This document shows positions 1-64,000 of a stretch of DNA of 64,000 bases, one piece after another. The translations under genes were made by a program, and so were the position numbers. The first letter of the stretch is position 1; the number at the start of each line of letters is the position of its first letter. The stretch is from Siphonodentalium dalli (taxonomy: Eukaryota > Mollusca > Scaphopoda > Gadilida > Siphonodentaliidae): NCBI GenBank assembly GCA_032622095.1, contig CP136065.1, positions 39,807,503 to 39,871,502 on the forward strand, in the 5' to 3' direction. The notes beneath the pieces were generated by a model that worked only from the letters and a program-made list of their open reading frames with translations, searched no databases and was not told the origin of the DNA.

Positions 1-220
1 AGTTTTGGTAAACACTTTGGTCTAAAACGGCTTCAGCTGGACATTTTCCAACCTTATTGAGGTATCAGTTGGAAAGTTCCAACCCAACAAGGGGGTGGGG
101 TTGCTTATGAAATTTCCGCGCGAATATGGGAGTTTGGACTGGTTAAGGGTTGCAGTTGAACATTTCAAGGCGGACCCCCCCCCATTGTGACCACGTACCA
201 ACGTCACTACCCCAAAGTTA
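1..220. repeat. Edge copy of a GTTGGAA/TTCCAAC-rich dispersed repeat
   Basis: The stretch holds short inverted motifs (ttccaacc, gttggaaagttccaac, cagttgaacatttc) and a run of C near 175. The same motif set recurs near 4380-4520, 7010-7300 and 12180-12360. I read it as a diverged interspersed repeat cut by the window edge. The class is unknown. The small frame on the minus strand here is only this repeat translated. Confidence 0.45.
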
Positions 221-399
221 GTTTTGCGCATGTATCCACTGTGATATAACCCTCCATCTGTATAATGAACTATTACTGGTAATAATTACTGATAATAGGG
301 TACTTCATCACTAGAATTTGTGTCTTTTTGCCATATTCGAAATAACGATGTTTCGAGAAACCAAGCATGGCCACACGAGAATTAAGTACACAATAATTA

Positions 400-828
400 C
401 GACTACTATTAGCTCTTCGTAATTATTATCAGTAGTTCATTATGCTACTACTATAAACTATTCGTAATTCTGATCAGTAGTAGTTCATTAAGCGACTACT
501 ATAAGCTATTCGTAATTATTATCAGTAGTAGTTCATTAAGCGACTACTATTAGCTATTCGTAATTCTTATCAGTAGTAGTTCATTAAGCGACTACTATAA
601 GCTATTCGTAATTATTATCAGTAGTAGTTCATTAAGCGACTACTATTAGCTATTCGTAATTCCAATCAGTAGTAGTTCATTATACGACTACTATAAGCTA
701 TTCGTAATTCCAATCAGTAGTAGTTCATTAAGCGACTACTATAAGCTATTCGTAATTCTTATCAGTAGTAGTTCATTAAGTGACTACTATAAGCTATTCG
801 TAATTCTGATCACTAGTAGTTCATTATG
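400..828. repeat. 48-bp tandem array, about 9 units
   Basis: Units containing cgactactat, agctattcgtaatt and atcagtagtagttcatta repeat every 48 bp; 'tagttcattaag' falls at 481 and again at 529. Units differ by a few bases (attatt, ctgat, ccaat, cttat variants). ACTACT at one side and AGTAGT at the other make each unit weakly self-complementary. There are no unique spacers between units, so this is a minisatellite and not a CRISPR array. Confidence 0.9.
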
Positions 829-938
829 TGAAAGTTGTCCATTATATGACATGTTCGAAGGAGAGGTATCGAACTATTTAGCATCGATCAATAGATATTT
901 GGTTCGCCAGTAATGTTGATAACAGTTCAGCTAATAAG

Positions 939-1201
939 TTAACACTTTGATGACGGGAGCTGCGCTAGTGCAGCATTAATGACCATGTGCCAATGCATTC
1001 TCTTATATATCCGAGTCTCACATAGGGAGCGTCGCATATATAAGAGAATGCACTGGCTTACAAGATAAAAGTAAATATTATTTGGCAAATGCATTGTATT
1101 ATATATACGAGGCGCCCAATGGGCGACTCGCATATATAAGAGAATGCATTGGCACAGGGTTTTCACCAAATTTCAGGAAGCTCCAGTCATGAAAGGTTTA
1201 A
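939..1201. mobile_element. Class C cassette MITE (TTAA, CCCTTTCATGACGG-type ends)
   Basis: The element is bounded by TTAA at 939-942 and 1198-1201. Left end: TTAACACTTTGATGACGGGA. Right end: CCAGTCATGAAAGGTTTAA. It carries two near-palindromic cassettes (989-1057 and 1085-1153) in opposite orientation, separated by a spacer of about 27 bp. TTAA target sites with CCCTTT-like termini are typical of piggyBac-type transposons; that assignment is inference from ends only. There is no transposase. Related copies lie at 12412, 16618, 17201, 31657 and 47362. Confidence 0.8.
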
Positions 1202-1334
1202 ACAACAGCCTCCTGTTGTATAGTTATTCATATTCTAAGCATCGATTTATTTGTGAACAAAATATGAGTCGAATCAAGAAATGTCCAGTATATTTGTAAA
1301 TTGTAAGTTCACTTGTAAGGTTTTCAGTTAGATA

Positions 1335-1798
1335 TATGTGACCCGCCATATCAAATCCAGTCGTAAGTCGGGATTTTTTTTATCCTGTGCCAATGCATTC
1401 TCTTATATATGCGAGTCGACCATAGGTCGCCTCGCATATATAAGAGAATGCATTGGCCTAACAATTTTTTACAATTTTAATAATTTTTTCTTGTATTCTT
1501 TAACAATTTTATAATTTCACCCATACAGAGCCCCAGACAAACATGAGCAGACGACGCTCTTCTATATGCTTCTATATATGTGTGGGGATACCTGCATGGT
1601 AATGGATGTTTTTTATTTTATGTCCTAAAAATTGTAGGAAACATTTATTTAAAAAAAATGATAATTTTTGTTTAGGCCAGTGCATTCTCTTATATATGCG
1701 AGGCGACCTATGGTCGACTCGCATATATAAGAGAATGCATTGGCACAGGGTAAAAAAAATCCCGACTTACGACTGGATTTGATATGGCGGGCCACATA
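1335..1798. mobile_element. Class A cassette MITE (TA, TGTGACCCGCC ends), complete
   Basis: Terminal inverted repeats run from TATGTGACCCGCC inward through the motifs atcaaatccagtcgtaag and tcgggatttttt to the first 69-bp cassette (1389-1457). The mirror image runs from the second cassette (1676-1744) out to GGCGGGCCACATA. Outer plus cassette sequence gives inverted repeats of roughly 120 bp each. The spacer of about 220 bp contains catacagagccccagacaaac and ends in A/T-rich DNA. A TA duplication (Tc1/mariner-like) fits all copies but is not proven. Other copies: 11564, 13071, 21571, 56030. Confidence 0.85.
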
Positions 1799-3409
1799 CT
1801 CATGTCAATGTTGTTCTGCTGTGGGAAACCATTCAACTGCATCCATACCAAACAATTTGGTTCCTTAAAGATGACAATCTGATCACTTTCGGATCATGAA
1901 ACTAACATTAACATTAGCTTATCAAATTTATTTATGCCACCAAAACTCAAATGGTCACGATATCAGTTGATCTCCGCCTTGATTTGAACAAATTATGCCG
2001 CGAAATGAAATTGTCGTCAATACCAGCCATTCAAACATTTTGATATATGTTTCTGATATTATTGAAATATTATTATCAGCCCATATCGAATGGCTATCTG
2101 ATTGACACCACTTGTGATCTATGGATTCTGTATTAGCATAAATTTCAAATATCGTTGTCAAATCAAAACCATAAAAGCGTATCATAAGGTTTAATTGAAA
2201 AAGAGGTTATGCTAATACAACTTGTTGACTGTTTCACTGCGAGGAATTAACGGGGTGCTGCGATAAGTGAGCCACGTTTTAATGCATCAGGGATCTCCTT
2301 GTTGCGAGGAGAATGAGGTCTTTGGTGGCAAGCGACGCTTTACCAGCGGCAGAAAAACAAATAATGGAAAGCGTTGAATAATTGTCAACATGATGCGATT
2401 AACTGATAATGATTTGTAATATGCAAAATCATGACTACTTATCTCAGTGTGGCATTATCTAGAAGCACAGTCCGCGAAAGCATTTCGCTTATAAACGACA
2501 TTTAGATGACATTATCTTAACCTCCTGTATTCAATTCTACATTTATTGTCGAAATTCTAGTTAAAGAAACGGTATCATATTACAATAAAATTGCCGTTAA
2601 GTTTCGGGTGAGATATCAAGGTTTAAGGGAGCGTCCAGTTATTAACGTTAATGTCCATATATGCATGATCATGTGGTTAGTTATACATACATACACATCA
2701 AATCCATATATTACCACCATCCAATTTGGGGGCCATGTAGACACAACTCCAATTGCTTCCTAACACATGCATATACTGGGCGTAGGGAACACATTGCTGC
2801 CGGAAACTGTCACTCGATCATTTATATATATGTCGAAATATAATATAATTATATATGCATCCTCATGAATTGTCCCTTCAGTAACGGTGTCCAGAATAAG
2901 CAAACAATATTATTCTAATCGATTTAAAAATCGACATAAAACGTCGGACTTCACAACAAAACAATATCCGTGATAACTGGGTGTCCTTTGTAAATATATT
3001 TGAAGATACATGACTCCAACGACACGGGTTGAGACTAATCGATGCCATATAACCGATGTCAGTTAAGTGTTTTACGTGCCTTCTGCATGGACTCTTCGCG
3101 ACTTGGATATATCACTCCAACGTGAATGGTGTTTATCAATGCGGCCAAGGCATCGATCATTGGCAGAGAAGCATGGGAATTGGAATGACGCCGCTCACAT
3201 TATCATAGACAAATGTTTGCTATCTTTATGGGTTCTTTGGAGCTTTGGAGTCATCAGTGTTTGACCACTGGGTATCAGTAGTCATTTGTCACTGTGCACA
3301 CAAATGGAGTATGGACGAAGGTGGGTTCGGTGTACATGGCTCCGCACGTAGCACGACGCGATCTATGTCAAATAGCAGATGTCTGTAGGGAGAATTCATG
3401 AGAGGTTCA
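1799..3409. other. No gene recognised
   Basis: AT-rich sequence with short frames in several phases and no recognisable motif, splice-bounded exon or repeat apart from small TA-rich runs near 2830-2860. The frames at 1955-2185 and 3067-3264 show no family signature. Confidence 0.5.
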
Positions 3410-3799
3410 GAATACAGCAGGGGCGCCGGAAGAGGGGGGGGCATAGGGGGCAGCTGACCCCCCCTGCCCTTGACCAAGGGGGCGAGTGGGGACAGGACTT
3501 GCCCTTTTTCTGGAGACATAAAATGCTTTTTGTGTGTTTAATCTCGTGTTTTTATAGCAAAATGTGACTTTTTTGGTCCAAATACCACCAATTTCACAAG
3601 GAATATTAATTTTTTGTCAATTTTATCACAAAACGGCCATAAAAACCGACAAATACCATTAAAATAGGGATTTTTGCCACAATGAATTTATGGTTATTTT
3701 CCCGAGTTTGCGGAGAAAATGCCCTTTTTTGCGGAAAAGTGCCCTTTTTGTAGGCTCTGCCCCCTGCCCTTGGATGCTTCCGGCGCCCCTGGAATACAG
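3410..3799. mobile_element. Non-autonomous hAT element with 8-bp target duplication
   Basis: The element itself spans 3418-3791 (374 bp). Its ends are CAGGGGCGCCGGAAG and the exact inverse CTTCCGGCGCCCCTG. Directly outside lie identical 8-bp copies of GAATACAG (3410-3417 and 3792-3799). An 8-bp duplication with CAGGG-type termini is the hallmark of the hAT superfamily. The interior has G- and C-runs near both ends and an A/T-rich middle. There is no transposase frame, so movement would need an enzyme encoded elsewhere. The perfect duplication suggests a fairly recent insertion. Confidence 0.92.
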
Positions 3800-3929
3800 T
3801 ATACGCGTTGCATGTATCTCTTTCTATATATATAGACCAATGGGTGCATGTGCGCATGATTTATTATGTGTAAATTTGTCTTTATAGAAACACCATGTTA
3901 CTATGAAATTGACACATGTAGTTGTCCTT

Positions 3930-4195
3930 AGCTCAAATCAAGCGTGAAATTTTGTCTGGGTTTCAAACCCACGAAGTCATCGAAAAACTCAGAATGCGAT
4001 GACGACGCCAACGACCCAACCACTTCGGCTACGGGCACATACTTGAAAAGTAAACCATTTGTCCGACCTCCGTATTAGTCTGGACATGGGTTCGACGAGT
4101 GACAGAACGAATCTCTCGTTATACGAACAGCACAATGCACTTCCTAAAAAAATCCATATTATAACTATTTGACATGAATAAGCTGGCGTATATAT
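3930..4195 (-). mobile_element. tRNA-derived SINE, partial, family V
   Basis: On the minus strand this stretch matches the tRNA-like head and flanking part of the SINE seen complete at 8519 and 49560. It shows the B-box-like gggtttcaaaccc, the 'caaccacttcggctacg' segment just upstream of it and the 'cacaatgcacttcct' block. It is diverged and shortened at both ends. Confidence 0.6.
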
Positions 4196-4337
4196 ATAGG
4201 AAAATCTCACCATCATGCCTACTCCTTATATACATAACGATCTCTCTAACTCTGGAAAACTTGTGTACCCTTTGAATTGATGATTTCAAACTGATAAGTT
4301 CAAACATGCAGAACATTCCATCCAAAACCTTATGTAA

Positions 4338-4636
4338 CACAGGGACGTGCTAGACGGTTTCCTTGGAATTATTAACTGCACTGTACCCTTGAACCAGCCG
4401 AATCCATTTGCACCCCCTTTTGTTGGAACTTTCCAATTTTGTTGGAACTTTCCAACTGGTGCCTCTAACTTTCCATTTGTTGGAAATTTCGAACCTGACA
4501 TCCCACTCATATTGGATAATGTCCAACTGATGGCAATTTCAGACCAATTTTGACAACAAAAAGTAGAAAAAACTGTTAAAATGTTGATCAAAGTTGGGGT
4601 GTGTGAGACACCCCGATCGCCATGACGGTCCCTGTG
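4338..4636. mobile_element. MITE-like element with CACAGGGAC termini
   Basis: Left end CACAGGGACGTGC and right end GGTCCCTGTG form a short terminal inverted repeat. The interior has several GTTGGAA...TTCCAAC inverted motifs, plus 'gtgtgagacaccccgatcg' near the right end. Part of the same interior recurs just downstream at 4640-4885 (ccagctgatggctacttcag, gtgaaagacacccca). No clear target duplication could be found, so the class is open. Confidence 0.5.
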
Positions 4637-4890
4637 CGTGTTTAGAATGTATCCAGCTGATGGCTACTTCAGACTAGATTTGGCCTATAATCCGACATTT
4701 TATACGATGAATTGTGATAAGAAAATTGACTTATCAGAACAATTTTGGGTTTATTTTCTGTATGCAATTTCCAACTGTTTAGTTGATTCTGGAATGGAAT
4801 TTTAAACAGTTGAAACTCTTTGAGTGAGTTTTGACAAGAGTTGAGTGGTGAAAGACACCCCACAAATGTTGCCATACCACTGGACACGGA
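4637..4890. repeat. Second, diverged copy of the GTTGGAA/CACCCC repeat
   Basis: It shares 'ccagctgatggc.acttcaga' and 'gagtggtgaaagacaccccac' with the preceding element. Order and spacing are kept, but termini are lost. Confidence 0.45.
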
Positions 4891-5784
4891 CGTTATTTCA
4901 GTAGTTATTGAAGTATATCATTCGAGATTACAATACTGATGTCCAATGCGGGGTTACACTATGACTATTTAGAACTCGGCGACGAATTCCATGTAGTTTT
5001 AAAATTCCCTACACTACAGACTCTACGAGAGAGATATATAAATCCTACTTCTATCGAAAGCCGAATATTATTAAACTGAATTAACTATTCAACTCGGGGA
5101 GGGGGAATAGAACACAAAATCTTTCACTGTTCATTAAAATGGTTATGCCATTCTTTATGCTCTCCTAGGCATTCTATAACCGCACATATAATAGCTATAT
5201 ATTGTGTATTATCCTGCACAGAATAGTCACTCAAAATCCTCATGCATCGCACACTATATACTATATGTGTTTTATTATGTTGGGATTAACCACATTCTCT
5301 GTAACATCCAACACGATGGAGTGTTATTAAACTGAATTGAACACTGAATTGTTAAACATACCACACAATATATGATAATAATGAGATCGAAGTGCATGTA
5401 TAAATTCAGATATGTGTGGTTTTTATTGTCAAGGATCGACCTCGATCCCCAAAACAGTCAGCAGGCAAACCTGTTCAAGTAAACAGGAATCAGGTCACGA
5501 CCCCTTTGTCTTGAAATGTGTCAGATGATGTAAAGCAATGTTAAGACTTCACAGTACACACCCTAGTTTCGGAAAAATGCAAAGCGATCTTCAATTATCA
5601 AATTCTATACTTAGCAATAGTACACTGTCGCGATCCGGGAATCAAAATAAGTTGATACATACCGTACATAAAATACGGTACTTACATTCAGGATATGCAT
5701 GCGTTGAAAACAATTATAGACATCGCATCAGCAAGCTCACGAGGATACAATATTCTCAAGTAAGCTGCAGCCTGAGTAAGTGGA
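4891..5784. other. No gene recognised
   Basis: AT-rich sequence. 'ttattaaactgaatt' occurs at about 5067 and 5325, which hints at an old duplication. The small frame 5538-5789 has no recognisable domain. Confidence 0.5.
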
Positions 5785-6085
5785 AATAAAGAGTGTTCTA
5801 TGTTAGTTTCTTCCCGATATGGTAACAATAAAGAGCGTCTGTTTCATTCATGTGCGGAACGTAGAAGGCATATAAAGATGCCCTATCCGATGCAAAGCCA
5901 TACAACCACAATATGTACCATATACCATAACATAATTAGGTCGAACACTCGAGCAGTTGCTAGCCAGATGTGGACGTTCGAAAGAGGAAGTTTTGTCAGT
6001 CTAGCGAAAATTCCAATGATCGTCTCTTACAAAGAGCGTCCATGCGTCTGTCACACAATTACAGTAAATAATAAAGAGCGTTCTC
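5785..6085. repeat. Two paired AATAAAGAGCG motif modules
   Basis: AATAAAGAGTGTT (5785) and AATAAAGAGCGTC (5829) lie about 40 bp apart. A second pair, CAAAGAGCGTCC and AATAAAGAGCGTTC, follows at about 6031 and 6070. The same paired motif, inverted as AAACGCTCTTTATT plus CTCTCTTTAT, recurs at 18745-18800 and 22995-23065, with a single copy at 23190. This is a short dispersed repeat of unknown class. Confidence 0.5.
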
Positions 6086-6211
6086 AATTGTGATCGATGG
6101 CTGTGCTATTTTGCTCGGTACATGCAAGCTGAAAATTGGCTTGGGGAATTGTTTTTAAATTTTGTGTCAAATCGGACCAGCATCTTTAAAACATTTCTAT
6201 GACTTTGGTAT

Positions 6212-6469
6212 TTAACACTTTACCCAACAGAAGGGCCCTGTCCCAATGCATTCTCTTATATATGCGAGTCGACCATAGGTCGCCTCGCATATATAAGAGA
6301 ATGCATTGGCTTAACACATTAAAAATTATAAAACTATCACAATGTGGTCAAGGAGCCGGTTCCAATGATATCCATATTTGTATGGTTCTATTGAGACAGA
6401 CCGAAAATATTTTAGGCTGTTGAAGCTTTATTTGACCGGTTTTGGCCGTTTTGTTGGGTAAAGGGTTAA
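6212..6469. mobile_element. Class B cassette MITE, internally deleted
   Basis: TTAA at 6212-6215 is followed by CACTTTACCCAACAG. The right end is TGTTGGGTAAAGGGTTAA, finishing at 6469. Only the left cassette (6242-6310) is present. Compared with the full copies at 22429, 23706 and 46804, the segment from the spacer through the second cassette is gone, joining 'attataaaa' to 'ctatcacaatgtgg'. The TTAA target and CCCTTT terminus suggest piggyBac-type mobilisation (inference). Confidence 0.85.
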
Positions 6470-6969
6470 TCTCCGTATGTGTCTATCCCATGTATTTACA
6501 ATCCGAATGTGGAAAAAAATCAAAATGTTTACTTAACTAATTTAAGGCTTAAAGACATATTATGTACTTGTTCTAGTGCGTGAAACTGATAAGTTAGTAT
6601 CAAAGCGCTATGCCAACTGGAGGAATGTACCATTCTACTAACATTGCCGAAAATCTGAAGCAAATCGACCGTACAATTCCATGGAAAACATCGTCTGAAC
6701 TACTCTCAATTGTAAATATTTACTACTCGATTCGGGAGGCATCTATCGGCGATAAACTAACGAAAATGATTTCGCCATCGGGAGTCACGGCATTTAATTA
6801 ATATATAAGAATGACGGTGTTATAAAATAATGAGAACTTGAAAGGAAAAAATTAGGTAGGTTTTAATTTATTCGTATTCATATTTCACATAACGCCGAGT
6901 TAAAAGTAGTCTATTGGCGAGGAATGCGCTTTACTTATATTGGGATGTTATTCAATTAGAGCATGATCG
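6470..6969. other. No gene recognised
   Basis: Mostly unique-looking AT-rich DNA. The short frame at 6610-6801 has no identifiable motif. Confidence 0.45.
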
Positions 6970-7300
6970 TAGCTAGATGGTCCCAGTTGGGGTGTCCAAC
7001 TCTCCACCCATCCCTTGAACCAGACCGACATTCCCAAGTCCTTGAAATCCCAATTATTTGATCCCCACCCCTTGGTTGTAATTTTACAACTGGCACCTCA
7101 AGGTTTACAACTGTTGGAAATATCCAACCTAATTAACACGGCATATGGTTGGGCATCTAAGTAAAACAAATTGACATAAAGTTCGGAAATTTTCAACTCT
7201 TTGTCTAAAAAGAAACACACTTCGCTGAGTGGTGGTTGAAAAATAAAACTATCAGAAAATTTTCAACCTTTTTTGGTCTGAAATTTCAAACTGATGAAAC
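6970..7300. repeat. Copy of the GTTGGAA/TTCCAAC repeat
   Basis: It contains ccagttggggtgtccaac, acaactgttggaaatatccaacc and repeated 'ttttcaacc' blocks matching 4380-4620 and 12180-12360. Termini are not clear. Confidence 0.4.
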
Positions 7301-7940
7301 ATTCAACAATTAAAACGCAACTTTTGATACGCCTCTCGAGCATGTCGCACAAAAACTCTTATTCAAAAGAACGTTTTTGTATTTATCGACCTGCTGAGAC
7401 GTTCCATCATCTTCCAGAAATAGTAATGGTCGTTGTTAACAGTTGTGGTTTTATATATATTGTAATTATGTATATCGCTTATATAATAGCGCAAGCATTT
7501 ACAATAATCAATCATTTCATCCGATTATTTTTGCTATGCCATTCTAAACAGACATATATCATGCAGTCTACACAAGTGTCATGAACAGGATATAAAATCT
7601 CTAGATTATCGCATCGTCATAAAAACATTATAGAGTTGCAGCACTTGTTTTGGTACGCGCAAACTTATTCGATCGGACAGGAAGAGACGCTGATAAACCC
7701 GCTCAACGCCAATAATCGACTTGACATGCACACTAATACAGACTACAGACATGGTAACTTCAATATTGAGGATGCTATATACGATTTTACTCAATAAAAT
7801 TGCTAGGGTTTATATGTATACGTTTTTAAATACCAGACCATATTGCATGGGATTAAACATATGCACTTATGAACCGATTCTCCGTGGGAGGTTTTGATGA
7901 TGGTCAGCCAGGTTTCTCCGGAAGCCGGGAGGAGAGAAGT
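7301..7940. other. No gene recognised
   Basis: Short frames only. The plus-strand frame 7294-7584 has a hydrophobic middle (VVVNSCGFIYIVIMYIAYII). It starts inside the preceding repeat and lacks any family signature. Confidence 0.45.
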
Positions 7941-7944
7941 GAAC

Positions 7945-8125
7945 TCTATTTTTATTCGATATATCGAAATATGATATCGTTTTCATGAAATAATACTTCG
8001 GTATAACGAAATAAGATTTCGAGATATTAAAATCATATTTCGTTATAACGAAATAATATTTCTGTATCGAAATAATATTTCGTTAAAACGAAATAAGATT
8101 TCGATATATCGAAATAATATTCGTG
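7945..8125. repeat. Cluster of TTCGATATATCGAA / TTCGTTATAACGAA palindromes
   Basis: At least seven short palindromes built from TTCG-(TATA or ATAT)-CGAA alternate with AATAATATTTC or AATAAGATTTC. The stretch is a tandem-like array of self-complementary units of roughly 20-25 bp. Function unknown; it could fold into multiple small cruciforms. Confidence 0.8.
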
Positions 8126-8129
8126 TTCA

Positions 8130-8515
8130 CTTGTTACATCCCGGGCTCCGTAGGTTTCAACGTTTAAATAATGTTGTTTTATTATACTTTGAAATATGTT
8201 GGGGTGTCATATAGATCACATACGAAAAGGAGCTTTCATGGTTTTATTGCCCATTAACGCGAATATTTAAGAGCGTTTATATCAACTATAATTATGTTCA
8301 ATTTCAGCATATTAGCTTATATATACATGTAGATGTTATTATGGGGGGTCAACGTGATGAATGCACGTTGATTGGTTGAACATATTTCCCATGTAATTTA
8401 TGTTTATGATCTTCATAGTGACATGCAGCCAAGGTAGGTAAAAAAAGGTATTTTATTTTGTGGTCTTTTATCGTTTTTGCTTGATTTATTTAATTTTGAT
8501 AACCAATACATATAT
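8130..8515. other. No gene recognised
   Basis: AT-rich DNA with no motif or repeat that I can link to other copies. Confidence 0.4.
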
Positions 8516-8518
8516 ATG

Positions 8519-8865
8519 AGGCCTATGGAGGCATGCACGTACTCAGTTCAGTATGAGTTTTCATTGCTTCCAATGTGCTTGCTTCAGTGAGCGTGAAACA
8601 AATCTCATTTCTTATCGAAATTACTATGTATTGGTCGCAATGGCACATTGAGATGTCCCTCAACTCAGACCAAGCTTTAAAATCGGCCCCGATTTTCGCC
8701 CATGTCTGGGTTTGAACCCACACCAACATCTCCTATAGCACAACCTGCGGTATTCTTATCCTTGACTCAACCACATTGGCTATACGAAGACATCCTTACA
8801 AAGGGAGCCCTTTCACCGAGAGTTGGGAAGCGTATCAGTCTGAACATGCATTCGAATATTGACAT
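8519..8865 (-). mobile_element. tRNA-derived SINE, near full length, family V
   Basis: Reading the minus strand, a tRNA-like head begins near 8790 (GGATGTCTTCG...). It has an A-box-like TGTGGTTGAGTC and, after an unusually long gap, a B box GGGTTCAAACCC. It is followed by a conserved body: gagggacatctcaatgtgcc, catt.cgata.gaaatgag and ccatagg at the 3' side. The same order is seen on the plus strand at 49560-49945. SINEs of this type are transcribed by RNA polymerase III from the A and B boxes and copied by a partner LINE. The partner is not identified here. Confidence 0.7.
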
Positions 8866-8884
8866 ATAAACGCATCTACCATTA

Positions 8885-9145
8885 CATTGGAACAGCACAA
8901 TGCAATTCCTCCGAAATTGCGCCAACATCGTCTAGCCCAGAATACGTTGATCGTACCCACGACCTAACCACCTCGGATACGGGGACACCATTAAAAGGAA
9001 GCCTTTATACACCGAGAGTCGGGAAGCATATCAGTCTGAACATGGGTTGGAATATTGACACAGAACCATTATATTGGAACAACACAATGCACTTCCTCCG
9101 AAATTGTATGTGTGACCACACGACTACTGGTACTGGCGTATATAT
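8885..9145 (-). mobile_element. SINE fragments, family V
   Basis: It holds two copies of 'cacaatgca.ttcctccgaaattg' (about 8897 and 9085) and one copy of 'acctaaccacctcggatacggg', 'caccgagagtcgggaagc' and 'atcagtctgaacatg', all part of the family V head and 5' flank. The segment is a broken or duplicated copy adjoining the one at 8519. Confidence 0.55.
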
Positions 9146-9177
9146 TTTTGAAGAAAAACATCGCGTAAATTAAAAAA

Positions 9178-9290
9178 GTTGACTAATTTTTATTTAACTA
9201 AGAACTAAGTTAGTCGTATCAATTTCAACTTAATGACTAACGTAGCTGATGACTAAAAACAGGTTAGTCAATGTGACTAAGGATTGTTAT
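9178..9290. repeat. GACTAA/TTAGTC-rich inverted motif cluster
   Basis: About nine GACTAA or TTAGTC hexamers occur in roughly 110 bp in both orientations, so the segment can fold on itself. No other copy was noticed in the window. Confidence 0.5.
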
Positions 9291-10070
9291 CAGTGCATTA
9301 CGTCAAGTGGGAATAACGTAAACAATATAAATGATAAATGTTAACGGATATAGAATACCACGACCCAATCCCAGCGGGAAAATGAGTGACTATGGGATGA
9401 AACTTAACTATATGTTCAGATATGGCTGCTATGTACCCATGGCAGCCATTGTTCCGCCGGATGGGTCGAAGCCAAGCATGTGACACAACAAAGATGTGCG
9501 TATGCTAATCGCATCATGCTTTCATGGTTCCGAAATTCTGTATTGTAAAGTTCCTACAGCACAGACGAACTCCTGGGACCTGGTCGTATACAGTTCCTAG
9601 TCCTGCTATGAATTTGTCATAATACGCTATCACGAATCAATGTTTTTATTGCATTATTCACGAAGACGCGTTTCTTTCCGGGATTATGGGGCGCTTTGGT
9701 CGACCCTGAAGGCGGCCTTTGAGATTTGCGACGCTGGAAATAATATATTTGTCAGCTATTAGTCTGCATGACAAAGCCTGAACTTAATACGGTACAAGGA
9801 CACATGGTGACCAATCATCAGCGTATACTTATATCGGTCTTTATATTGAGTTATATAGGGCGAACACAGCGAACGATTGAAAAGTGAGTGCCATGATTCA
9901 ATCGCGTGATTAGTGATCTAACAATTTATGTGCTGAAGGAGCTATTGGCCAAAAAATAAATCGTCCCGACATAAACTGATAAACAAAACTTTTGCATTCC
10001 GTTCTAAATATACAAGTAACGCAACACTTATATACATGTATATACGAAGCAATTAACACGTGCAGTTCCG
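9291..10070. other. No gene recognised
   Basis: Mixed-composition DNA with short frames only. 'aagttcctacag...gttcctag' near 9550-9600 loosely resembles the repeat at 11505 and 25565. Confidence 0.4.
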
Positions 10071-10074
10071 AAGT

Positions 10075-10455
10075 TTAGAATCGGATTTTGTACCAGAATT
10101 GTGGACGCTCTTGTTCTGTATAATATGAGTGTTCATTGCTTAATTTAATATCCGTGAAAATATTGTTATTTCTTATCAAAATGGCCACGTATCGATGGAA
10201 TGGTACACTGATATACATGCCCCACACCACTTGCATATCAAGCTTGAAAATCGACCCCAAACGTTCGGTCATGACGCGATTCGAACCCACGACCTCATCG
10301 TCTAGCCGTACCCAAGAAATATAACCACCTCGGCTACGAGGACACCATTGAAAAGCAAGTGAGCTGTGTGTCAGTTTGGATATGGGATCGAATTATGATA
10401 CAGAACGGATTCAAGCATCGTTATCAGAATACAATGCACTTCATTCGATACAGTG
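10075..10455 (-). mobile_element. tRNA-derived SINE, family V, diverged
   Basis: On the minus strand it has the same order as other copies: a head with 'cgaggtggttat' (A-box side), a B-box-like gggttcgaatcgc, then body motifs 'cattccatcgatac', 'ggccattttgataagaaat' and 'gaacactcat'. It has drifted more than the 8519 copy. Confidence 0.65.
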
Positions 10456-11504
10456 CACGGATCCCAAACATCCCTTATTGCTAAACACCATCATGACGCA
10501 CAATGAAAGCAAACACGCTATTGTAGTACAATGGAATCGATAGGTTAGAGAATATTGCAGTGGGTAAACTATAAAATTAAATTTTCATGGTATGCAAACT
10601 TATAAAGCGTGTTCAACGATATAATGACTGACGATATGGCATATTCAAAATCGAACAGTCCCGCGTATGCCTTGTTCGCTTGGTGGAGACCACGAGGTTT
10701 CGCCCCCGGGATAACTATGCAAGCTTGCCAGGAAATAAAATAGTATTCATAGCAAAGATCGGCGTTCGATGTCCATATAATCGGCGCATGGATTGCGTTA
10801 CTTTCCATGTCCTGCAGCCAATGGACCGCACGACTTTCATGTCCAGGAGCCAATGGATCGCACCGCCGTCCATGTCCATGAACTGTGTAAGAGATAACAA
10901 ATTGACTGGTCCAGGAAAGATCTGAGCAAACAATTTACTCAAATTCGCAACAAGGCGATGTATTGTATATCACGACGTGAGGTATTTTGCTAACAACCAC
11001 GATTAAATATTAATAAGAAATCCATAAGTACAAAGGCGTTAATTCATGGGGCGATAATTGTTGAAGGAAGATTTCATGGCCGAGCCAGATGTGGTTTCCC
11101 TTCTCTAAGACCACTTCCATTGTCAGGAGATTGTCTTGTGTTGAGCGACCCCTTCCTGTGATTCTCCTTTGATGTTCAACCGCGTTATTCTCGACGTCGT
11201 CTGCGCTGTTTTTGGAATCCAACGCAGCAGTTTTATACGGCTCATACTGTACACATACAAAGCGTGAGCTTTATTTCACTGTCCATACATGCATGTGTGA
11301 TCAGTGATTGTAGAATTGTGTGCCATGGTAATTGGTATAATGAACAATTCGTCGTACTAGCGGCATAATATATTTCATACGTGTATATAGATGAGCTCAT
11401 TCTGTGATGACGAAGTTCATATAATAACTTAATTAAATTATAGAGATATGTTCATGAGTTAAAACACAGGTGTGTAACAGGAAATTGTTTTGTTCATTGT
11501 TATA
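10456..11504. other. No gene recognised
   Basis: Frames at 10569-10942 on both strands overlap each other. Near 10800-10875 'tttccatgtc.tg.agccaatgga' is repeated about every 30 bp, a short tandem duplication that explains the repeated residues in those frames. Confidence 0.45.
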
Positions 11505-11560
11505 AAGTTCCCTGTCAGAACGGGTCAGAACATCAAATAGTTCCAAGGTTTTGTAATAAT
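11505..11560. repeat. Short dispersed repeat shared with 25565-25625
   Basis: TTATAAAGTTCCCTGTCA, followed by 'aatagttccaaggttttgta', matches TTATAAGGTTCCCTGTCA, followed by 'aaaagttcctaggttttgta', at 25568. Confidence 0.55.
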
Positions 11561-11563
11561 GCA

Positions 11564-11950
11564 TATGTGACCCGCCATATCAAATCCAGTCGGAAGTCGG
11601 GATTTTTTTTACCCTGTGCCAATGCATTCTCTTATATATGCGAGTCAACCATAGGTCGCCTCGCATATATATAAGAGAATGCATTGGCCTAACAATTTTT
11701 TATCATTTTTTAAAAATAAATGTTTCCTACAATTTTTAGGACATAAAATAAAAAACATCCATTACCCTGCAGCGAGCCCCACACATATATAGAAGCATAT
11801 AGAAGAGTGTCGTCTGCTCATGTTTGTCTGGGGCTCTGTATGGGTGAAATTATAAAAATGTTAAAGAATACAAGAAAAAATTATTAAAATTGTAAACAAT
11901 TGTTAGGCCAATGCATTCTCATATATAAGAGAATGCATTGGCACAGTGTA
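11564..11950. mobile_element. Class A cassette MITE, right end lost, second cassette collapsed
   Basis: The left terminus TATGTGACCCGCC and first cassette (11618-11688) are intact. The spacer is in the opposite orientation to the 1335 copy. The second cassette (11907-11942) is only 36 bp because its centre is missing, leaving GCCAATGCATTCTC joined to ATATATAAGAGAATGC. After GGCACAGTGTAAC the outer right terminal repeat is absent. Confidence 0.8.
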
Positions 11951-12129
11951 ACAAATTCATGACAGTTTCTATATATGGTGCATTATATTGTGTTCTCGAA
12001 AACCGTCATATCGGTTGGTGTGAAGTTTGACCTGTTCAACGGAGATAGATACTTTAGCAGACAAACTGAAAATTACAGTCACGTACACACGTGCATGTAA
12101 TATGACTAAGTTTCAACCAGCATGTAATT

Positions 12130-12410
12130 TTCCATGACTTGAACAGGGACGTGGCGACAGGGGATGTTTCATGTACCCCAACAGTTGGAATTGTTCGCAT
12201 AGTATACATGTAGTTTGATTCTCCGTGCACCCATGCAGTATATATTAGCGGGAAATTTGTTCAAACTTTTGGACTGAAAATTTAGTCTGAAATGCCCATC
12301 AGTTTGATAATTCCGAACAATCATGTTTTTTTTTTTAAATATACAACAGTTGGAAAGCTGATATACCAGTTTATTATAGCAAAAAGTATTGTATTTCCTA
12401 AAACTTTAAC
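12130..12410. repeat. Copy of the CAGGGACGTGG / GTTGGAA repeat
   Basis: 'aacagggacgtggcgacagg' resembles the left end of the element at 4338, and 'acagttggaattg' and 'caacagttggaaag' belong to the same interior motif set. Confidence 0.4.
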
Positions 12411-12411
12411 A

Positions 12412-12675
12412 TTAAGGCCTGGTCTTGGGATATTCTTCCTGAATATTTGCGAAACCCCTGTGCCAATGCATTCACTTATATATGCGAGTCTCCCATATGG
12501 TGCATCGCATATATAAGAGAATGCAATGGCCTAACAATATGTATCTTGATCTTGTAAGTCAGTGCATTCTATTATATATGCGAGGCTCTCAATGGGAAAC
12601 TCGCATATATAAGAATATGAACTGGCATATGTTTTTAAATGCTGCACCAGAGCAGATCCCTTCGTGAAAGGGTTT
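12412..12675. mobile_element. Class C cassette MITE, old copy
   Basis: The left end is decayed (ttaaggcctggtcttggg, then attcttcctgaatatttgcg, matching 17225). Two cassettes follow at 12462-12530 and 12558-12626, spaced by about 27 bp. The right end has 'aaatgctgcaccagagcag' and stops at AAAGGGTTTA. It lies in the reverse sense relative to the 939 copy. Confidence 0.7.
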
Positions 12676-12915
12676 ATGCTGAAAACATAAAGGGTTTATG
12701 CTGAAAACATGGACACCTGTTAGCCGCGCCCCTGGCCTTAAAACATTTAGACTTGTCAAAGACCTACATCAGCAGGACCTATCAACATCCCAGCGGAACA
12801 AGTTATGCTCAGTTTGTAGAGTCGACATAATATCAGAATGTGAAAAGACTGCACTGTAAAGGCTGTACGTTAAAACCGACTGCACTGCACAGGCTGTACG
12901 TTAAAAAAACTGCGC
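12661..12915. repeat. Two small tandem duplications
   Basis: 'aaagggtttatgctgaaaac' occurs twice at about 12667-12709. 'gactgcact', then 'aggctgtacgttaaaa', occurs twice at about 12846-12907. These are local slippage or replication duplications. Confidence 0.6.
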
Positions 12916-13070
12916 TGGGTTACTTCCCTTCGGACGCCTCAATCGACATGCCTCGTTAATAAGGAACGAACGATGTTTCAGATAATGCATGCTGCGGATT
13001 CGAAGCATGCGCGTTGTGACTTTCAAAGGTGATATACGTGTCGGTGCATGTTGAAACACACCAGGCGCCA

Positions 13071-13534
13071 TATGTGATCCGCCATATCAAATCCAGTCGT
13101 AAGTCGGGATTTGTTTTACCCTGTGCCAATGCATTCTATTATATATGCGAGTCGACCATAGGTCGCCTCGCATATATAAGAGATTGCATTGTCCTAACAA
13201 TTTTTTATCATTTTTTTTAAATAAATGTTTCCTACAATTTTTAGGACATAAAATAAAAATCATCCATTACCCTGCAGCGAGCCCTACACATATATAGAAG
13301 CATATAGAAGAGTGTCGTCTGCTCATGTTTGTCTGGGGCTCTGTATGGGTGAAATTATAAAATTGTTAAAGAATACAAGAAAAAATTATTATAATTGTAA
13401 ACAATTGTTAGGCCAATGCATTCTCTTATATATGCGAGGCGATCTATGGTCGACTCGCATATATAAGAGAATGCATTGGCACAGGGTAAAAAAAATACCG
13501 ACTTACGACTGGATTTGATATGGCGGGTCACATA
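13071..13534. mobile_element. Class A cassette MITE, complete
   Basis: Ends are TATGTGATCCGCC and GGCGGGTCACATA. Cassettes lie at 13125-13193 and 13413-13480. The spacer has the orientation of the 11564 copy (catgtttgtctggggctctg reading on the plus strand). Length of 464 bp equals the 1335 copy, so the family is of uniform size when uninterrupted. Confidence 0.85.
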
Positions 13535-14885
13535 TCAGGAACGCAAACAAGTGTGGGAGCATCGCCACACACCCGTATACAGCAACATGATTCATGATAT
13601 ATACATGGCTTCATACAATCCTCACATAAATATATATACTACCACATATGTATGATACCGTTTCTTTGTCATGTCGATTTACCAGTGCATAAATTAGATA
13701 GGCCTATACAGGGGGATTACTACTACTCTTTTTCGTATTACGCAGTCGTTCGTAGCTAAAGCAAAGCGTTTTGAAGAAACTCATGTATGATATTATGGTA
13801 TATTTCGTCAATCACCGAACTCAATTCATTTGTCTAAAACATCAACCCAGACCCGTATCTTGAATAGAAACAGCTTTTATTGGAACTTCAAATTTTCACG
13901 ATTATATCGGGGTTTCATCAACGCTTTATATGGTCCCATATTGCGTTATGTTCTTCATCAATCACGTCACTGGGGGTTCACATGGCAACGCATGGCATTG
14001 CACGGTGTAACTGACAGATCATTCTTCTTAGATCAGATGCTTAAACTCGACAATCACTCATTTAATAATAATTGGTGTCCCATGAGGTATATCTGGAGTA
14101 AAATGAACTTTCAGGCCTCTCAATAACGATGTAGACATACCCAGAGGATACGAATTATGTGCTAAACTAAGAATGACATTTGGAGCAATTTTCAGCAGTA
14201 AGCATATATACACACGTAATGATAGTATTCCATGGGGGACTATATATCTTCGAGAATCCTACGCAGTGAGGCTTACGTAAGTTTCGTGGAATCACCAGAG
14301 GATTTATATAACTGAATTATTTTTGGGCTCCTCCATTCTCATTTATGGTAGCATTACGCAATAGCACGTTCTGGCGTATTCTTGAAATTCGATTTCAGAC
14401 GATTCAATGAAGTATTGGGTAATGACATTCCCAGTCGTCGAGATAATTAATTGCGTGTTGAAGAAACGCGTTTTATGTCTGTTCAATGGCCTCATTTTGC
14501 CACCACTACGAACGCACACCCTGTAAGGGGCATCATGACTGCATGTAGGGGCCAACCTAGAGGGAGTTTATGGAGGTATCTTATTTCAGAATAATATCAC
14601 TTCCCCCACTTGGCTAGCCATCGAGAAGGGTCTTGTCTCTGATATTCCAGGATGTATACGTATGTATGTCCGCATAAAAGCAACAATGAATATTAAGTAG
14701 AATTCTTGAAGCATGTTTACTATGTTAGATGCTTATACATTGGATCTATAGTATTAAATAATACTTATAGGATCATAACAATAGTGATCTGGTTTCAACT
14801 AAATTTCAGCCTGCATGACTTCTCACCGTTAATAGGCTAATAGCCATACACAAATGTAAATAAATAACAACAAATAATATTTAAT
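13535..14885. other. No gene recognised
   Basis: Low-complexity T/A-rich patches surround short frames. The plus-strand frame 13830-14126 (98 codons) has no recognisable domain and no sign of splicing context. Confidence 0.4.
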
Positions 14886-14889
14886 AAAT

Positions 14890-15000
14890 GAATGTAGTGG
14901 GTGTGTGTTATTGAAGCGGTTCACACAGTGTGCCCCAACGAACACAGCGCCGTATCCCATAATAACGCACACACACACATATACCCACTATGTTAATTTA
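14890..15000. repeat. Dispersed repeat with GTAGTGGGTGT ends, copy 1
   Basis: 'aatgtagtgggtgtgtgttatt' at the left pairs with the inverted 'taataacgcacacac...acccacta' at the right. A related copy lies at 34628-34765 and shares 'gtagtgggtgt.tta', 'ttcacacaatatgcc' and 'cgccccatac'. Probably a small foldback MITE. Confidence 0.55.
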
Positions 15001-15044
15001 TTATATTTATATAGATTTTTGATGAATTATTCCCATAAAAAGCT

Positions 15045-15585
15045 GAATGCGCTGGCCAGAAATTTACTTTTGCCAAATATTTTGCCAAATGAAAATAATT
15101 TTTGCCAAGTGCTGTTAGAAGTTGCCAAATGCTATCAGTCTCTACAACATTGTGTCTTTTATTTTGATTATTTCGACAAGCGCTGCTTGAGCGACCTCTA
15201 TACTTGGGTTTACCAGAGAACAATAAACCAATGGCATAACAATGAAATTGCACAAGGGTTTCTTTATCAGAAAGGCACATCGAAACAAAATTGATTAGCT
15301 AGGTAAACACCACCACCAGCCATACTAGCAAACCCTCCACCCCTAAGCTTACTAATGATATCAGGTTAACTGCATCTTGATAGAGGTGTTAATTTTTCAT
15401 AACCTAATAAACCACCACCAATAATACCATTAATGAAAGAGTTTCCTGAAATGAGTGGTATTGGTTGACAAATATTATTAAACTTTCTTGAGGAATCAAA
15501 CTTTTTGTCAAATGAAAATATTTTTTGCCAAATGTGAATTATTTTAACCATTGGCAAATTTGGCAAGTGGCAGCGCGAACCCTGG
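15045..15585. mobile_element. Possible hAT-like remnant with TTTTGCCAAAT subterminal motifs
   Basis: The right edge reads TTTGGCAAGTGGCAGCGCGAACCCTG on the plus strand, that is, a CAGGGTTCGCGCTGCCAC terminus inverted. The left edge has GCGCTGGCCAG, then TTTTGCCAAATATTTTGCC. Several TTTTGCCAAAT-like motifs cluster near both edges, as subterminal repeats do in hAT elements. The left CAGGG end is decayed and no 8-bp duplication was found. Confidence 0.4.
15366..15566 (-). pseudogene. Unidentified glycine-rich frame, possibly a decayed element gene
   Basis: A 66-codon minus-strand frame ends in GNSFINGIIGGGLLGYEKL and a few more residues before a stop at 15366. The same phase stays open for about 34 codons after that stop, with another glycine-rich segment around GGGFASMAGGGVY. 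This looks more like protein than random DNA, but I cannot name the family. It sits inside the putative hAT-like remnant. Confidence 0.25.
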
Positions 15586-15725
15586 TTATATAGTGTAGTT
15601 ATATAGTGTGTGGTTATATAGTGTGGTTATATAGTGTGGATAGGGGATATAATGCTTATATATAGTGTGGTTATATAGTGTGGATAGGGGATATAATGCT
15701 TATATATAGTGTGGTTTTATTGTGT
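15586..15725. repeat. Tandem array of GGTTATATAGTGT
   Basis: Short units (ggttatatagtgt) and a longer unit containing 'ggataggggatataatgctt' (two copies at about 15637 and 15693) alternate. It is a local minisatellite. Confidence 0.85.
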
Positions 15726-15952
15726 GAATGTATATTTTCCGCACACAATGCGCCATGCACCTTTCCAACTGAGCCATGGATATTCCGACTCGATGTGGTC
15801 GATACATAGTGATGAGAAACGGTCATGACAGTTACTGCATTACGGATAAAGATCGATTGAGATGAGGTGGGCCAGGATCAGCCGGCTGATTTCATATGTC
15901 GGCAGTAAATCGTTCCAGACATCCAAGCCTGAGTTAAGTGTGCATATCATTT

Positions 15953-16606
15953 GCAGAATGAGGTCCCCAGAGGGTGAACTTAGTGATGCTATCCCGCACA
16001 GCGGGCTAGCATAACCAAATTCACCCTATGGGGACCCCATTCTGCATAGCCTCATCTTCTATGGAGACATAGACTCAGACTGAAGTTCCCAAATGGTGAA
16101 TATTGTGATGTGCACCCATTGGAAATCTCAATTATGCAATATGTCGTCTGCCAATTTGAGGATATAAAGAAACTAAACTAAAAAAGAAATATAATCTATG
16201 TGAAGAAGTTTCTATAGTAATTTGATAATAAAGAAACTTTCCAGAGAAGATGAGGCCTAAGCAGAGTGAGGTCCACAGAGGGTGAACTTAGTGATGCTAT
16301 CCCGCACAGCGGGCTAGCATAACCAAATTCACCATATGGGGACCTCATTCTGCATAGCCTCATCTTCTATGGGGACATAGACTCAGATTGAAGTTCCCAA
16401 ATGGTGAATATTGTGATGTGCACCTATTGGGAATCTCAATTATGCAATATGTCGTCTGCCAATTTGAGGATATAAAGAAACTAAACTAAAAAGAAATATA
16501 ATATATGTGAAGAAGTTTCTATAGTAATTTGATAATAAAGAAACTTTCCAGAGAAGATGATGCCTAAGCAGAATGAGGTCCCCAGAGGGTGAATTTAGTG
16601 ATGATA
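15953..16606. repeat. 307-308-bp tandem duplication with strong internal hairpins
   Basis: GCAGAATGAGGTCC starts at 15953, recurs as GCAGAGTGAGGTCC at 16261, and starts a partial third copy at 16568. Each unit opens with a hairpin of about 93 bp: gcagaatgaggtccccag pairs with tggggaccccattctgc, and inner arms ATGCTATCCCGC and GCGGGCTAGCAT close a short loop. The third copy stops at about 16606, just before a class C MITE fragment. Confidence 0.9.
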
Positions 16607-16617
16607 ACAATATTTAC

Positions 16618-16745
16618 ATTGACATTGTAAGCCAGCGTATTCTCTTATATGTGTGAGGCTCCCTATGTGAGACTCGCATATATAAGATAATGCATGGCAC
16701 ATGGTCTTTAATGCTGCACCAGTGCAGCTCCCATGAATGGGTTAA
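16618..16745. mobile_element. Class C cassette MITE, right half only
   Basis: It starts in the spacer (acattgtaagcc), has one cassette at 16631-16698, then 'tctttaatgctgcaccagtg' and an AATGGGTTAA end at 16745. The left cassette and terminus are missing. Confidence 0.75.
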
Positions 16746-17200
16746 TATTTCGAATCACTTCGATCCATTGAAAATCACGCGTGCTTCTGGTTGAATGATA
16801 ATGGTTACAGTTCCGGTCATAGCTCGAGCGCTAAGTGCGTTTTAACTCTCGATTGTTATTGATCGAAGGGGCCGGTGAGGTAATACCATCCCAAAATCCA
16901 CGAAATTCAGACCACAACGAGCTCATTCACATCTCGAGCGGTATAATAACACGCCGACTTCGCGAGTGGTGCCTTCTCACAATACCCCTCGTTAGAAAGT
17001 TCACAACAATATCCCTCCTTCCCTTCAAGCGCGGTTCTGTTTGCGTTCTGTTATAAGAAGAGCACATTGTAATTTCAAGCAAATACTCAAAACCACATTA
17101 TCGCGAAGCTGGGAGAACAGGAAATCCGATTTCATCCTATTGAATCGTGTTAATAGTACATCGGACATTTGGTTTATTCTCAAATGTCGTGGCTTGTAAT
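16746..17200. other. No gene recognised
   Basis: Short frames only. The one at 16835-17056 carries no identifiable motif. Confidence 0.4.
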
Positions 17201-17467
17201 TTAACTCTTCCTTGACTGGAGCTTCCTGAAATTTTGCGAAAACCCTGTGTCAATGCATTCTCTTATATATATGCGAGTCTCCGATATATAGGGAGCCTCG
17301 CACATATAAGAGAATACATTTTCCTAAAAATAATTACCTTGTAAGCCAGTGCATTCTCATATATATGAGATGCTCCTTCTGGGAGACTGGCTCGCATATA
17401 TAAGAGAATTCACCGGCACGTGATCTTTAATGCTGCACCAGCGCAGCTCATGTCATCAACGGGTTAA
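17201..17467. mobile_element. Class C cassette MITE, complete, TTAA on both sides
   Basis: TTAA at 17201-17204, then ctcttccttgactggagctt. Cassettes lie at 17249-17323 and 17345-17417. The right part is 'ctttaatgctgcaccagcgc', ending CAACGGGTTAA at 17467. It is in the reverse sense relative to the 939 copy. The cassette centres here are CTCC...GGGAG rather than CGACC...GGTCG. Confidence 0.85.
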
Positions 17468-17639
17468 CGTATTCATTCTTCGGAATATCGATGCAATATT
17501 TAGTGAATTGTATATACTTGTTAAAATATCAATATACATGTAGTTGATATTTGTCCTGGGTGTTTCGGTGGAAGTTTTCAAACGTCACATTCGTATTGCT
17601 TTGACGCTTTGTCGCTCGTTTGCACTTGACTATACCTTT

Positions 17640-17785
17640 ACTCGATGAACATAGTGTGATGTCAGCGAATTTAATTGAATCGTCATTGTTGAAACCGAAA
17701 CACTGTGATCACATCGGATAGATAAATATTATCTTATTGTCACAATGTCGGGTAGTTTAACGTGTTATACCCAGGTACAGGGTAA
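17640..17785 (-). repeat. Dispersed repeat family F, copy 1
   Basis: It shares, inverted, the order 'gttgaaacc(g)gaa', 'tgatc.catcgga', 'aaatattat.ttttg..gcaatg.cgggt.gttta' and 'atacccagg' with 57940-58090, 50935-51040 and 54465-54605. Class unknown. Confidence 0.4.
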
Positions 17786-17790
17786 CGAAT

Positions 17791-18734
17791 CTATTACTAA
17801 ATGAACATGTCAATATGACATCTCCGGATGAAGTATCAATGGTACCTTATAGTTGCATCGAGAAAGACCCGATATAGCCATGCAACTGCAACACAAAGAA
17901 ACAAAATATGAATATGAGAGATCACTTACGAGTCTCGCCATTAAGAAGCCATCGATCACCGTCGCCACATTTCGGGAAAGCTATCTGTGTGTGGAGCCTT
18001 CTCACTAAATATGTCGCCGACCCGAGACGGAAACCCCGTGTGGTTTATCCGATATGTCTGCAGAGAGCTGGGTGTCCCTCGGGATGGGTGAACACATGCG
18101 ATCTAATAGCATCGACGGTAGGAACATGGCAATGTTTTCAGTGTGATAGAAGACTGTCGCATATGATCGATATCATGTCATGCCACCTATGCCCACGTCT
18201 ACGAACTGCATTGAGGTGAAGTGATTTCGAGACGGATTAACTCCCTTTGGGAGTTCTAAAAGACAATCGAATAGCACAGTAATCCTATCTTCAGTGTTGA
18301 TGTCAGCGCAAAATTGATCACTCTCATAAATTCGTGTGTACTTCACACAACACAAACACGATTGCAATCCGTGGCAGTAGCATGTTGCCAACAGTTTTTG
18401 TACCACAAAACAATATCCTAACCATCAACACTGTCAATACCACCACAACTAACAACAACATCACAACCAACTATTCCATCGCAGCCACCACGCTACTACA
18501 GCGACCATCAAAGGCACGGGCGGCGATCGTTGCAGATATATTTATATTTGTTCAAATCCCCATCAACAAAAGGAACACCAAAATATATACAGTTCCGCTC
18601 ATATGCCAGACATAATAAGCGCGTAAATAGTATATTGTCGATGGTGTACGTAAACAAGAGACTGCTCGTGTTACAGAAGTAGTTGTGCTTCTGTTTACAT
18701 AATAAAGCGCAATTTTATCGGTTAATCACACCAA
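17791..18734. other. No gene recognised; short Thr/Asn-rich frame
   Basis: The plus-strand frame 18334-18615 is rich in Thr and Asn (ACC and AAC codons). It looks like a minor version of the C/A-rich satellite at 25.9 kb. The frame 17908-18219 has six scattered cysteines but no zinc-binding spacing that I can match. Confidence 0.4.
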
Positions 18735-18805
18735 AATTATATAAACGCTCTTTATTATTTCCATATAAGGAAAACAGTAACAAATAACTCTCTTTATGTT
18801 TACCA
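18735..18805. repeat. CGCTCTTTATT motif pair, inverted copy
   Basis: AAACGCTCTTTATTATTTCC and, about 45 bp on, AACTCTCTTTATGTTTACCA reproduce, inverted, the pair at 5785-5840, including the neighbouring 'ccatatc.gg'. Confidence 0.55.
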
Positions 18806-19702
18806 TATCCGGATCTAAACAAAAGCCAGGAAACGTAACGTTTTTTGCTTTTGTTTACATAACAAAGGAAAACATTTGACAATAACATACTGTTCGTGCC
18901 ATATTTCTGATTGGTATAAGAACAAGGCCTGTCTACATTTTAATTTTCCTTCTGTTTATGGCGGTTTTTGAAGGAGGTGAATATTTTAACAGCATACCCA
19001 CCGCCAACACCGCCCGTATCGTCAACCACGGCACCAACATCTAACGCATTCACTATCATGAGTATCAACAGCACCATGGACAATTTGCACTGTGAGGCAT
19101 CGAAAGAGACAGTCTTCTAGATTTCGGTATCTTTCACACTTAACTCGGATGAGATAATATACGATTGGTTGTTTAGCGTAACGATATGGGCGTCACCATA
19201 CACCATAGTAACGCGTGAAACGACTCGACATTATTGCAATAGGATATTTATATTCCAGAACAGTAAATGCTATTAAAACAATAATGATAAAATGAAAGTC
19301 GCTGATTTAAAAACATATCAATCGATCAAAGGTCTACCAAAGTGGAAACGAGCGTCAAGACAATGTAATTATGAAAAAAAGACCTGACGCGTATCGCATA
19401 TCGTTTCGCCGTGTGAAGGCTCAATGCAAACATAAACCGGTTAACGCTAAACGGATATCCGATCAGCTAAACGTATGTCTGCACATGTGATTAGGGCCTT
19501 AGGGTCAATTGTCACTTTTTATTCTGAGTGTTTATTGAATTAACCCTTATATACTAAATGGATTCTCCTATTCAGTTATAAAAATATACATTGGAAGTGT
19601 CTATTATTCATCTCGAGGGGGGGGGGGGGGTGCACAAATGACAGTAACTAAAAGTGCCTAAGAAGTCTTATTTATTGGAAGGAAAAGCTAGATAATAAGT
19701 TT
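18806..19702. other. No gene recognised; G-run and possible family F downstream part
   Basis: A run of 13 G lies at about 19618. 'agtggaaacgagcg' (19338) and 'gctaaacggatatccgatcagctaaac' (split match, near 19446) correspond to 51090-51180, suggesting an old copy of the same repeat. Confidence 0.4.
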
Positions 19703-19851
19703 AACATTTGTTGATGGCAACATTTAATCGCAATCTACTGAGTTTCACTTTAAAGTTGTTAATTCGTCGGTACTATCACATTGCGTCGGGTTACGTTTTG
19801 ATAAATCTCGTTTCGTGTCACTTGAGATTCGTATCTACTCGTCAATGAGAT

Positions 19852-19938
19852 TAGTATAGAAAGGGTTAATTCTAGTGGTTTAGTATAGAAAGGGTTAATT
19901 CTAGTGGTTTAGTATAGAAAGGGTTAATTCTAGTGGTT
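19852..19938. repeat. 29-bp unit in three tandem copies
   Basis: 'agtatagaaagggttaattc', then 'tagtggttt', repeats three times with no mismatch. Each unit includes AAAGGGTTAA, the terminal sequence of the TTAA MITEs in this window. Confidence 0.92.
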
Positions 19939-20404
19939 TTGGGGGAGATTTTGTGAAACATGCGATAATAGTCCCTTTAAAAATGTTCAGATGTATATCA
20001 ATCTGGGACGGATTGCCTGGAAATGTATACCATTTTGTGATAATAACGTAGTCATACTATACCCGAATTGCATACTTCTCATCCACGTGTGCGGCGAACT
20101 TTACACTAGTGGGCGGAGATCAATTCTTTGTTGAGTTATATCTCAAACATACTTGCAAGATCTTAAACGTCATCGCGATCATATGCTGCTATGAGTGCAG
20201 TCATATTCAATATAGATAAACGAATTCACGTGGCTATGTCTGCCTTGCAACTTCAAGTGGTAACTAAAACATCAAGATATTTATTTTATCTTTATTAGAG
20301 TGTTTTAATAGAATTGCGCGAGAGCCAAATGGAATGATCCTGTTCTAAATGACTTCAAACTTCCGTGAGATCAATCTGTACAGGTAAGAGCGCGTCAGTC
20401 ATAG

Positions 20405-20577
20405 AGTAATGCCCTAAATAATCGACTCCTTAACCACAGCAGAATTGTGGGTAACTTTTCAGGATTTAGTCGGAAATATGGCTTGTTGCCATTCATCGGA
20501 AAGCTCTCACTGACTAACCCTGAAAAGTTACCCATAATTCTGCTGTGATTAAGGAGTCGATTATTTAGGGCATTACT
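20405..20577. mobile_element. Foldback element, about 70-bp arms
   Basis: Left arm AGTAATGCCCTAAATAATCG... and right arm ...CGATTATTTAGGGCATTACT are almost exact inverses over about 68 bp, enclosing a loop of about 36 bp. One strand could form a long hairpin. No target duplication is obvious. Confidence 0.85.
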
Positions 20578-20839
20578 GTACTTACTTTCTGACTCTATAA
20601 CCGACTTGGTACCTGATTATTGATAAGTTCGACATTCTGTATTTAACGTGAGTTTTCCCTACAGCAATCGTGGATATCACAAGTTCACAAGTCCTTAAAA
20701 AGTGTTGGAAGTGGAATGTTTTGTCAGATTTGGTAACCATTTTCACAATACATCTATACTATTTATAGTATAGGTAAGTGCAATTCAGGAGACTCCGTTG
20801 ATAAACTTCGTCTGCTGATTAATAATGACAGTTTCTGAC

Positions 20840-21060
20840 AGAATGAAAATTTTTTCACGAGAGAAGTTTCACGTGGGTTTGTGTTTACAAATTAACCGGG
20901 AAACCGGATCACACCATTCAGCGAAATAGTCCTAGGATTCTATCAGCTTTTTTCGAACTTCAGGTATGAACTGATGAAAATTTTATGTGATACCTTTGGG
21001 GCTGACTATGATGGGCAATTTGTATAGCACTGTTCGATCTGTGTTTATACATGTGGGTAA
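20840..21060. repeat. Dispersed repeat E, diverged copy
   Basis: 'gtgttta', 'aaccggatcacaccattc', 'gaaatagt', 'actttcgaact' and 'aaattttatgtgatac' appear in the same order as in the fuller copies at 32310-32740 and 61184-61520. Confidence 0.45.
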
Positions 21061-21350
21061 AATGTAGTGTTATCGAGCCATTCATGGCAGATACAAAACC
21101 GTTGGTGGTGCGTATTGAATTCAATGTGAGTGATTTGACGATTCATTCAGCAGTTATTGGGTGCATCGTCCGCGCGTATGACTGCGCGCGCATCCGGGCG
21201 GACAGGATAGCAGCGATAATTCCTGATCGCGATTTACGAATCGAGTGACACGAAACGAGATCTATGAAACGCAACCCAACGCAGTGTTATAGTACGGACG
21301 AATTAACAACTTTAAAGTGAAACTGTGTAGAGTGCGATTAAATGATGCCA

Positions 21351-21570
21351 TTGCATGCTGGGCATTAGCGACTTATTGGCCGTTTATGTTATCTCATACG
21401 TTAGCTCTGTTGTCACGGTTTAAACAGGAACGTGATTTTCAATCAATGGGAAACTTCGCCCAAAGCAACCATGCATGCAGGCCGTATTTTAATGAATAAT
21501 AACGGCATATTATTTACGTATACTAGGCATATATCAAGTTTGATAGAATAGTTAGTCACAGACCTCAACA
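21351..21570. other. No gene recognised
   Basis: Short AT-rich linker between the inverted repeat and the class A MITE. Confidence 0.4.
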
Positions 21571-21999
21571 TATGTGACCCGCCATATCAAATCCAGTCGT
21601 AAGTCGGGATTGTTTTACCCTGTGCCAATGCATTCTCTTATATATGCGAGTCGACCATAGGTCGCCTCGCATATATAAGAGAATGCATTGGCCTAACAAT
21701 TTTTTACAATTTTAATAATTTGTTCTTGTATTCTTTAACAATTTTATAATTTCACCCATACAGAGCCCCAGACAAACATGAGCAGACGACACTCTTCTAG
21801 GTGCTTCTATATATGCGTGGGGCTCCCTGCAGGGTATAATGGATGTTTTTTTATTTTATGTCCTAAAAATTGTAAGAAACATTTATTTAAAAAACATGAT
21901 ACAAAATTGTTAGGCCAATGCATTCTCTTATATATGCGAGGCGACCTATGGTCGACTCGCATATATAAGAGAATGCATTGGCACAGGGTAAAAAAAAAT
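21571..21999. mobile_element. Class A cassette MITE, outer right end lost
   Basis: TATGTGACCCGCC begins the element. Cassettes lie at 21624-21692 and 21914-21982, with the spacer in the orientation of the 1335 copy. After GGCACAGGGTAAAAAAAA the sequence changes to unrelated DNA (tgcggcg), so the last 35 bp or so are missing. Confidence 0.82.
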
Positions 22000-22229
22000 G
22001 CGGCGTCGTATCAGTTCAGCCAGATACATTGTGCATATTATACTGTGTCTCATGGCGGCTGTAATATATAGAAATTGATCGTATCGACATGCATAATGTA
22101 ATATTTGTGAGTACTCAAAGAAAACTGTAAACATGAATGACTTCGTGATAATTCTGGTTACGGAAGTTTTCCTCCTATATTTACGAACCATAATTTGCAC
22201 TTGGAATATTTCCACAATAATATATACGC

Positions 22230-22425
22230 CTTGTTACTGAGTCGCGGCCATATTGGATCCATCTAACATCGTTGTTTGTTTTTTAGTGCGACGGGTCAAA
22301 GTTCTGGAGTAGCAATCAATATATGGACCTTTGAATATTCATGAATCTCATATATGGAATGCTACTCCAGAACATTCATCTGTTCTTAAAACACGGAACC
22401 AATATGGCCGCGACTCAGTGACAAG
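22230..22425. mobile_element. Foldback element with nested inner arms
   Basis: Outer arms: CTTGTTACTGAGTCGCGGCC (left) against GGCCGCGACTCAGTGACAAG (right), extended by CATATTGG. Inner arms: CTGGAGTAGCA and TGCTACTCCAG, with ATATATGG and CATATATGG further in. The right end lies 3 bp from the TTAA of the class B MITE at 22429. Confidence 0.82.
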
Positions 22426-22428
22426 CTG

Positions 22429-22828
22429 TTAACCCTTTACCCAACAAACCGGCCAAAACCGGCCAAATAAAGCTTCAACAGCCTAAAATATCTTCGGTCT
22501 GTCTCAATAGAACCATACACATATGGATATCATTGGAACCGGCTCCTTGACCACATTGTGATAGTTACAGTTATGCCCTGTGCCAATGCATTCTCTTATA
22601 TATGCGAGTCGACCATAGGTCGCCTCGCATATATAAGAGAATGCATTGGCCTAAAAAAAATCTTTTTTTAACACTTTTTACAATTTTTGCTTACATTCTA
22701 TAACAATTTTATAATTTTTAATGTGTTAAGCCAATGCATTCTCTTAGATATGCGAGGCGACCTATGGTCGACTCGCATATATAAGAGAATGCATTGGCAC
22801 AGGGCCCTTCTGTTGGGTAAAGGGTTAA
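22429..22828. mobile_element. Class B cassette MITE, complete
   Basis: TTAACCCTTTACCCAACAAA at the left and TGTTGGGTAAAGGGTTAA at the right, with TTAA on both sides. The left subterminal region has 'ccggccaaaaccggcc' and 'attggaaccggctccttgac'; the cassettes are 22582-22650 and 22730-22798. It is inverted relative to the copies at 23706 and 46804. Confidence 0.9.
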
Positions 22829-23705
22829 TCGTATCGTATCAATTCAACTGACATTTTATTACAGTAAATTCATCACATTTTTTAATTTCGTTTTCTTTTT
22901 AAAGATATCATGCAGTAAAGCCTATGTCATTACAAACGGGGCTGACGAATGTATTCATTTTAAAAGGAAACATTTATTCCGCCAACAGTTATGTCACCGA
23001 ATTGACGTCACTAAACGCTCTTTGTGTGTTATCTATCAAGGCAAGAATAAATAACTCTCTTTATTTATGTGACTGCCAAGCCGGGGGGTAAGTTAAGTAA
23101 AAAAAGTGTAAGAATTGTGAATCGCATCAAAGAGGAGAAAAAAGCGCATCCCGTCGTTTCCTTGACAAGTCTTATTTTCATTATCCAACAATAAAGAGCG
23201 ACGATTGTACTTGTGTGTGGAAAGTTAAAACAGTTACAATATACCACGTGCATACATGTATGGAAATGGGGGGGGGGTGGTTCTTTTCAGAACATATATG
23301 ATGTAGGTATATAACATATATTGACATAAACTTAACTAAAATACAAAAACAAATATATTACTCAGTGCTGCATCGTATATATCTTATAATTTAACCCTAT
23401 ATTTCCTCAATACTCATTGGCGAGCAGTTCGATATTAGGTAGGAAATGTTCAGATATTAAATATATCATTTGTTTGTTGAACTTATACTATCTGAACAGC
23501 TCGGCCACCAACGAGTATGATTCTGTGTGCATTTGTATTACCTTATCGTCTGTCTGCCGTCAGCTTTTATTACCTGAACACCCCCCAAAATTAATAGTGA
23601 ACCATTCCTATACCTTTATAACTGAATGAGAGAATGCATTCAGAATAAAAGCCTAAAATTAAACGCAGTAATAGCTCACACTGTTCTCGTTCATATAATT
23701 CAAAG
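22829..23705. repeat. CGCTCTTT motif copies in otherwise unrecognised DNA
   Basis: AAACGCTCTTTGTGTG (about 23013), AACTCTCTTTATTTATG (about 23052) and CAATAAAGAGCGACG (about 23190) belong to the motif family at 5785 and 18735. The rest, including a G-run at 23270 and two short frames, shows no gene. Confidence 0.5.
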
Positions 23706-24104
23706 TTACCCTTTACCCAACAGAAGGGCCCTGTGCCAATGCATTCTCTTATATATGCGAGTCGACCATAGGTCGCCTCGCATATATAAGAGAATGCATT
23801 GGCTTAACACATTAAAAATTATAAAATTGTTAAAGAATGTAAGAAAAAATGGTAAAAAGTGTTAAAAAAAGATTATTTTTAGGCCAATGCATTCTCTTAT
23901 ATATGCGAGGCGACCTATGGTCGACTCGCATATATAAGAGAATGCATTGGCACAGGGCATAACTGTAACTATCACAATGTGGTCAAGGAGCCGGTTCCAA
24001 TGATATCCATATTTGTATGGTTCTATTGAGACAGACCGAAGATATTTTAAGCTGTTGCAGCTTTATTTGGCCGGTTTTGGCCGGTTTGTTGGGTAAAGGG
24101 TTAA
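23706..24104. mobile_element. Class B cassette MITE, complete
   Basis: The left end TTACCCTTTACCCAACAG lacks one A of TTAA. The right end is TGTTGGGTAAAGGGTTAA, finishing at 24104. Cassettes lie at 23735-23803 and 23883-23951, separated by an 80-bp A/T-rich spacer (attataaaattgttaaagaa). The right subterminal region has 'caatgtggtcaaggagccgg' and 'ccggttttggccgg'. Confidence 0.9.
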
Positions 24105-25384
24105 TGAATAAGTACATTAAATACGTATGTGAACTTATATTTATGCATTGCAAGGACTATAGCAACGTGACGGACACCATTTCATCAAAGAGAATAAAGG
24201 GTCATATTTGGCCATAAAATACCAAAATATGTCACCATCCTCAAAATCAAAATCGCGTACCAGCCGAATATTTGAATGCCGAATACCATTTATGACGGCG
24301 GTATGAAACATGAATACCGACTAGCAGTGGGGTAGAACCCCACGTACCGTCTGAAAATGAATCCCATGTACGGGGGGGGGGCGTGAAACTCTTAAGTTGA
24401 GGCCTGAAGATACTTCGTATCGTTAACAGTTTCGGTTGAATGCATTATATCTTTAATTTCATTATAGTACTCACCATATTAAGAAGTCAGATCTTCTAAA
24501 TTAAATCACGCCTGAAGTTGAGAAAAATAGTCAAAATCACTGATTCACAAAGTCAGAAAATCGTAAAGACACCTAAAGTTCTGTGTACTGATACAACTTG
24601 GAATCGGTTCGTAATAAGCGACTGTTCATAAGAGCATAACCACTAACAAACCACTCGACGATAGGTATCAGCGAGATGTCTTAGTATAGCTATCGAGCTC
24701 TGCTGTAGCCTCAGTGAGGGCCCCGTCTCTTATTGAACAACACACAATGGTGAAATGGTAGTAGCATCTCCCAGTACAAAAATTCTTACTGATCGATACA
24801 ATGGGAAATTTAAATAACACAGGCGATTATTTTTACGATATCAATAGATCCGCAATTCTTTATCGAATCACTGATAATTTTTGGCGCTAATTTCATTTTC
24901 TCGCCGATGCTTAAATGAGACGTATTCTTCAACATCTCTCGTCATTAGTGAAAATGAATGCGGATAGGTTAGCGTGATGTTCCGCTAAAAGGAATGCGTT
25001 TATCGCATGAACACGCTTGAGTGGATTCAGTATTGTTACGAATTATGATATGATAGCATCTTTCTTTCATAATTGTTCGACTTCTGGTTTAATTCATCCC
25101 ATGGCTCCGATTAGATTCGAACGCAGCGATCTAGTATTGTAACAAAGTAGCTCGTTGCTAACATTCCCTTCCACTTGACCAGTCACACAAGACAAATTGG
25201 ATTTCCAACATTCCTTGCAACATTGCGCTGCCAATACTTGAAATGTCAGGTCATTAAAACTTCGGTCGATGATGTTGAGTCAGCTGAAACGAATAAAACA
25301 TGCGGGTACACAATGTAGTTGTTTTTCGGAGGCATCCTATACAGATTATGACAGCATTGGACAGGTATAGATTCACGTGACTTT
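24105..25384. other. No gene recognised; possible tRNA-like segment near 25095-25175
   Basis: Mostly unique-looking DNA with a G-run at about 24372. On the minus strand, 25095-25175 holds CTGGTCAAGTGGAAGGG (A-box-like) and GCGTTCGAATCTAATC (B-box-like) about 40 bp apart. It could be the decayed head of another SINE, but no acceptor stem is formed. Confidence 0.4.
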
Positions 25385-25625
25385 GTGAGCGATTTTGCTT
25401 TGCTTCGCTTACAATTATGGAGTTTCTCCAGAGTAATTAATTCAAAAGTCACAGAAGTCATAGAAAAACATGCAATTTTGAGTTGGGACCTTCAGCTACA
25501 GCGAAGCACATTATTAGGGAACAGACAATAACTAAGAAATATATTCCCGATTTATTTTTTCCGACTTTATAAGGTTCCCTGTCAAAGCTTCAAAAAGTTC
25601 CTAGGTTTTGTACTGGCGGAATATG
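25385..25625. repeat. Dispersed repeat G, copy 1
   Basis: 'cttcgcttacaattatgga', 'agagtaattaattca' and 'cattattagggaacaga.aataactaa' match 63865-64000 in order. The right part (ttataaggttccctgtca) matches 11505. Class unknown. Confidence 0.55.
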
Positions 25626-25927
25626 ATCTCAACGGGCGTTGTTAGCCACAGCAGAGATTCGCGGCGTGATCAAGGCAGGTCCAACAAATGGGTATAAGTG
25701 TGACGTCTGGTGATATATACTATGCTATTTCTATAGAGACGAATCAACTTCTGGCGAGCAAATAGCGTAAGTTGGTGTTGCATGTGGACCGATCGCCTAA
25801 GGCGGCTGTCTGATTCTGTTAAACTCGATAAGACCAACTGAATAAAATAGAGATGGCTCGGATCCCAAATGAGATTGGATTGAGTCAAATGTACTACAAC
25901 CAGCACCGTAAAATCCACCTTTACGTT

Positions 25928-28900
25928 GCCACCACTAATACTACCACTACCAAGCCACCACAACCAACAGCACCACCACCACAACCAATACCATCACGAA
26001 CTAGCACCACCAACAACATACACCGAAACCACCATCACAATCATCACCACCACCAACACCATAACGACCATAACCACAAACACTATCACTACCTATCACA
26101 CCACCACCACAACCACTACTAATACTACCACTACCAAGCCACTGCAACCAACAGCACCACAATCAATACTATCACGAACTAGCACCACAAACAACATACA
26201 CCGAAACCTCCATCACAATCATCAACACCAGCAACAACACCATAACGACCATAACCTCAAACACTACCACACCACCACCACAACCACTACTAATACTACC
26301 ACTATTAATGCCACCAATACCAAGGCAACCAACAGCAACAACACAAACACCTATAATATCACAATCACAACTACTATTATTACAACCACCACCAGCACCA
26401 CCACTAACAACACACAGCGAAGCCACCATCATCATCACCACCAACACGAGCATAACCACAGCCACCACCACCACCACCATCACCACAGCCACCACTATCA
26501 CCACCACCACCACCACCACCACCACCAATAACACTAATACTACTAACACCAATACTAATAATGACACTGAATACCACAGCAACAACAAAAATACCGATAC
26601 CGCCATCATAATCATCACCGCCTCCAACATCAACAACATACAGCGAATCACCCTCATCATCACCACCAACACGAGTATAACCAACACCACCACCACCACC
26701 AACGCCGCCACCACTATCACCACCACCACCACCACTACCACCGCCATCACCACCAATACCATTAATACTACTAACACCAATACTAATAATGACACTGAAT
26801 AACAAAGCAACAATACAAACACCGATACCGCCATCATAATCATCACCGCCTCCAACAACATACAGCGAAGTCACCTTCATTACCACCACAAACACGAGCG
26901 CAACCAATACCGCCACCACCACAACCAATAATAGTACCACTAACAATGGCATCGCAACCAACATCACCACCACAACGACAACTACAGCCATCAATACCAC
27001 CATTCACTAGCAGTCTAGCACCACCAACAGCATACACGAACTCCCCATCATAATGATCACCACCACCAATACCATCACGACCATAACCACAGCCACTATC
27101 ACTAGCTACCACACCACACCACCACTACCGCTACTAATATTACCAATATTAATGCCACCAGTACCATGACAACAAACAGCTACTACACAAACACCTATAC
27201 CACCACAATCACAACTACTATTATTACAACCACCACCAGCACCACCACTAACAACACACAGCGAAGTCACCATCATCACCAACACCAACACCAGCACAAC
27301 CATAACCACCACCACCACCATTACCACCACCACCACTATCACCACTAGCACCATCACCCACTAATACTACCACTAATAATGACACTGAATACCACAGCAA
27401 CAACAAAACACCGATACCGCCATCATAATCATCACCGCCTCCAACACCAACAACATAGAGCGAAGTCACCATCATCACCATCACCAACACGAGCAAAACT
27501 ACAACCACCACTACCACCGCCACCACTATCACCACCACCACCACCACTACCACCGCCATCACCACCAATACCATTAATACTACTAACACCAATAATAATA
27601 ATGACACTGAATAACACAGCAACAACACAAACACCGATACCGCCATCATAATCATCACCGCCTCCAACACCAACAACATACAGCGAAGTCACCATCATCA
27701 TCACCACCAACACCAACAACATACAGCGAAGTCACCATCATCACCATCACCAACACCAACAACATACAGCGAAGTCACCATCATCATCACCACCAACACG
27801 AGTATAACCACCATCACCACCACCACCGCCACCACTATCATCATCACCACCACCACCACCACCACCACCACTACCACCGCCATCACAACCAATACCACCA
27901 ATACTACTAACACCAATACTAATAATGACACTGAATACCACGGCAACAACACAAACACCGATACCGCCATCATAATCATCACCGCCTCCAACAACATACA
28001 GCGAAGTCACCTTCATTACCATCACCAACACCAACAACATACAGCGAAGTCACCATCATCACCACCATCAACACGAGTATAACCACCACCATCACCACCA
28101 CCACCACTATCACCACCACCACCACCACCATTACCACTAATACTACAAACACCAATACTAATAATGACACTGAATACCACGGCAACAACACAAACACCGA
28201 TACCGCCATCATAATCATCACCGCCTCCAACACCAACAACATACAGCGAATCACCCTCATCATCACCACCAACACGAGTATAACCACCACCACCACCAAC
28301 ACCAACACCGCCACCACTATCACCACCACCACCACCACTACCACCGCCATCACCACCAATACCATTAATACGACTAACACCAATACTAATAATGACACTG
28401 AATACCACGGCAACAACACAAACACCGATACCGCCATCATAATCATCACCGCCTCCAACAACATACAGCGAAGTCACCATCATCACCATCACCAACACCA
28501 ACAACATACAGCGAAGTCACCATCATCACCACCATCAACACGAGTATAACCACCACCACCACCACCACCACCACTATCACCACCACCACAACCACTACCA
28601 CCGCCATCACGTAGCCACTGGGGCTGTGGCAATTCATTCTATGTATATTTGACTGATCTGCCCATTCAACATACCACCAATACCACTAATACTACTAACA
28701 CCAATACTAATAATGACACTGAATACCACGGCAACAACACAAACACCGATAACGCCATCATAATCATCACCGCCTCCAACACCATACAGCGAAGTCACCT
28801 TCATTACCGCCTCCAACACCAACAACATACAGCGAAGTCACCATTATCACCATCACCAACACCAACAACATACAGCGAAGTCACCATCATCACCATCACC

Positions 28901-29105
28901 AACACCAACAACACACAGCGAAGTCACCATCATCATCACCATCAACACGAGCACAACCACAACCACCACCACCTCCATCACCACCGCCGCCACAGCCACC
29001 ACCACCACCATCACCACCGCCACCACCACCTAAATCTCCACCACCACTATTACTACCACTAACAATGGCATCGCAACCAACAGCATCACCACAACCACAA
29101 CTAGA
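25928..29105. repeat. C/A-rich satellite with higher-order units
   Basis: The plus strand is almost entirely C, A and some T in CAC, CAT, AAC and ACT triplets. Larger units recur: 'accaatactaataatgacac' followed by tgaatacca and 'accgataccgccatcataat', then 'aacatacagcgaagtcacc' and 'aacacgagtataacca', near 26545, 26780, 27380, 27585, 27905, 28150, 28380 and 28700. Spacing is about 200-320 bp, sometimes with 'aacaacatacagcgaagtca' itself repeated. Open frames of up to 229 codons on both strands come from the absence of stop triplets and encode Thr/His or Val/Gly runs. A unique insert of about 55 bp sits at 28612-28668. Confidence 0.95.
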
Positions 29106-30115
29106 ATGCACTCAGAGAGATGCCAGCGTGCGCAAAAATGTAATAAACAATAATTTAAAAAATAATTTCACTGTATTTTACTTAATTTATTTAATTTAAT
29201 TTAATGTTAGCAAAAAAAGACAATTACCATTTCTCATTTCATCACAGATAAAAGGCAAATTACTATATTAATCATTTAAGTAATTAAAACCAATTCCATG
29301 TTGCCGAAAGGATGAGACTTTAATATCGATTACATTTTTTTCAGCGGTATATTTTCATTTTCATTTTCCGATAGTCAAAGGTGACCAAAGGAGCAATTAT
29401 AAGAAATAATTAATACTATTTGTGTAAATATTGATAGCAGCCAATATGCAACAATAAATATCAATAATTAATCAATAATTAATCAATAACGATCATTTTA
29501 TGTAATAATAAACTCTTCAAACGGTGTTTGTGTCAACAAATGCGTTTTGTTTTGTGTTACGTCATTCGTCGTATTTGACCCGGAACTCGGCTGAAGGTTA
29601 GGCTATTCAGCCTATTGCGTCGAATTACGAAATCGCGTTTTGAATGTCTCTCTTTTTATCGTGCGGGAAAAGAGAGACATTCTAAACGCACGAACCAAAA
29701 ATGATAAAACTTCCCAATTATAAGTAAAAATACCCAAATGAAGGAGTCTATGTAGGTCCCGAAGGAGTCTATAGACTCTTTGATGCGAGTTCTGATGGAG
29801 AAAATGTAGGTCGATCTATTTATGTCATAACTCTGACGTATTTTGACCTGGGAGAAAAAATGGAAATCGAGGCTCACTACGAGCATGCCAGTTTTAAATA
29901 TAGAAACAGGGAATCCGGACAAATGGCGATATCGGCGACAAACAAATAATCGAAAACAACACATAAAATAAACATAGCAAAAACGCGACACAGTAAAAAT
30001 GTCAGAACGCCACGAGGTTTTACGTCGTTTTTGGTGACGTCATGGAGTGTGACACCAAGCTACCAAGCTACGAATCTGTCTGATCGCCATACTGTTGCGC
30101 GAGCGCACGTAACTA
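29106..30115. other. Non-satellite insert of 1 kb, with hairpin at 29641-29683
   Basis: The composition shifts from C/A-rich to A/T-rich and back. A hairpin is formed by TGAATGTCTCTCTTTT and AAAAGAGAGACATTC. The minus-strand frame 29656-29991 (111 codons) ends inside it and shows no family. Termini are not clear inverted repeats, so I cannot say whether this is a mobile insertion. Confidence 0.5.
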
Positions 30116-30795
30116 CCACCATCAATACCATCATGCACTAGCACTACCAACAACATACACCGAAACCACCATCACTATGATCACCAACACCATCAGGACC
30201 ACAACCAGAACCACTATTACTACCACTAACAATGCCACCAATATCACCGAAACCAACTGCAACAACACAAACACATATACCGCCACAATCATAACCACTA
30301 TTATCACCAACACCAGCACAACCACTACCAGCACTATCACTACATACCACCACCACTAACACCACACCAAAACTACCACTAACAATGACACAAATAATAC
30401 CGCAGTCAACAGCAACAACACAACGACATATACCACCGCAATCACAACTACTATTCTACATCAACACCATCACTAGCATCACCAACAACATCCACCGAAA
30501 CCACCATCATATTCATCACCACCACCAACACCAACACAACCACCACCACCACCCCACAACCACCACTAATATTACCACTAACAATGCCACCATACCACCG
30601 CAACCAACAGCAACAACACAACAACTGATGCCACCACAATCACAACTACTATTATCATCACCAATATCATCACTAGCACCACCAACAAAATCCACAGAAA
30701 CCACCATCACAATCATCACCACCATCAACAGCAGCACAACCACAACCACCACATCCCCCTCCACCACCACCACCACCACCACCACCACCACAAAC
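30116..30795. repeat. C/A-rich satellite, second block
   Basis: Same triplet style as 25928-29105 (accaccatcaataccatca, caccaccaacaacatacacc), with units containing 'ccaaccaacagcaacaacac' and 'accaccaacaaaatccacag'. The right end finishes in a pure (CAC)n run before aaacaatttaaat. Confidence 0.92.
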
Positions 30796-31656
30796 AATTT
30801 AAATGGGGACTGACTTAAGCTTGAATATTTTTATGGCAAAGTGTAGTATTTGCTTACTGCCTGGATCTGTGTTGTGTCGTGGCACGATTTCTCAGTGAAA
30901 CTAACACTCCGCGACATTCCTGCTATCATTTTAACTGACCACGTCGCGCTGTAAGCGATATAAAACTCGAATGATAACTCGTACGAGTTCACCAAACGAC
31001 AAACCCATGCAGATGTTACCACGTATATATATATATCACAGTGAGCAAACACGAAAGTTAGTGTTCAGCGTAATTTAGTGCCAACTACTGAATAAATTCG
31101 TTTGTTATTTCGCTACATCGCACTCTTATACTCTATTACACAAGCGAAGACACGGCCTTTCTTCACCGAAGTACTCAAGATGTTCAAGTAGGATCTAATT
31201 GAGGTATATGTCACAATTAAGTCACATACGTCACGGCGAGATGTCTCTCCGAATGTCAATTAAACAGTAAACTAGCATATAGACTGAAGATGGGTACATT
31301 CCAGGCTCCCTTTACAATGGGTTTGATGCATCTGCCGAAATGGTTCAGAGACCAAATTGGTGTAATGTTTATTATGCATTGCTAGTGTTCGTGTTCTCTG
31401 ACTTGTCCTCGAAAGAAAAAGATCCATATAGTGCATGTCAACTGCAGACTATTGCTCAGACAATTGGTCCCATTTCGGTGCTATGTTTCGTGGTTGTCCG
31501 ACATTTGGATCATCTCCATATCGAATTATCATCGAGAGACACATCGTTAACAATGCTGGTGTTTGAATTATTAATCCCAGTGCATGTCTGAATCGGGCAA
31601 ATATATGCAAGGTTGGTATGACCATTTGATTTCTGAGAGGATTGCAATACTCAGTC
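30796..31656. other. No gene recognised
   Basis: Short frames only, including 31340-31591 (83 codons), without domain features. Confidence 0.4.
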
Positions 31657-31760
31657 TTAACCTTTCCACAACGGCAGCTCCTGAAATTTTGCGAAATCCA
31701 TATGCCAATGTATTCTCTTATATATGCGACTCTCCCATATATGGAACAGATACCACGTGC
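31657..31760. mobile_element. Class C cassette MITE, left fragment
   Basis: TTAACCTTTCCACAACGGCA, then 'gcagctcctgaaattttgcg' as at 17218, and one cassette arm (31704-31745) that stops at the centre (tctcccatatatgg). Everything to the right is lost. Confidence 0.7.
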
Positions 31761-32305
31761 TCAATGTCATGGTGACTGTTAATAATGGCCGCTGAATTGA
31801 TTGATTTGATTGTGTACATAACAATAACACAATCATATAAACACAAAAATTATGATCATGTTTCCGTCTATTATGCACATATGATGTTCAAATCGTTGAC
31901 CAGAGTAACCAGGATATCAAAATCACTGATGTTGAATGTTCAAATGCTTTTCTGCTGTTACCATGATATCCGTAACATTGATAATAGCAAACAGGATGTC
32001 AAAACCGTTGGCTTGCGTAGCCACATCTCTGAAACATTCATCAGATAGAAACTCCTATAACCGCACCACGTGCATGTACCGCATCGGACAATATTCACAG
32101 TGAGGTAGCAACATTTATACATATAACTCATTCGCTATATATTTTGGTTGTATTATTCATATACATGTAGGCCACGTAAACGACGAATACTCACTTCGGT
32201 GCGAGACATCTTGCGGCCATTACGAGAAAATTACGATGTTGGTTACCGGCCCTGAAACACGATATCATATATAGAATGGCAATCTTTACCAGAAGGCACC
32301 AGTCA
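31761..32305. other. No gene recognised
   Basis: The frame 31785-32048 contains loosely repeated DNA ('gttgaccagagtaaccaggatatcaaaatc', positions about 31897-31925, against 'tgctgttaccatgatatccg' at about 31953). It is not a recognised protein. Confidence 0.4.
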
Positions 32306-32309
32306 AACT

Positions 32310-33310
32310 TCCTTTATGACTCTGCCACCGGCTGGGTACTAGTCTGTGGTTTCTATATTTAGCGCGGGGTTTTCGAGACAAAATGGCGATAACCGCGATC
32401 GCCCTTAAGTCAAATTTCCTGTGTGCTTTGATCATTATTCCCACACTTAATGACAGAATGGAGGATTAGAGCGGTAGTTTTTTTTTGACGATTTTCGCAA
32501 ACTAATCGTCAAAATTGCAGCAAATTCGAACCCTTGTGTTTGACTTGCCACGCGTGCTGTCGTCCATGTGCGTTTATACTTCTGTGTTGATAAAATAATC
32601 GGATAACCAAATCACACCGTTTCGAAATATAGTTCTTTGGTTTTAGTGGGACTTTCGAAACTTAAGGTACGAAATTATACAAATTTTGTTCGATATTTTG
32701 TGTGGTTAAAAAGGGCAGCATGTTGCTCTGCTCGCTTAGTATATATCTTATTATCGCGGAAGTCCACCAAATGTGGTTAAAATGTCGCCGGTAGCAGCGG
32801 TCTTATCGAGTCACCAAGATAGGTAAACCCTGCATGGAGTTTGATAGAACGGCTGGCGCTTGTCGGTTACGGACGCTTCGTACGTTCGATTCAATTCTGC
32901 CACTTATCCGATGATAATGATACACGTGCTCGAAATAATGAAATGCCACAGGTATCGGATATACCGAGAGAGCATAGGGGAAGTGTCACGCGGACATTCT
33001 AATTGCGGCCGTTATACTTGTGACATAGACTGTCCATAATCCTATATGTTCATACAACGGATCAACAACCAACCTCTGTGTCCTCAAGTTATTGTGTTAT
33101 CACATTCCGCGATGTGTCTTACATACGAAGTAGCAATTATAGCGCGCGTTGTCTGTTCAATTGTCGTGACAATAGAGCCGTCGTCCTCCGAGATGAATCG
33201 AGTTGATTATTCCGCCAAGTTTTCGATTCGAGCGGATGCTTACAATCTTTTAAATTTCAAGATTATCGAGCCAGACGATTCTATCGAGTGACATTTAAAT
33301 AGAGATCACA
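32310..33310. repeat. Dispersed repeat E, longest copy
   Basis: It shares about 450 bp with 61184-61640 in the same order: 'gactctg.caccggctgg', 'atggcgata', 'atcgccc..aa.tcaaattt', 'tgttgataaaataatcgg', 'aaatcacaccgtttcg', 'tatcgcggaagtc.accaaatg', 'aggta.accctgcat'. A further tail (ctatcgagtgacatttaaat) recalls 21235. The short frame 33046-33291 lies in this tail and has no known domain. Confidence 0.7.
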
Positions 33311-33337
33311 TTCTGCATCATTTGTGGTACTTCGACT

Positions 33338-33785
33338 ATGGCGTGACTCTTGGCGTGCCAACGCCGTTCAAAACTGACAAACACCGAGTTATTCTCTGTA
33401 TATGCATTGTGTTAAGTGTAAAGTCGATGGTTTGTGTTGACCAATATATACGTTTGAGATAAAGTAAGCATTGTGTAAGTATTGAAATTAGATCACCATA
33501 ACTTAGAGAATGAACACAAAATTACCCACCATTTGAGTCTATACATCCCAATCATAAACAATTCGCCATGTCGTGGTTCTTGACGTGTCAACTCCGTTCA
33601 AACACTGATGTACACAGATATTCCATTGTGATATGTGGAAAGTCGATGGACACATACATTTGGTTTATATGTATAAGCAGTATTTAAGAATGGAATCTGC
33701 ATGGATAATCATATATTATATAGATAATGCACATAAAACTACCCACTATTTGAGTCTCTACATTCCAGTCATTAACATTTCTTGG
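33338..33785. repeat. Diverged tandem duplication, about 220 bp per unit
   Basis: Both units carry, in order, 'cttg.cgtg.caac.ccgttcaaa', 'taaagtcgatgg', 'acacaaaattacccaccat' (second unit acataaaactacccactat), 'tttgagtct.tacat.cca' and 'tcat.aaca'. The second begins at about 33567. Confidence 0.75.
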
Positions 33786-33789
33786 GCGA

Positions 33790-34625
33790 ATTGTTGAGAG
33801 TCAGCATCAGAGTATTACGGAATATTAAATATGCGTTTCTTACGCTGCATTCATGAACGCATGGTGTCGAAGGCGATTAATGCTAATATTGCCACACCAG
33901 TGGATAAAATAATGTAAGCACAAACGTATTATATAGAATCATCGGCCCGTCTTTCATTGGGGTCAGAAGTGTTCCGCCGTCCCCCACCCCATGAAATTGG
34001 TTAAATATTCATAATTTTGCACAATGAATCTACTGCACCAATTATGAGCATATACGACGGATTTGTTAATTAAGTTGACTGTGTTCTCCGAATAGAATAG
34101 TGTGTTCTGAAGATAGCGAATTTCTTTCAAACAGTCTATGAGTTTTTATGGCCTTCGTTTTCGCTATCGTATACTGTTAAAAATGTCCGCAAATTTACGG
34201 ACAATGTGTAGCTAATTTTGCTGTCATCACATATGCTATAAAATACCGAATGCCCGTAAAACAATTAAATGATATTTTCCGAAAAATTAACGGAAGTTCC
34301 GTTTAAATTCAAATATTTACATAACCCGTCTGTGTTACACTAAATCGTATTCAGTGATTGGTCAACTGCCAATGTGGTCACCGTTTCATACCCCAATAAC
34401 ACAGACCGTAACACAAACACGACGTCACAAATGGTTGACCTAATCACTTAAAGCGGTAAGCGGAATAATTGGGCGTGCTTTTAATAGTTCAACCGAATTG
34501 CATCTGAAGCCAGATTTATATCGATGAAATGCTCTTTGCTAAGTGCTTGTAAATCTTATATTGGGCTGACTTAATGTGGTGTATGGGCTTGTCTCAAATT
34601 ATCATCAAAAAGCTTTATAACTACT
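33790..34625. other. No gene recognised
   Basis: It includes a small hairpin 'tccgcaaatttacgga' at 34186-34201. No gene-like frame. Confidence 0.4.
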
Positions 34626-34627
34626 AG

Positions 34628-34765
34628 AAATAAATGTAGTGGGTGTATTATTTCATGGGGGATACGGCGGTGTGGTCGTTGAGGCACATTTCGCAGTTCA
34701 CACAATATGCCTTAACGGACACAACGTCGCGCCCCATACAGCACACGCACCAACTACGTTCATTT
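34628..34765. repeat. Dispersed repeat with GTAGTGGGTGT ends, copy 2
   Basis: 'aatgtagtgggtgtattatt', 'tacggcggtgtggtcgtt', 'cgcagttcacacaatatgcc' and 'cgcgccccatac' correspond to 14890-14990 with the central part better preserved. Confidence 0.55.
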
Positions 34766-35068
34766 ATTAAATGCCACATTGGCACATTGTATTTTTTTCT
34801 CTATAAAAGTGTGCCCATTATTAGGATTTTAATACTTACATATTAGGCTACATTGTAAAACACTGGTATATGACATAAATAATACGGTATTTGACCGTCA
34901 GCATATTTGCCAGTAATAGCGCGTGATATAAACAGCACACCGTATTTCCTATACCTTATATGTAACGCAACACATAATGGAACAAACACGTGGTCTCGCA
35001 GACATTTCCATAAATAAAGATTCGACTTCATAATTCCACGAACTAAGGTTCCATTGTTTTATAGGAAA
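34766..35068. other. No gene recognised
   Basis: AT-rich linker between the GTAGTGGGTGT repeat and the Helitron-like arm. Confidence 0.4.
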
Positions 35069-38021
35069 CTATAGCAGGGTTACCCGGCGTTGCCCAGGTT
35101 AAAGTGATGTGAAACCCTCTGTGGATATCTGGTGGGAATAGAGAATTCTCTTGCTCTCAAAGTGTTACACGTATTCTCATAAATTGTATATCCAAATGGC
35201 ATCACAAAACCTGATTCTTACACATGGAATATAAGTAGTGGCTCACCTTGTCAGGTCGGAGCGATTATCATTTTGTTTATCGCATTTAATCCGTCCCACC
35301 AATAAAGAAGTATTTATTTGTTTACAACTGCGTATACTTCAGACGTTATAGCATGAAACATGAACATCATAACCACATTAGTTCGAAAAAATAAAAGACG
35401 ACAATTGTGTTTTACATAGAGATGTATCAATCAATCAATCTAGTTTATCATATCTTCATGAAGATACAGATGTTTTAAAGATATTTCCAGGTGCTCCTCT
35501 GTTCTGGTGCTATATACTGGCTAATTGTTTTCAGTTTAAAAGAATTGATGTTATGCCAGTATAGCAGCTACATGTGCCCGACACAGCGAGATTTTGAGTT
35601 GTTTATGTTAGGCGATGAGTCTGTTCTAAACAATGAAAGAAATCCTCTGTATCGGACAGATATACCCTTGTCAGATGTCAATATTGGAGGATCCTGAAAA
35701 GTCATGTGCTACGGACTGCATTTTCCTTTATCTCAGAAGTAACCATATTTGACTGCACAATGTGACCACTATTTTTGAACAGGCCTGCTCTACATTTCCT
35801 ATTGTAACTTTTTTTGTGGGAACTATATTGAATGGGACAGACTCAATCGTGTTTTAATATATACATGAGCCATTCTATATGCAATCCTCTGACGATTCAA
35901 GGTCCCTCAGTTTGAATGAATATATATATCTCTTAAATAGATTGATATAAATAATACTTTTAATGCTTTCTTCTATGTATCTGTGTTGCTAGATCATTAT
36001 AGGAATGCCCTGATTTCCATCCCCATATAAATATGACAGTTCAGAAGATATAATTGTTCAAGTGACTTAATTCGGTCACCAAAACTTTGTCGAGATTGTG
36101 AAATTGGAATGCCAAAAATTCCTTAGAACGACATGGAGATGGCCTGGGAGATGACTATATATAACTTTGTTGGATATCGGCGAATTGAACAATCTTATAA
36201 ATGCTAGTGAATCCCCTCTCGCCACCCATGACCCAAACGACCCCAAATGTGATTTAATTCATCATATCATTAGAGAAGAATGTGCATGAATTTGGTGGAA
36301 TCAGTGTAAAATATATTTGTATCAACTTTGGTGCAACTCCCCTCATGCATGACTTAAACCGCGCCACTTTTGTCACATTTAAACCACGTCTATTAGACTC
36401 ATGCATGCATTATATAATGGAGATGATTATATATACGTTTGTTGGTAATCGGCAACTAAACAAATTCTTCTCATAGTTATTACCCCCCCCCATCTCTCAC
36501 CCAAACGGCACCAATTTCGCGTCTTTAAATCACACGTTTATATTCCTCGTATCACGGAGAAGAAGAATATATCAATTTGGTAGAAATTTGTGCTAAAAAT
36601 AGCCCCTCCCCTGACACCAACAACGTCACTTTAGAAAATTTTAACCCGCACCATTATCTTACTCGTAAAAAGTTACCCCTGTTAGACCGCCTTGGTGCCA
36701 TCTCGATTGTGCCCTTAAAGTTATATATAGAACACAGACAAGATATTCGCAAATATTTGGATTCATTGCATCATTTGAGAAGAACGTGTATGAGTTTGAT
36801 GGTAATTGGCACTAAACATATTTTTTATAAGTTTTTGGTGACCCTCCCGTCCCTATTTCGGACGCAAGCGGCGCCACTTTTGACATCATTAAACCACAAA
36901 CTTAGACTCATTATAGAGATGAATATATATAAAATTTATGAAAATTTGCGAGTATACAAATTCGTATCAAATTTAGGGCCACCATTGCATATCTCTCACC
37001 CAAAAGGCACAAATTTGGCGCATTTAAACCACACGATTAGAATATTCGTATCACGGAGAAGAATATGTATCGAGCAGGTGGAAATCGGCACTAAACATAT
37101 TGTTTATCAATGTTTGTGTTCCTCTCACCCTCTAGGCACCCCTGACTCGAATGGCCCCACTTTTGACATCTTTAAACCACACAATTAGACTCCTCATATC
37201 ATAGAGATTATTATTTGTAAATTTGGTGCTAATCCCCGACTAAACAAATTTTTATCAAATTGAGTGCCCACCCACCCCATCTCTCTCTCATCGCAGCACC
37301 AATATGACGTCTTTAAAACCACATGATTAGATTCCTCATATCATGCATAAAAATGTGTATCAATTTGGTGGAAATTGGCGCTAAAAATAGTGTGTATCAA
37401 TTTTGGTGCCCCTCTCCCTTTCAGTGCACCCCTGACTCGAATGACGCCACTTTTGACAGCTTTAAGCCACGCCATTAGACACCTCATACTATGGGGATGA
37501 ATTTTTATAAGTTTCGTGGCAATCGGAGACAAAACCAATTCTTATCAGATTTAGTACCCACCCCCCCAAATCTCTCATCCCAACGACCCCAATTTTGCGT
37601 CTTTAAATCACACAATAAGATTCCTTGTATCATGGAGAAGATCTCAGAAGATTGTGCATCAATTTGGTGGAATTCGGCGCTAAAATTATTTTGATCAATT
37701 TCGGTACCCCTCTCCCCTTCCGGGCATCCCTGACGCGAACTGCGCGACTTTTGACATATTTAAACCGCACCATTAGATTCTTCATATTATGTGGATGATT
37801 ATATATAAGTTTGGTGGCAATCAGCGACAAATGTTTATCTGCCTTCCCCCTTTTCTGCCCCTGACAACAACGGCGTCACTTTAGAAAATTCTAACCCTCG
37901 CCATTATCTTTGTCGTAAAAAGTTACCCCTATTAGACCCCTTTTGTTCCATCTAGGTGGCCCCCTGTGAATATCTATAGAACACAGACAGACATACAGAC
38001 ATTTGCATCTATAAATATAGA
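35069..38021 (-). mobile_element. Helitron-like element, left arm of an 11-kb inverted repeat
   Basis: On the minus strand the element ends, at low coordinates, with the hairpin CCTGGGCAACGCCGGG followed by TAACCCTGCTAT, a CTRR-like terminus with a small change. It starts with TCTATATTTATAG and a TGTCTG run near 38021. TC start, 3' hairpin and CTAG-type end are Helitron hallmarks. Between about 36240 and 37860 lie tandem core repeats of about 145/290 bp (tggtggaaat.ggcgctaaa; tttggtggcaatcggcgac). No Rep/helicase is seen, so it is non-autonomous. The frame 36577-37188 (203 codons) is only core repeats. Confidence 0.72.
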
Positions 38022-38271
38022 CAAGGCTTGGTCGAATTCCTAATTGATCGACAATAAAGTTACACAAGTATGGAATTGTACATTGGTCAAACTAAGGTCA
38101 CACATCACTAAAAGCTCACTAAATAAAATATGACAATTATTCAGGTTGGTAATTCTAGGTATTCGGTCATTGTTGAATGCTGCTTGATTCATTAAATATT
38201 CAAATATTCTATCACTCTGAGGCAAACCTGCAGTGCAGTCAATCAGACATGTAACAGTAGTAAGTGGGCCT
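38022..38271. other. No gene recognised
   Basis: Short linker between the Helitron-like arm and the tandem duplication. The minus-strand frame here has no family signature. Confidence 0.4.
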
Positions 38272-38731
38272 ACACACATACGCTAAACGATGGGGCATGC
38301 ATTATAGCAGTCAGAGGGCGATTTAAATCAATATAAAAACTACTCACAAGATAGCAATTTAATTCCTGTGTGTATATCTATAAGAGTTAAATGAAAACAC
38401 ATATGTAAGTGGTATGCATTACTGAACGACCAATTGGCCACAGATATACAAACAGCATCTATATTCTAAATACAATAATTTCAAGTGAGCTTTTCCAATT
38501 ACACACATACGCTAAACGATGGGGCATGCATTATAGCAATCAGAGGGCGATTTAAATCAATATAAAAACTACTCACAAGATAGCAATTTAATTCATGTGT
38601 GTATATCTATAAGAGTTAAATGAAAACACATATGTAATTGGTATGCATGACTGAACGACCAATTGGCCACAGACATACAAACAGCATCTATATTATAAAA
38701 TACAATAATTTCAAGTGAGCTTTTTCAATTA
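38272..38731. repeat. 230-bp tandem duplication, two units
   Basis: 'acacacatacgctaaacgat' starts both units (38272 and 38501). The units differ by only a handful of bases, so the duplication is recent. Confidence 0.95.
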
Positions 38732-38744
38732 CGAGTAACACTAA

Positions 38745-39372
38745 CTTCGACAAATCTATTTTATACAAGTCGGGCCTCTCATGTTAAGACAAAGGAACAA
38801 AGCTAACGCAGTTATCACTCACATTTATGTAAAAGTAAAACATTTGAATTGGCATACTTGTTTTGGCATGATATTGTGAAAACAATTGCAAAATATGTGG
38901 TGTTTTAGGGGATAAATTCCATTTTGTTTTAGAATGTGACGTAATTAAAGACATCAGAGAGAAATACATCCCACAATATTATTGGAAATATCCCGTTAGA
39001 GAGAAATTCCACGATTTACTCACTATATGTAACGTGGCAATACTAAAACGACTTTGCATATTTCTCAAACTTGCATTCAAACGGATAAAATATCTCACAC
39101 GAAGGAAGCAGTGGAGCTGGAGGTACAGAACATAATGGAAAGAGCTAATATTTCCGTTATGTTGTGTAAATCCCGTTTAATTGTTAAAAATGAAAATACT
39201 ACTGCACTGAAATTATTCATCGAATTTTATACCCAGTGCCACTTAGCCAGTTCGGTAAAATTAATCTTTGTATATATGTATATATATTGTTGACTAATGT
39301 ATGTTATATTCATATTATGTACCTTGTCATATACCATGTGTTATTGGTGGAACAATAAATAAATCAATCAAT
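38745..39372 (+). mobile_element. 5'-truncated LINE copy (C-terminus, 3' UTR and AATCAATC tail)
   Basis: It contains the C-terminal CCHC segment of a non-LTR retrotransposon ORF2, then an A/T-rich 3' UTR, and ends in AATAAATAAATCAATCAATC at about 39372. LINE insertions are usually truncated at the 5' end and keep the 3' end, as here. The subclass (CR1/L2-like) is suggested only by the C-terminal style. Confidence 0.65.
38871..39129 (+). pseudogene. LINE ORF2 C-terminal zinc-knuckle fragment
   Basis: The frame reads NNCKICGVLGDKFHFVLEC, a C-x2-C-x7-H-x4-C knuckle. It continues with DIREKYIPQYYWKYP and FHDLLTICNVAILKRLCIF before a stop at about 39127-39129. This order (knuckle, then a Y-x-P-x-Y-Y block, then a hydrophobic tail) is typical of the end of LINE ORF2 proteins, where it binds nucleic acid. 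There is no in-frame RT domain upstream; the preceding 100 bp has stops in this phase. It is dead. Confidence 0.7.
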
Positions 39373-39689
39373 CCAGTCACAGGCGTGATATTGTCCAGTC
39401 ACATTACATGTGCACTTCGTGTATTGATGCATACTAGTCGGTGCACATCACATTCGCATACGTGTATCACCTCAACACTGTTTTGTGTTGTTGTTTTGTT
39501 TGAACATATTTATTGTGACCCACATATACATGGACTATTTTTCATAACACAGAATATATGGATAATGTTGTGGGTGCACAGGCGATCGGGGCACAGGTTA
39601 CCACACATAGAGAGGCTCCTCTCCCCTGTCGTTCAGCTGCTGATGAATTTAAATTGATGGTATTGCAGGAATGACATTTGATGAGAGTT

Positions 39690-40030
39690 TTGTTTTGTTA
39701 TTGGTATGAGGGACGGTGTCGCATACGATCGGCCAGATACATGTATACATAGGGGAACCGTCTCCCAATCACAACATGCAGGTTGTAGTTGTGGCTATGG
39801 TAGTGGGCGGAGCCCCACATCGATGGGAATAATAATTACTAAAATCGGTCTGTGGATATGATGAATGATTGTACTGTCTCGAATAATCGCCTATTCAAGG
39901 TATCGATATTTCATCTAGTCGTGTCCATATGCGGTTTATTGCATCTGTATAGAATGGGCATTCGAAAAAAAATGGCCTGCGTCTTCACATTGGTTACCAC
40001 AAGAGCAACACGGTCTTGAGAATATTAATT
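39690..40030 (-). mobile_element. 5'-truncated LINE copy on the minus strand
   Basis: The minus strand carries a C-terminal knuckle region (39846-40021) followed by a 3' UTR containing 'ggggaaccgtctccc' and 'gcatacgatcggccagatac' (plus-strand motifs inverted). Its 5' side abuts the plus-strand LINE at 40038, which may have inserted into or next to it. Confidence 0.55.
39846..40021 (-). pseudogene. LINE ORF2 C-terminal fragment with frameshifts
   Basis: The minus-strand translation shows CCSCGNQCEDAGHFF, a C-x-C/H knuckle. A run of eight T then breaks the frame; the next phase continues as ECPFYTDAINRIWTRL. A second shift is followed by NRRLFETVQSFIISTDRF and a stop. Three phases joined in the expected order point to a decayed retrotransposon C-terminus of a family different from the 38871 fragment. 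Confidence 0.65.
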
Positions 40031-40037
40031 TATATGT

Positions 40038-41112
40038 TTGAATTTATCGAAGTTCAGATCACTGCAGTTCTTGCTATACATAAATGACTTTCACGATTAT
40101 ATGAAACACAGTACTCTAAGACTATTTGCTGATGACAGCATCATATACCGTTCTATCAAAAATCACAATGATGCAGCTAAACTACAAAATGACTTAAATG
40201 CAGCTAGTCAATGGGAGAAAGACTGGCTCATGTCCTTTCACCCAGATAAGTGTAATCTCCTCAGCATCTCTAGGCAAAAATCTCCTATAACTGCTACATA
40301 CTCTCTCAAAGGCCACACACTTAAAGCAGTCAAATCTGTAAAATACCTCGGACTTACTATCCAAAATAACTTACATTGGGATCAGCATATTGATCAGATA
40401 ACATCAAATGGCAATAGAGCACTTGGATTTTTAAAGAGAAACCTTAAGGTAGCATCTATAGATATCAAGAATAGAGCATATCAAGCACTCGTTAGGCCCA
40501 AACTTGAATATAGCGCTACAATATGGGACCCACATCACAAAGGACAAATAGACAAATTAGAAAAAGTACAACGCCGCTCAGCCAGATATGTCTCAAACAG
40601 ATTTCATAACATCAGTTCAGTCACCGAGATGCTTGACAACCTTCACTGGCAAAGCCTACAAGAGAGACGACTTAAATCCAGACTCATAATGCTTTACAAA
40701 ATTAATAACAATCTTGTCTTTTCTGATTCAAATAATGTACTCATCCCAAAATCCAAAACCACACGATCCTCTGTTAACAAAGCAAATTTCATCCAGATAG
40801 GCACAACATCAGACAATTACAAATACTCTTTTTAACCCCGAACTGTCACTCAATGGAATAATTTAACACAAGACTCTGTATCTTCTGAGGATGTAGGGGG
40901 CTTCAAGTCGACGCTATCGCACGATGTCTTGAAACCTCTTATCCTCCTAGACCACACCAACAAGTAAGCAACTGAGATTGTACATAGTTTTAACTGTTTT
41001 TAATACGAAAACTACCCTTTTATTAATAGTATAAAAATACCCCAAAAAAAATTCCACTCAACGGCTAATAATGGTCAGCAAATGACCGACGGCTGTAACC
41101 AGAAGAAGAAGT
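40038..41112 (+). mobile_element. 5'-truncated non-LTR retrotransposon with (AAG)n tail
   Basis: The copy begins inside the reverse-transcriptase domain (about 40060), runs through its C-terminus to a stop at about 40968 and ends with a 3' UTR. The 3' UTR has the hairpin-like 'ggctaataatggtcagcaaatgaccgacggctg' (41060-41093) and the short tail AGAAGAAGAAG. It is inserted in the centre of the 11-kb inverted repeat. Confidence 0.85.
40060..40968 (+). pseudogene. Non-LTR retrotransposon reverse transcriptase, C-terminal half, broken
   Basis: Reverse transcriptases of this type copy LINE RNA at the nicked target. Visible motifs: FLLYINDF just before the catalytic FADDS box (codons at 40125-40139); KSVKYLGLTIQNNLHWDQHI (RT motif D/thumb region); LVRPKLEYSATIWDPH; KLEKVQRRSARYV; and a C-terminal YSF...PRTVTQWNNL block. 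The frame is interrupted by TAA at 40833-40835, exactly between YSF and PRTVTQWNNL, and reopens in the same phase to end at about 40968. The first codon of the open frame (40038) is TTG, not ATG, and no endonuclease or RT fingers are present. This is a dead 5'-truncated copy, jockey/CR1-like in style. Confidence 0.9.
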
Positions 41113-41119
41113 TTCTGAG

Positions 41120-41460
41120 TGTTGTTGTTACTAGTCGGTGAATAGTCCATGAGTATTTCACGACACTATCATTGCGACAGTTCAACAATGTTGTTGTTGT
41201 TGTTACTAGTCGGTGAATAGTTCATATGCATATCAGTACACTATCAGTTCGTTGCAGACAGTTCAATAGAAACATCCGCCAGTTCAACAATATTGTTGTT
41301 GTTACTAGTCGGTGAATCGTCCATATCCATATCAGCACACTATCAGTTCGTTCCAGACAGGTCGATAGAAAGATCTGCCAGTCCAACAATGTTGTTGTTA
41401 CTAATCGGTGTATAGTCCATGTGTAAATCAATGCACTATCCGGGCGTCGCAGACAGTTCG
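41120..41460. repeat. 115-bp tandem repeat, about three units
   Basis: Units with GTTGTTGTTACTAGTCGG, 'tgaat.gtccat', 'cactatcagttcgttgcaga' and 'cagttcaacaat' start at about 41120, 41200, 41290 and 41390, with the first and last decayed. The repeat starts 8 bp after the LINE tail. Confidence 0.8.
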
Positions 41461-42261
41461 ATATAAACAGTCAAAACAATAACACTGACAGACATCGTAA
41501 CTTGTTGTTGTGTTCCGTTATTGATATTGTCCTGTAGTTACTATTGGTTGACATCAAAGCTCTTGTGAATTATTCTGGTGTGTTTATCCTAATGTGTAAG
41601 TATCTTTCTTTTGGCTTGAAACAGTCACAGACACGCTGTCAACACAGTCACACGAATCAAGCCTCAACACTGCCTAACTGCCGCTGCGCTGACTGTGCGA
41701 ATAGAACCCCAGTGCCCCATTCATTACGATGGAAATATCAATGATTATATACAGCCATCGGCAATTCAATCGGTGTTCGAAGATGAATGTATCGTGTCCG
41801 GTTTAAATAAAAACCGAACGCTGTCAGTTTCGACATTTTCCAGCACCGCAGAAGAAGATTTTGATAAAACCTTTGCCACTATTTTGTGAAAATAAATGTG
41901 ATATTTTCCAATTGATAGTGCTATAAGTCGTATGGAGAAAGAACCATAAACTAAATATGGAAGACCGTATAGCTAATTACTGGATGACACACAAAAGCAG
42001 AACGCAGAATGACGCAACCGGAATGAAGTTTGCGCTTCATGAACACAAGCATAACTTGCACAAGTAATAGAATAGGTAGATATCCGCGGATCATATTCTT
42101 AACTGTTATATCCATTCTTTCACTAACGTGACCATATATACAGGAACACTCGCCACATGGCTGGATTTTATTGGTCAACGTTTTCCAAATCCGGAATCTC
42201 TAGCAGATTTAATTACACTGTGATGTAAAATTACGACAATTTGATGTATATATATATAATA
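41461..42261. other. No gene recognised
   Basis: Two overlapping small frames near 41544-41889 and one at 41951-42178. None shows a domain. Confidence 0.4.
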
Positions 42262-42744
42262 CTAGAAGGTGACCCGACTTCGTCCGGGCTTTGACCTTAA
42301 ATTGTCCATTTTGAAGGTCAAGGTTAAGTGGGGTCACGATTTGACCAGTCCAAAAACACTGCCCGGACAAAAGTACCCGAAAAACGTGCCCGTCGAAATC
42401 CATCCGGTTTTACCCGATTTGACCTTGAATTGATCATTTTGAAGGTCAAGGTCTGGTCGGGGTCACGATTGGACCCGTCCAAAACAATCAGTGGACAAAA
42501 GTAACCCCACGTATCAAATTTCGTCGAAATCCCATCAAAATTGGCGATTTGACCTTGAAGTTACCCGATTTCAAGGTCAAGGTCACGTCGCACGGGCAAA
42601 TGAATGTGCTTATGAGACTCGCCATAAGAAAGTACATCCACATACCAAGTGTCATCGAAATCGGCTCGGCCGTTTTCGAGTTCATCGCGAACACACAGAC
42701 ACACAGACAGACACACAGACAGATCTTCCAAAATATATAATAGA
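42262..42744 (-). mobile_element. Non-autonomous Helitron, unit 1 of a head-to-tail row
   Basis: On the minus strand it starts TCTATTATATATTTTGGAAG with a TGTCTG tract and ends with hairpin CCCGGACGAAGTCGGG, then TCACCTTCTAG, followed by T. TC...CTAG with insertion between A and T and a GC-rich hairpin about 7 bp from the end are Helitron features. The interior carries repeated 'gaaggtcaaggtc' and 'tttgaccttgaa' motifs. Confidence 0.78.
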
Positions 42745-43069
42745 CTAGCCGATGAGCCCGACGTTGTCCGGGCTATTCAAAAAACCAAATTTCGATAGCT
42801 CCACCCGTTTCCGAGATCTGGTCTGCGCATGCGCGAAGCTGGCGTCGCACGGGCTCGGCGACCCAAATACAATTTGTACCCGGCGCAAGATACATTCACA
42901 TAGCAAATTTCAAGTCGATAGCTCCACTCGTTTCCGAGATCTCGTCTGCGCATGCGCTGCACGGGCGTCGCACGGGCTCGCCAATACGACAAGGACCACC
43001 GCCTGGTTAAACTACACACACGTACCAAGTTTCGTCCCGATCGGTCGAGAATCGTAGATTTGTATAAAG

Positions 43070-43107
<38 letters not shown>

Positions 43108-43130
43108 TTGTTTCAAAAATATATAAGAGA
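42745..43130 (-). mobile_element. Non-autonomous Helitron, unit 2
   Basis: On the minus strand it starts TCTCTTATATATTTTTGAAAC plus TGTCTG repeats, and ends with hairpin GCCCGGACAACGTCGGGC, then TCATCGGCTAG. It directly abuts unit 1: its CTAG end is followed immediately by the TCTATT start of unit 1. The interior differs from unit 1 (twice 'ccactcgtttccgagatct'-like, 'ctgcgcatgcgc', 'gtcgcacgggctcg'). Confidence 0.78.
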
Positions 43131-43672
43131 CTAGAAGGTGACCCGACTTCGTCCGGGCTTTGACCTTGAATTGTCCATTTTGAAGGTCAAGGTCAAGTGG
43201 GGTCACGATTTGACCAGTCCAAAAACACTGCCCGGACAAAAGTACCCGACAAACGGGCCCGTCGAAATCCATACGGTTTTACCCGATTTGACCTTGAATT
43301 GATCATTTTGAAGGTCAAGGTCAGGATCACGATTTGACCTATCCAAAACACTCAGTGGACAAAAGTAACCCTATGTATAAAATTTCGTCGAAATCTCATC
43401 AAAATTGGCCATTTGACCTTGAATTGACCCGATTTCAATGTTCAGGTCACGTCACATGGACAAATGAATATGCTTATGAGACTCCCCATACGAAGGTACC
43501 CCCACATACCAAGTTTCATCGAAATCCCATGATATTCGGGCGTTTGACCTTGAAATGACCCGATTTCAAGGTCAAGGTCACGTCGCACGGGCAAATTAAT
43601 AGGCCTATGCCACTCCCCGACCGAAGGTACCCCACGTACCAAGTTTCATCGAATTCCCGTGATATTCGGGCA
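43131..43672 (-). mobile_element. Non-autonomous Helitron, unit 3, 5' end replaced
   Basis: The 3' end is the same as in unit 1 (hairpin CCCGGACGAAGTCGGG, then CACCTTCTAG). The interior repeats the 'tttgaccttgaattgac' and 'aaggtcaaggtcacg' motifs several times. At about 43672 the sequence changes, within 'gggcagaaaagggggagg', into the core repeats of the large right arm. No TC start or TGTCTG tract is present. Confidence 0.7.
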
Positions 43673-46332
43673 GAAAAGGGGGAGGGGCAGAAAAAAAATT
43701 TGTCGCCGATTGCCACCAAACTTATATATAATCATCCCCATAATATGAGGAATCTAATGTCGTGGTTTAATTATGGAAAAAGTCACGCCGTTCGCGTCAG
43801 GGGTGCCCGGAAGGGGGGGGCAGATTTTTTCTCTCTCGCCGATTGCCACGAAACTTACATATAATCATCACCATGGTATGAAGAATCCAACGGTGTGGTT
43901 TAAATATGTCAAATATGGCGTCGTTTGAGTCAGGGGTGAACGGAAGGGGAGAGGGGCACCAAAATTGATAAAACTAATTTTAGCGCCAATTTCCACCAAA
44001 TTGATATATATTCTTCTTCATGATACAAGGAATCTAATTGTGCGATTTAACAACGCCAAACTGTTGTTTTTGGATGAGAGATTGTGAGGGGTGGGCACTA
44101 AATTTGATAATAAGTCGCCGATTGCCACCACACTTATACAAAATCATCCCCACGGTATCAGGAGTCTAATGTTGTGGCTTTTATCTGTCAAATGTGGCCG
44201 CATTCGAGTCAGGGTTGCATTGAAAGGGACAGGGGCACCAAATTAAATGATGCACATTTGTTTTAGCGCCAATTTCCACCAAAATTGATACACGTTCTTA
44301 TCCATGATACGAGGAATCTAATCGTGATTTAAAGACGCCATAGTGGTGCTGTTTGGGTGAGAGATGGAGAGGGGAGGGATTGGCACCAAATTTGATAAAA
44401 AAATTGTTTAGTCGCCGATTATTACCAAACTTATAAACAATCTTCTCCATGATATCAGAAGTGTAATCGTGTGGTTTAAGGATGTCACAAGTGGGGCCAT
44501 TCGAGTCAGTGGTGTATAGAGATGAGAGGGACACAAAAAATTATATCTATATGTTTAGTGCCGATTTCCACCAGATTGAAACATATTCTTCTCCGTGATA
44601 CGAGGAATCTTATCGTGTGGTTTAGATATACCAAATTGGTGCCCTATGGGTGAGAGATATGGGGACCTTAAATTTGATACGAATTTGTATACTCGCCAAT
44701 TTTCACCAATTTCATATATATGCATCTCTAATCTCTAATGAGTCTTAGTGTGTGCAGCTTGAGTCCGAAATAGGGACGGGGGGGGTCACCAAAACTGATA
44801 CAAAATATTTTTAGTACCAATTACCATCAAATTCAGACACGTTCTTCTCAAATGATACAAGAAATAAAATCGTGCTGTCTGTCTGTCTTTTTGTCTGTCT
44901 GTGTGCGTTCTATATATAACTTCACGCGGTACAATCGAGATGGCACCAAGGCGTTCTCAGAGTGGTAACTTTTTACAAGGAAGATAATGGTGCGGGTTAA
45001 AATTTTCTAAAATGACGCTGTTGGTGGGAGGGGAAATTAAAAAAATATGGTGAAATAGTTTTGTCGCTGATTTCCACCAAACGAATACATAATCACCTTC
45101 GCAATATGGTATTGTTCGAGTCAGCGTTGCATCAACAATTGATTTAATAAACCAAATTCCACCAAATTCATACACGTTTTTCTCTAATGATATACCATGA
45201 ATTAAATCACATTTGGTGTCGTTTGCGTCACGGATGGCGAGCGGATATGCACTATCATTGATAAGATTGCTATTCGCCGATATCCACATATAAGTTATAT
45301 ACAGTCACCAGGCCATCTCCATATCATTTTAAGTAGTTGGGCGTTCACATTTCACAACCCCGACATATGGTGACCCACATAAGTCACTTGAACAATTATA
45401 TCTTCTTAACAGTCATATTTATATGGGAATGGCAATCAAGGCATTCACACAATGAGCTAGCAAAAAGAGATAACTAGAAGAAGCATTAAACGTATATTTA
45501 TCATTCTATTGAAGAGATACATATATTCGTGCAAACTGAGAGACCTCGAACCGTCAGAGGATTGCAAATATATAATAAAAAAATTAGTCTGTTCCATTCA
45601 ATACAGTTTCCACAAAAAAGTTACAATTTGTCAAGAGATATGGAAGGCCTGTTCAAAAATAGTGGTCACAGTGTGCAGTCAAATATAGTTTCTTCTGATA
45701 TACAAGAAAATGCAGTTAGTAGCACAAGACTTTTCAGGATCCTACCAATACTGACATCTGACAAGGGTTTTAGAACAGACTCATCGACTGACATTAACAA
45801 CTCAAAATCTCGCTCTGTGCCTGGCACATGTAGCTGATATATGTGCGCAGCAATATTTCGTTGAAACTAAGAATATTTAGCCAATATATAGCACCATGAA
45901 CAGAGGAGCACCTGGAAATTTCTTTGAAACATCTGTATCTTCATGGAGATATGATAGCCAGGTGTCCTCGAGATCTTAGTCCAACCAACTAGATTGATTG
46001 ATACATCTCAATACGCAAAACCCAATTATCATCTTTTATCGAACTAATGTGTTTATGATGTTCATGTATCATATTATAACGTCTAATGTATACGCAGTTG
46101 TAAATAAATAAATACTTCATTATTGGTGGAACGGATTAATCGCGATAAACAATGACAATTGGCAAGGTGAGCCACTACTTATATTCCATGACTGTAATAA
46201 TCATGTTTTGTGATGCTATTTGAATATACAATTTATGAGAAAACGTATAACACTTTAAGCAAGAGCATTCTCTATTCCCAACATATATCCACAGCATACA
46301 TTAACCTGGGCAACGCCGGGTAACCCTGCTAG
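43673..46332 (+). mobile_element. Helitron-like element, right arm of the 11-kb inverted repeat
   Basis: Inverted counterpart of 35069-37860. It has core repeats of about 290 bp (ttagcgccaatttccaccaa; gtcgccgattgccaccaaac), then a region matching 35480-35850 inverted (for example 'gcctgttcaaaaatagtggt' at 45646), and ends in CCTGGGCAACGCCGGG, TAACCCTG, CTAG at 46332, followed by T. The intact CTAG|T supports a Helitron 3' end on the plus strand. The frame 45529-45837 is part of this arm and is not conserved as a frame in the other arm. Confidence 0.72.
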
Positions 46333-46612
46333 TTAATGAATAAGACTGCTCAGTGAAACTGTGAAATGAGATACTTTAGTTGGGGGATAAATGGATATAT
46401 TACATAACTATTCCACTATTGGTATTAACATTTCTCCAGCTTCATGCCAGTACTAATATATGTCATGGCATTGATCAGGAAAGCATAACATGTGGCAATT
46501 ATAGCGTTAACAGTCCAGACACAAGTATCACTTGGGTAGTTTTACTATAGTTTACTACATAAAACTAATGTAATCACCAACTAATTTATGCGGATTGTCG
46601 TAATTATAAGCA
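46333..46612. other. No gene recognised
   Basis: Short AT-rich linker. Confidence 0.4.
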
Positions 46613-46738
46613 ATCAACGTCGTGTTCGATGCATCTGTCGGCGTATATAAGTGTCTGATGTCAGTATATATACTACAGTATGTAGTTCGGCATCAGACAC
46701 TTCTGTGCGCCGACATATGCATCGAAAATGACGTTGGT
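46613..46738. mobile_element. Foldback element, about 55-bp arms
   Basis: TCAACGTCGTGTTCGATGCA at the left pairs with TGCATCGAAAATGACGTTGG at the right. Arms extend inward through 'tgtcggcg' and 'aagtgtctgatg' with a few mismatches, leaving a TA-rich loop. Confidence 0.8.
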
Positions 46739-46803
46739 TTCATATATATTTTCCACTCAGTACTATCTGAGTGTGCCGACCCAGGCGTTGTCACCTCCCT
46801 ATC

Positions 46804-47203
46804 TTAACCCTTTACCCAACAGAAGGGCCCTGTGCCAATGCATTCTCTTATATATACGAGTCGACCATAGGTCGCCTCGCATATATAAGAGAATGCATTG
46901 GCTTAACACATTAAAAATTATAAAATTGTTAAAGAATGTAAGAAAAAATGGTAAAATGTGTTAAAAAAAGATTTTTTTTAGGCCAATGCATTCTCTTATA
47001 TATGGGAGGCGACCTATGGTCGACTCGCATATATAAGAGAATGCATTGGCACAGGGCATAACTGTAACCATCACAATGTTGTCAATGAGCCGGTTCCAAT
47101 GATATCCATATTTGTATGGTTCTATTGAGACAGACCCAAGATAATTTAGGCTGTTGAAGCTTTATTTGGCCGGTTTTGGCCGGTTTGTTGGGTAAAGGGT
47201 TAA
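46804..47203. mobile_element. Class B cassette MITE, complete
   Basis: TTAACCCTTTACCCAACAG to TGTTGGGTAAAGGGTTAA with TTAA on both sides and a total of 400 bp. Cassettes lie at 46834-46902 and 46982-47050. Same orientation as the 23706 copy, from which it differs by few bases. Confidence 0.92.
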
Positions 47204-47361
47204 AAAACAAATGTGTTTATTGTTCTATCCCAGTTCATAGAAAATGATTGAACAAAAAAAAAGTTATTGATGATAGAAGCTCCCGTTGACTGGTCTTTCT
47301 GACTCGGAATTATTATTTGACACCCCCGAATCTTTACAGTTCGAGGAAGAGGTACACGTCT

Positions 47362-47871
47362 TTAACCCTTTCATGACGGAAGCTGCGCTGGTGCGACATT
47401 AAAGACTCTGTGCCAATGCATTTTCTTATATATGTATACATAAGAGAATGTTTTGGCCTAACAATCTTTTTTATCATTGTTTCTTACATCCTTTAACAAA
47501 TTTTATCATTTTTTAAAAATAATTTTGTATTACATTCTTTAATAATGTATATGATTTTTTTTTATAATTTTTGTCTTATATTCTTTAACAATTTGAATTA
47601 TTTTTCTTTTCTTCTAAAAAATGTTATCCTGTTTTATCAGTTTTTCTTACATTCTTTATCAATATTTTTATAATTTTTTCTTACATTCTTCAACAATTTT
47701 TATCATTTATTTCATTATTTCTTACACCCTTTTACAATTCTTTTAAATTTTTTCTTACATTTTTTAACGATTATAAAAAGTAATATCAAATTTGTTAGGC
47801 CAATGCATTCTCTTATATGCGAGGCGACCTATGGTCGACTCGATTATGTAAGATAATGCATTGGCACAGGG
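47362..47871. mobile_element. Chimeric cassette MITE: class C left end, A/B-like interior
   Basis: TTAACCCTTTCATGACGGAA and 'agctgcgctggtgcgacatt' are class C. The first cassette (47412-47457) has a shortened centre. The spacer of about 340 bp is made of degenerate repeats of 'ttcttacattctttaacaat', unlike the 27-bp class C spacer. The second cassette (47799-47864) has the A/B centre (GCGACCTATGGTCGA) and ends GGCACAGGGTC. No class C right terminus follows. Confidence 0.7.
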
Positions 47872-49559
47872 TCAGTGATAGGGAGACATTCTTGTGTTGT
47901 TCCCACTAGTTCTCGTGTTGGGATTTGAAATGTTTATATTATTTTGCATGTCTTAAATTGCACATCAAAATACTGTTGGCTTCACAGTTTGTCATCTGGA
48001 TGTTTGAGTATTAAAAGAAGACCAAAAATGAAGAAAACATTTATTATTTTATTCACATATAAAATGGAATCAGTATCTTTTCGCAACTGGCAAACAATTT
48101 GACGATACAAGGGTCCATTGTACCGGTTGCCAAGGGTTGTTTCATGAAAATTGTCTGTATCTGGAAATACGTTAAGAGTTGATGGCGTGCTTAAATGACC
48201 ATATTACCCCGCTCTATCCTATATTTGGCGTAACTGTTCGTATGTGTGCGTGTTTTACAGTACAGAACTGCTATGCATGCAACGCCGTGATAATGTTAGC
48301 AATATGCTTCATAAGTCCGAACACATTTGGGCTGTGCTATTCTAGAAATTGCATTCGGCTATTAACCACATTTTGTGATTTGGAACACTCTGTCACAAAG
48401 CAGACAATCCATAGTTTCATGTGTTAAGGGGTCGTGTATCTTGGTTTCGCGACGGGGAGCCGCTCTATGGTACAATGCAACTTTGGCTTTTAAACCCACC
48501 GATGTCGAATGTGTTAATCGAATGTTTGTGAAACACAATGTCGCTCAAATCTGAACCAGCGTGGGGCAGTCTTCAAGGATCTCTTGGACCGTTTGTGCTA
48601 GCAATCTAAGCGAACAACACGACAAACACACATGGATGTTAATTTTCTCTGTTTTGTTCTTCAGGGAATTTGATGGGGCTGTGTTTGATATTGGTTCATT
48701 TCCTACGATCATTGAGTCGTTTTCAATCTAAACGTTTGATAACCCAGAACTATGAGTTAGCGAGTAGCTCTCTATTGCTGTCGGATCGGTAGGTTTCTGT
48801 CGAGCAAATAAAGCGAGATGAGCATAACAAAGGACTGGCCACAATTATTATCCGTGGACGCTGTCGATGGATGTTTCCGATGAACGCCCAGTTGGAAGGG
48901 TTCAAGGAGTTAATTATCGCCCACGCCACGTCATGTGCGCCTAATAATTCAGCAAGCCCAACACGTGCAAAGTATGTAAATTCTTGCAATTAAGGCAAAA
49001 ATCGTTAAAGTCCCGAAATTATTTGGCAATGAAAAGAAATTGCACTGTTCATTTCCGAGTTACGACCATGGGGGTCTATTGTTGAGTTTATACATGCGCC
49101 AGCTTTCCATGTCGTAATTGGTGGCGCTGAATAGCATAGCCTCTAGGTATGTGGAATATAATTTGTCAAATAATTCGTGCCATAAAAAAATAATTATGAA
49201 ATGGAGTTTTCAGAAAACCCTTGTACCATCATGTATAGTGAACAGGGATACAATTCTATACGAATTACAAGCATGTGTTGTTTATGGGTGCGCATTCGAT
49301 CATCATTAATGTTCACTTTTACTTAGATAGTGTTGTCATGACTCTCAAAAAGTCATACATTCTTAGTTATATTAGAAAACCCATGTGAAATTTTAAAGCG
49401 ATATAAAAATTTCTAGCCTCAACTTAATGCTTTCTAAGCTGTGTGTGTTAATTTGCGATACTTCGTAAACAAGAGCTGGCCCTTGGAAAACATCTGTTGC
49501 TTATACATTTAATATACGGGATCCATCATCGGGTTATGTGCAAAATACCATCAATCGTA
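47872..49559. other. No gene recognised
   Basis: Frames at 48179-48427 (Cys- and Ile-rich), 48750-48989 and 49118-49309 have no motif that I can assign. No splice or codon-bias argument supports them. Confidence 0.4.
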
Positions 49560-49945
49560 TATGGCCACATATTTCGGAGGAAGTGCGTTGTGCTGCTCCA
49601 GAATGGCAGATAAAGAATTTCGGAGGAAGTGGGTTCTAATCCAAGTTCAGACCGATACGCTTCTCAACTCTCGGTGAAAGTGCTGCCATTTTAAGGATGT
49701 CCCCGTAACCGATGTGGTTAGGTCGTGTGCTGGAAGAGGTTGGTGCGGGTTCGAACCTCGGCATGGGCGAAAATCGGGACAGATTTTCAAGCTAAAGCCG
49801 ACATTGATCTGGTTTGAGGGACATCTCAATGTGCCATTCCGACCGACACATGGCCATTTCGATAAGAAATGAGAATTTGTTCACGCTCACTGACTTGAGC
49901 AAATATGAAGCAATGAACAATCATACTGAGTCCGTGCCTCCATAA
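49560..49945 (+). mobile_element. tRNA-derived SINE, near full length, family V
   Basis: 5' flank 'tttcggaggaagtg.gtt' (twice), then 'cagaccgatacgcttctcaa' and 'ctctcggtgaaag'. The head is GGATGTCCCCGTAACCGATG, an A box within TGTGGTTAGGTCGTG, and a B box GGGTTCGAACCTCGG at about 49749. The body has 'gagggacatctcaatgtgcc', 'ccatttcgataagaaatgag', 'gttcacgctcactgacttga' and 'tgagtccgtgcctccataa'. The body matches the inverted copy at 8519 along its length, which defines the family. Confidence 0.75.
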
Positions 49946-50628
49946 CTCTGATATATATAACAATGTCGTCTGGCCCAAACTGCGATAACGTGAAAGACGA
50001 TTTGCATATATTATGCATGAGTTGTGTTTAAAAGTACATGTATATGTACATGTGCGACTATAATTTGTGTGGTAGTCAAGATAGAGATCGGCTCTCTAAA
50101 ATGTTAACCAGATAGCTGTTTTCTTTTTGATCCCCAAAAAAAAAAAGAGGCTATACCAAGAAAGGAATTTCTCAAAGCCAAATATCGCGGCCGCTTTAAT
50201 CCATGAGCGAATATAGATTCTACCAATCACAGCCATAATATATCGACAATCAATCATCGTTCTTCACAAACAAAATATTAGAAGTGTGCGCACAACATGC
50301 GCTCGAAAAGTTTGGTTCCCAGAGAACTCATACAATGGCTAAGGCCCGCGGGTTATCTCCGTTCTCAGAAGTTGTATAATCGCCGCCTTCTACACTGCAC
50401 AAAGAAATCGCCTCCTCTTAACGTCGATTCGTCGTATTGATCATGAAAGGCATTTTGAGAAAATTGTGTTATTTTAAAGAAGTATGATTTTATATTAGAT
50501 GATCGATAATATCGCGAGGAGATACAGTTGCTCTGTTGTCAGTCTTTGAAGTTTCTGTGGTTCCCTCTTTCGGGAAATGCCTTAAGACACGACTGAACCA
50601 GTTGTTGTGTAACTTCAAGCCAATCGGC
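49946..50628. other. No gene recognised
   Basis: Mixed DNA. A run of A near 50140 and a short minus-strand frame at 50490-50684 that runs into the palindrome. Confidence 0.4.
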
Positions 50629-50834
50629 TTAACCCTTTCAGTGCCAAGTCCGATTTTTGTATCAACCCATATTTCCTTGAGCATTTTTCAAATTTATTGA
50701 TTATAATAATGTGATACATTGATGGAAAGAGCTCTTTCCATCAATGTATCACATTATTATAATCAATAAATTTGAAAAATGATCAAGGTAATATGGGTTG
50801 ATACAAAAATCGGACTTGGCACTAAAAGGGTTAA
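50629..50834. mobile_element. 206-bp near-perfect palindromic MITE, TTAA on both sides
   Basis: TTAACCCTTTCAGTGCCAAG at the left and CTTGGCACTAAAAGGGTTAA at the right. The two 103-bp halves are reverse complements with only about three mismatches, centred exactly at AAAGAG|CTCTTT (50731/50732). The CCCTTT terminus and TTAA site again fit piggyBac-type mobilisation. It has no loop and no coding capacity. Confidence 0.95.
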
Positions 50835-50934
50835 TCTGATATGTCTCAGGAGATGAATGTGATCTTATTCTTTCTGGTGGATGCGTTGCTTTATGAAACC
50901 AAGGTACCCGCCACACTTAACATGGGAAAGATAA

Positions 50935-51185
50935 GATACGATTGATCGTCCAGCGATAACAATTGATTGTCACACTATACCCAGCTAAACTTGAAATGAC
51001 CTACGATATTTATATTTCCGATCAGATCATTCTGTTTCGACAGTGCTGATTCAACGCAAGTCGTTGATGTAATAATAGGTTAACCGACTAAGTGGAAACG
51101 AGCGAGAAAGTGTGTAAAGCAATAAGATTATGACAAAGCATTGACTCGTATAACTGAACGGATACCCGGTTAGCTAAACAATTGT
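50935..51185 (+). repeat. Dispersed repeat family F, best-preserved copy
   Basis: 'acgatatttatatttccgat', 'cagatcattctgtttcgaca' and 'gtggaaacgagcgagaaag', followed by 'gaacggatacccggttagct', define the order seen in parts at 17640, 19338, 54465, 55130 and 57940. Confidence 0.5.
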
Positions 51186-51499
51186 CAGCATACGCCAGAA
51201 ATCAAGACCTAATTGTGACGCACAGATATAGTTGGATGGCCGAACGCCTCTTTATATTTATTTGGCCCTCCCCCAACAACGTTGTTAGATTGGTTGAAAT
51301 TGTCATGCAGTTCGTCCAATGTACATGTCAAATCATGGCAGACACAAATGACTGCCAGTGGTCCAGTAGGTACGGTACATAGCTCATTAGGCCGACATAA
51401 GGCGCACAGCAATGATAGAGCTGGTTCGATTCCGGATATGTGCGAATCTGTTATCCACGCAAAAGGAAAGCATACCGATTTCTGTACATGTCAGTTCTT

Positions 51500-51765
51500 T
51501 GTATATAGTCGAACCCATGTTCAGACAGATACAGTTCACAACTCTCGGTGAAAGGACTTCATTTAAAGGATGTCCATTTATTCGAGAGGGTTAGTTCGTA
51601 GATAAGAGCAGTCTTGGCTAAACAATGTTGGCGCGGGTTCGAACGCCGACATGGGCGAAATGATCTGAGTTGAGGAACATCTCAATGTACCATTCCGATA
51701 AATACATGGCCATTTCGATAAAAAATGATACTATGTTGACGCTTAAGAAAGCAAGCTATCACTTA
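51500..51765 (+). mobile_element. tRNA-derived SINE, family V
   Basis: 'cgaacccatgttcagacaga', 'caactctcggtgaaagga', head 'aggatgtcc', B box GGGTTCGAACGCCGACATGG at about 51637, then 'gaggaacatctcaatgtacc', 'acatggccatttcgataaaa' and 'atgttgacgctta'. The 3' part is shorter than in the 49560 copy. Confidence 0.68.
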
Positions 51766-51983
51766 TAGCTATCACTTAACAGGTTCCTTGGTCGATCACG
51801 CGGTTTGATCACGTGTCGAAGCTACGCATAATTGTCGTGAGTGAAACTAGTCGCCGCATTTGTCTTCAATTCACGACACTTTATAGAGAGTAAATGTACT
51901 GTTGGTATATGATGAATACATTATATAATGAATATAATTTATCAGCCCCGTTTTCAAGTTTGTATGGAATTATATCTGTTCAG

Positions 51984-52376
51984 CATAATTTACTCTGTGA
52001 TTTACTCTGTGATTTACTCTGTGATTTACTCTGTGAGTTACTCTGTGGTTTACTCTGTGATTTACTCTGTGAGTTACTCTGTGAGTTACTCTGTGATTTA
52101 CTCTGTGATTTACTCTGTGATTTCCTCTGTGATTTACTCTGTGAGTTACTCTGTGATTTCCTCTGTGGTTTACTCTGTGATTTACTCTGTGATTTCCTCT
52201 GTGATTTACTCTGTGGTTTACTCTGTGATTTACTCTGTGATTTCCTCTGTGATTTACTCTGTGATTTCCTCTGTGATTTACTCTGTGATTTACTCTGTGA
52301 TTTACTCTGTGAGTTACTCTGTGAGTTACTCTGTGATTTACTCTGTGATTTACTCTGTGAGTTACTCTGTGAGTTA
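51984..52376. repeat. 12-bp minisatellite, about 32 units
   Basis: Unit TTACTCTGTGAT, with four main variants: GATTTA, GAGTTA, GGTTTA and GATTTC at the junction. Because 12 is a multiple of three, two plus-strand frames stay open (repeats of LLCD/LLCE and of IYSV/SYSV). These frames are products of the repeat. Confidence 0.95.
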
Positions 52377-52453
52377 CATGCTCTTTCTAGATACGTGAAT
52401 TGAAGTTAAAAAGTCCGTAGAATTATGAATCTGAATCAAATTCCACCGTGTAT

Positions 52454-52548
52454 TAGTCCTTAAATCTTCATGCCTTACATCCATCATATGGACATTTAGT
52501 CCTTAAATCTTCATGCCTTACATCCATCATATGGACATTTAGTCCTTT
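52454..52548. repeat. 43-bp tandem repeat, two units and a partial third
   Basis: 'tagtccttaaatcttcatgc' starts at 52454 and 52497, and TAGTCCTT again at 52540. The two full units are identical. Confidence 0.92.
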
Positions 52549-52623
52549 CGCAAGAGATTGTTTAGTAAAATAACGAAACCAAGTCCTGTCAATTTACTGA
52601 TTAGTCCTATACATTCAACCAAC

Positions 52624-52700
52624 GTCCGTAATTTTACAGAATAATGAGCTGGGCAATATTTTCCCAGCACTTTATTCCGTAAAAATACAGAAATCCTAGG
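52624..52700. repeat. Imperfect hairpin with GCTGGG/CCCAGC centre
   Basis: 'tccgtaattttacagaataa' pairs with 'ttattccgtaaaaatacaga', with GCTGGG and CCCAGC enclosing a 9-bp loop. Probably a small foldback repeat; 'ctaacagtg' lies just downstream. Confidence 0.65.
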
Positions 52701-52715
52701 CCTTTCTAACAGTGT

Positions 52716-54464
52716 TTAGACATTCAATTACGCTATGTGGCTCCGGTATAACACATCAATTCGTGTTGGATATCGAGATAATAAGATTTATAGGATCCAC
52801 ACAAAACGTCGCTACTCTCGAAGGTAATCATGACCTTATGGCACATTCCTTGTGGGCCACACATTATATACACACGGATGGCGCTTGTGATTCTTCCTTA
52901 CACAATATATGTTTGTCGTATAACTTTCAATTATTCATTGTGATATTTCATTCTGATAAATTGTGGTTTTCCATATCGAACATTCATTTGTGCATCTATC
53001 TGTCTAATATATAGACACATCTGTCTAATGTAGGCAGAAAAACATAGGTAGTGTCTATGAGACCACTGAGTTCTATTCCACCGATACGACACAATATATA
53101 TATTACCACTTAAATAATGCTGACAGAGTAGAGACGACATTCTTCGAAAGCACACGTTCTGGTATATCTGCCAGTCTAGAATGGTTTTTGACTCCCTTAT
53201 GTTCAACTATTTATAATTGTATCGAAATATCAAATTTAAATTGATATATAGGATTCAGGCCTCACAGTAAAGTGATGTGGAATATTCTACTGAGGTAATG
53301 GCTGCGGACACGCGTACCACAGTAGCGATGGCATAGTAGGCGTGACAATTTATTATGGTGGAGATTGGTGACAATTGATCGTAATAAGTATGTGCCATAG
53401 CTAGACATGTTGCCCACTGAGTTTCCGCACAATTAGTCGACTGGACCAATTAACCCATTGCGTTTCACCAAGGTTGATCTCTACTCATTACGTTTTGCTG
53501 CATTGTATTCTCTACGATATAATATATGCGATATATTTATTTATCTCACGTGACTATCTAAGCCTTATCCACGCTTGTGATTGGTTGCTTGCCATTCACT
53601 GTTATCGATAGTGTTCAACGACACGATAGTGGCCTCCTAATTTTAGCACACCCACTATCGCTTGGAAAATCCAGAAATATATTTATAGCATGCCCACTAT
53701 TCCGGGGAGGTAATTTGACAGTCATCATCTCCGCCTCGCTGCAAAAGTTCAACATTTGTTGTCCAAAATGTCTTTGTAATCGACAACTAGAGCACAATAA
53801 ATGATCATAAGCAAATTCTTTATGTTATTTGTGATGTTTTACCCATGTTTGATGTGGCGATTTATCATGTTCATTTCTGCGCTGATCACAATATCGCTTC
53901 GATATTTTTGTCTATTTTCTTAGTTCGCGCTACGAAATTTTGTAAACGAATCTTTTGAACTGACATCATTGTTTAACAACAACATCAACAACGATGTTCG
54001 CTTTCCATTGCAAGTCAAAATGGCAACAATTATTCCTGAGGAAGAAAATTTAAGATTTGCCAAATTAGAAGCCGGGGAAAGCAAAACAAATAAAAGAAGA
54101 AAAAAAATTTGCACTGAAAATTTTGAATTAATTCTGCAATGAAAAGGGAATACAGGATTGTGAATTGTTTGACATTATTGGTCCTGGGACAGAATGAAGA
54201 ACGTTCGATGAAATATAATAAATATTGCACGGCTTGTCGGTGACTGTGCCAAAAATAGTGGTCCTCTGTGGAGCCTCCGGCTCGGGGACTATTCCTCCCC
54301 TCGTGCAATATTTATAAAATAGACCATCGGAAACCAACTGAAAAAATCGTTTTTCCGGATACCCGAATACGGATACAATTACATCCTGCTAATTGCAGGC
54401 ATAATGCAACCCAATTAAATATTTTGTCATCTCCACACTTATCCCGGTTGCTATAAAGTGCACC
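52716..54464. other. No gene recognised
   Basis: Several overlapping frames of 60-100 codons on both strands, none recognisable. At 53615-53705 'acgatagtgg' and 'cccactatcg' are inverted. 'taaagtgatgtggaatat' at 53270 echoes 35100 and 58800. Confidence 0.4.
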
Positions 54465-55250
54465 ACATCGTTCAGTGATAACAGTAGGCCCGATCTTACC
54501 CCGGGCAAAACTCGAAACGACCAGATACTGTAGCAATATGATACTTAGATTCCAGATCAGCTTAATCTGTTTCAGCAGTGAAGATTTTTTATGAAAGCCG
54601 CTGATATAACAGTATAACACCACCGATATCGAAAGCCGTTTTATGGCAAGGAAACTGTGTCTATCCGAACCCAATTGTGTGGAGTTGCCACCTCCTACCG
54701 ACAGTGGTTTGACACTATGCCTAACCATGTTGACCGGTCCGTGAGTATATCAAAATTATCATCTAAACGCACTCAGTACCCGACAGCAAGTTATAATACC
54801 ATACACTGGAGCTGCTATATGTACGATTCCCTTTGGTTATATGTGACCATTGCAAGTAACATTTTACGGTAAAACAATGAGGTGCCCAACTAAGAAAGGG
54901 GAAATATACTTGTTACGCTTCGGAATATATATTTCGCCAACATACACCCATTTGATAACAGAAACGAACATGTTACAGAAATAAAATATTTCTTCACAAC
55001 GAGAATAGTTTATTAAATCACAATTATCGGTAACTCAAAACTAATAGATCAAAACCAGAATGATTGTTCCAAAATCAATAGATTTTGATCAAAATCAATT
55101 AGGAACCAATATTTCTAAGAGTGTATGTGCATTGGGTAAAAGCCAACTCAAGTTGAAAGGAACGAGAAAGTGTGTCGAAACAGTAGAATTACACGACACC
55201 GTTGATGCGGATCGTATCAGCGCGCCGTATGACGAATCAATGCTAACTTA
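54465..55250 (+). repeat. Family F repeat fragments in otherwise unrecognised DNA
   Basis: 'gataacagtag', 'agattccagatcagcttaat' and 'ctgtttcagcagtga' (54490-54580), and 'aaggaacgagaaagtgtgtc' (55158), correspond to parts of 50935-51120. The intervening DNA shows no gene. Confidence 0.4.
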
Positions 55251-55924
55251 ATCATGTATACGGATTCCGTTTCGATAGCTAAATTATCGACACAAAATTA
55301 TGTTTTTTTTTGCGTTACGCTCATTTGTTCCATATAACGGAGTACGTGGTTCATTGACTTCCATATCGTTGATCATATGCATGCATATCGACATTTTTGC
55401 ACATATGTTGATTTTATTCACAGCGCTATTCTCGTACCACATATAATACTCGAGTATATTGACCGTATACAAGTGGAGTTCGACCAGGCTATTAGATTGC
55501 GAGTATTGGTTAACTCTCACAAAGGGTTCGAATGAAACCGGATCGGCCTCTGGTCCGACCCATGCATGGCCAGATAAACACCATCGGGAGGCCGCTAAAA
55601 GCCCCGATGTTCCGTCCTCTTATATCTGTTATTTCCCGATGATTCGATGAAAGGATATGCATCGATCGGCTTTCTGTAAACTCTGTCCCGTCCGGGAAAA
55701 GCATTCGAATAATGTACTTATAAGATTCGAGAGTACGACATGATTCCCGGAGATATGGCTTCATCTGTCCCCAGTGTCTGGGCACCGACACCACAAATGG
55801 CCGAACTCTTGGAATGTTCCTGTAAACAGACACGCTTGAACATCAAAAGTAGCTACTCGTATATGCTTGGCTTCGGAAGAGAAAGTTCAAAACATTCTCT
55901 TCCGAAACCAAGTACAAAACAATC
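55251..55924. other. No gene recognised
   Basis: Frames on both strands overlap (55510-55833 minus, 55459-55650 plus). A short inverted pair, 'ttcggaagagaaagttcaaaa' (55874-55894) and 'cattctcttccgaa', lies at 55874-55908. Confidence 0.4.
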
Positions 55925-56025
55925 GTGCTTCGAACCCAGACATGGGTGAAACTCTGGGCTGATCGGAATAAAGGGACGTCTCAATATACATACAGAAGGA
56001 CTGAACACAATATACCGAATCAGTG
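55925..56025 (+). mobile_element. SINE fragment, family V body
   Basis: GTGCTTCGAACCCAGACATG (B-box side), 'gctgatcggaataaaggga' and 'cgtctcaatatacat' match the region just after the B box of the full copies. It ends where the class A MITE begins. Confidence 0.5.
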
Positions 56026-56029
56026 CCTA

Positions 56030-57075
56030 TATGTGACCCGCCATATCAAATCCAGTCAGAAGTCGGGATTTTTATACCCTGTGCCAATGCATTCTCTTAT
56101 ATATGCGAGTCGACCATAGGTCGCCTCGCATATATAAGAGAATGCATTGGCTTAAAGGGGTACTGTACGCCATTTTCATTAAATTTCCGGTGACAACAAC
56201 GATCTAATATCGATAATATATAGAAACATAAGTAATTTGAGTCGAAGATGTATTCTGTAAACGCTCAGGTTAATAGGCTATCTCAAAATTTAATAATTTA
56301 AAAGTTAATAATTTGATATAAATTGAATTTATGACTGGAGCCATAAAATGGCGTCAATTAAATTACGAATTTGCGTAATCAAATAAAGTAAATGAGGGAT
56401 ACTGGCTTGTTAAACCGATCGCACACACGATCGCTTAAAATATTATGATGATACGGGGAGAACACTCAAGCCACTCACTGACTAGCGACGATACAATAAC
56501 TTAAATGATTATATGGGACTAGTATGCCTATAATATAACTTTTATTTGATTCATTTGGTTGAAAACTGTACAAAAATTACTCGACGACAATTTGTATTTT
56601 TGCATTCCGGTAAATTTGTCATCCGTAACACTACTTCGTACTCAACAGACTTTCAAATAATGAAAAAAGTGTTACCTTATTCTCAGACTCGGAGACTATA
56701 GAAACCAACAACAACATTTGGCGTACAGTACCCCTTTAACAATGTTTTATCAGTGTTTTTTAAATAAATGTTTCTTACAATTTTTAGGACATAAAATAAA
56801 AAAACATCCATTACCCTGCAGGGAGCCCCACACATATATAGAAGCACATAGAAGAGTGTCGTCTGCTCATGTTTGTCTGGGGCTCTGTATGGGTGAAATT
56901 ATAAAATTGTTAAAGAATACAAGAACAAATTATTAAAATTGTAAAACATTGTTAGGCCAATGCATTCTCTTATATATGCGAGGCGACCTATGGTCGACTC
57001 GCATATATAAGAAAATGCATTGGCACAAGTCATGGTAAAAAAATCCCGACTGGATTTGATATGGCGGGTCACATA
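56030..57075. mobile_element. Class A cassette MITE interrupted by another element
   Basis: Ends TATGTGACCCGCC and GGCGGGTCACATA, cassettes at 56083-56151 and 56956-57024, and spacer in the 11564 orientation. Without the insert at 56152-56739 the length is about 460 bp, the same as the uninterrupted copies at 1335 and 13071. The insert lies directly after the first cassette. Confidence 0.9.
56152..56739. mobile_element. Nested TTAA element, AGGGGTACTGTACGCC ends
   Basis: TTAA at 56152-56155 and 56736-56739 flank exact 16-bp inverted termini AGGGGTACTGTACGCC and GGCGTACAGTACCCCT. The host sequence at the site (gcTTAAcaat) corresponds to gcctaacaat in other class A copies. The interior is A/T-rich with no coding frame of note. 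The TTAA duplication suggests piggyBac-type insertion, though the terminus is not CCC. Confidence 0.9.
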
Positions 57076-57939
57076 TAAACAATCTGGTGTGTGTATTTAC
57101 GGGGATTACTTCAGACCCAACTCGTTGGTATAGCGTCGAAAAAGTCGCTGTTTCATCACAATTTGTCGTGTGCTCTTTGTGCAAATAACGACTAGAAGAC
57201 AGAACTGCCCTTTTTTGTCTCCGAAGTATAAAGTTCGATGACATCGGGACAGATATAAAGTTCATATAATAGATATTCGGGCCCATGTTTGGTCCCCATA
57301 ACAGGACAGGAATGGGATAAAATCAAAATTCGTTAGGCACAATTTGATACTCTAATCCTCCAAGGATATTTAAATAACAACAGATCAATCTTGCTCTTTT
57401 CCAATTTAAACTTTCAAATCGTTGTGATCTAACAAACAACGTCTAATCAAGTCCACAGATCCGCGTGGCGGAACACACACTCATGTTGTTTGGAGAGCCG
57501 CATGTCCCAAAATCCAACTGGGAATACCAGGAAAACAAAACTGTCGCTACGGTGATTCCTGACTCATTGGCACTCTCTGTGTTTCCATTAAAGGTATATG
57601 TATCCTGTTTCATGATATTCCTTCCAAATCTCAGCAAGCACATTTTAGAGTTATGTTGACAGATATAGGCCTTAATGTGATGTCGACTAAATAATCGGTC
57701 TTGAAATTATGATCCATCAACATTTAATTTGTTTTCGTATTCAAGGTAATGCACCCAGTGTCTCATGTCTTGATAACAGGCATACGCTTACAATCGTTCA
57801 GATATTTAAACGCCAAAGCTGTTACCCAGGTATTTGGCAGTGTCATGGCGAAGCGATGCAATATACAAGTTAACGATTGTTCATTATCCTGCTGTTTTAC
57901 ACTTTTTCGTCGTTTTCCACTCGAATAGACCTTTACCCC
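57076..57939. other. No gene recognised
   Basis: Small frames on both strands; the pair at 57443-57659 are mirror frames of each other. No known domain. Confidence 0.4.
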
Positions 57940-58090
57940 ATTCACATATTGTTATATTGATCAATTGTATAGATTTAATACTGTTGAAACGGAATAATCT
58001 GATCGGGAATATAAATATCGTTTTGCTGCAATGCCGGGTCGTTTTAAATATTATCCAGGCAGTGGTGAAGACTACATTGGTATACCTAAA
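57940..58090 (-). repeat. Dispersed repeat family F, copy
   Basis: Inverted relative to 50935. 'actgttgaaacggaataatc', 'tgatcgggaatataaatatc', 'gtcgttttaaatattat' and 'ccaggcagtg' align with the inverse of 50950-51030. Confidence 0.5.
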
Positions 58091-58184
58091 CAATCGATCA
58101 TATTTGACGTTACCCGAGTCTGAAGTGTACCTCAGTCAGTACTTCCATCAAACGTCTAGCGACATCTACCGAAACCAAGCCGAG

Positions 58185-58300
58185 CCTAGATGGGGGTAGA
58201 CGGCAGCGGTAGCCCAGATGTAGTGAACTGGTCTCTCGCGCTAGCGACCGGGGATCGCAACCTGGTCATGGTATTCTGACAAAAATCAGAACTCGGTCAG
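58185..58300 (+). mobile_element. Possible second tRNA-derived SINE head
   Basis: 'ggcagcggtagcccagatgt' (A-box side) and 'agcgaccggggatcgcaacc' (B-box-like GGGATCGCAACC) are spaced about 30 bp apart, as in a tRNA. The body that follows (ctgacaaaaatcagaactcg) is unlike family V. Only one copy was seen, so this is tentative. Confidence 0.4.
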
Positions 58301-58394
58301 ATACCAAGTCTGTCAGGCTGGAAAGTCTCAATTGAGATAACTGAATAAAGATCCGAATGCAAAAATGCCGAATTCCCCCATTACAACATTTATC

Positions 58395-58500
58395 GAGTCA
58401 GAAAAGGGAGGTAAACCCTGCATGGAGTTTGATATAAACGGTCGCGATATTTATCTCGTGTGTTCTCACCTTGAACGAGACTCGATTCACGCAACATATA
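58395..58500 (+). repeat. Dispersed repeat E, short fragment
   Basis: 'aggtaaaccctgcatggagt' followed by ttgata matches 32820-32850 exactly over more than 25 bp; the rest is diverged. Confidence 0.6.
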
Positions 58501-58796
58501 ATTATGTCACTCGAGACTTTTTCGATTGGTAATTAATCTTAAATACTTGATTATATGTCTGATTCCCGTGGTATGTTTAGCCGTTGTCTGTTTTTCTCGC
58601 GGTTTGTTATGTTATGAGAAAACATAGAAAGTCGATCCATTATTCTCTTTCGGTCTCGTAAATGATACGTGTTGTTAATCTAGTGTGCTTTCTTGCTCTA
58701 AAAATTTAAGTAACTCGTGTGTCACCAATACTGTCATAGCAGTTTATACTTTGCATTAGGAGTCTGAATTCCCACGGAATAGAGTTTAGAACAATC

Positions 58797-58930
58797 TCTT
58801 AAAGTGATGTGAAATACTCCCGTAAGGTGATCCAATAGAAATGGAGAATAATCGTGCTCAAAGTTGTTCATTTTACGAATATTAATCCAAATTGCCAACA
58901 TCACGCATCGTCATTCTGATATATTAATTA
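58797..58930. repeat. Fragment related to the Helitron-arm subterminal region
   Basis: 'cttaaagtgatgtgaaatac', 'agaaatggagaataatcgtgc' (split match) and 'ctcaaagttgttcattttacg' follow the order at 35093-35175 (gttaaagtgatgtgaaaccc, gaatagagaattctcttgc, ctcaaagtgttacacg). The hairpin end is absent. Confidence 0.45.
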
Positions 58931-61183
58931 AATGCCCTGACTCTGGATGGCGAAATAATTTGTGTTAGTTTGTCGACAATTGTTGCGTCCCGAATTCAGA
59001 TGTAAATATTTACAATTGAGCGTAGTTTTGACGACGTTTTCTATTGAATGGTATGGTCGATTTCTTTGAAATTTTCGACGATGTTATTAGAATGCTACAT
59101 TCTCCAGGTTGGCATAACGCCTGAATACCAACTTATCAGCTTCACGAACTCGAACAAGTCCATAATATGTCTTTAAGAGGTAACACCAGGGTGGGGGGGG
59201 GGGGGGGCATCGTGATACTCGATTGTCGGCGTGAGTTGTCTGTTATAAATTGTAATTCAAGTTGAATGTTTGTCTCTGATACATTGCACTCTGATTGTCC
59301 AAAAGCGGCTAAGTTTAGTTTTCGATTCACCGGTATCGGCTGCTGATCGGAAAACACATTTGGCATGAAGCACGGTGTCATTGATATGATTCGTATTTTC
59401 GTTCGGTATTCTGGGATCCGGGCATATTCTCCTGCTCGAATCCCTAATATCCAACTATACAGAGTCCGTTTATCTCCTAAATCGATAACTTTCACAAGTC
59501 GTGGGCTAACAAGGAAAATCATGGATGGCCAAGGATTTGTTAAAACATAGCGGAACTTGTATGTCAAGTGTGCCCGATGCTTCTGGAGCAGATGGTTGGT
59601 AATTTGGGTGTGAACAATTACCATCCGGACCAACCCGAAACCGCCCGGACCACCGGACCCCCCCTGGTGTGTATGGTGATTTTAGTGGACATACCATATC
59701 AGGATTCACCCGAGAACATGCCCACGCAACTATTAGACCCAAGGCCACACATAAGAGTCACTATTAATCCTCAACTTACAAGACTGGCAATTTTCTGTCT
59801 GCAGTAAACTGACAGACACGCCGGATCTCACGTAGCCCTTGTGTCGCTCCACACGTATATGTTGGGGAAGTACCATCGACTATATTAACGAAGAACCAAG
59901 GGCGAGATGCTAACTAAAGCGTGGAAATTAACCATCTGTTTACCGAGATCTGTTCTGTCCACTAAAATTCCCATAGACACATCATTGATGGTCCGGGTGG
60001 ATCCTGGCTGGTCCGGGCGGTAATTATAGTTGCATATCTACATTGGTTTACTTGTTGTAGCAGATGTTTTTCTTGCGCCAAAGCGATTACGGCACTACTA
60101 AGTTTCCAACATGCTGACCTCTTTTGCATACCATAATTGACCATGAGGCGTTTGGTTTGCCTTCACTTGACAATTCCAACGGAGATGTCACTTCTGCGGC
60201 ATCGACTCAATAACACATGTCATCTACCGCACTACTAATCCTCGTGTGATACGCGATTGTGATAAATAATTCTGTCCAGGATATCTTGAGGCAGGAAGTA
60301 ATTTCTGGTGACATCTGGATTATACCATAATACGGAACCAATGAAACGGATCGCTGCAAGTGGCTAGAATTACACCGCGTGTTACCATTCTGCATAGGCG
60401 GCGAGCTTTACCAGTCGGATTATGATCGTGCAACTCGTACAGTAATAACTATACGATAGCAATCAGAATTGTTCGTGAAATGCCGACATAGCACTCGACG
60501 CTAATGAAGCACAGGGAGATAACCCACTAACGGAAATGACAACGAGAGAACATTAATTCTGTCTCGCATGGACAATTATTTTCCCCCAAATATTCGCCGA
60601 TTGCCATCGCGTTGAGATTAGACTTCTAAATATGTCATGTCATGGAAATGTGATATTGTGCCACATTGGGAGTGCTTCGGGCTATCGAATAGCCAGCAAT
60701 TCTGAGTTAAAGCACGCCCCGACCAGACGATATACGCTGAAAATTATGAGGATATATACGAAGGGGATATGTCTGATTTTACGGATGATCGAAAAATCTT
60801 TACTCAGATTCATTAATCTTTATTGCTTCGCGTACACTCTGTCTGTGTGTCGTATTATATGGTTAACCAATGAGTACTGGCGATTCACATTGATCACACG
60901 ATCTAAGCGTGGTGGATTATGTCTTAATTACACTGCAACATCGGCCTGCGTCCAGACACGTCATTGCTGACACTACCAATAGGCAACCAAAACGTCCATG
61001 CGCCATAAGAAGGCATAGTCTGGTTACTTTCAAGTTGTATAAAAGTTTCCAATTTTTTTTTAGGTAAGTGACATTCACTGCTGCGAATCATTGTCAAATC
61101 AATTTTGGGAGAGTAAAAGTCCACAGATGCAGCATAAAAGCAACCTCTTTTTATATCAGAGCGCAAATCATACTTCCTTTCTG
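58931..61183. other. No gene recognised; diverged inverted pair at 59610-59700 and 59955-60045
   Basis: 'caattaccatccggacc', 'cgcccggaccacc' and 'attttagtggaca' (left) have inverses 'tgtccactaaaat', 'ggtccgggtgg' and 'ggtccgggcgg' (right). The minus-strand frame 59142-59633 (163 codons) is the longest non-repeat frame here. Its proline run is a G-tract, and it matches no family I know. Confidence 0.45.
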
Positions 61184-61640
61184 ACTCTGTCACCGGCTGG
61201 CACCAGTTTTCTATATATATAGCGCCGAAATGGCGATATCGATCGCCCCCAAATCAAATTTCCTATGCGCTTTGAGAACAATTCCCGCAGTAAAAACTTA
61301 GAATTAGAGCGCTAGTTCTGTTGACGATTTTCGCATGCTCCTTAGCAAATGCCATGCATGTTGTCGTCTACGTGAGTTTAGACGTTTGTGTTGATAAAAT
61401 AATCGGGAGAACCAAATCACACCGTTTCGCAATATAGTTCGTTGATTCTAGAGGGACTTCTCAAACTTAAGTTAAAAAAATTACACAAATTTTGTTTGAT
61501 ATTTTGTGCTCTCAATAAGGGCAACATGTTGCCCTGTTCGCTTAGTATATGTATTAATATCGCGGAAGTCTACCAAATGTGCCGGTAGCAACGGTCTTAC
61601 CGAGTCACTAATGGAGGTAGACCCTGCATATTTGCCATAT
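61184..61640 (+). repeat. Dispersed repeat E, full-length-like copy
   Basis: It aligns in order with 32320-32835 (see that entry), including 'tgttgataaaataatcgg', 'aaccaaatcacaccgtttcg' and 'cttagtatat'. No terminal repeats were found; the conserved boundaries are 'actctg.caccggctgg' and 'ccctgcat'. Confidence 0.7.
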
Positions 61641-63424
61641 AAACAAGATCAAGAGGTAATGTAGTCCTTTTCTGTGACAGCATTTCTCTCCCATTGTTAT
61701 GTATATAACCATGTCGTCAACGCTATATATATTTAGAAACTCGCTTGGTTCAATTGCTGCAAGTCGAAGTCAACACATGCAGCATGCAAATAACAGAACT
61801 GTTACTTTATTAAGGAACCATCCGTGGATATATTATATACATTCTCATTCGTATCATAATATAGGGTGAATTGAATTATCTCTACTATGCCAGTCCATAT
61901 ATGTGTCCAGACACAGCGTATTTAAAGTGTATCCATTGATGATAATGGTGGACTTACTGTTTATAATGAGGGTAGCAGTGGGTGTGCTTTTAAATTTGAA
62001 ACTTGATTGACATATCTATTCACATTCAGTGCCAAGTCATCCACCGCAATGAAGTGTAAACCTGATCGAAGTCGGGTTGCAGCATTGTAAGGGTCAAGTC
62101 CATTAATTGGTCTCAATAATCAGGCACAACTCTCCAAGACCAATTATCATCCGAAACCTTTATTATCCATTACATTATGGTGTGGCTACAACGCTCGATT
62201 GGAGTATTGAACTGCTCTCATTGTATTACTATAAATGATGCTACATTTAGACGATGAGTTCATGAATCTAAAGCAATATTTCTACCAAATTATTAAATCA
62301 GATTAAAACTTTGTACTTAAAATTAAAACTGTGCGTTCATCATTTGGGTAACTAGTTCAAGATATACCCCTTTCGTATGAACTGTTATTCTTCTCTTGAA
62401 GACGAGGAATTCTGTAACATTTTGAGACATTGTTCTGAGAGTATGTCATCCTGGAAAATAAACCAGTTTTATATCTTTTCAATCAATCCGCCATTTAAAG
62501 TTGAAGTTTAAAGGGACCCTGTCACTCGCAGTTGTTATATATTCATGCAAAAATATAAAAGTCTGTAAACACAACAGAACTATGAAGAACATGGCGAGAT
62601 GGACAAACTTTGTTGTTATATTCATTATTGATAGTTCTCCAAAAACTAAATATCTCGTTCTGAAAAATTGTTATGCATATATAAATGTTATAGTGATTTG
62701 TGAATAAAGGTCTCTAGTCGTAATAATTACATAATTATGTATATATATCATCGTCATTGATATGGAGAAATAAACACTAACGCTCTATCTGTGCAATCGA
62801 TCCGCTATTTAAAGTTGAAGCTCAGTGGTTGGAAGATATAGTTTTAAGATAAAACGTGTCACCACAATCAGAGCCAAGCCATATCTACTTTTACTCAATG
62901 TTTGCAATTCCGCAATGAAGTGTAAACCTGAACTAAGTCCAGTCGTAGCATTGCAAGGGTCACGTCCCTTCATTAGTCTCTATAATCAGGAACAAATCTC
63001 CAAGCCCAATTATCATCCGAAACCTTAATTATCCATTTTATTCTGGTGTGGCCACAACGCTCGATTGGATTATTGAACTACTCTCGTAATACTTGTTTTA
63101 TTTCGCCGTGAAAGCCAAACGAGTTGAGAAAGCGCGCTCCCCATCTGACGTTCAATCATTACGACCAATTAACATCTATACGTCTCTTTAGCTGCAACCG
63201 GGCCATTTGTATGGCACATTTAACCACGTTCACACCATATACAAGAAAACCATAGTCAGAAATGGTAACGCGCTCAAGATCATATATTATATACCCATGA
63301 TCGTAATTATAGAATCTTTTTCATTTCTGTTATTTGTAATTGGCATAGATTATCACAAACCAAAAATCAACCTTATTGACATAATGTAAACGCCAATAAA
63401 CGAAATTGAAATTCTCAAATACAC
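61641..63424. repeat. Diverged duplication, 62030-62235 and 62915-63100, in gene-free DNA
   Basis: Both parts contain 'cgcaatgaagtgtaaacctga', 'ccaattatcatccgaaacct' and 'acaacgctcgattgga.tattgaact' in order. 'gccatttaaagttgaagttt' (62491) and 'gctatttaaagttgaagctc' (62803) show another internal duplication. The small frames 62501-62707 and 62825-63028 fall in these repeats. Confidence 0.65.
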
Positions 63425-63484
63425 CTTTTACCGGGCTCGGCCTCGGGGTCGCACTACAGCTCGGCCTCGGGGTCGCACTACAAC
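63425..63484. repeat. 30-bp tandem duplication
   Basis: 'gctcggcctcggggtcgcac', followed by tacaa/c, occurs twice in a row. Confidence 0.9.
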
Positions 63485-63859
63485 TTTTAATGTGTCCAAA
63501 TAATAACATTCTATAAATAGAACCCCCATGCGCTATGGAAGCGCCCAGGCGAAACACGAATTTGTACATTAGTATACACGCGGCGCGCGTAATAATGATT
63601 ACGAGAAACGAGACAATTACACGTATATCTGCCATTATATATAGATCATGCCAGGAAGATCTACTCTGGGTAAGACAGTATAGAGATCGTACTCCATCAG
63701 TTCAAAACCTGGGAACTTTTTCATGTTCTAACGGCGATATTTATACATTCAAAACATAACGCAGGTAATATATTTCGTAGTTAATGCATGTTCCTCATTA
63801 TGTGTTTCACATTAGGCGAATGTCCCAGCTCGAGATTATAGGCGAATTATGTAAGTCGA
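63485..63859. other. No gene recognised
   Basis: Two mirror frames on opposite strands (63330-63635 minus, 63535-63759 plus) without domain features. Confidence 0.4.
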
Positions 63860-64000
63860 TTATTCTTTGCGTCGCTCACAATTATGAAATTTCCCCGGGT
63901 AATGAATTCAATTCATATTTATTCCTAAATCGGCTACAACCATCACCAAAATAATGTAATCTCGAGCAATACATTATTGATGAACAGATATATTAACTAA
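63860..64000. repeat. Dispersed repeat G, copy 2, cut by the window edge
   Basis: 'gcgtcgctcacaattatgaa', 'gggtaatgaattcaattca' and 'tacattattgatgaacagat' parallel 25395-25545. Confidence 0.5.

Follow-up and report, generated by a model that had tools for sequence, protein, structure and literature searches.

A palindromic MITE core shared by element families with unrelated ends in Siphonodentalium dalli, with end exchange as the favoured explanation

In the genome of Siphonodentalium dalli, a 69-bp near-perfect palindrome (the cassette) was found inside at least four families of MITEs, small non-coding elements, with unrelated ends. Because the same core carries different ends in different MITE families, insides and ends have apparently been reassorted as if modular. 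The block they share is probably a MITE core rather than a free-standing transposon today. We favour an exchange of ends by breakage and recombination around this hairpin core: a hairpin-rich core from the old class C would later have been refitted with the ends of classes A, B and D, a reading to which we assign a probability of about 0.55.

The window analysed was a stretch of 64,000 nucleotides (contig CP136065.1, positions 39,807,503 to 39,871,502 of the forward strand, assembly GCA_032622095.1). The cassette measured 69 bp with 27-bp arms, as in the original prediction; the rest of the palindrome consists of one T.C mismatch, a 5-bp inner stem (CGACC/GGTCG) and a loop of sequence ATA. Its DNA fold reached -35.4 kcal/mol, compared with a mean of -6.6 for shuffled sequence. 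The arm GCCAATGCATTCTC, with up to two mismatches, occurred at 46 sites in the window (100 shuffles: mean 0.44, maximum 3). These sites comprised 19 full-size pairs, two shortened pairs (11907/11929 and 47412/47444) and four single arms, so the earlier estimate of about 27 copies was roughly right. The four unpaired arms belong to decayed or broken cassettes. Across the 2.23-Gb genome, a 14-bp cassette arm had 337,586 exact matches. An RNA or tRNA origin of the cassette was rejected, as the window gave no Rfam match at the gathering threshold and no tRNA.

The outer boundary of the core was sharp at CCCTGT|GCC. The edge CCCTGTGCC/GGCACAGGG was abrupt in every end class in the window, as had been predicted, and the continuum of termini that would have spoken against the prediction was not seen. 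Core edges were exact on both sides in class A and also in class B. Random sequence totalling 200 kb contained 34 core edges, of which 33 bore class A-D ends; the remaining one resembles a decayed C end. In the window the figure was 20 of 24, the misses being one chance match, two A copies that had each lost an end, and the element at 47366-47871. Sharing extends beyond the cassettes: an AT-rich spacer motif around TTCTTACATTCTTTAACAATTTTATAA was also common to classes A, B and D and the newer copies of C, and the spacer motif together with the edge TACCCTGT was common to A and D.

Four carrier classes were found. The three predicted end classes, A, B and C, were present in the window, and the genome held a fourth, class D, whose end TTAA|CCCTTTGAGTGCCAGG was located outside the window and which carries a single cassette only. 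The elements in the window were as follows.

939..1201 (element 943-1197): class C, TTAA on both sides, cassette 989-1057 and cassette 1085-1153, the latter with the intermediate loop stem CGCCC/GGGCG
1335..1798 (element 1337-1796, 460 bp): class A, target-site duplication (TSD) TA, cassettes 1389-1457 and 1676-1744
6212..6469 (element 6216-6465): class B, TTAA on both sides, one cassette 6242-6310, the other lost
11566..11955: class A without its right outer end, which was lost in the A-run immediately beyond the core; cassettes 11618-11688 and a shortened one at 11907-11942
12462..12626: decayed class C, two cassettes 12462-12530 and 12558-12626
13071..13534 (element 13073-13532): class A, TSD TA, cassettes 13125-13193 and 13412-13480
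17201..17467 (element 17205-17463): old class C, TTAA on both sides, cassettes at 17249 and 17345
21573..21997: class A, right outer end lost in an A-run, cassettes 21624-21692 and 21914-21982
22429..22828 (element 22433-22824): class B, cassettes 22582-22650 and 22730-22798
23705..24104 (element 23709-24100): class B in opposite orientation, cassettes 23735-23803 and 23883-23951, flanked by GTTA on the left and TTAA on the right
31704..31745: broken class C, with a C left end and then an incomplete cassette
46804..47203 (element 46808-47199): class B, cassettes 46834-46902 and 46982-47050
47362..47871 (element 47366-47871): newer "long" form of class C with a C left end, new-style core and long AT-rich spacer, and no recognised outer end beyond ACAGGG on the right
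50629..50834: core-less D0, a TTAA-flanked near-perfect palindrome
56030..57075 (element 56032-57073): class A, with additional DNA separating its cassettes, 56083-56151 and 56956-57024

The classes differed in their target sites: TSDs were 2 bp, mostly TA, in class A and TTAA in classes B, C and D, which supports the claim that the core crosses transposon types. TTAA flanked both ends in 12 of the 15 class B rows (two of the remaining three were spurious pairings), 10 of 11 class D rows (one being D0) and 8 of 11 class C rows. After TTAA, the termini of all three classes began CCCTTT, in agreement with the motif CC[C/T]T; in TSD and terminal motif, B, C and D fit piggyBac-type MITEs. B and C were asymmetric, each with two different subterminal ends. 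Class A, with 2-bp duplications in 11 elements, departs from the TTAA pattern. Tc1/mariner-type MITEs duplicate strictly TA; the class A elements showed TA in eight cases (two extendable to TATA) and AA or TT in three, and no transposase was linked to the class. Exact end strings numbered 18,296 for A, 91,612 for B and 14,969 for D genome-wide. The core edge, at times slightly altered, was present at all 65 class A ends examined. At class B ends the edge was present in 26 of 30; two others had lost their cassettes (L076 and the window element ending at 6465) and two lacked the edge (L025 and L028:2210).

Copies of A, B and D were young (1-3% divergence) and copies of C old (9-13%). Mean divergence in window and random copies was 1.3% for A (n = 12), 1.4% for Bs (n = 9), 3.0% for Bl (n = 9), 12.5% for Cl (n = 7) and 9.4% for Cr (n = 9). 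We used these figures because the means over all 115 copies (A 1.8%, Bs 1.9%, Bl 2.2%, D 1.1%, Cl 11.1%, Cr 9.6%) are biased low for A, B and D, many of whose loci were picked by exact strings. The cassette consensuses of A, B and D were identical at 69 of 69 positions, and that of Cr departed at six, which form three compensated pairs. One C copy (window 1085-1153) had the intermediate stem CGCCC/GGGCG in clean form and another (L111) had it in part; it was absent from all 83 cassettes of A, B and D. In old copies, single changes outnumbered compensated ones (77 vs 16 cells in Cl, 50 vs 30 in Cr).

The newer core was also seen on class C ends. The spacer string of element 47366-47871 had 48 genome sites, of which 12 were examined with flanks; among the follow-up stretches, C right ends appeared in L122 and L123 and none in L121. 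A separate class was rejected, since most of the 12 sites showed C ends where ends were visible, and the element is thus a form of class C. The history of the core appears to be separate from that of the ends and to reach further back. Given the older, compensated versions in C copies, class C is the most likely origin of the cassette, with other ends acquired later; the loop series CTCCC-CGCCC-CGACC has no direction by itself and takes it from the age of C.

The outer end of class D was also found on a core-less family, D0, with 9,932 exact core-less junctions, one of them in the window. The outer ~44 bp of D0 matched class D up to CATAT, the point where the core of D starts, and none of 10 D0 junctions examined held the cassette. 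The D0 copy at 50629..50834 is a natural core-less reference. One D/A hybrid was seen, L083. A string diagnostic of this hybrid occurred at 23 sites, but the others examined belonged mostly to a D subfamily of the ordinary kind, and the string was therefore rejected as a measure of hybrid number; such hybrids look rare. Breaks in class A clustered at the core: 9 of 27 collapsed events lay at most 11 bp outside it, against a uniform expectation of 0.68, in a set where 7 of the 27 events, being unmapped, may represent insertions instead, and where L174 may be a mutated end. The count omits L151 (odd arrangement), L092 and L096 (picked for the edge) and L047 and L048 (internal losses), and merges duplicates (L172 and L183 with L044; L184 with L162; L156 and L158 with L152). 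This hot spot falls within a stretch of A/T, and such a run could by itself break easily or assemble poorly.

The original prediction left two possibilities, a mobile cassette pair or a swap of termini around it. The swap fits better, given the older C cassettes, single-cassette D, core-less D0, the L083 hybrid and the class A breaks at the core edge; the mobile pair was weakened, and class D, with one cassette, indicates that the pair need not travel as a unit. A nested transposon, in which CCCTGT...ACAGGG is or was itself mobile, inserted into A, B, C and D and was then multiplied by them, is in our judgement doubtful. The precision of the two core edges in A and in B is what a discrete mobile unit would predict, and it argues against random break repair. 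The TA on either side of the core in class A, the G-like repeat that forms the centre of that class, and a class A element inserted in a C cassette with TSD TA (L047) also agree with nesting. A clear solo core was nevertheless not seen among the 34 random edges, no consistent duplication adjoined the core in the A, B and C consensuses, and class D has one core edge only. TTAA+CCCTGTGCCAATGC occurred just 344 times in the genome. Among the 344 exact sites of TTAACCCTGTGCCAATGC, 21 were covered by 20 stretches examined; a solo piggyBac-like core was rejected for most of these, which were A, B or C variants or copies without outer ends. One stretch, L104, had no A-D end; its core was bordered by TTAA on the left side and by TCAA on the right, with two sites in a tandem array; it is a possible solo core and counts against end exchange. 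At L093 neither examined side had a recognised end. As for empty sites, a short gapped pattern found no core-less A or B junctions genome-wide, while the same form of pattern recovered 37,764 filled B junctions as a positive control; because the pattern matches exact flanking strings only, core-less copies that had decayed or were joined in another way would escape it.

We consider it improbable that the core was simply retained because its double hairpin aids amplification of any MITE (through transposase access, as a repair template or by escape from silencing), its mode of pick-up being incidental. The several high-copy carriers, the constancy of the edge at class A ends and the hairpin pairing preserved through three compensated changes are consistent with such an aid, and the same idea was put forward for coral CMITEs by Wang et al. 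(PMC2872659). However, D0 is common though core-less, palindrome correction rather than selection could give compensated change, and the many one-sided changes in old copies are those that neutral decay after insertion predicts. Least probable by far is ordinary divergence, whereby the ends of a single ancestral MITE drifted apart while the middle stayed alike. B, C and D do all start CCCTTT after TTAA, but the same abrupt edge in all classes and the outer end of D on the unrelated interior of D0 already contradict this account, and the TSD of class A differs.

Under the favoured exchange of ends, the core would have arisen inside an old TTAA-type (piggyBac-like) family, C, where the cassette underwent compensated changes and the two cassettes became alike. 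The newer core would then have acquired other transposon ends at least three times, as A, B and D, with D combining the outer end of D0 and a half core nearest to that of A. Each new set of ends may have placed the core under a different transposase and so led to amplification. Joining could have occurred when DNA broke at the base of the 69-bp hairpin and a second element either served as repair template or was fused to the break. Over 100,000 core copies were available in the genome as templates, and homology between cores would also permit direct exchange. The rarity of hybrids (one in 17 sites examined) counts against end exchange. So does the fact that none of the classes could be linked to a transposase; piggyBac transposase genes were plentiful (128 matches), and the upstream flanks of 20 of these contained no exact B, C or D end. 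Two of the flanks (L055 and L059) began TTAACCCTTTATCTGC and one (L049) began TTAACACGTTGAGTGCCGG. We tentatively suggest that the hairpin core may act as an adaptor, its foot a hot spot for breaking and rejoining that lets one interior be refitted for TTAA- and TA-type transposases. If so, the core would outlive the loss of each transposase in turn, and the MITE "families" seen here would be successive end sets on one long-lived passenger.

Coral CMITEs are a close, TTAA-only precedent. Wang et al. (2010, PMC2872659) describe Acropora families of ~100 bp with differing ends, mostly CCCTTT..., TTAA duplications throughout, a 75-bp interior of unknown origin that is more conserved between families than the ends, an estimated ~1,600 copies, and tandem arrays. 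In S. dalli an interior is likewise conserved across families with different ends. Unlike that of CMITEs, the present core, with interiors compared by description, is a double palindrome, is far commoner, occurs also in a class with 2-bp TSDs, and has visible older and intermediate forms. Galileo of Drosophila mojavensis (PMC3573991) includes chimeric copies with ends from different subfamilies and non-matching flanking targets; these were ascribed to ectopic recombination, and exchange was proposed to found new subfamilies. L083 resembles such a copy, although Galileo chimeras join subfamilies of one transposon and the ends here come from families with different TSDs. Classes B, C and D match piggyBac-type MITEs, with TTAA and CC[C/T]T ends (motif as given in PMC2872659), and class A does not. 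A search of the open-licence literature turned up neither these sequences nor a core common to TTAA and TA types.

Classification of MITEs by their ends tacitly assumes one history for ends and interior. Here an interior crosses from TTAA-type to TA-type elements, in families of tens of thousands of copies, which provides a natural experiment on the birth of new MITE families, a question that Wang et al. (PMC2872659) left open for corals. In repeat annotation, the same material would be merged by interior-based clustering and split by end-based clustering.

Elements that carry the core typically run from an outer end through CCCTGT, the 69-bp cassette, an AT-rich spacer, an inverted cassette and ACAGGG to the other outer end. 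The cassette forms a hairpin whose stem has 27 bp, a single T.C mismatch and a further 5 bp, closed by an ATA loop. The carriers fall into classes with different outer ends.

Carrier classes of the core
Class A: both ends TGTGACCCGCCATATCAAATCCAGTCGTAAGTCGGGATTTTTTTTA; 460 bp; 2-bp duplications
Class B: TTAA then CCCTTTACCCAACA; 392 bp; short end GAAGGG abutting CCCTGT, long end CAGTTATG abutting CCCTGT
Class C: TTAA then CCCTTTCATGAC; two differing subterminal ends
Class D: TTAA then CCCTTTGAGTGCCAGG; single cassette only

Of 11 class A elements scored, 8 had TA duplications and the other 3 had AA or TT. TTAA flanked both sides in 12/15 rows of B, 10/11 of D and 8/11 of C.

The window spans G000:C5:39807503-39871502 of a eukaryotic genome of 2.23 Gb in 9 contigs. 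Throughout this genome, a 14-mer from the cassette arm had 168,925 + 168,661 exact occurrences; the same string read backwards had none. In 20 random 10-kb stretches, 33 of 34 outward core edges bore the ends of one of the four classes; the single leftover resembled a decayed C end. Within the window, 20/24 core edges were assigned to these ends; the other four comprised one chance match, two A copies with the end lost and the right side of 47366-47871. A core edge was present in all 65 class A ends with sufficient sequence (60 strict, 5 small variants), and at least one arm in 15 of 17 class D loci read. The exceptions were L073, where the cassette was cleanly lost, and L077, which is broken at an earlier point in the element.

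A relative of class D without the core, D0, was found at

50629-50834: near-perfect 206-bp palindromic element, TTAA-flanked

This copy matches class D over the first ~44 bp, up to CATAT, after which class D continues with ACCCTGTGCC and D0 with TTCCTTGA. The D0 junction has 9,932 exact genomic occurrences, and none of 10 D0 copies read contained a cassette. Exact-pattern searches of the genome returned no core-less junctions of A or B; the identical pattern form yielded 37,764 filled B junctions.

In our view the core is a passenger that is fitted anew with ends through breakage and repair or joining. The core would break at its hairpin foot and then be repaired from, or joined to, other elements, thereby acquiring new outer ends; occasional exchange between cores may occur in addition. 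One locus, L083, joins a D end on its left to an A-like interior and an A end on its right and lacks a matching duplication, similar to the Galileo chimeras (PMC3573991), with their mixed ends and unmatched target sequences. No D/A hybrid besides L083 was seen in the 17 of 23 diagnostic-string sites read. When class A breaks were mapped onto one full-length copy and collapsed to 27 events, 9 fell within the 11 bp that adjoin the core on its outer side, against 0.68 expected under a uniform distribution (Poisson P about 5e-8). The far cassette had 1 event where 4.3 were expected, and the remainder of the far end had 5. The cluster outside the core points to a fragile core edge; it also coincides with an A/T run, whose effect is not separable from that of the hairpin foot. 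TG came next after the A-run in all four A copies broken within it (L159, L162, L175 and window 21997); L168, by contrast, had different bases past the run.

The main difficulty for breakage and re-fitting is the exactness of the edges on both sides in A and B. Nested transposition of the core into carrier elements stays alive as a rival because layered insertion is common in this genome: class A has inserted at TA within a C cassette in L047, adjoining B and C copies have one TTAA in common in L028 and L111, and the class A middle resembles a separate repeat adjoining A copies in L039, L152, L156 and L158. A second difficulty for the breakage reading is L104 (G000:C3:22824500-22825373), a possible solo core without A-D ends. 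It has TTAA at one flank and TCAA at the opposite one and is tandemly repeated every 499 bp; a comparable site pair lies near C3:23121430.

Among window and random copies, A and B cassettes diverged from consensus by 1.3-3.0% and C cassettes by 9.4-12.5%. The A, B and D consensuses were identical at 69/69 positions, and the six differences of the old C right-hand cassette from them form three compensated pairs (5/65, 30/40, 31/39). The loop stem is CTCCC/GGGAG in old C and CGACC/GGTCG in newer C, A, B and D; CGCCC/GGGCG is clean in window 1085-1153, partial in L111 and absent from 83 A, B and D cassettes checked. Newer C copies pair C ends with the newer loop, and their spacers are long, AT-rich and bear the A/B/D repeat. 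The simplest order puts old C first and newer C second, with A, B and D following. Since the D spacer and its TACCCTGT edge match class A most closely, class A was probably the source of D's half core.

MITE families with differing TTAA-type ends around a conserved interior are already documented in the coral CMITEs (PMC2872659). Relative to these, carriage of the core by a class with 2-bp duplications, the hairpin make-up, the visible order of core forms, the core-less D0 and the scale are new. The literature searched yielded no published account describing either these sequences or a core common to TTAA and TA types.

L029 (G000:C1:4495900-4497800) and L030 (G000:C1:4549480-4551400), both class A-like and both with half cassettes, carry a gene and are enclosed by an additional outer inverted repeat (CAGGATTTAGTCATAAA); L030 has a 177-aa open frame matching Bcl-2 (PF00452, E 1.7e-13). 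Other features of the window were

25884-30813: long stretch of CCA/ACC-type repeats, higher units of 43 bp and 228-467 bp
40029-40835: open frame matching reverse transcriptase (RVT_1), score just below the curated cut-off; probably a retroelement remnant
51988-52377: array of the 12-bp unit ATTTACTCTGTG, about 32 copies

Genes for piggyBac transposase (PF13843) occur at 128 places in the genome, some with long stop-free open frames.
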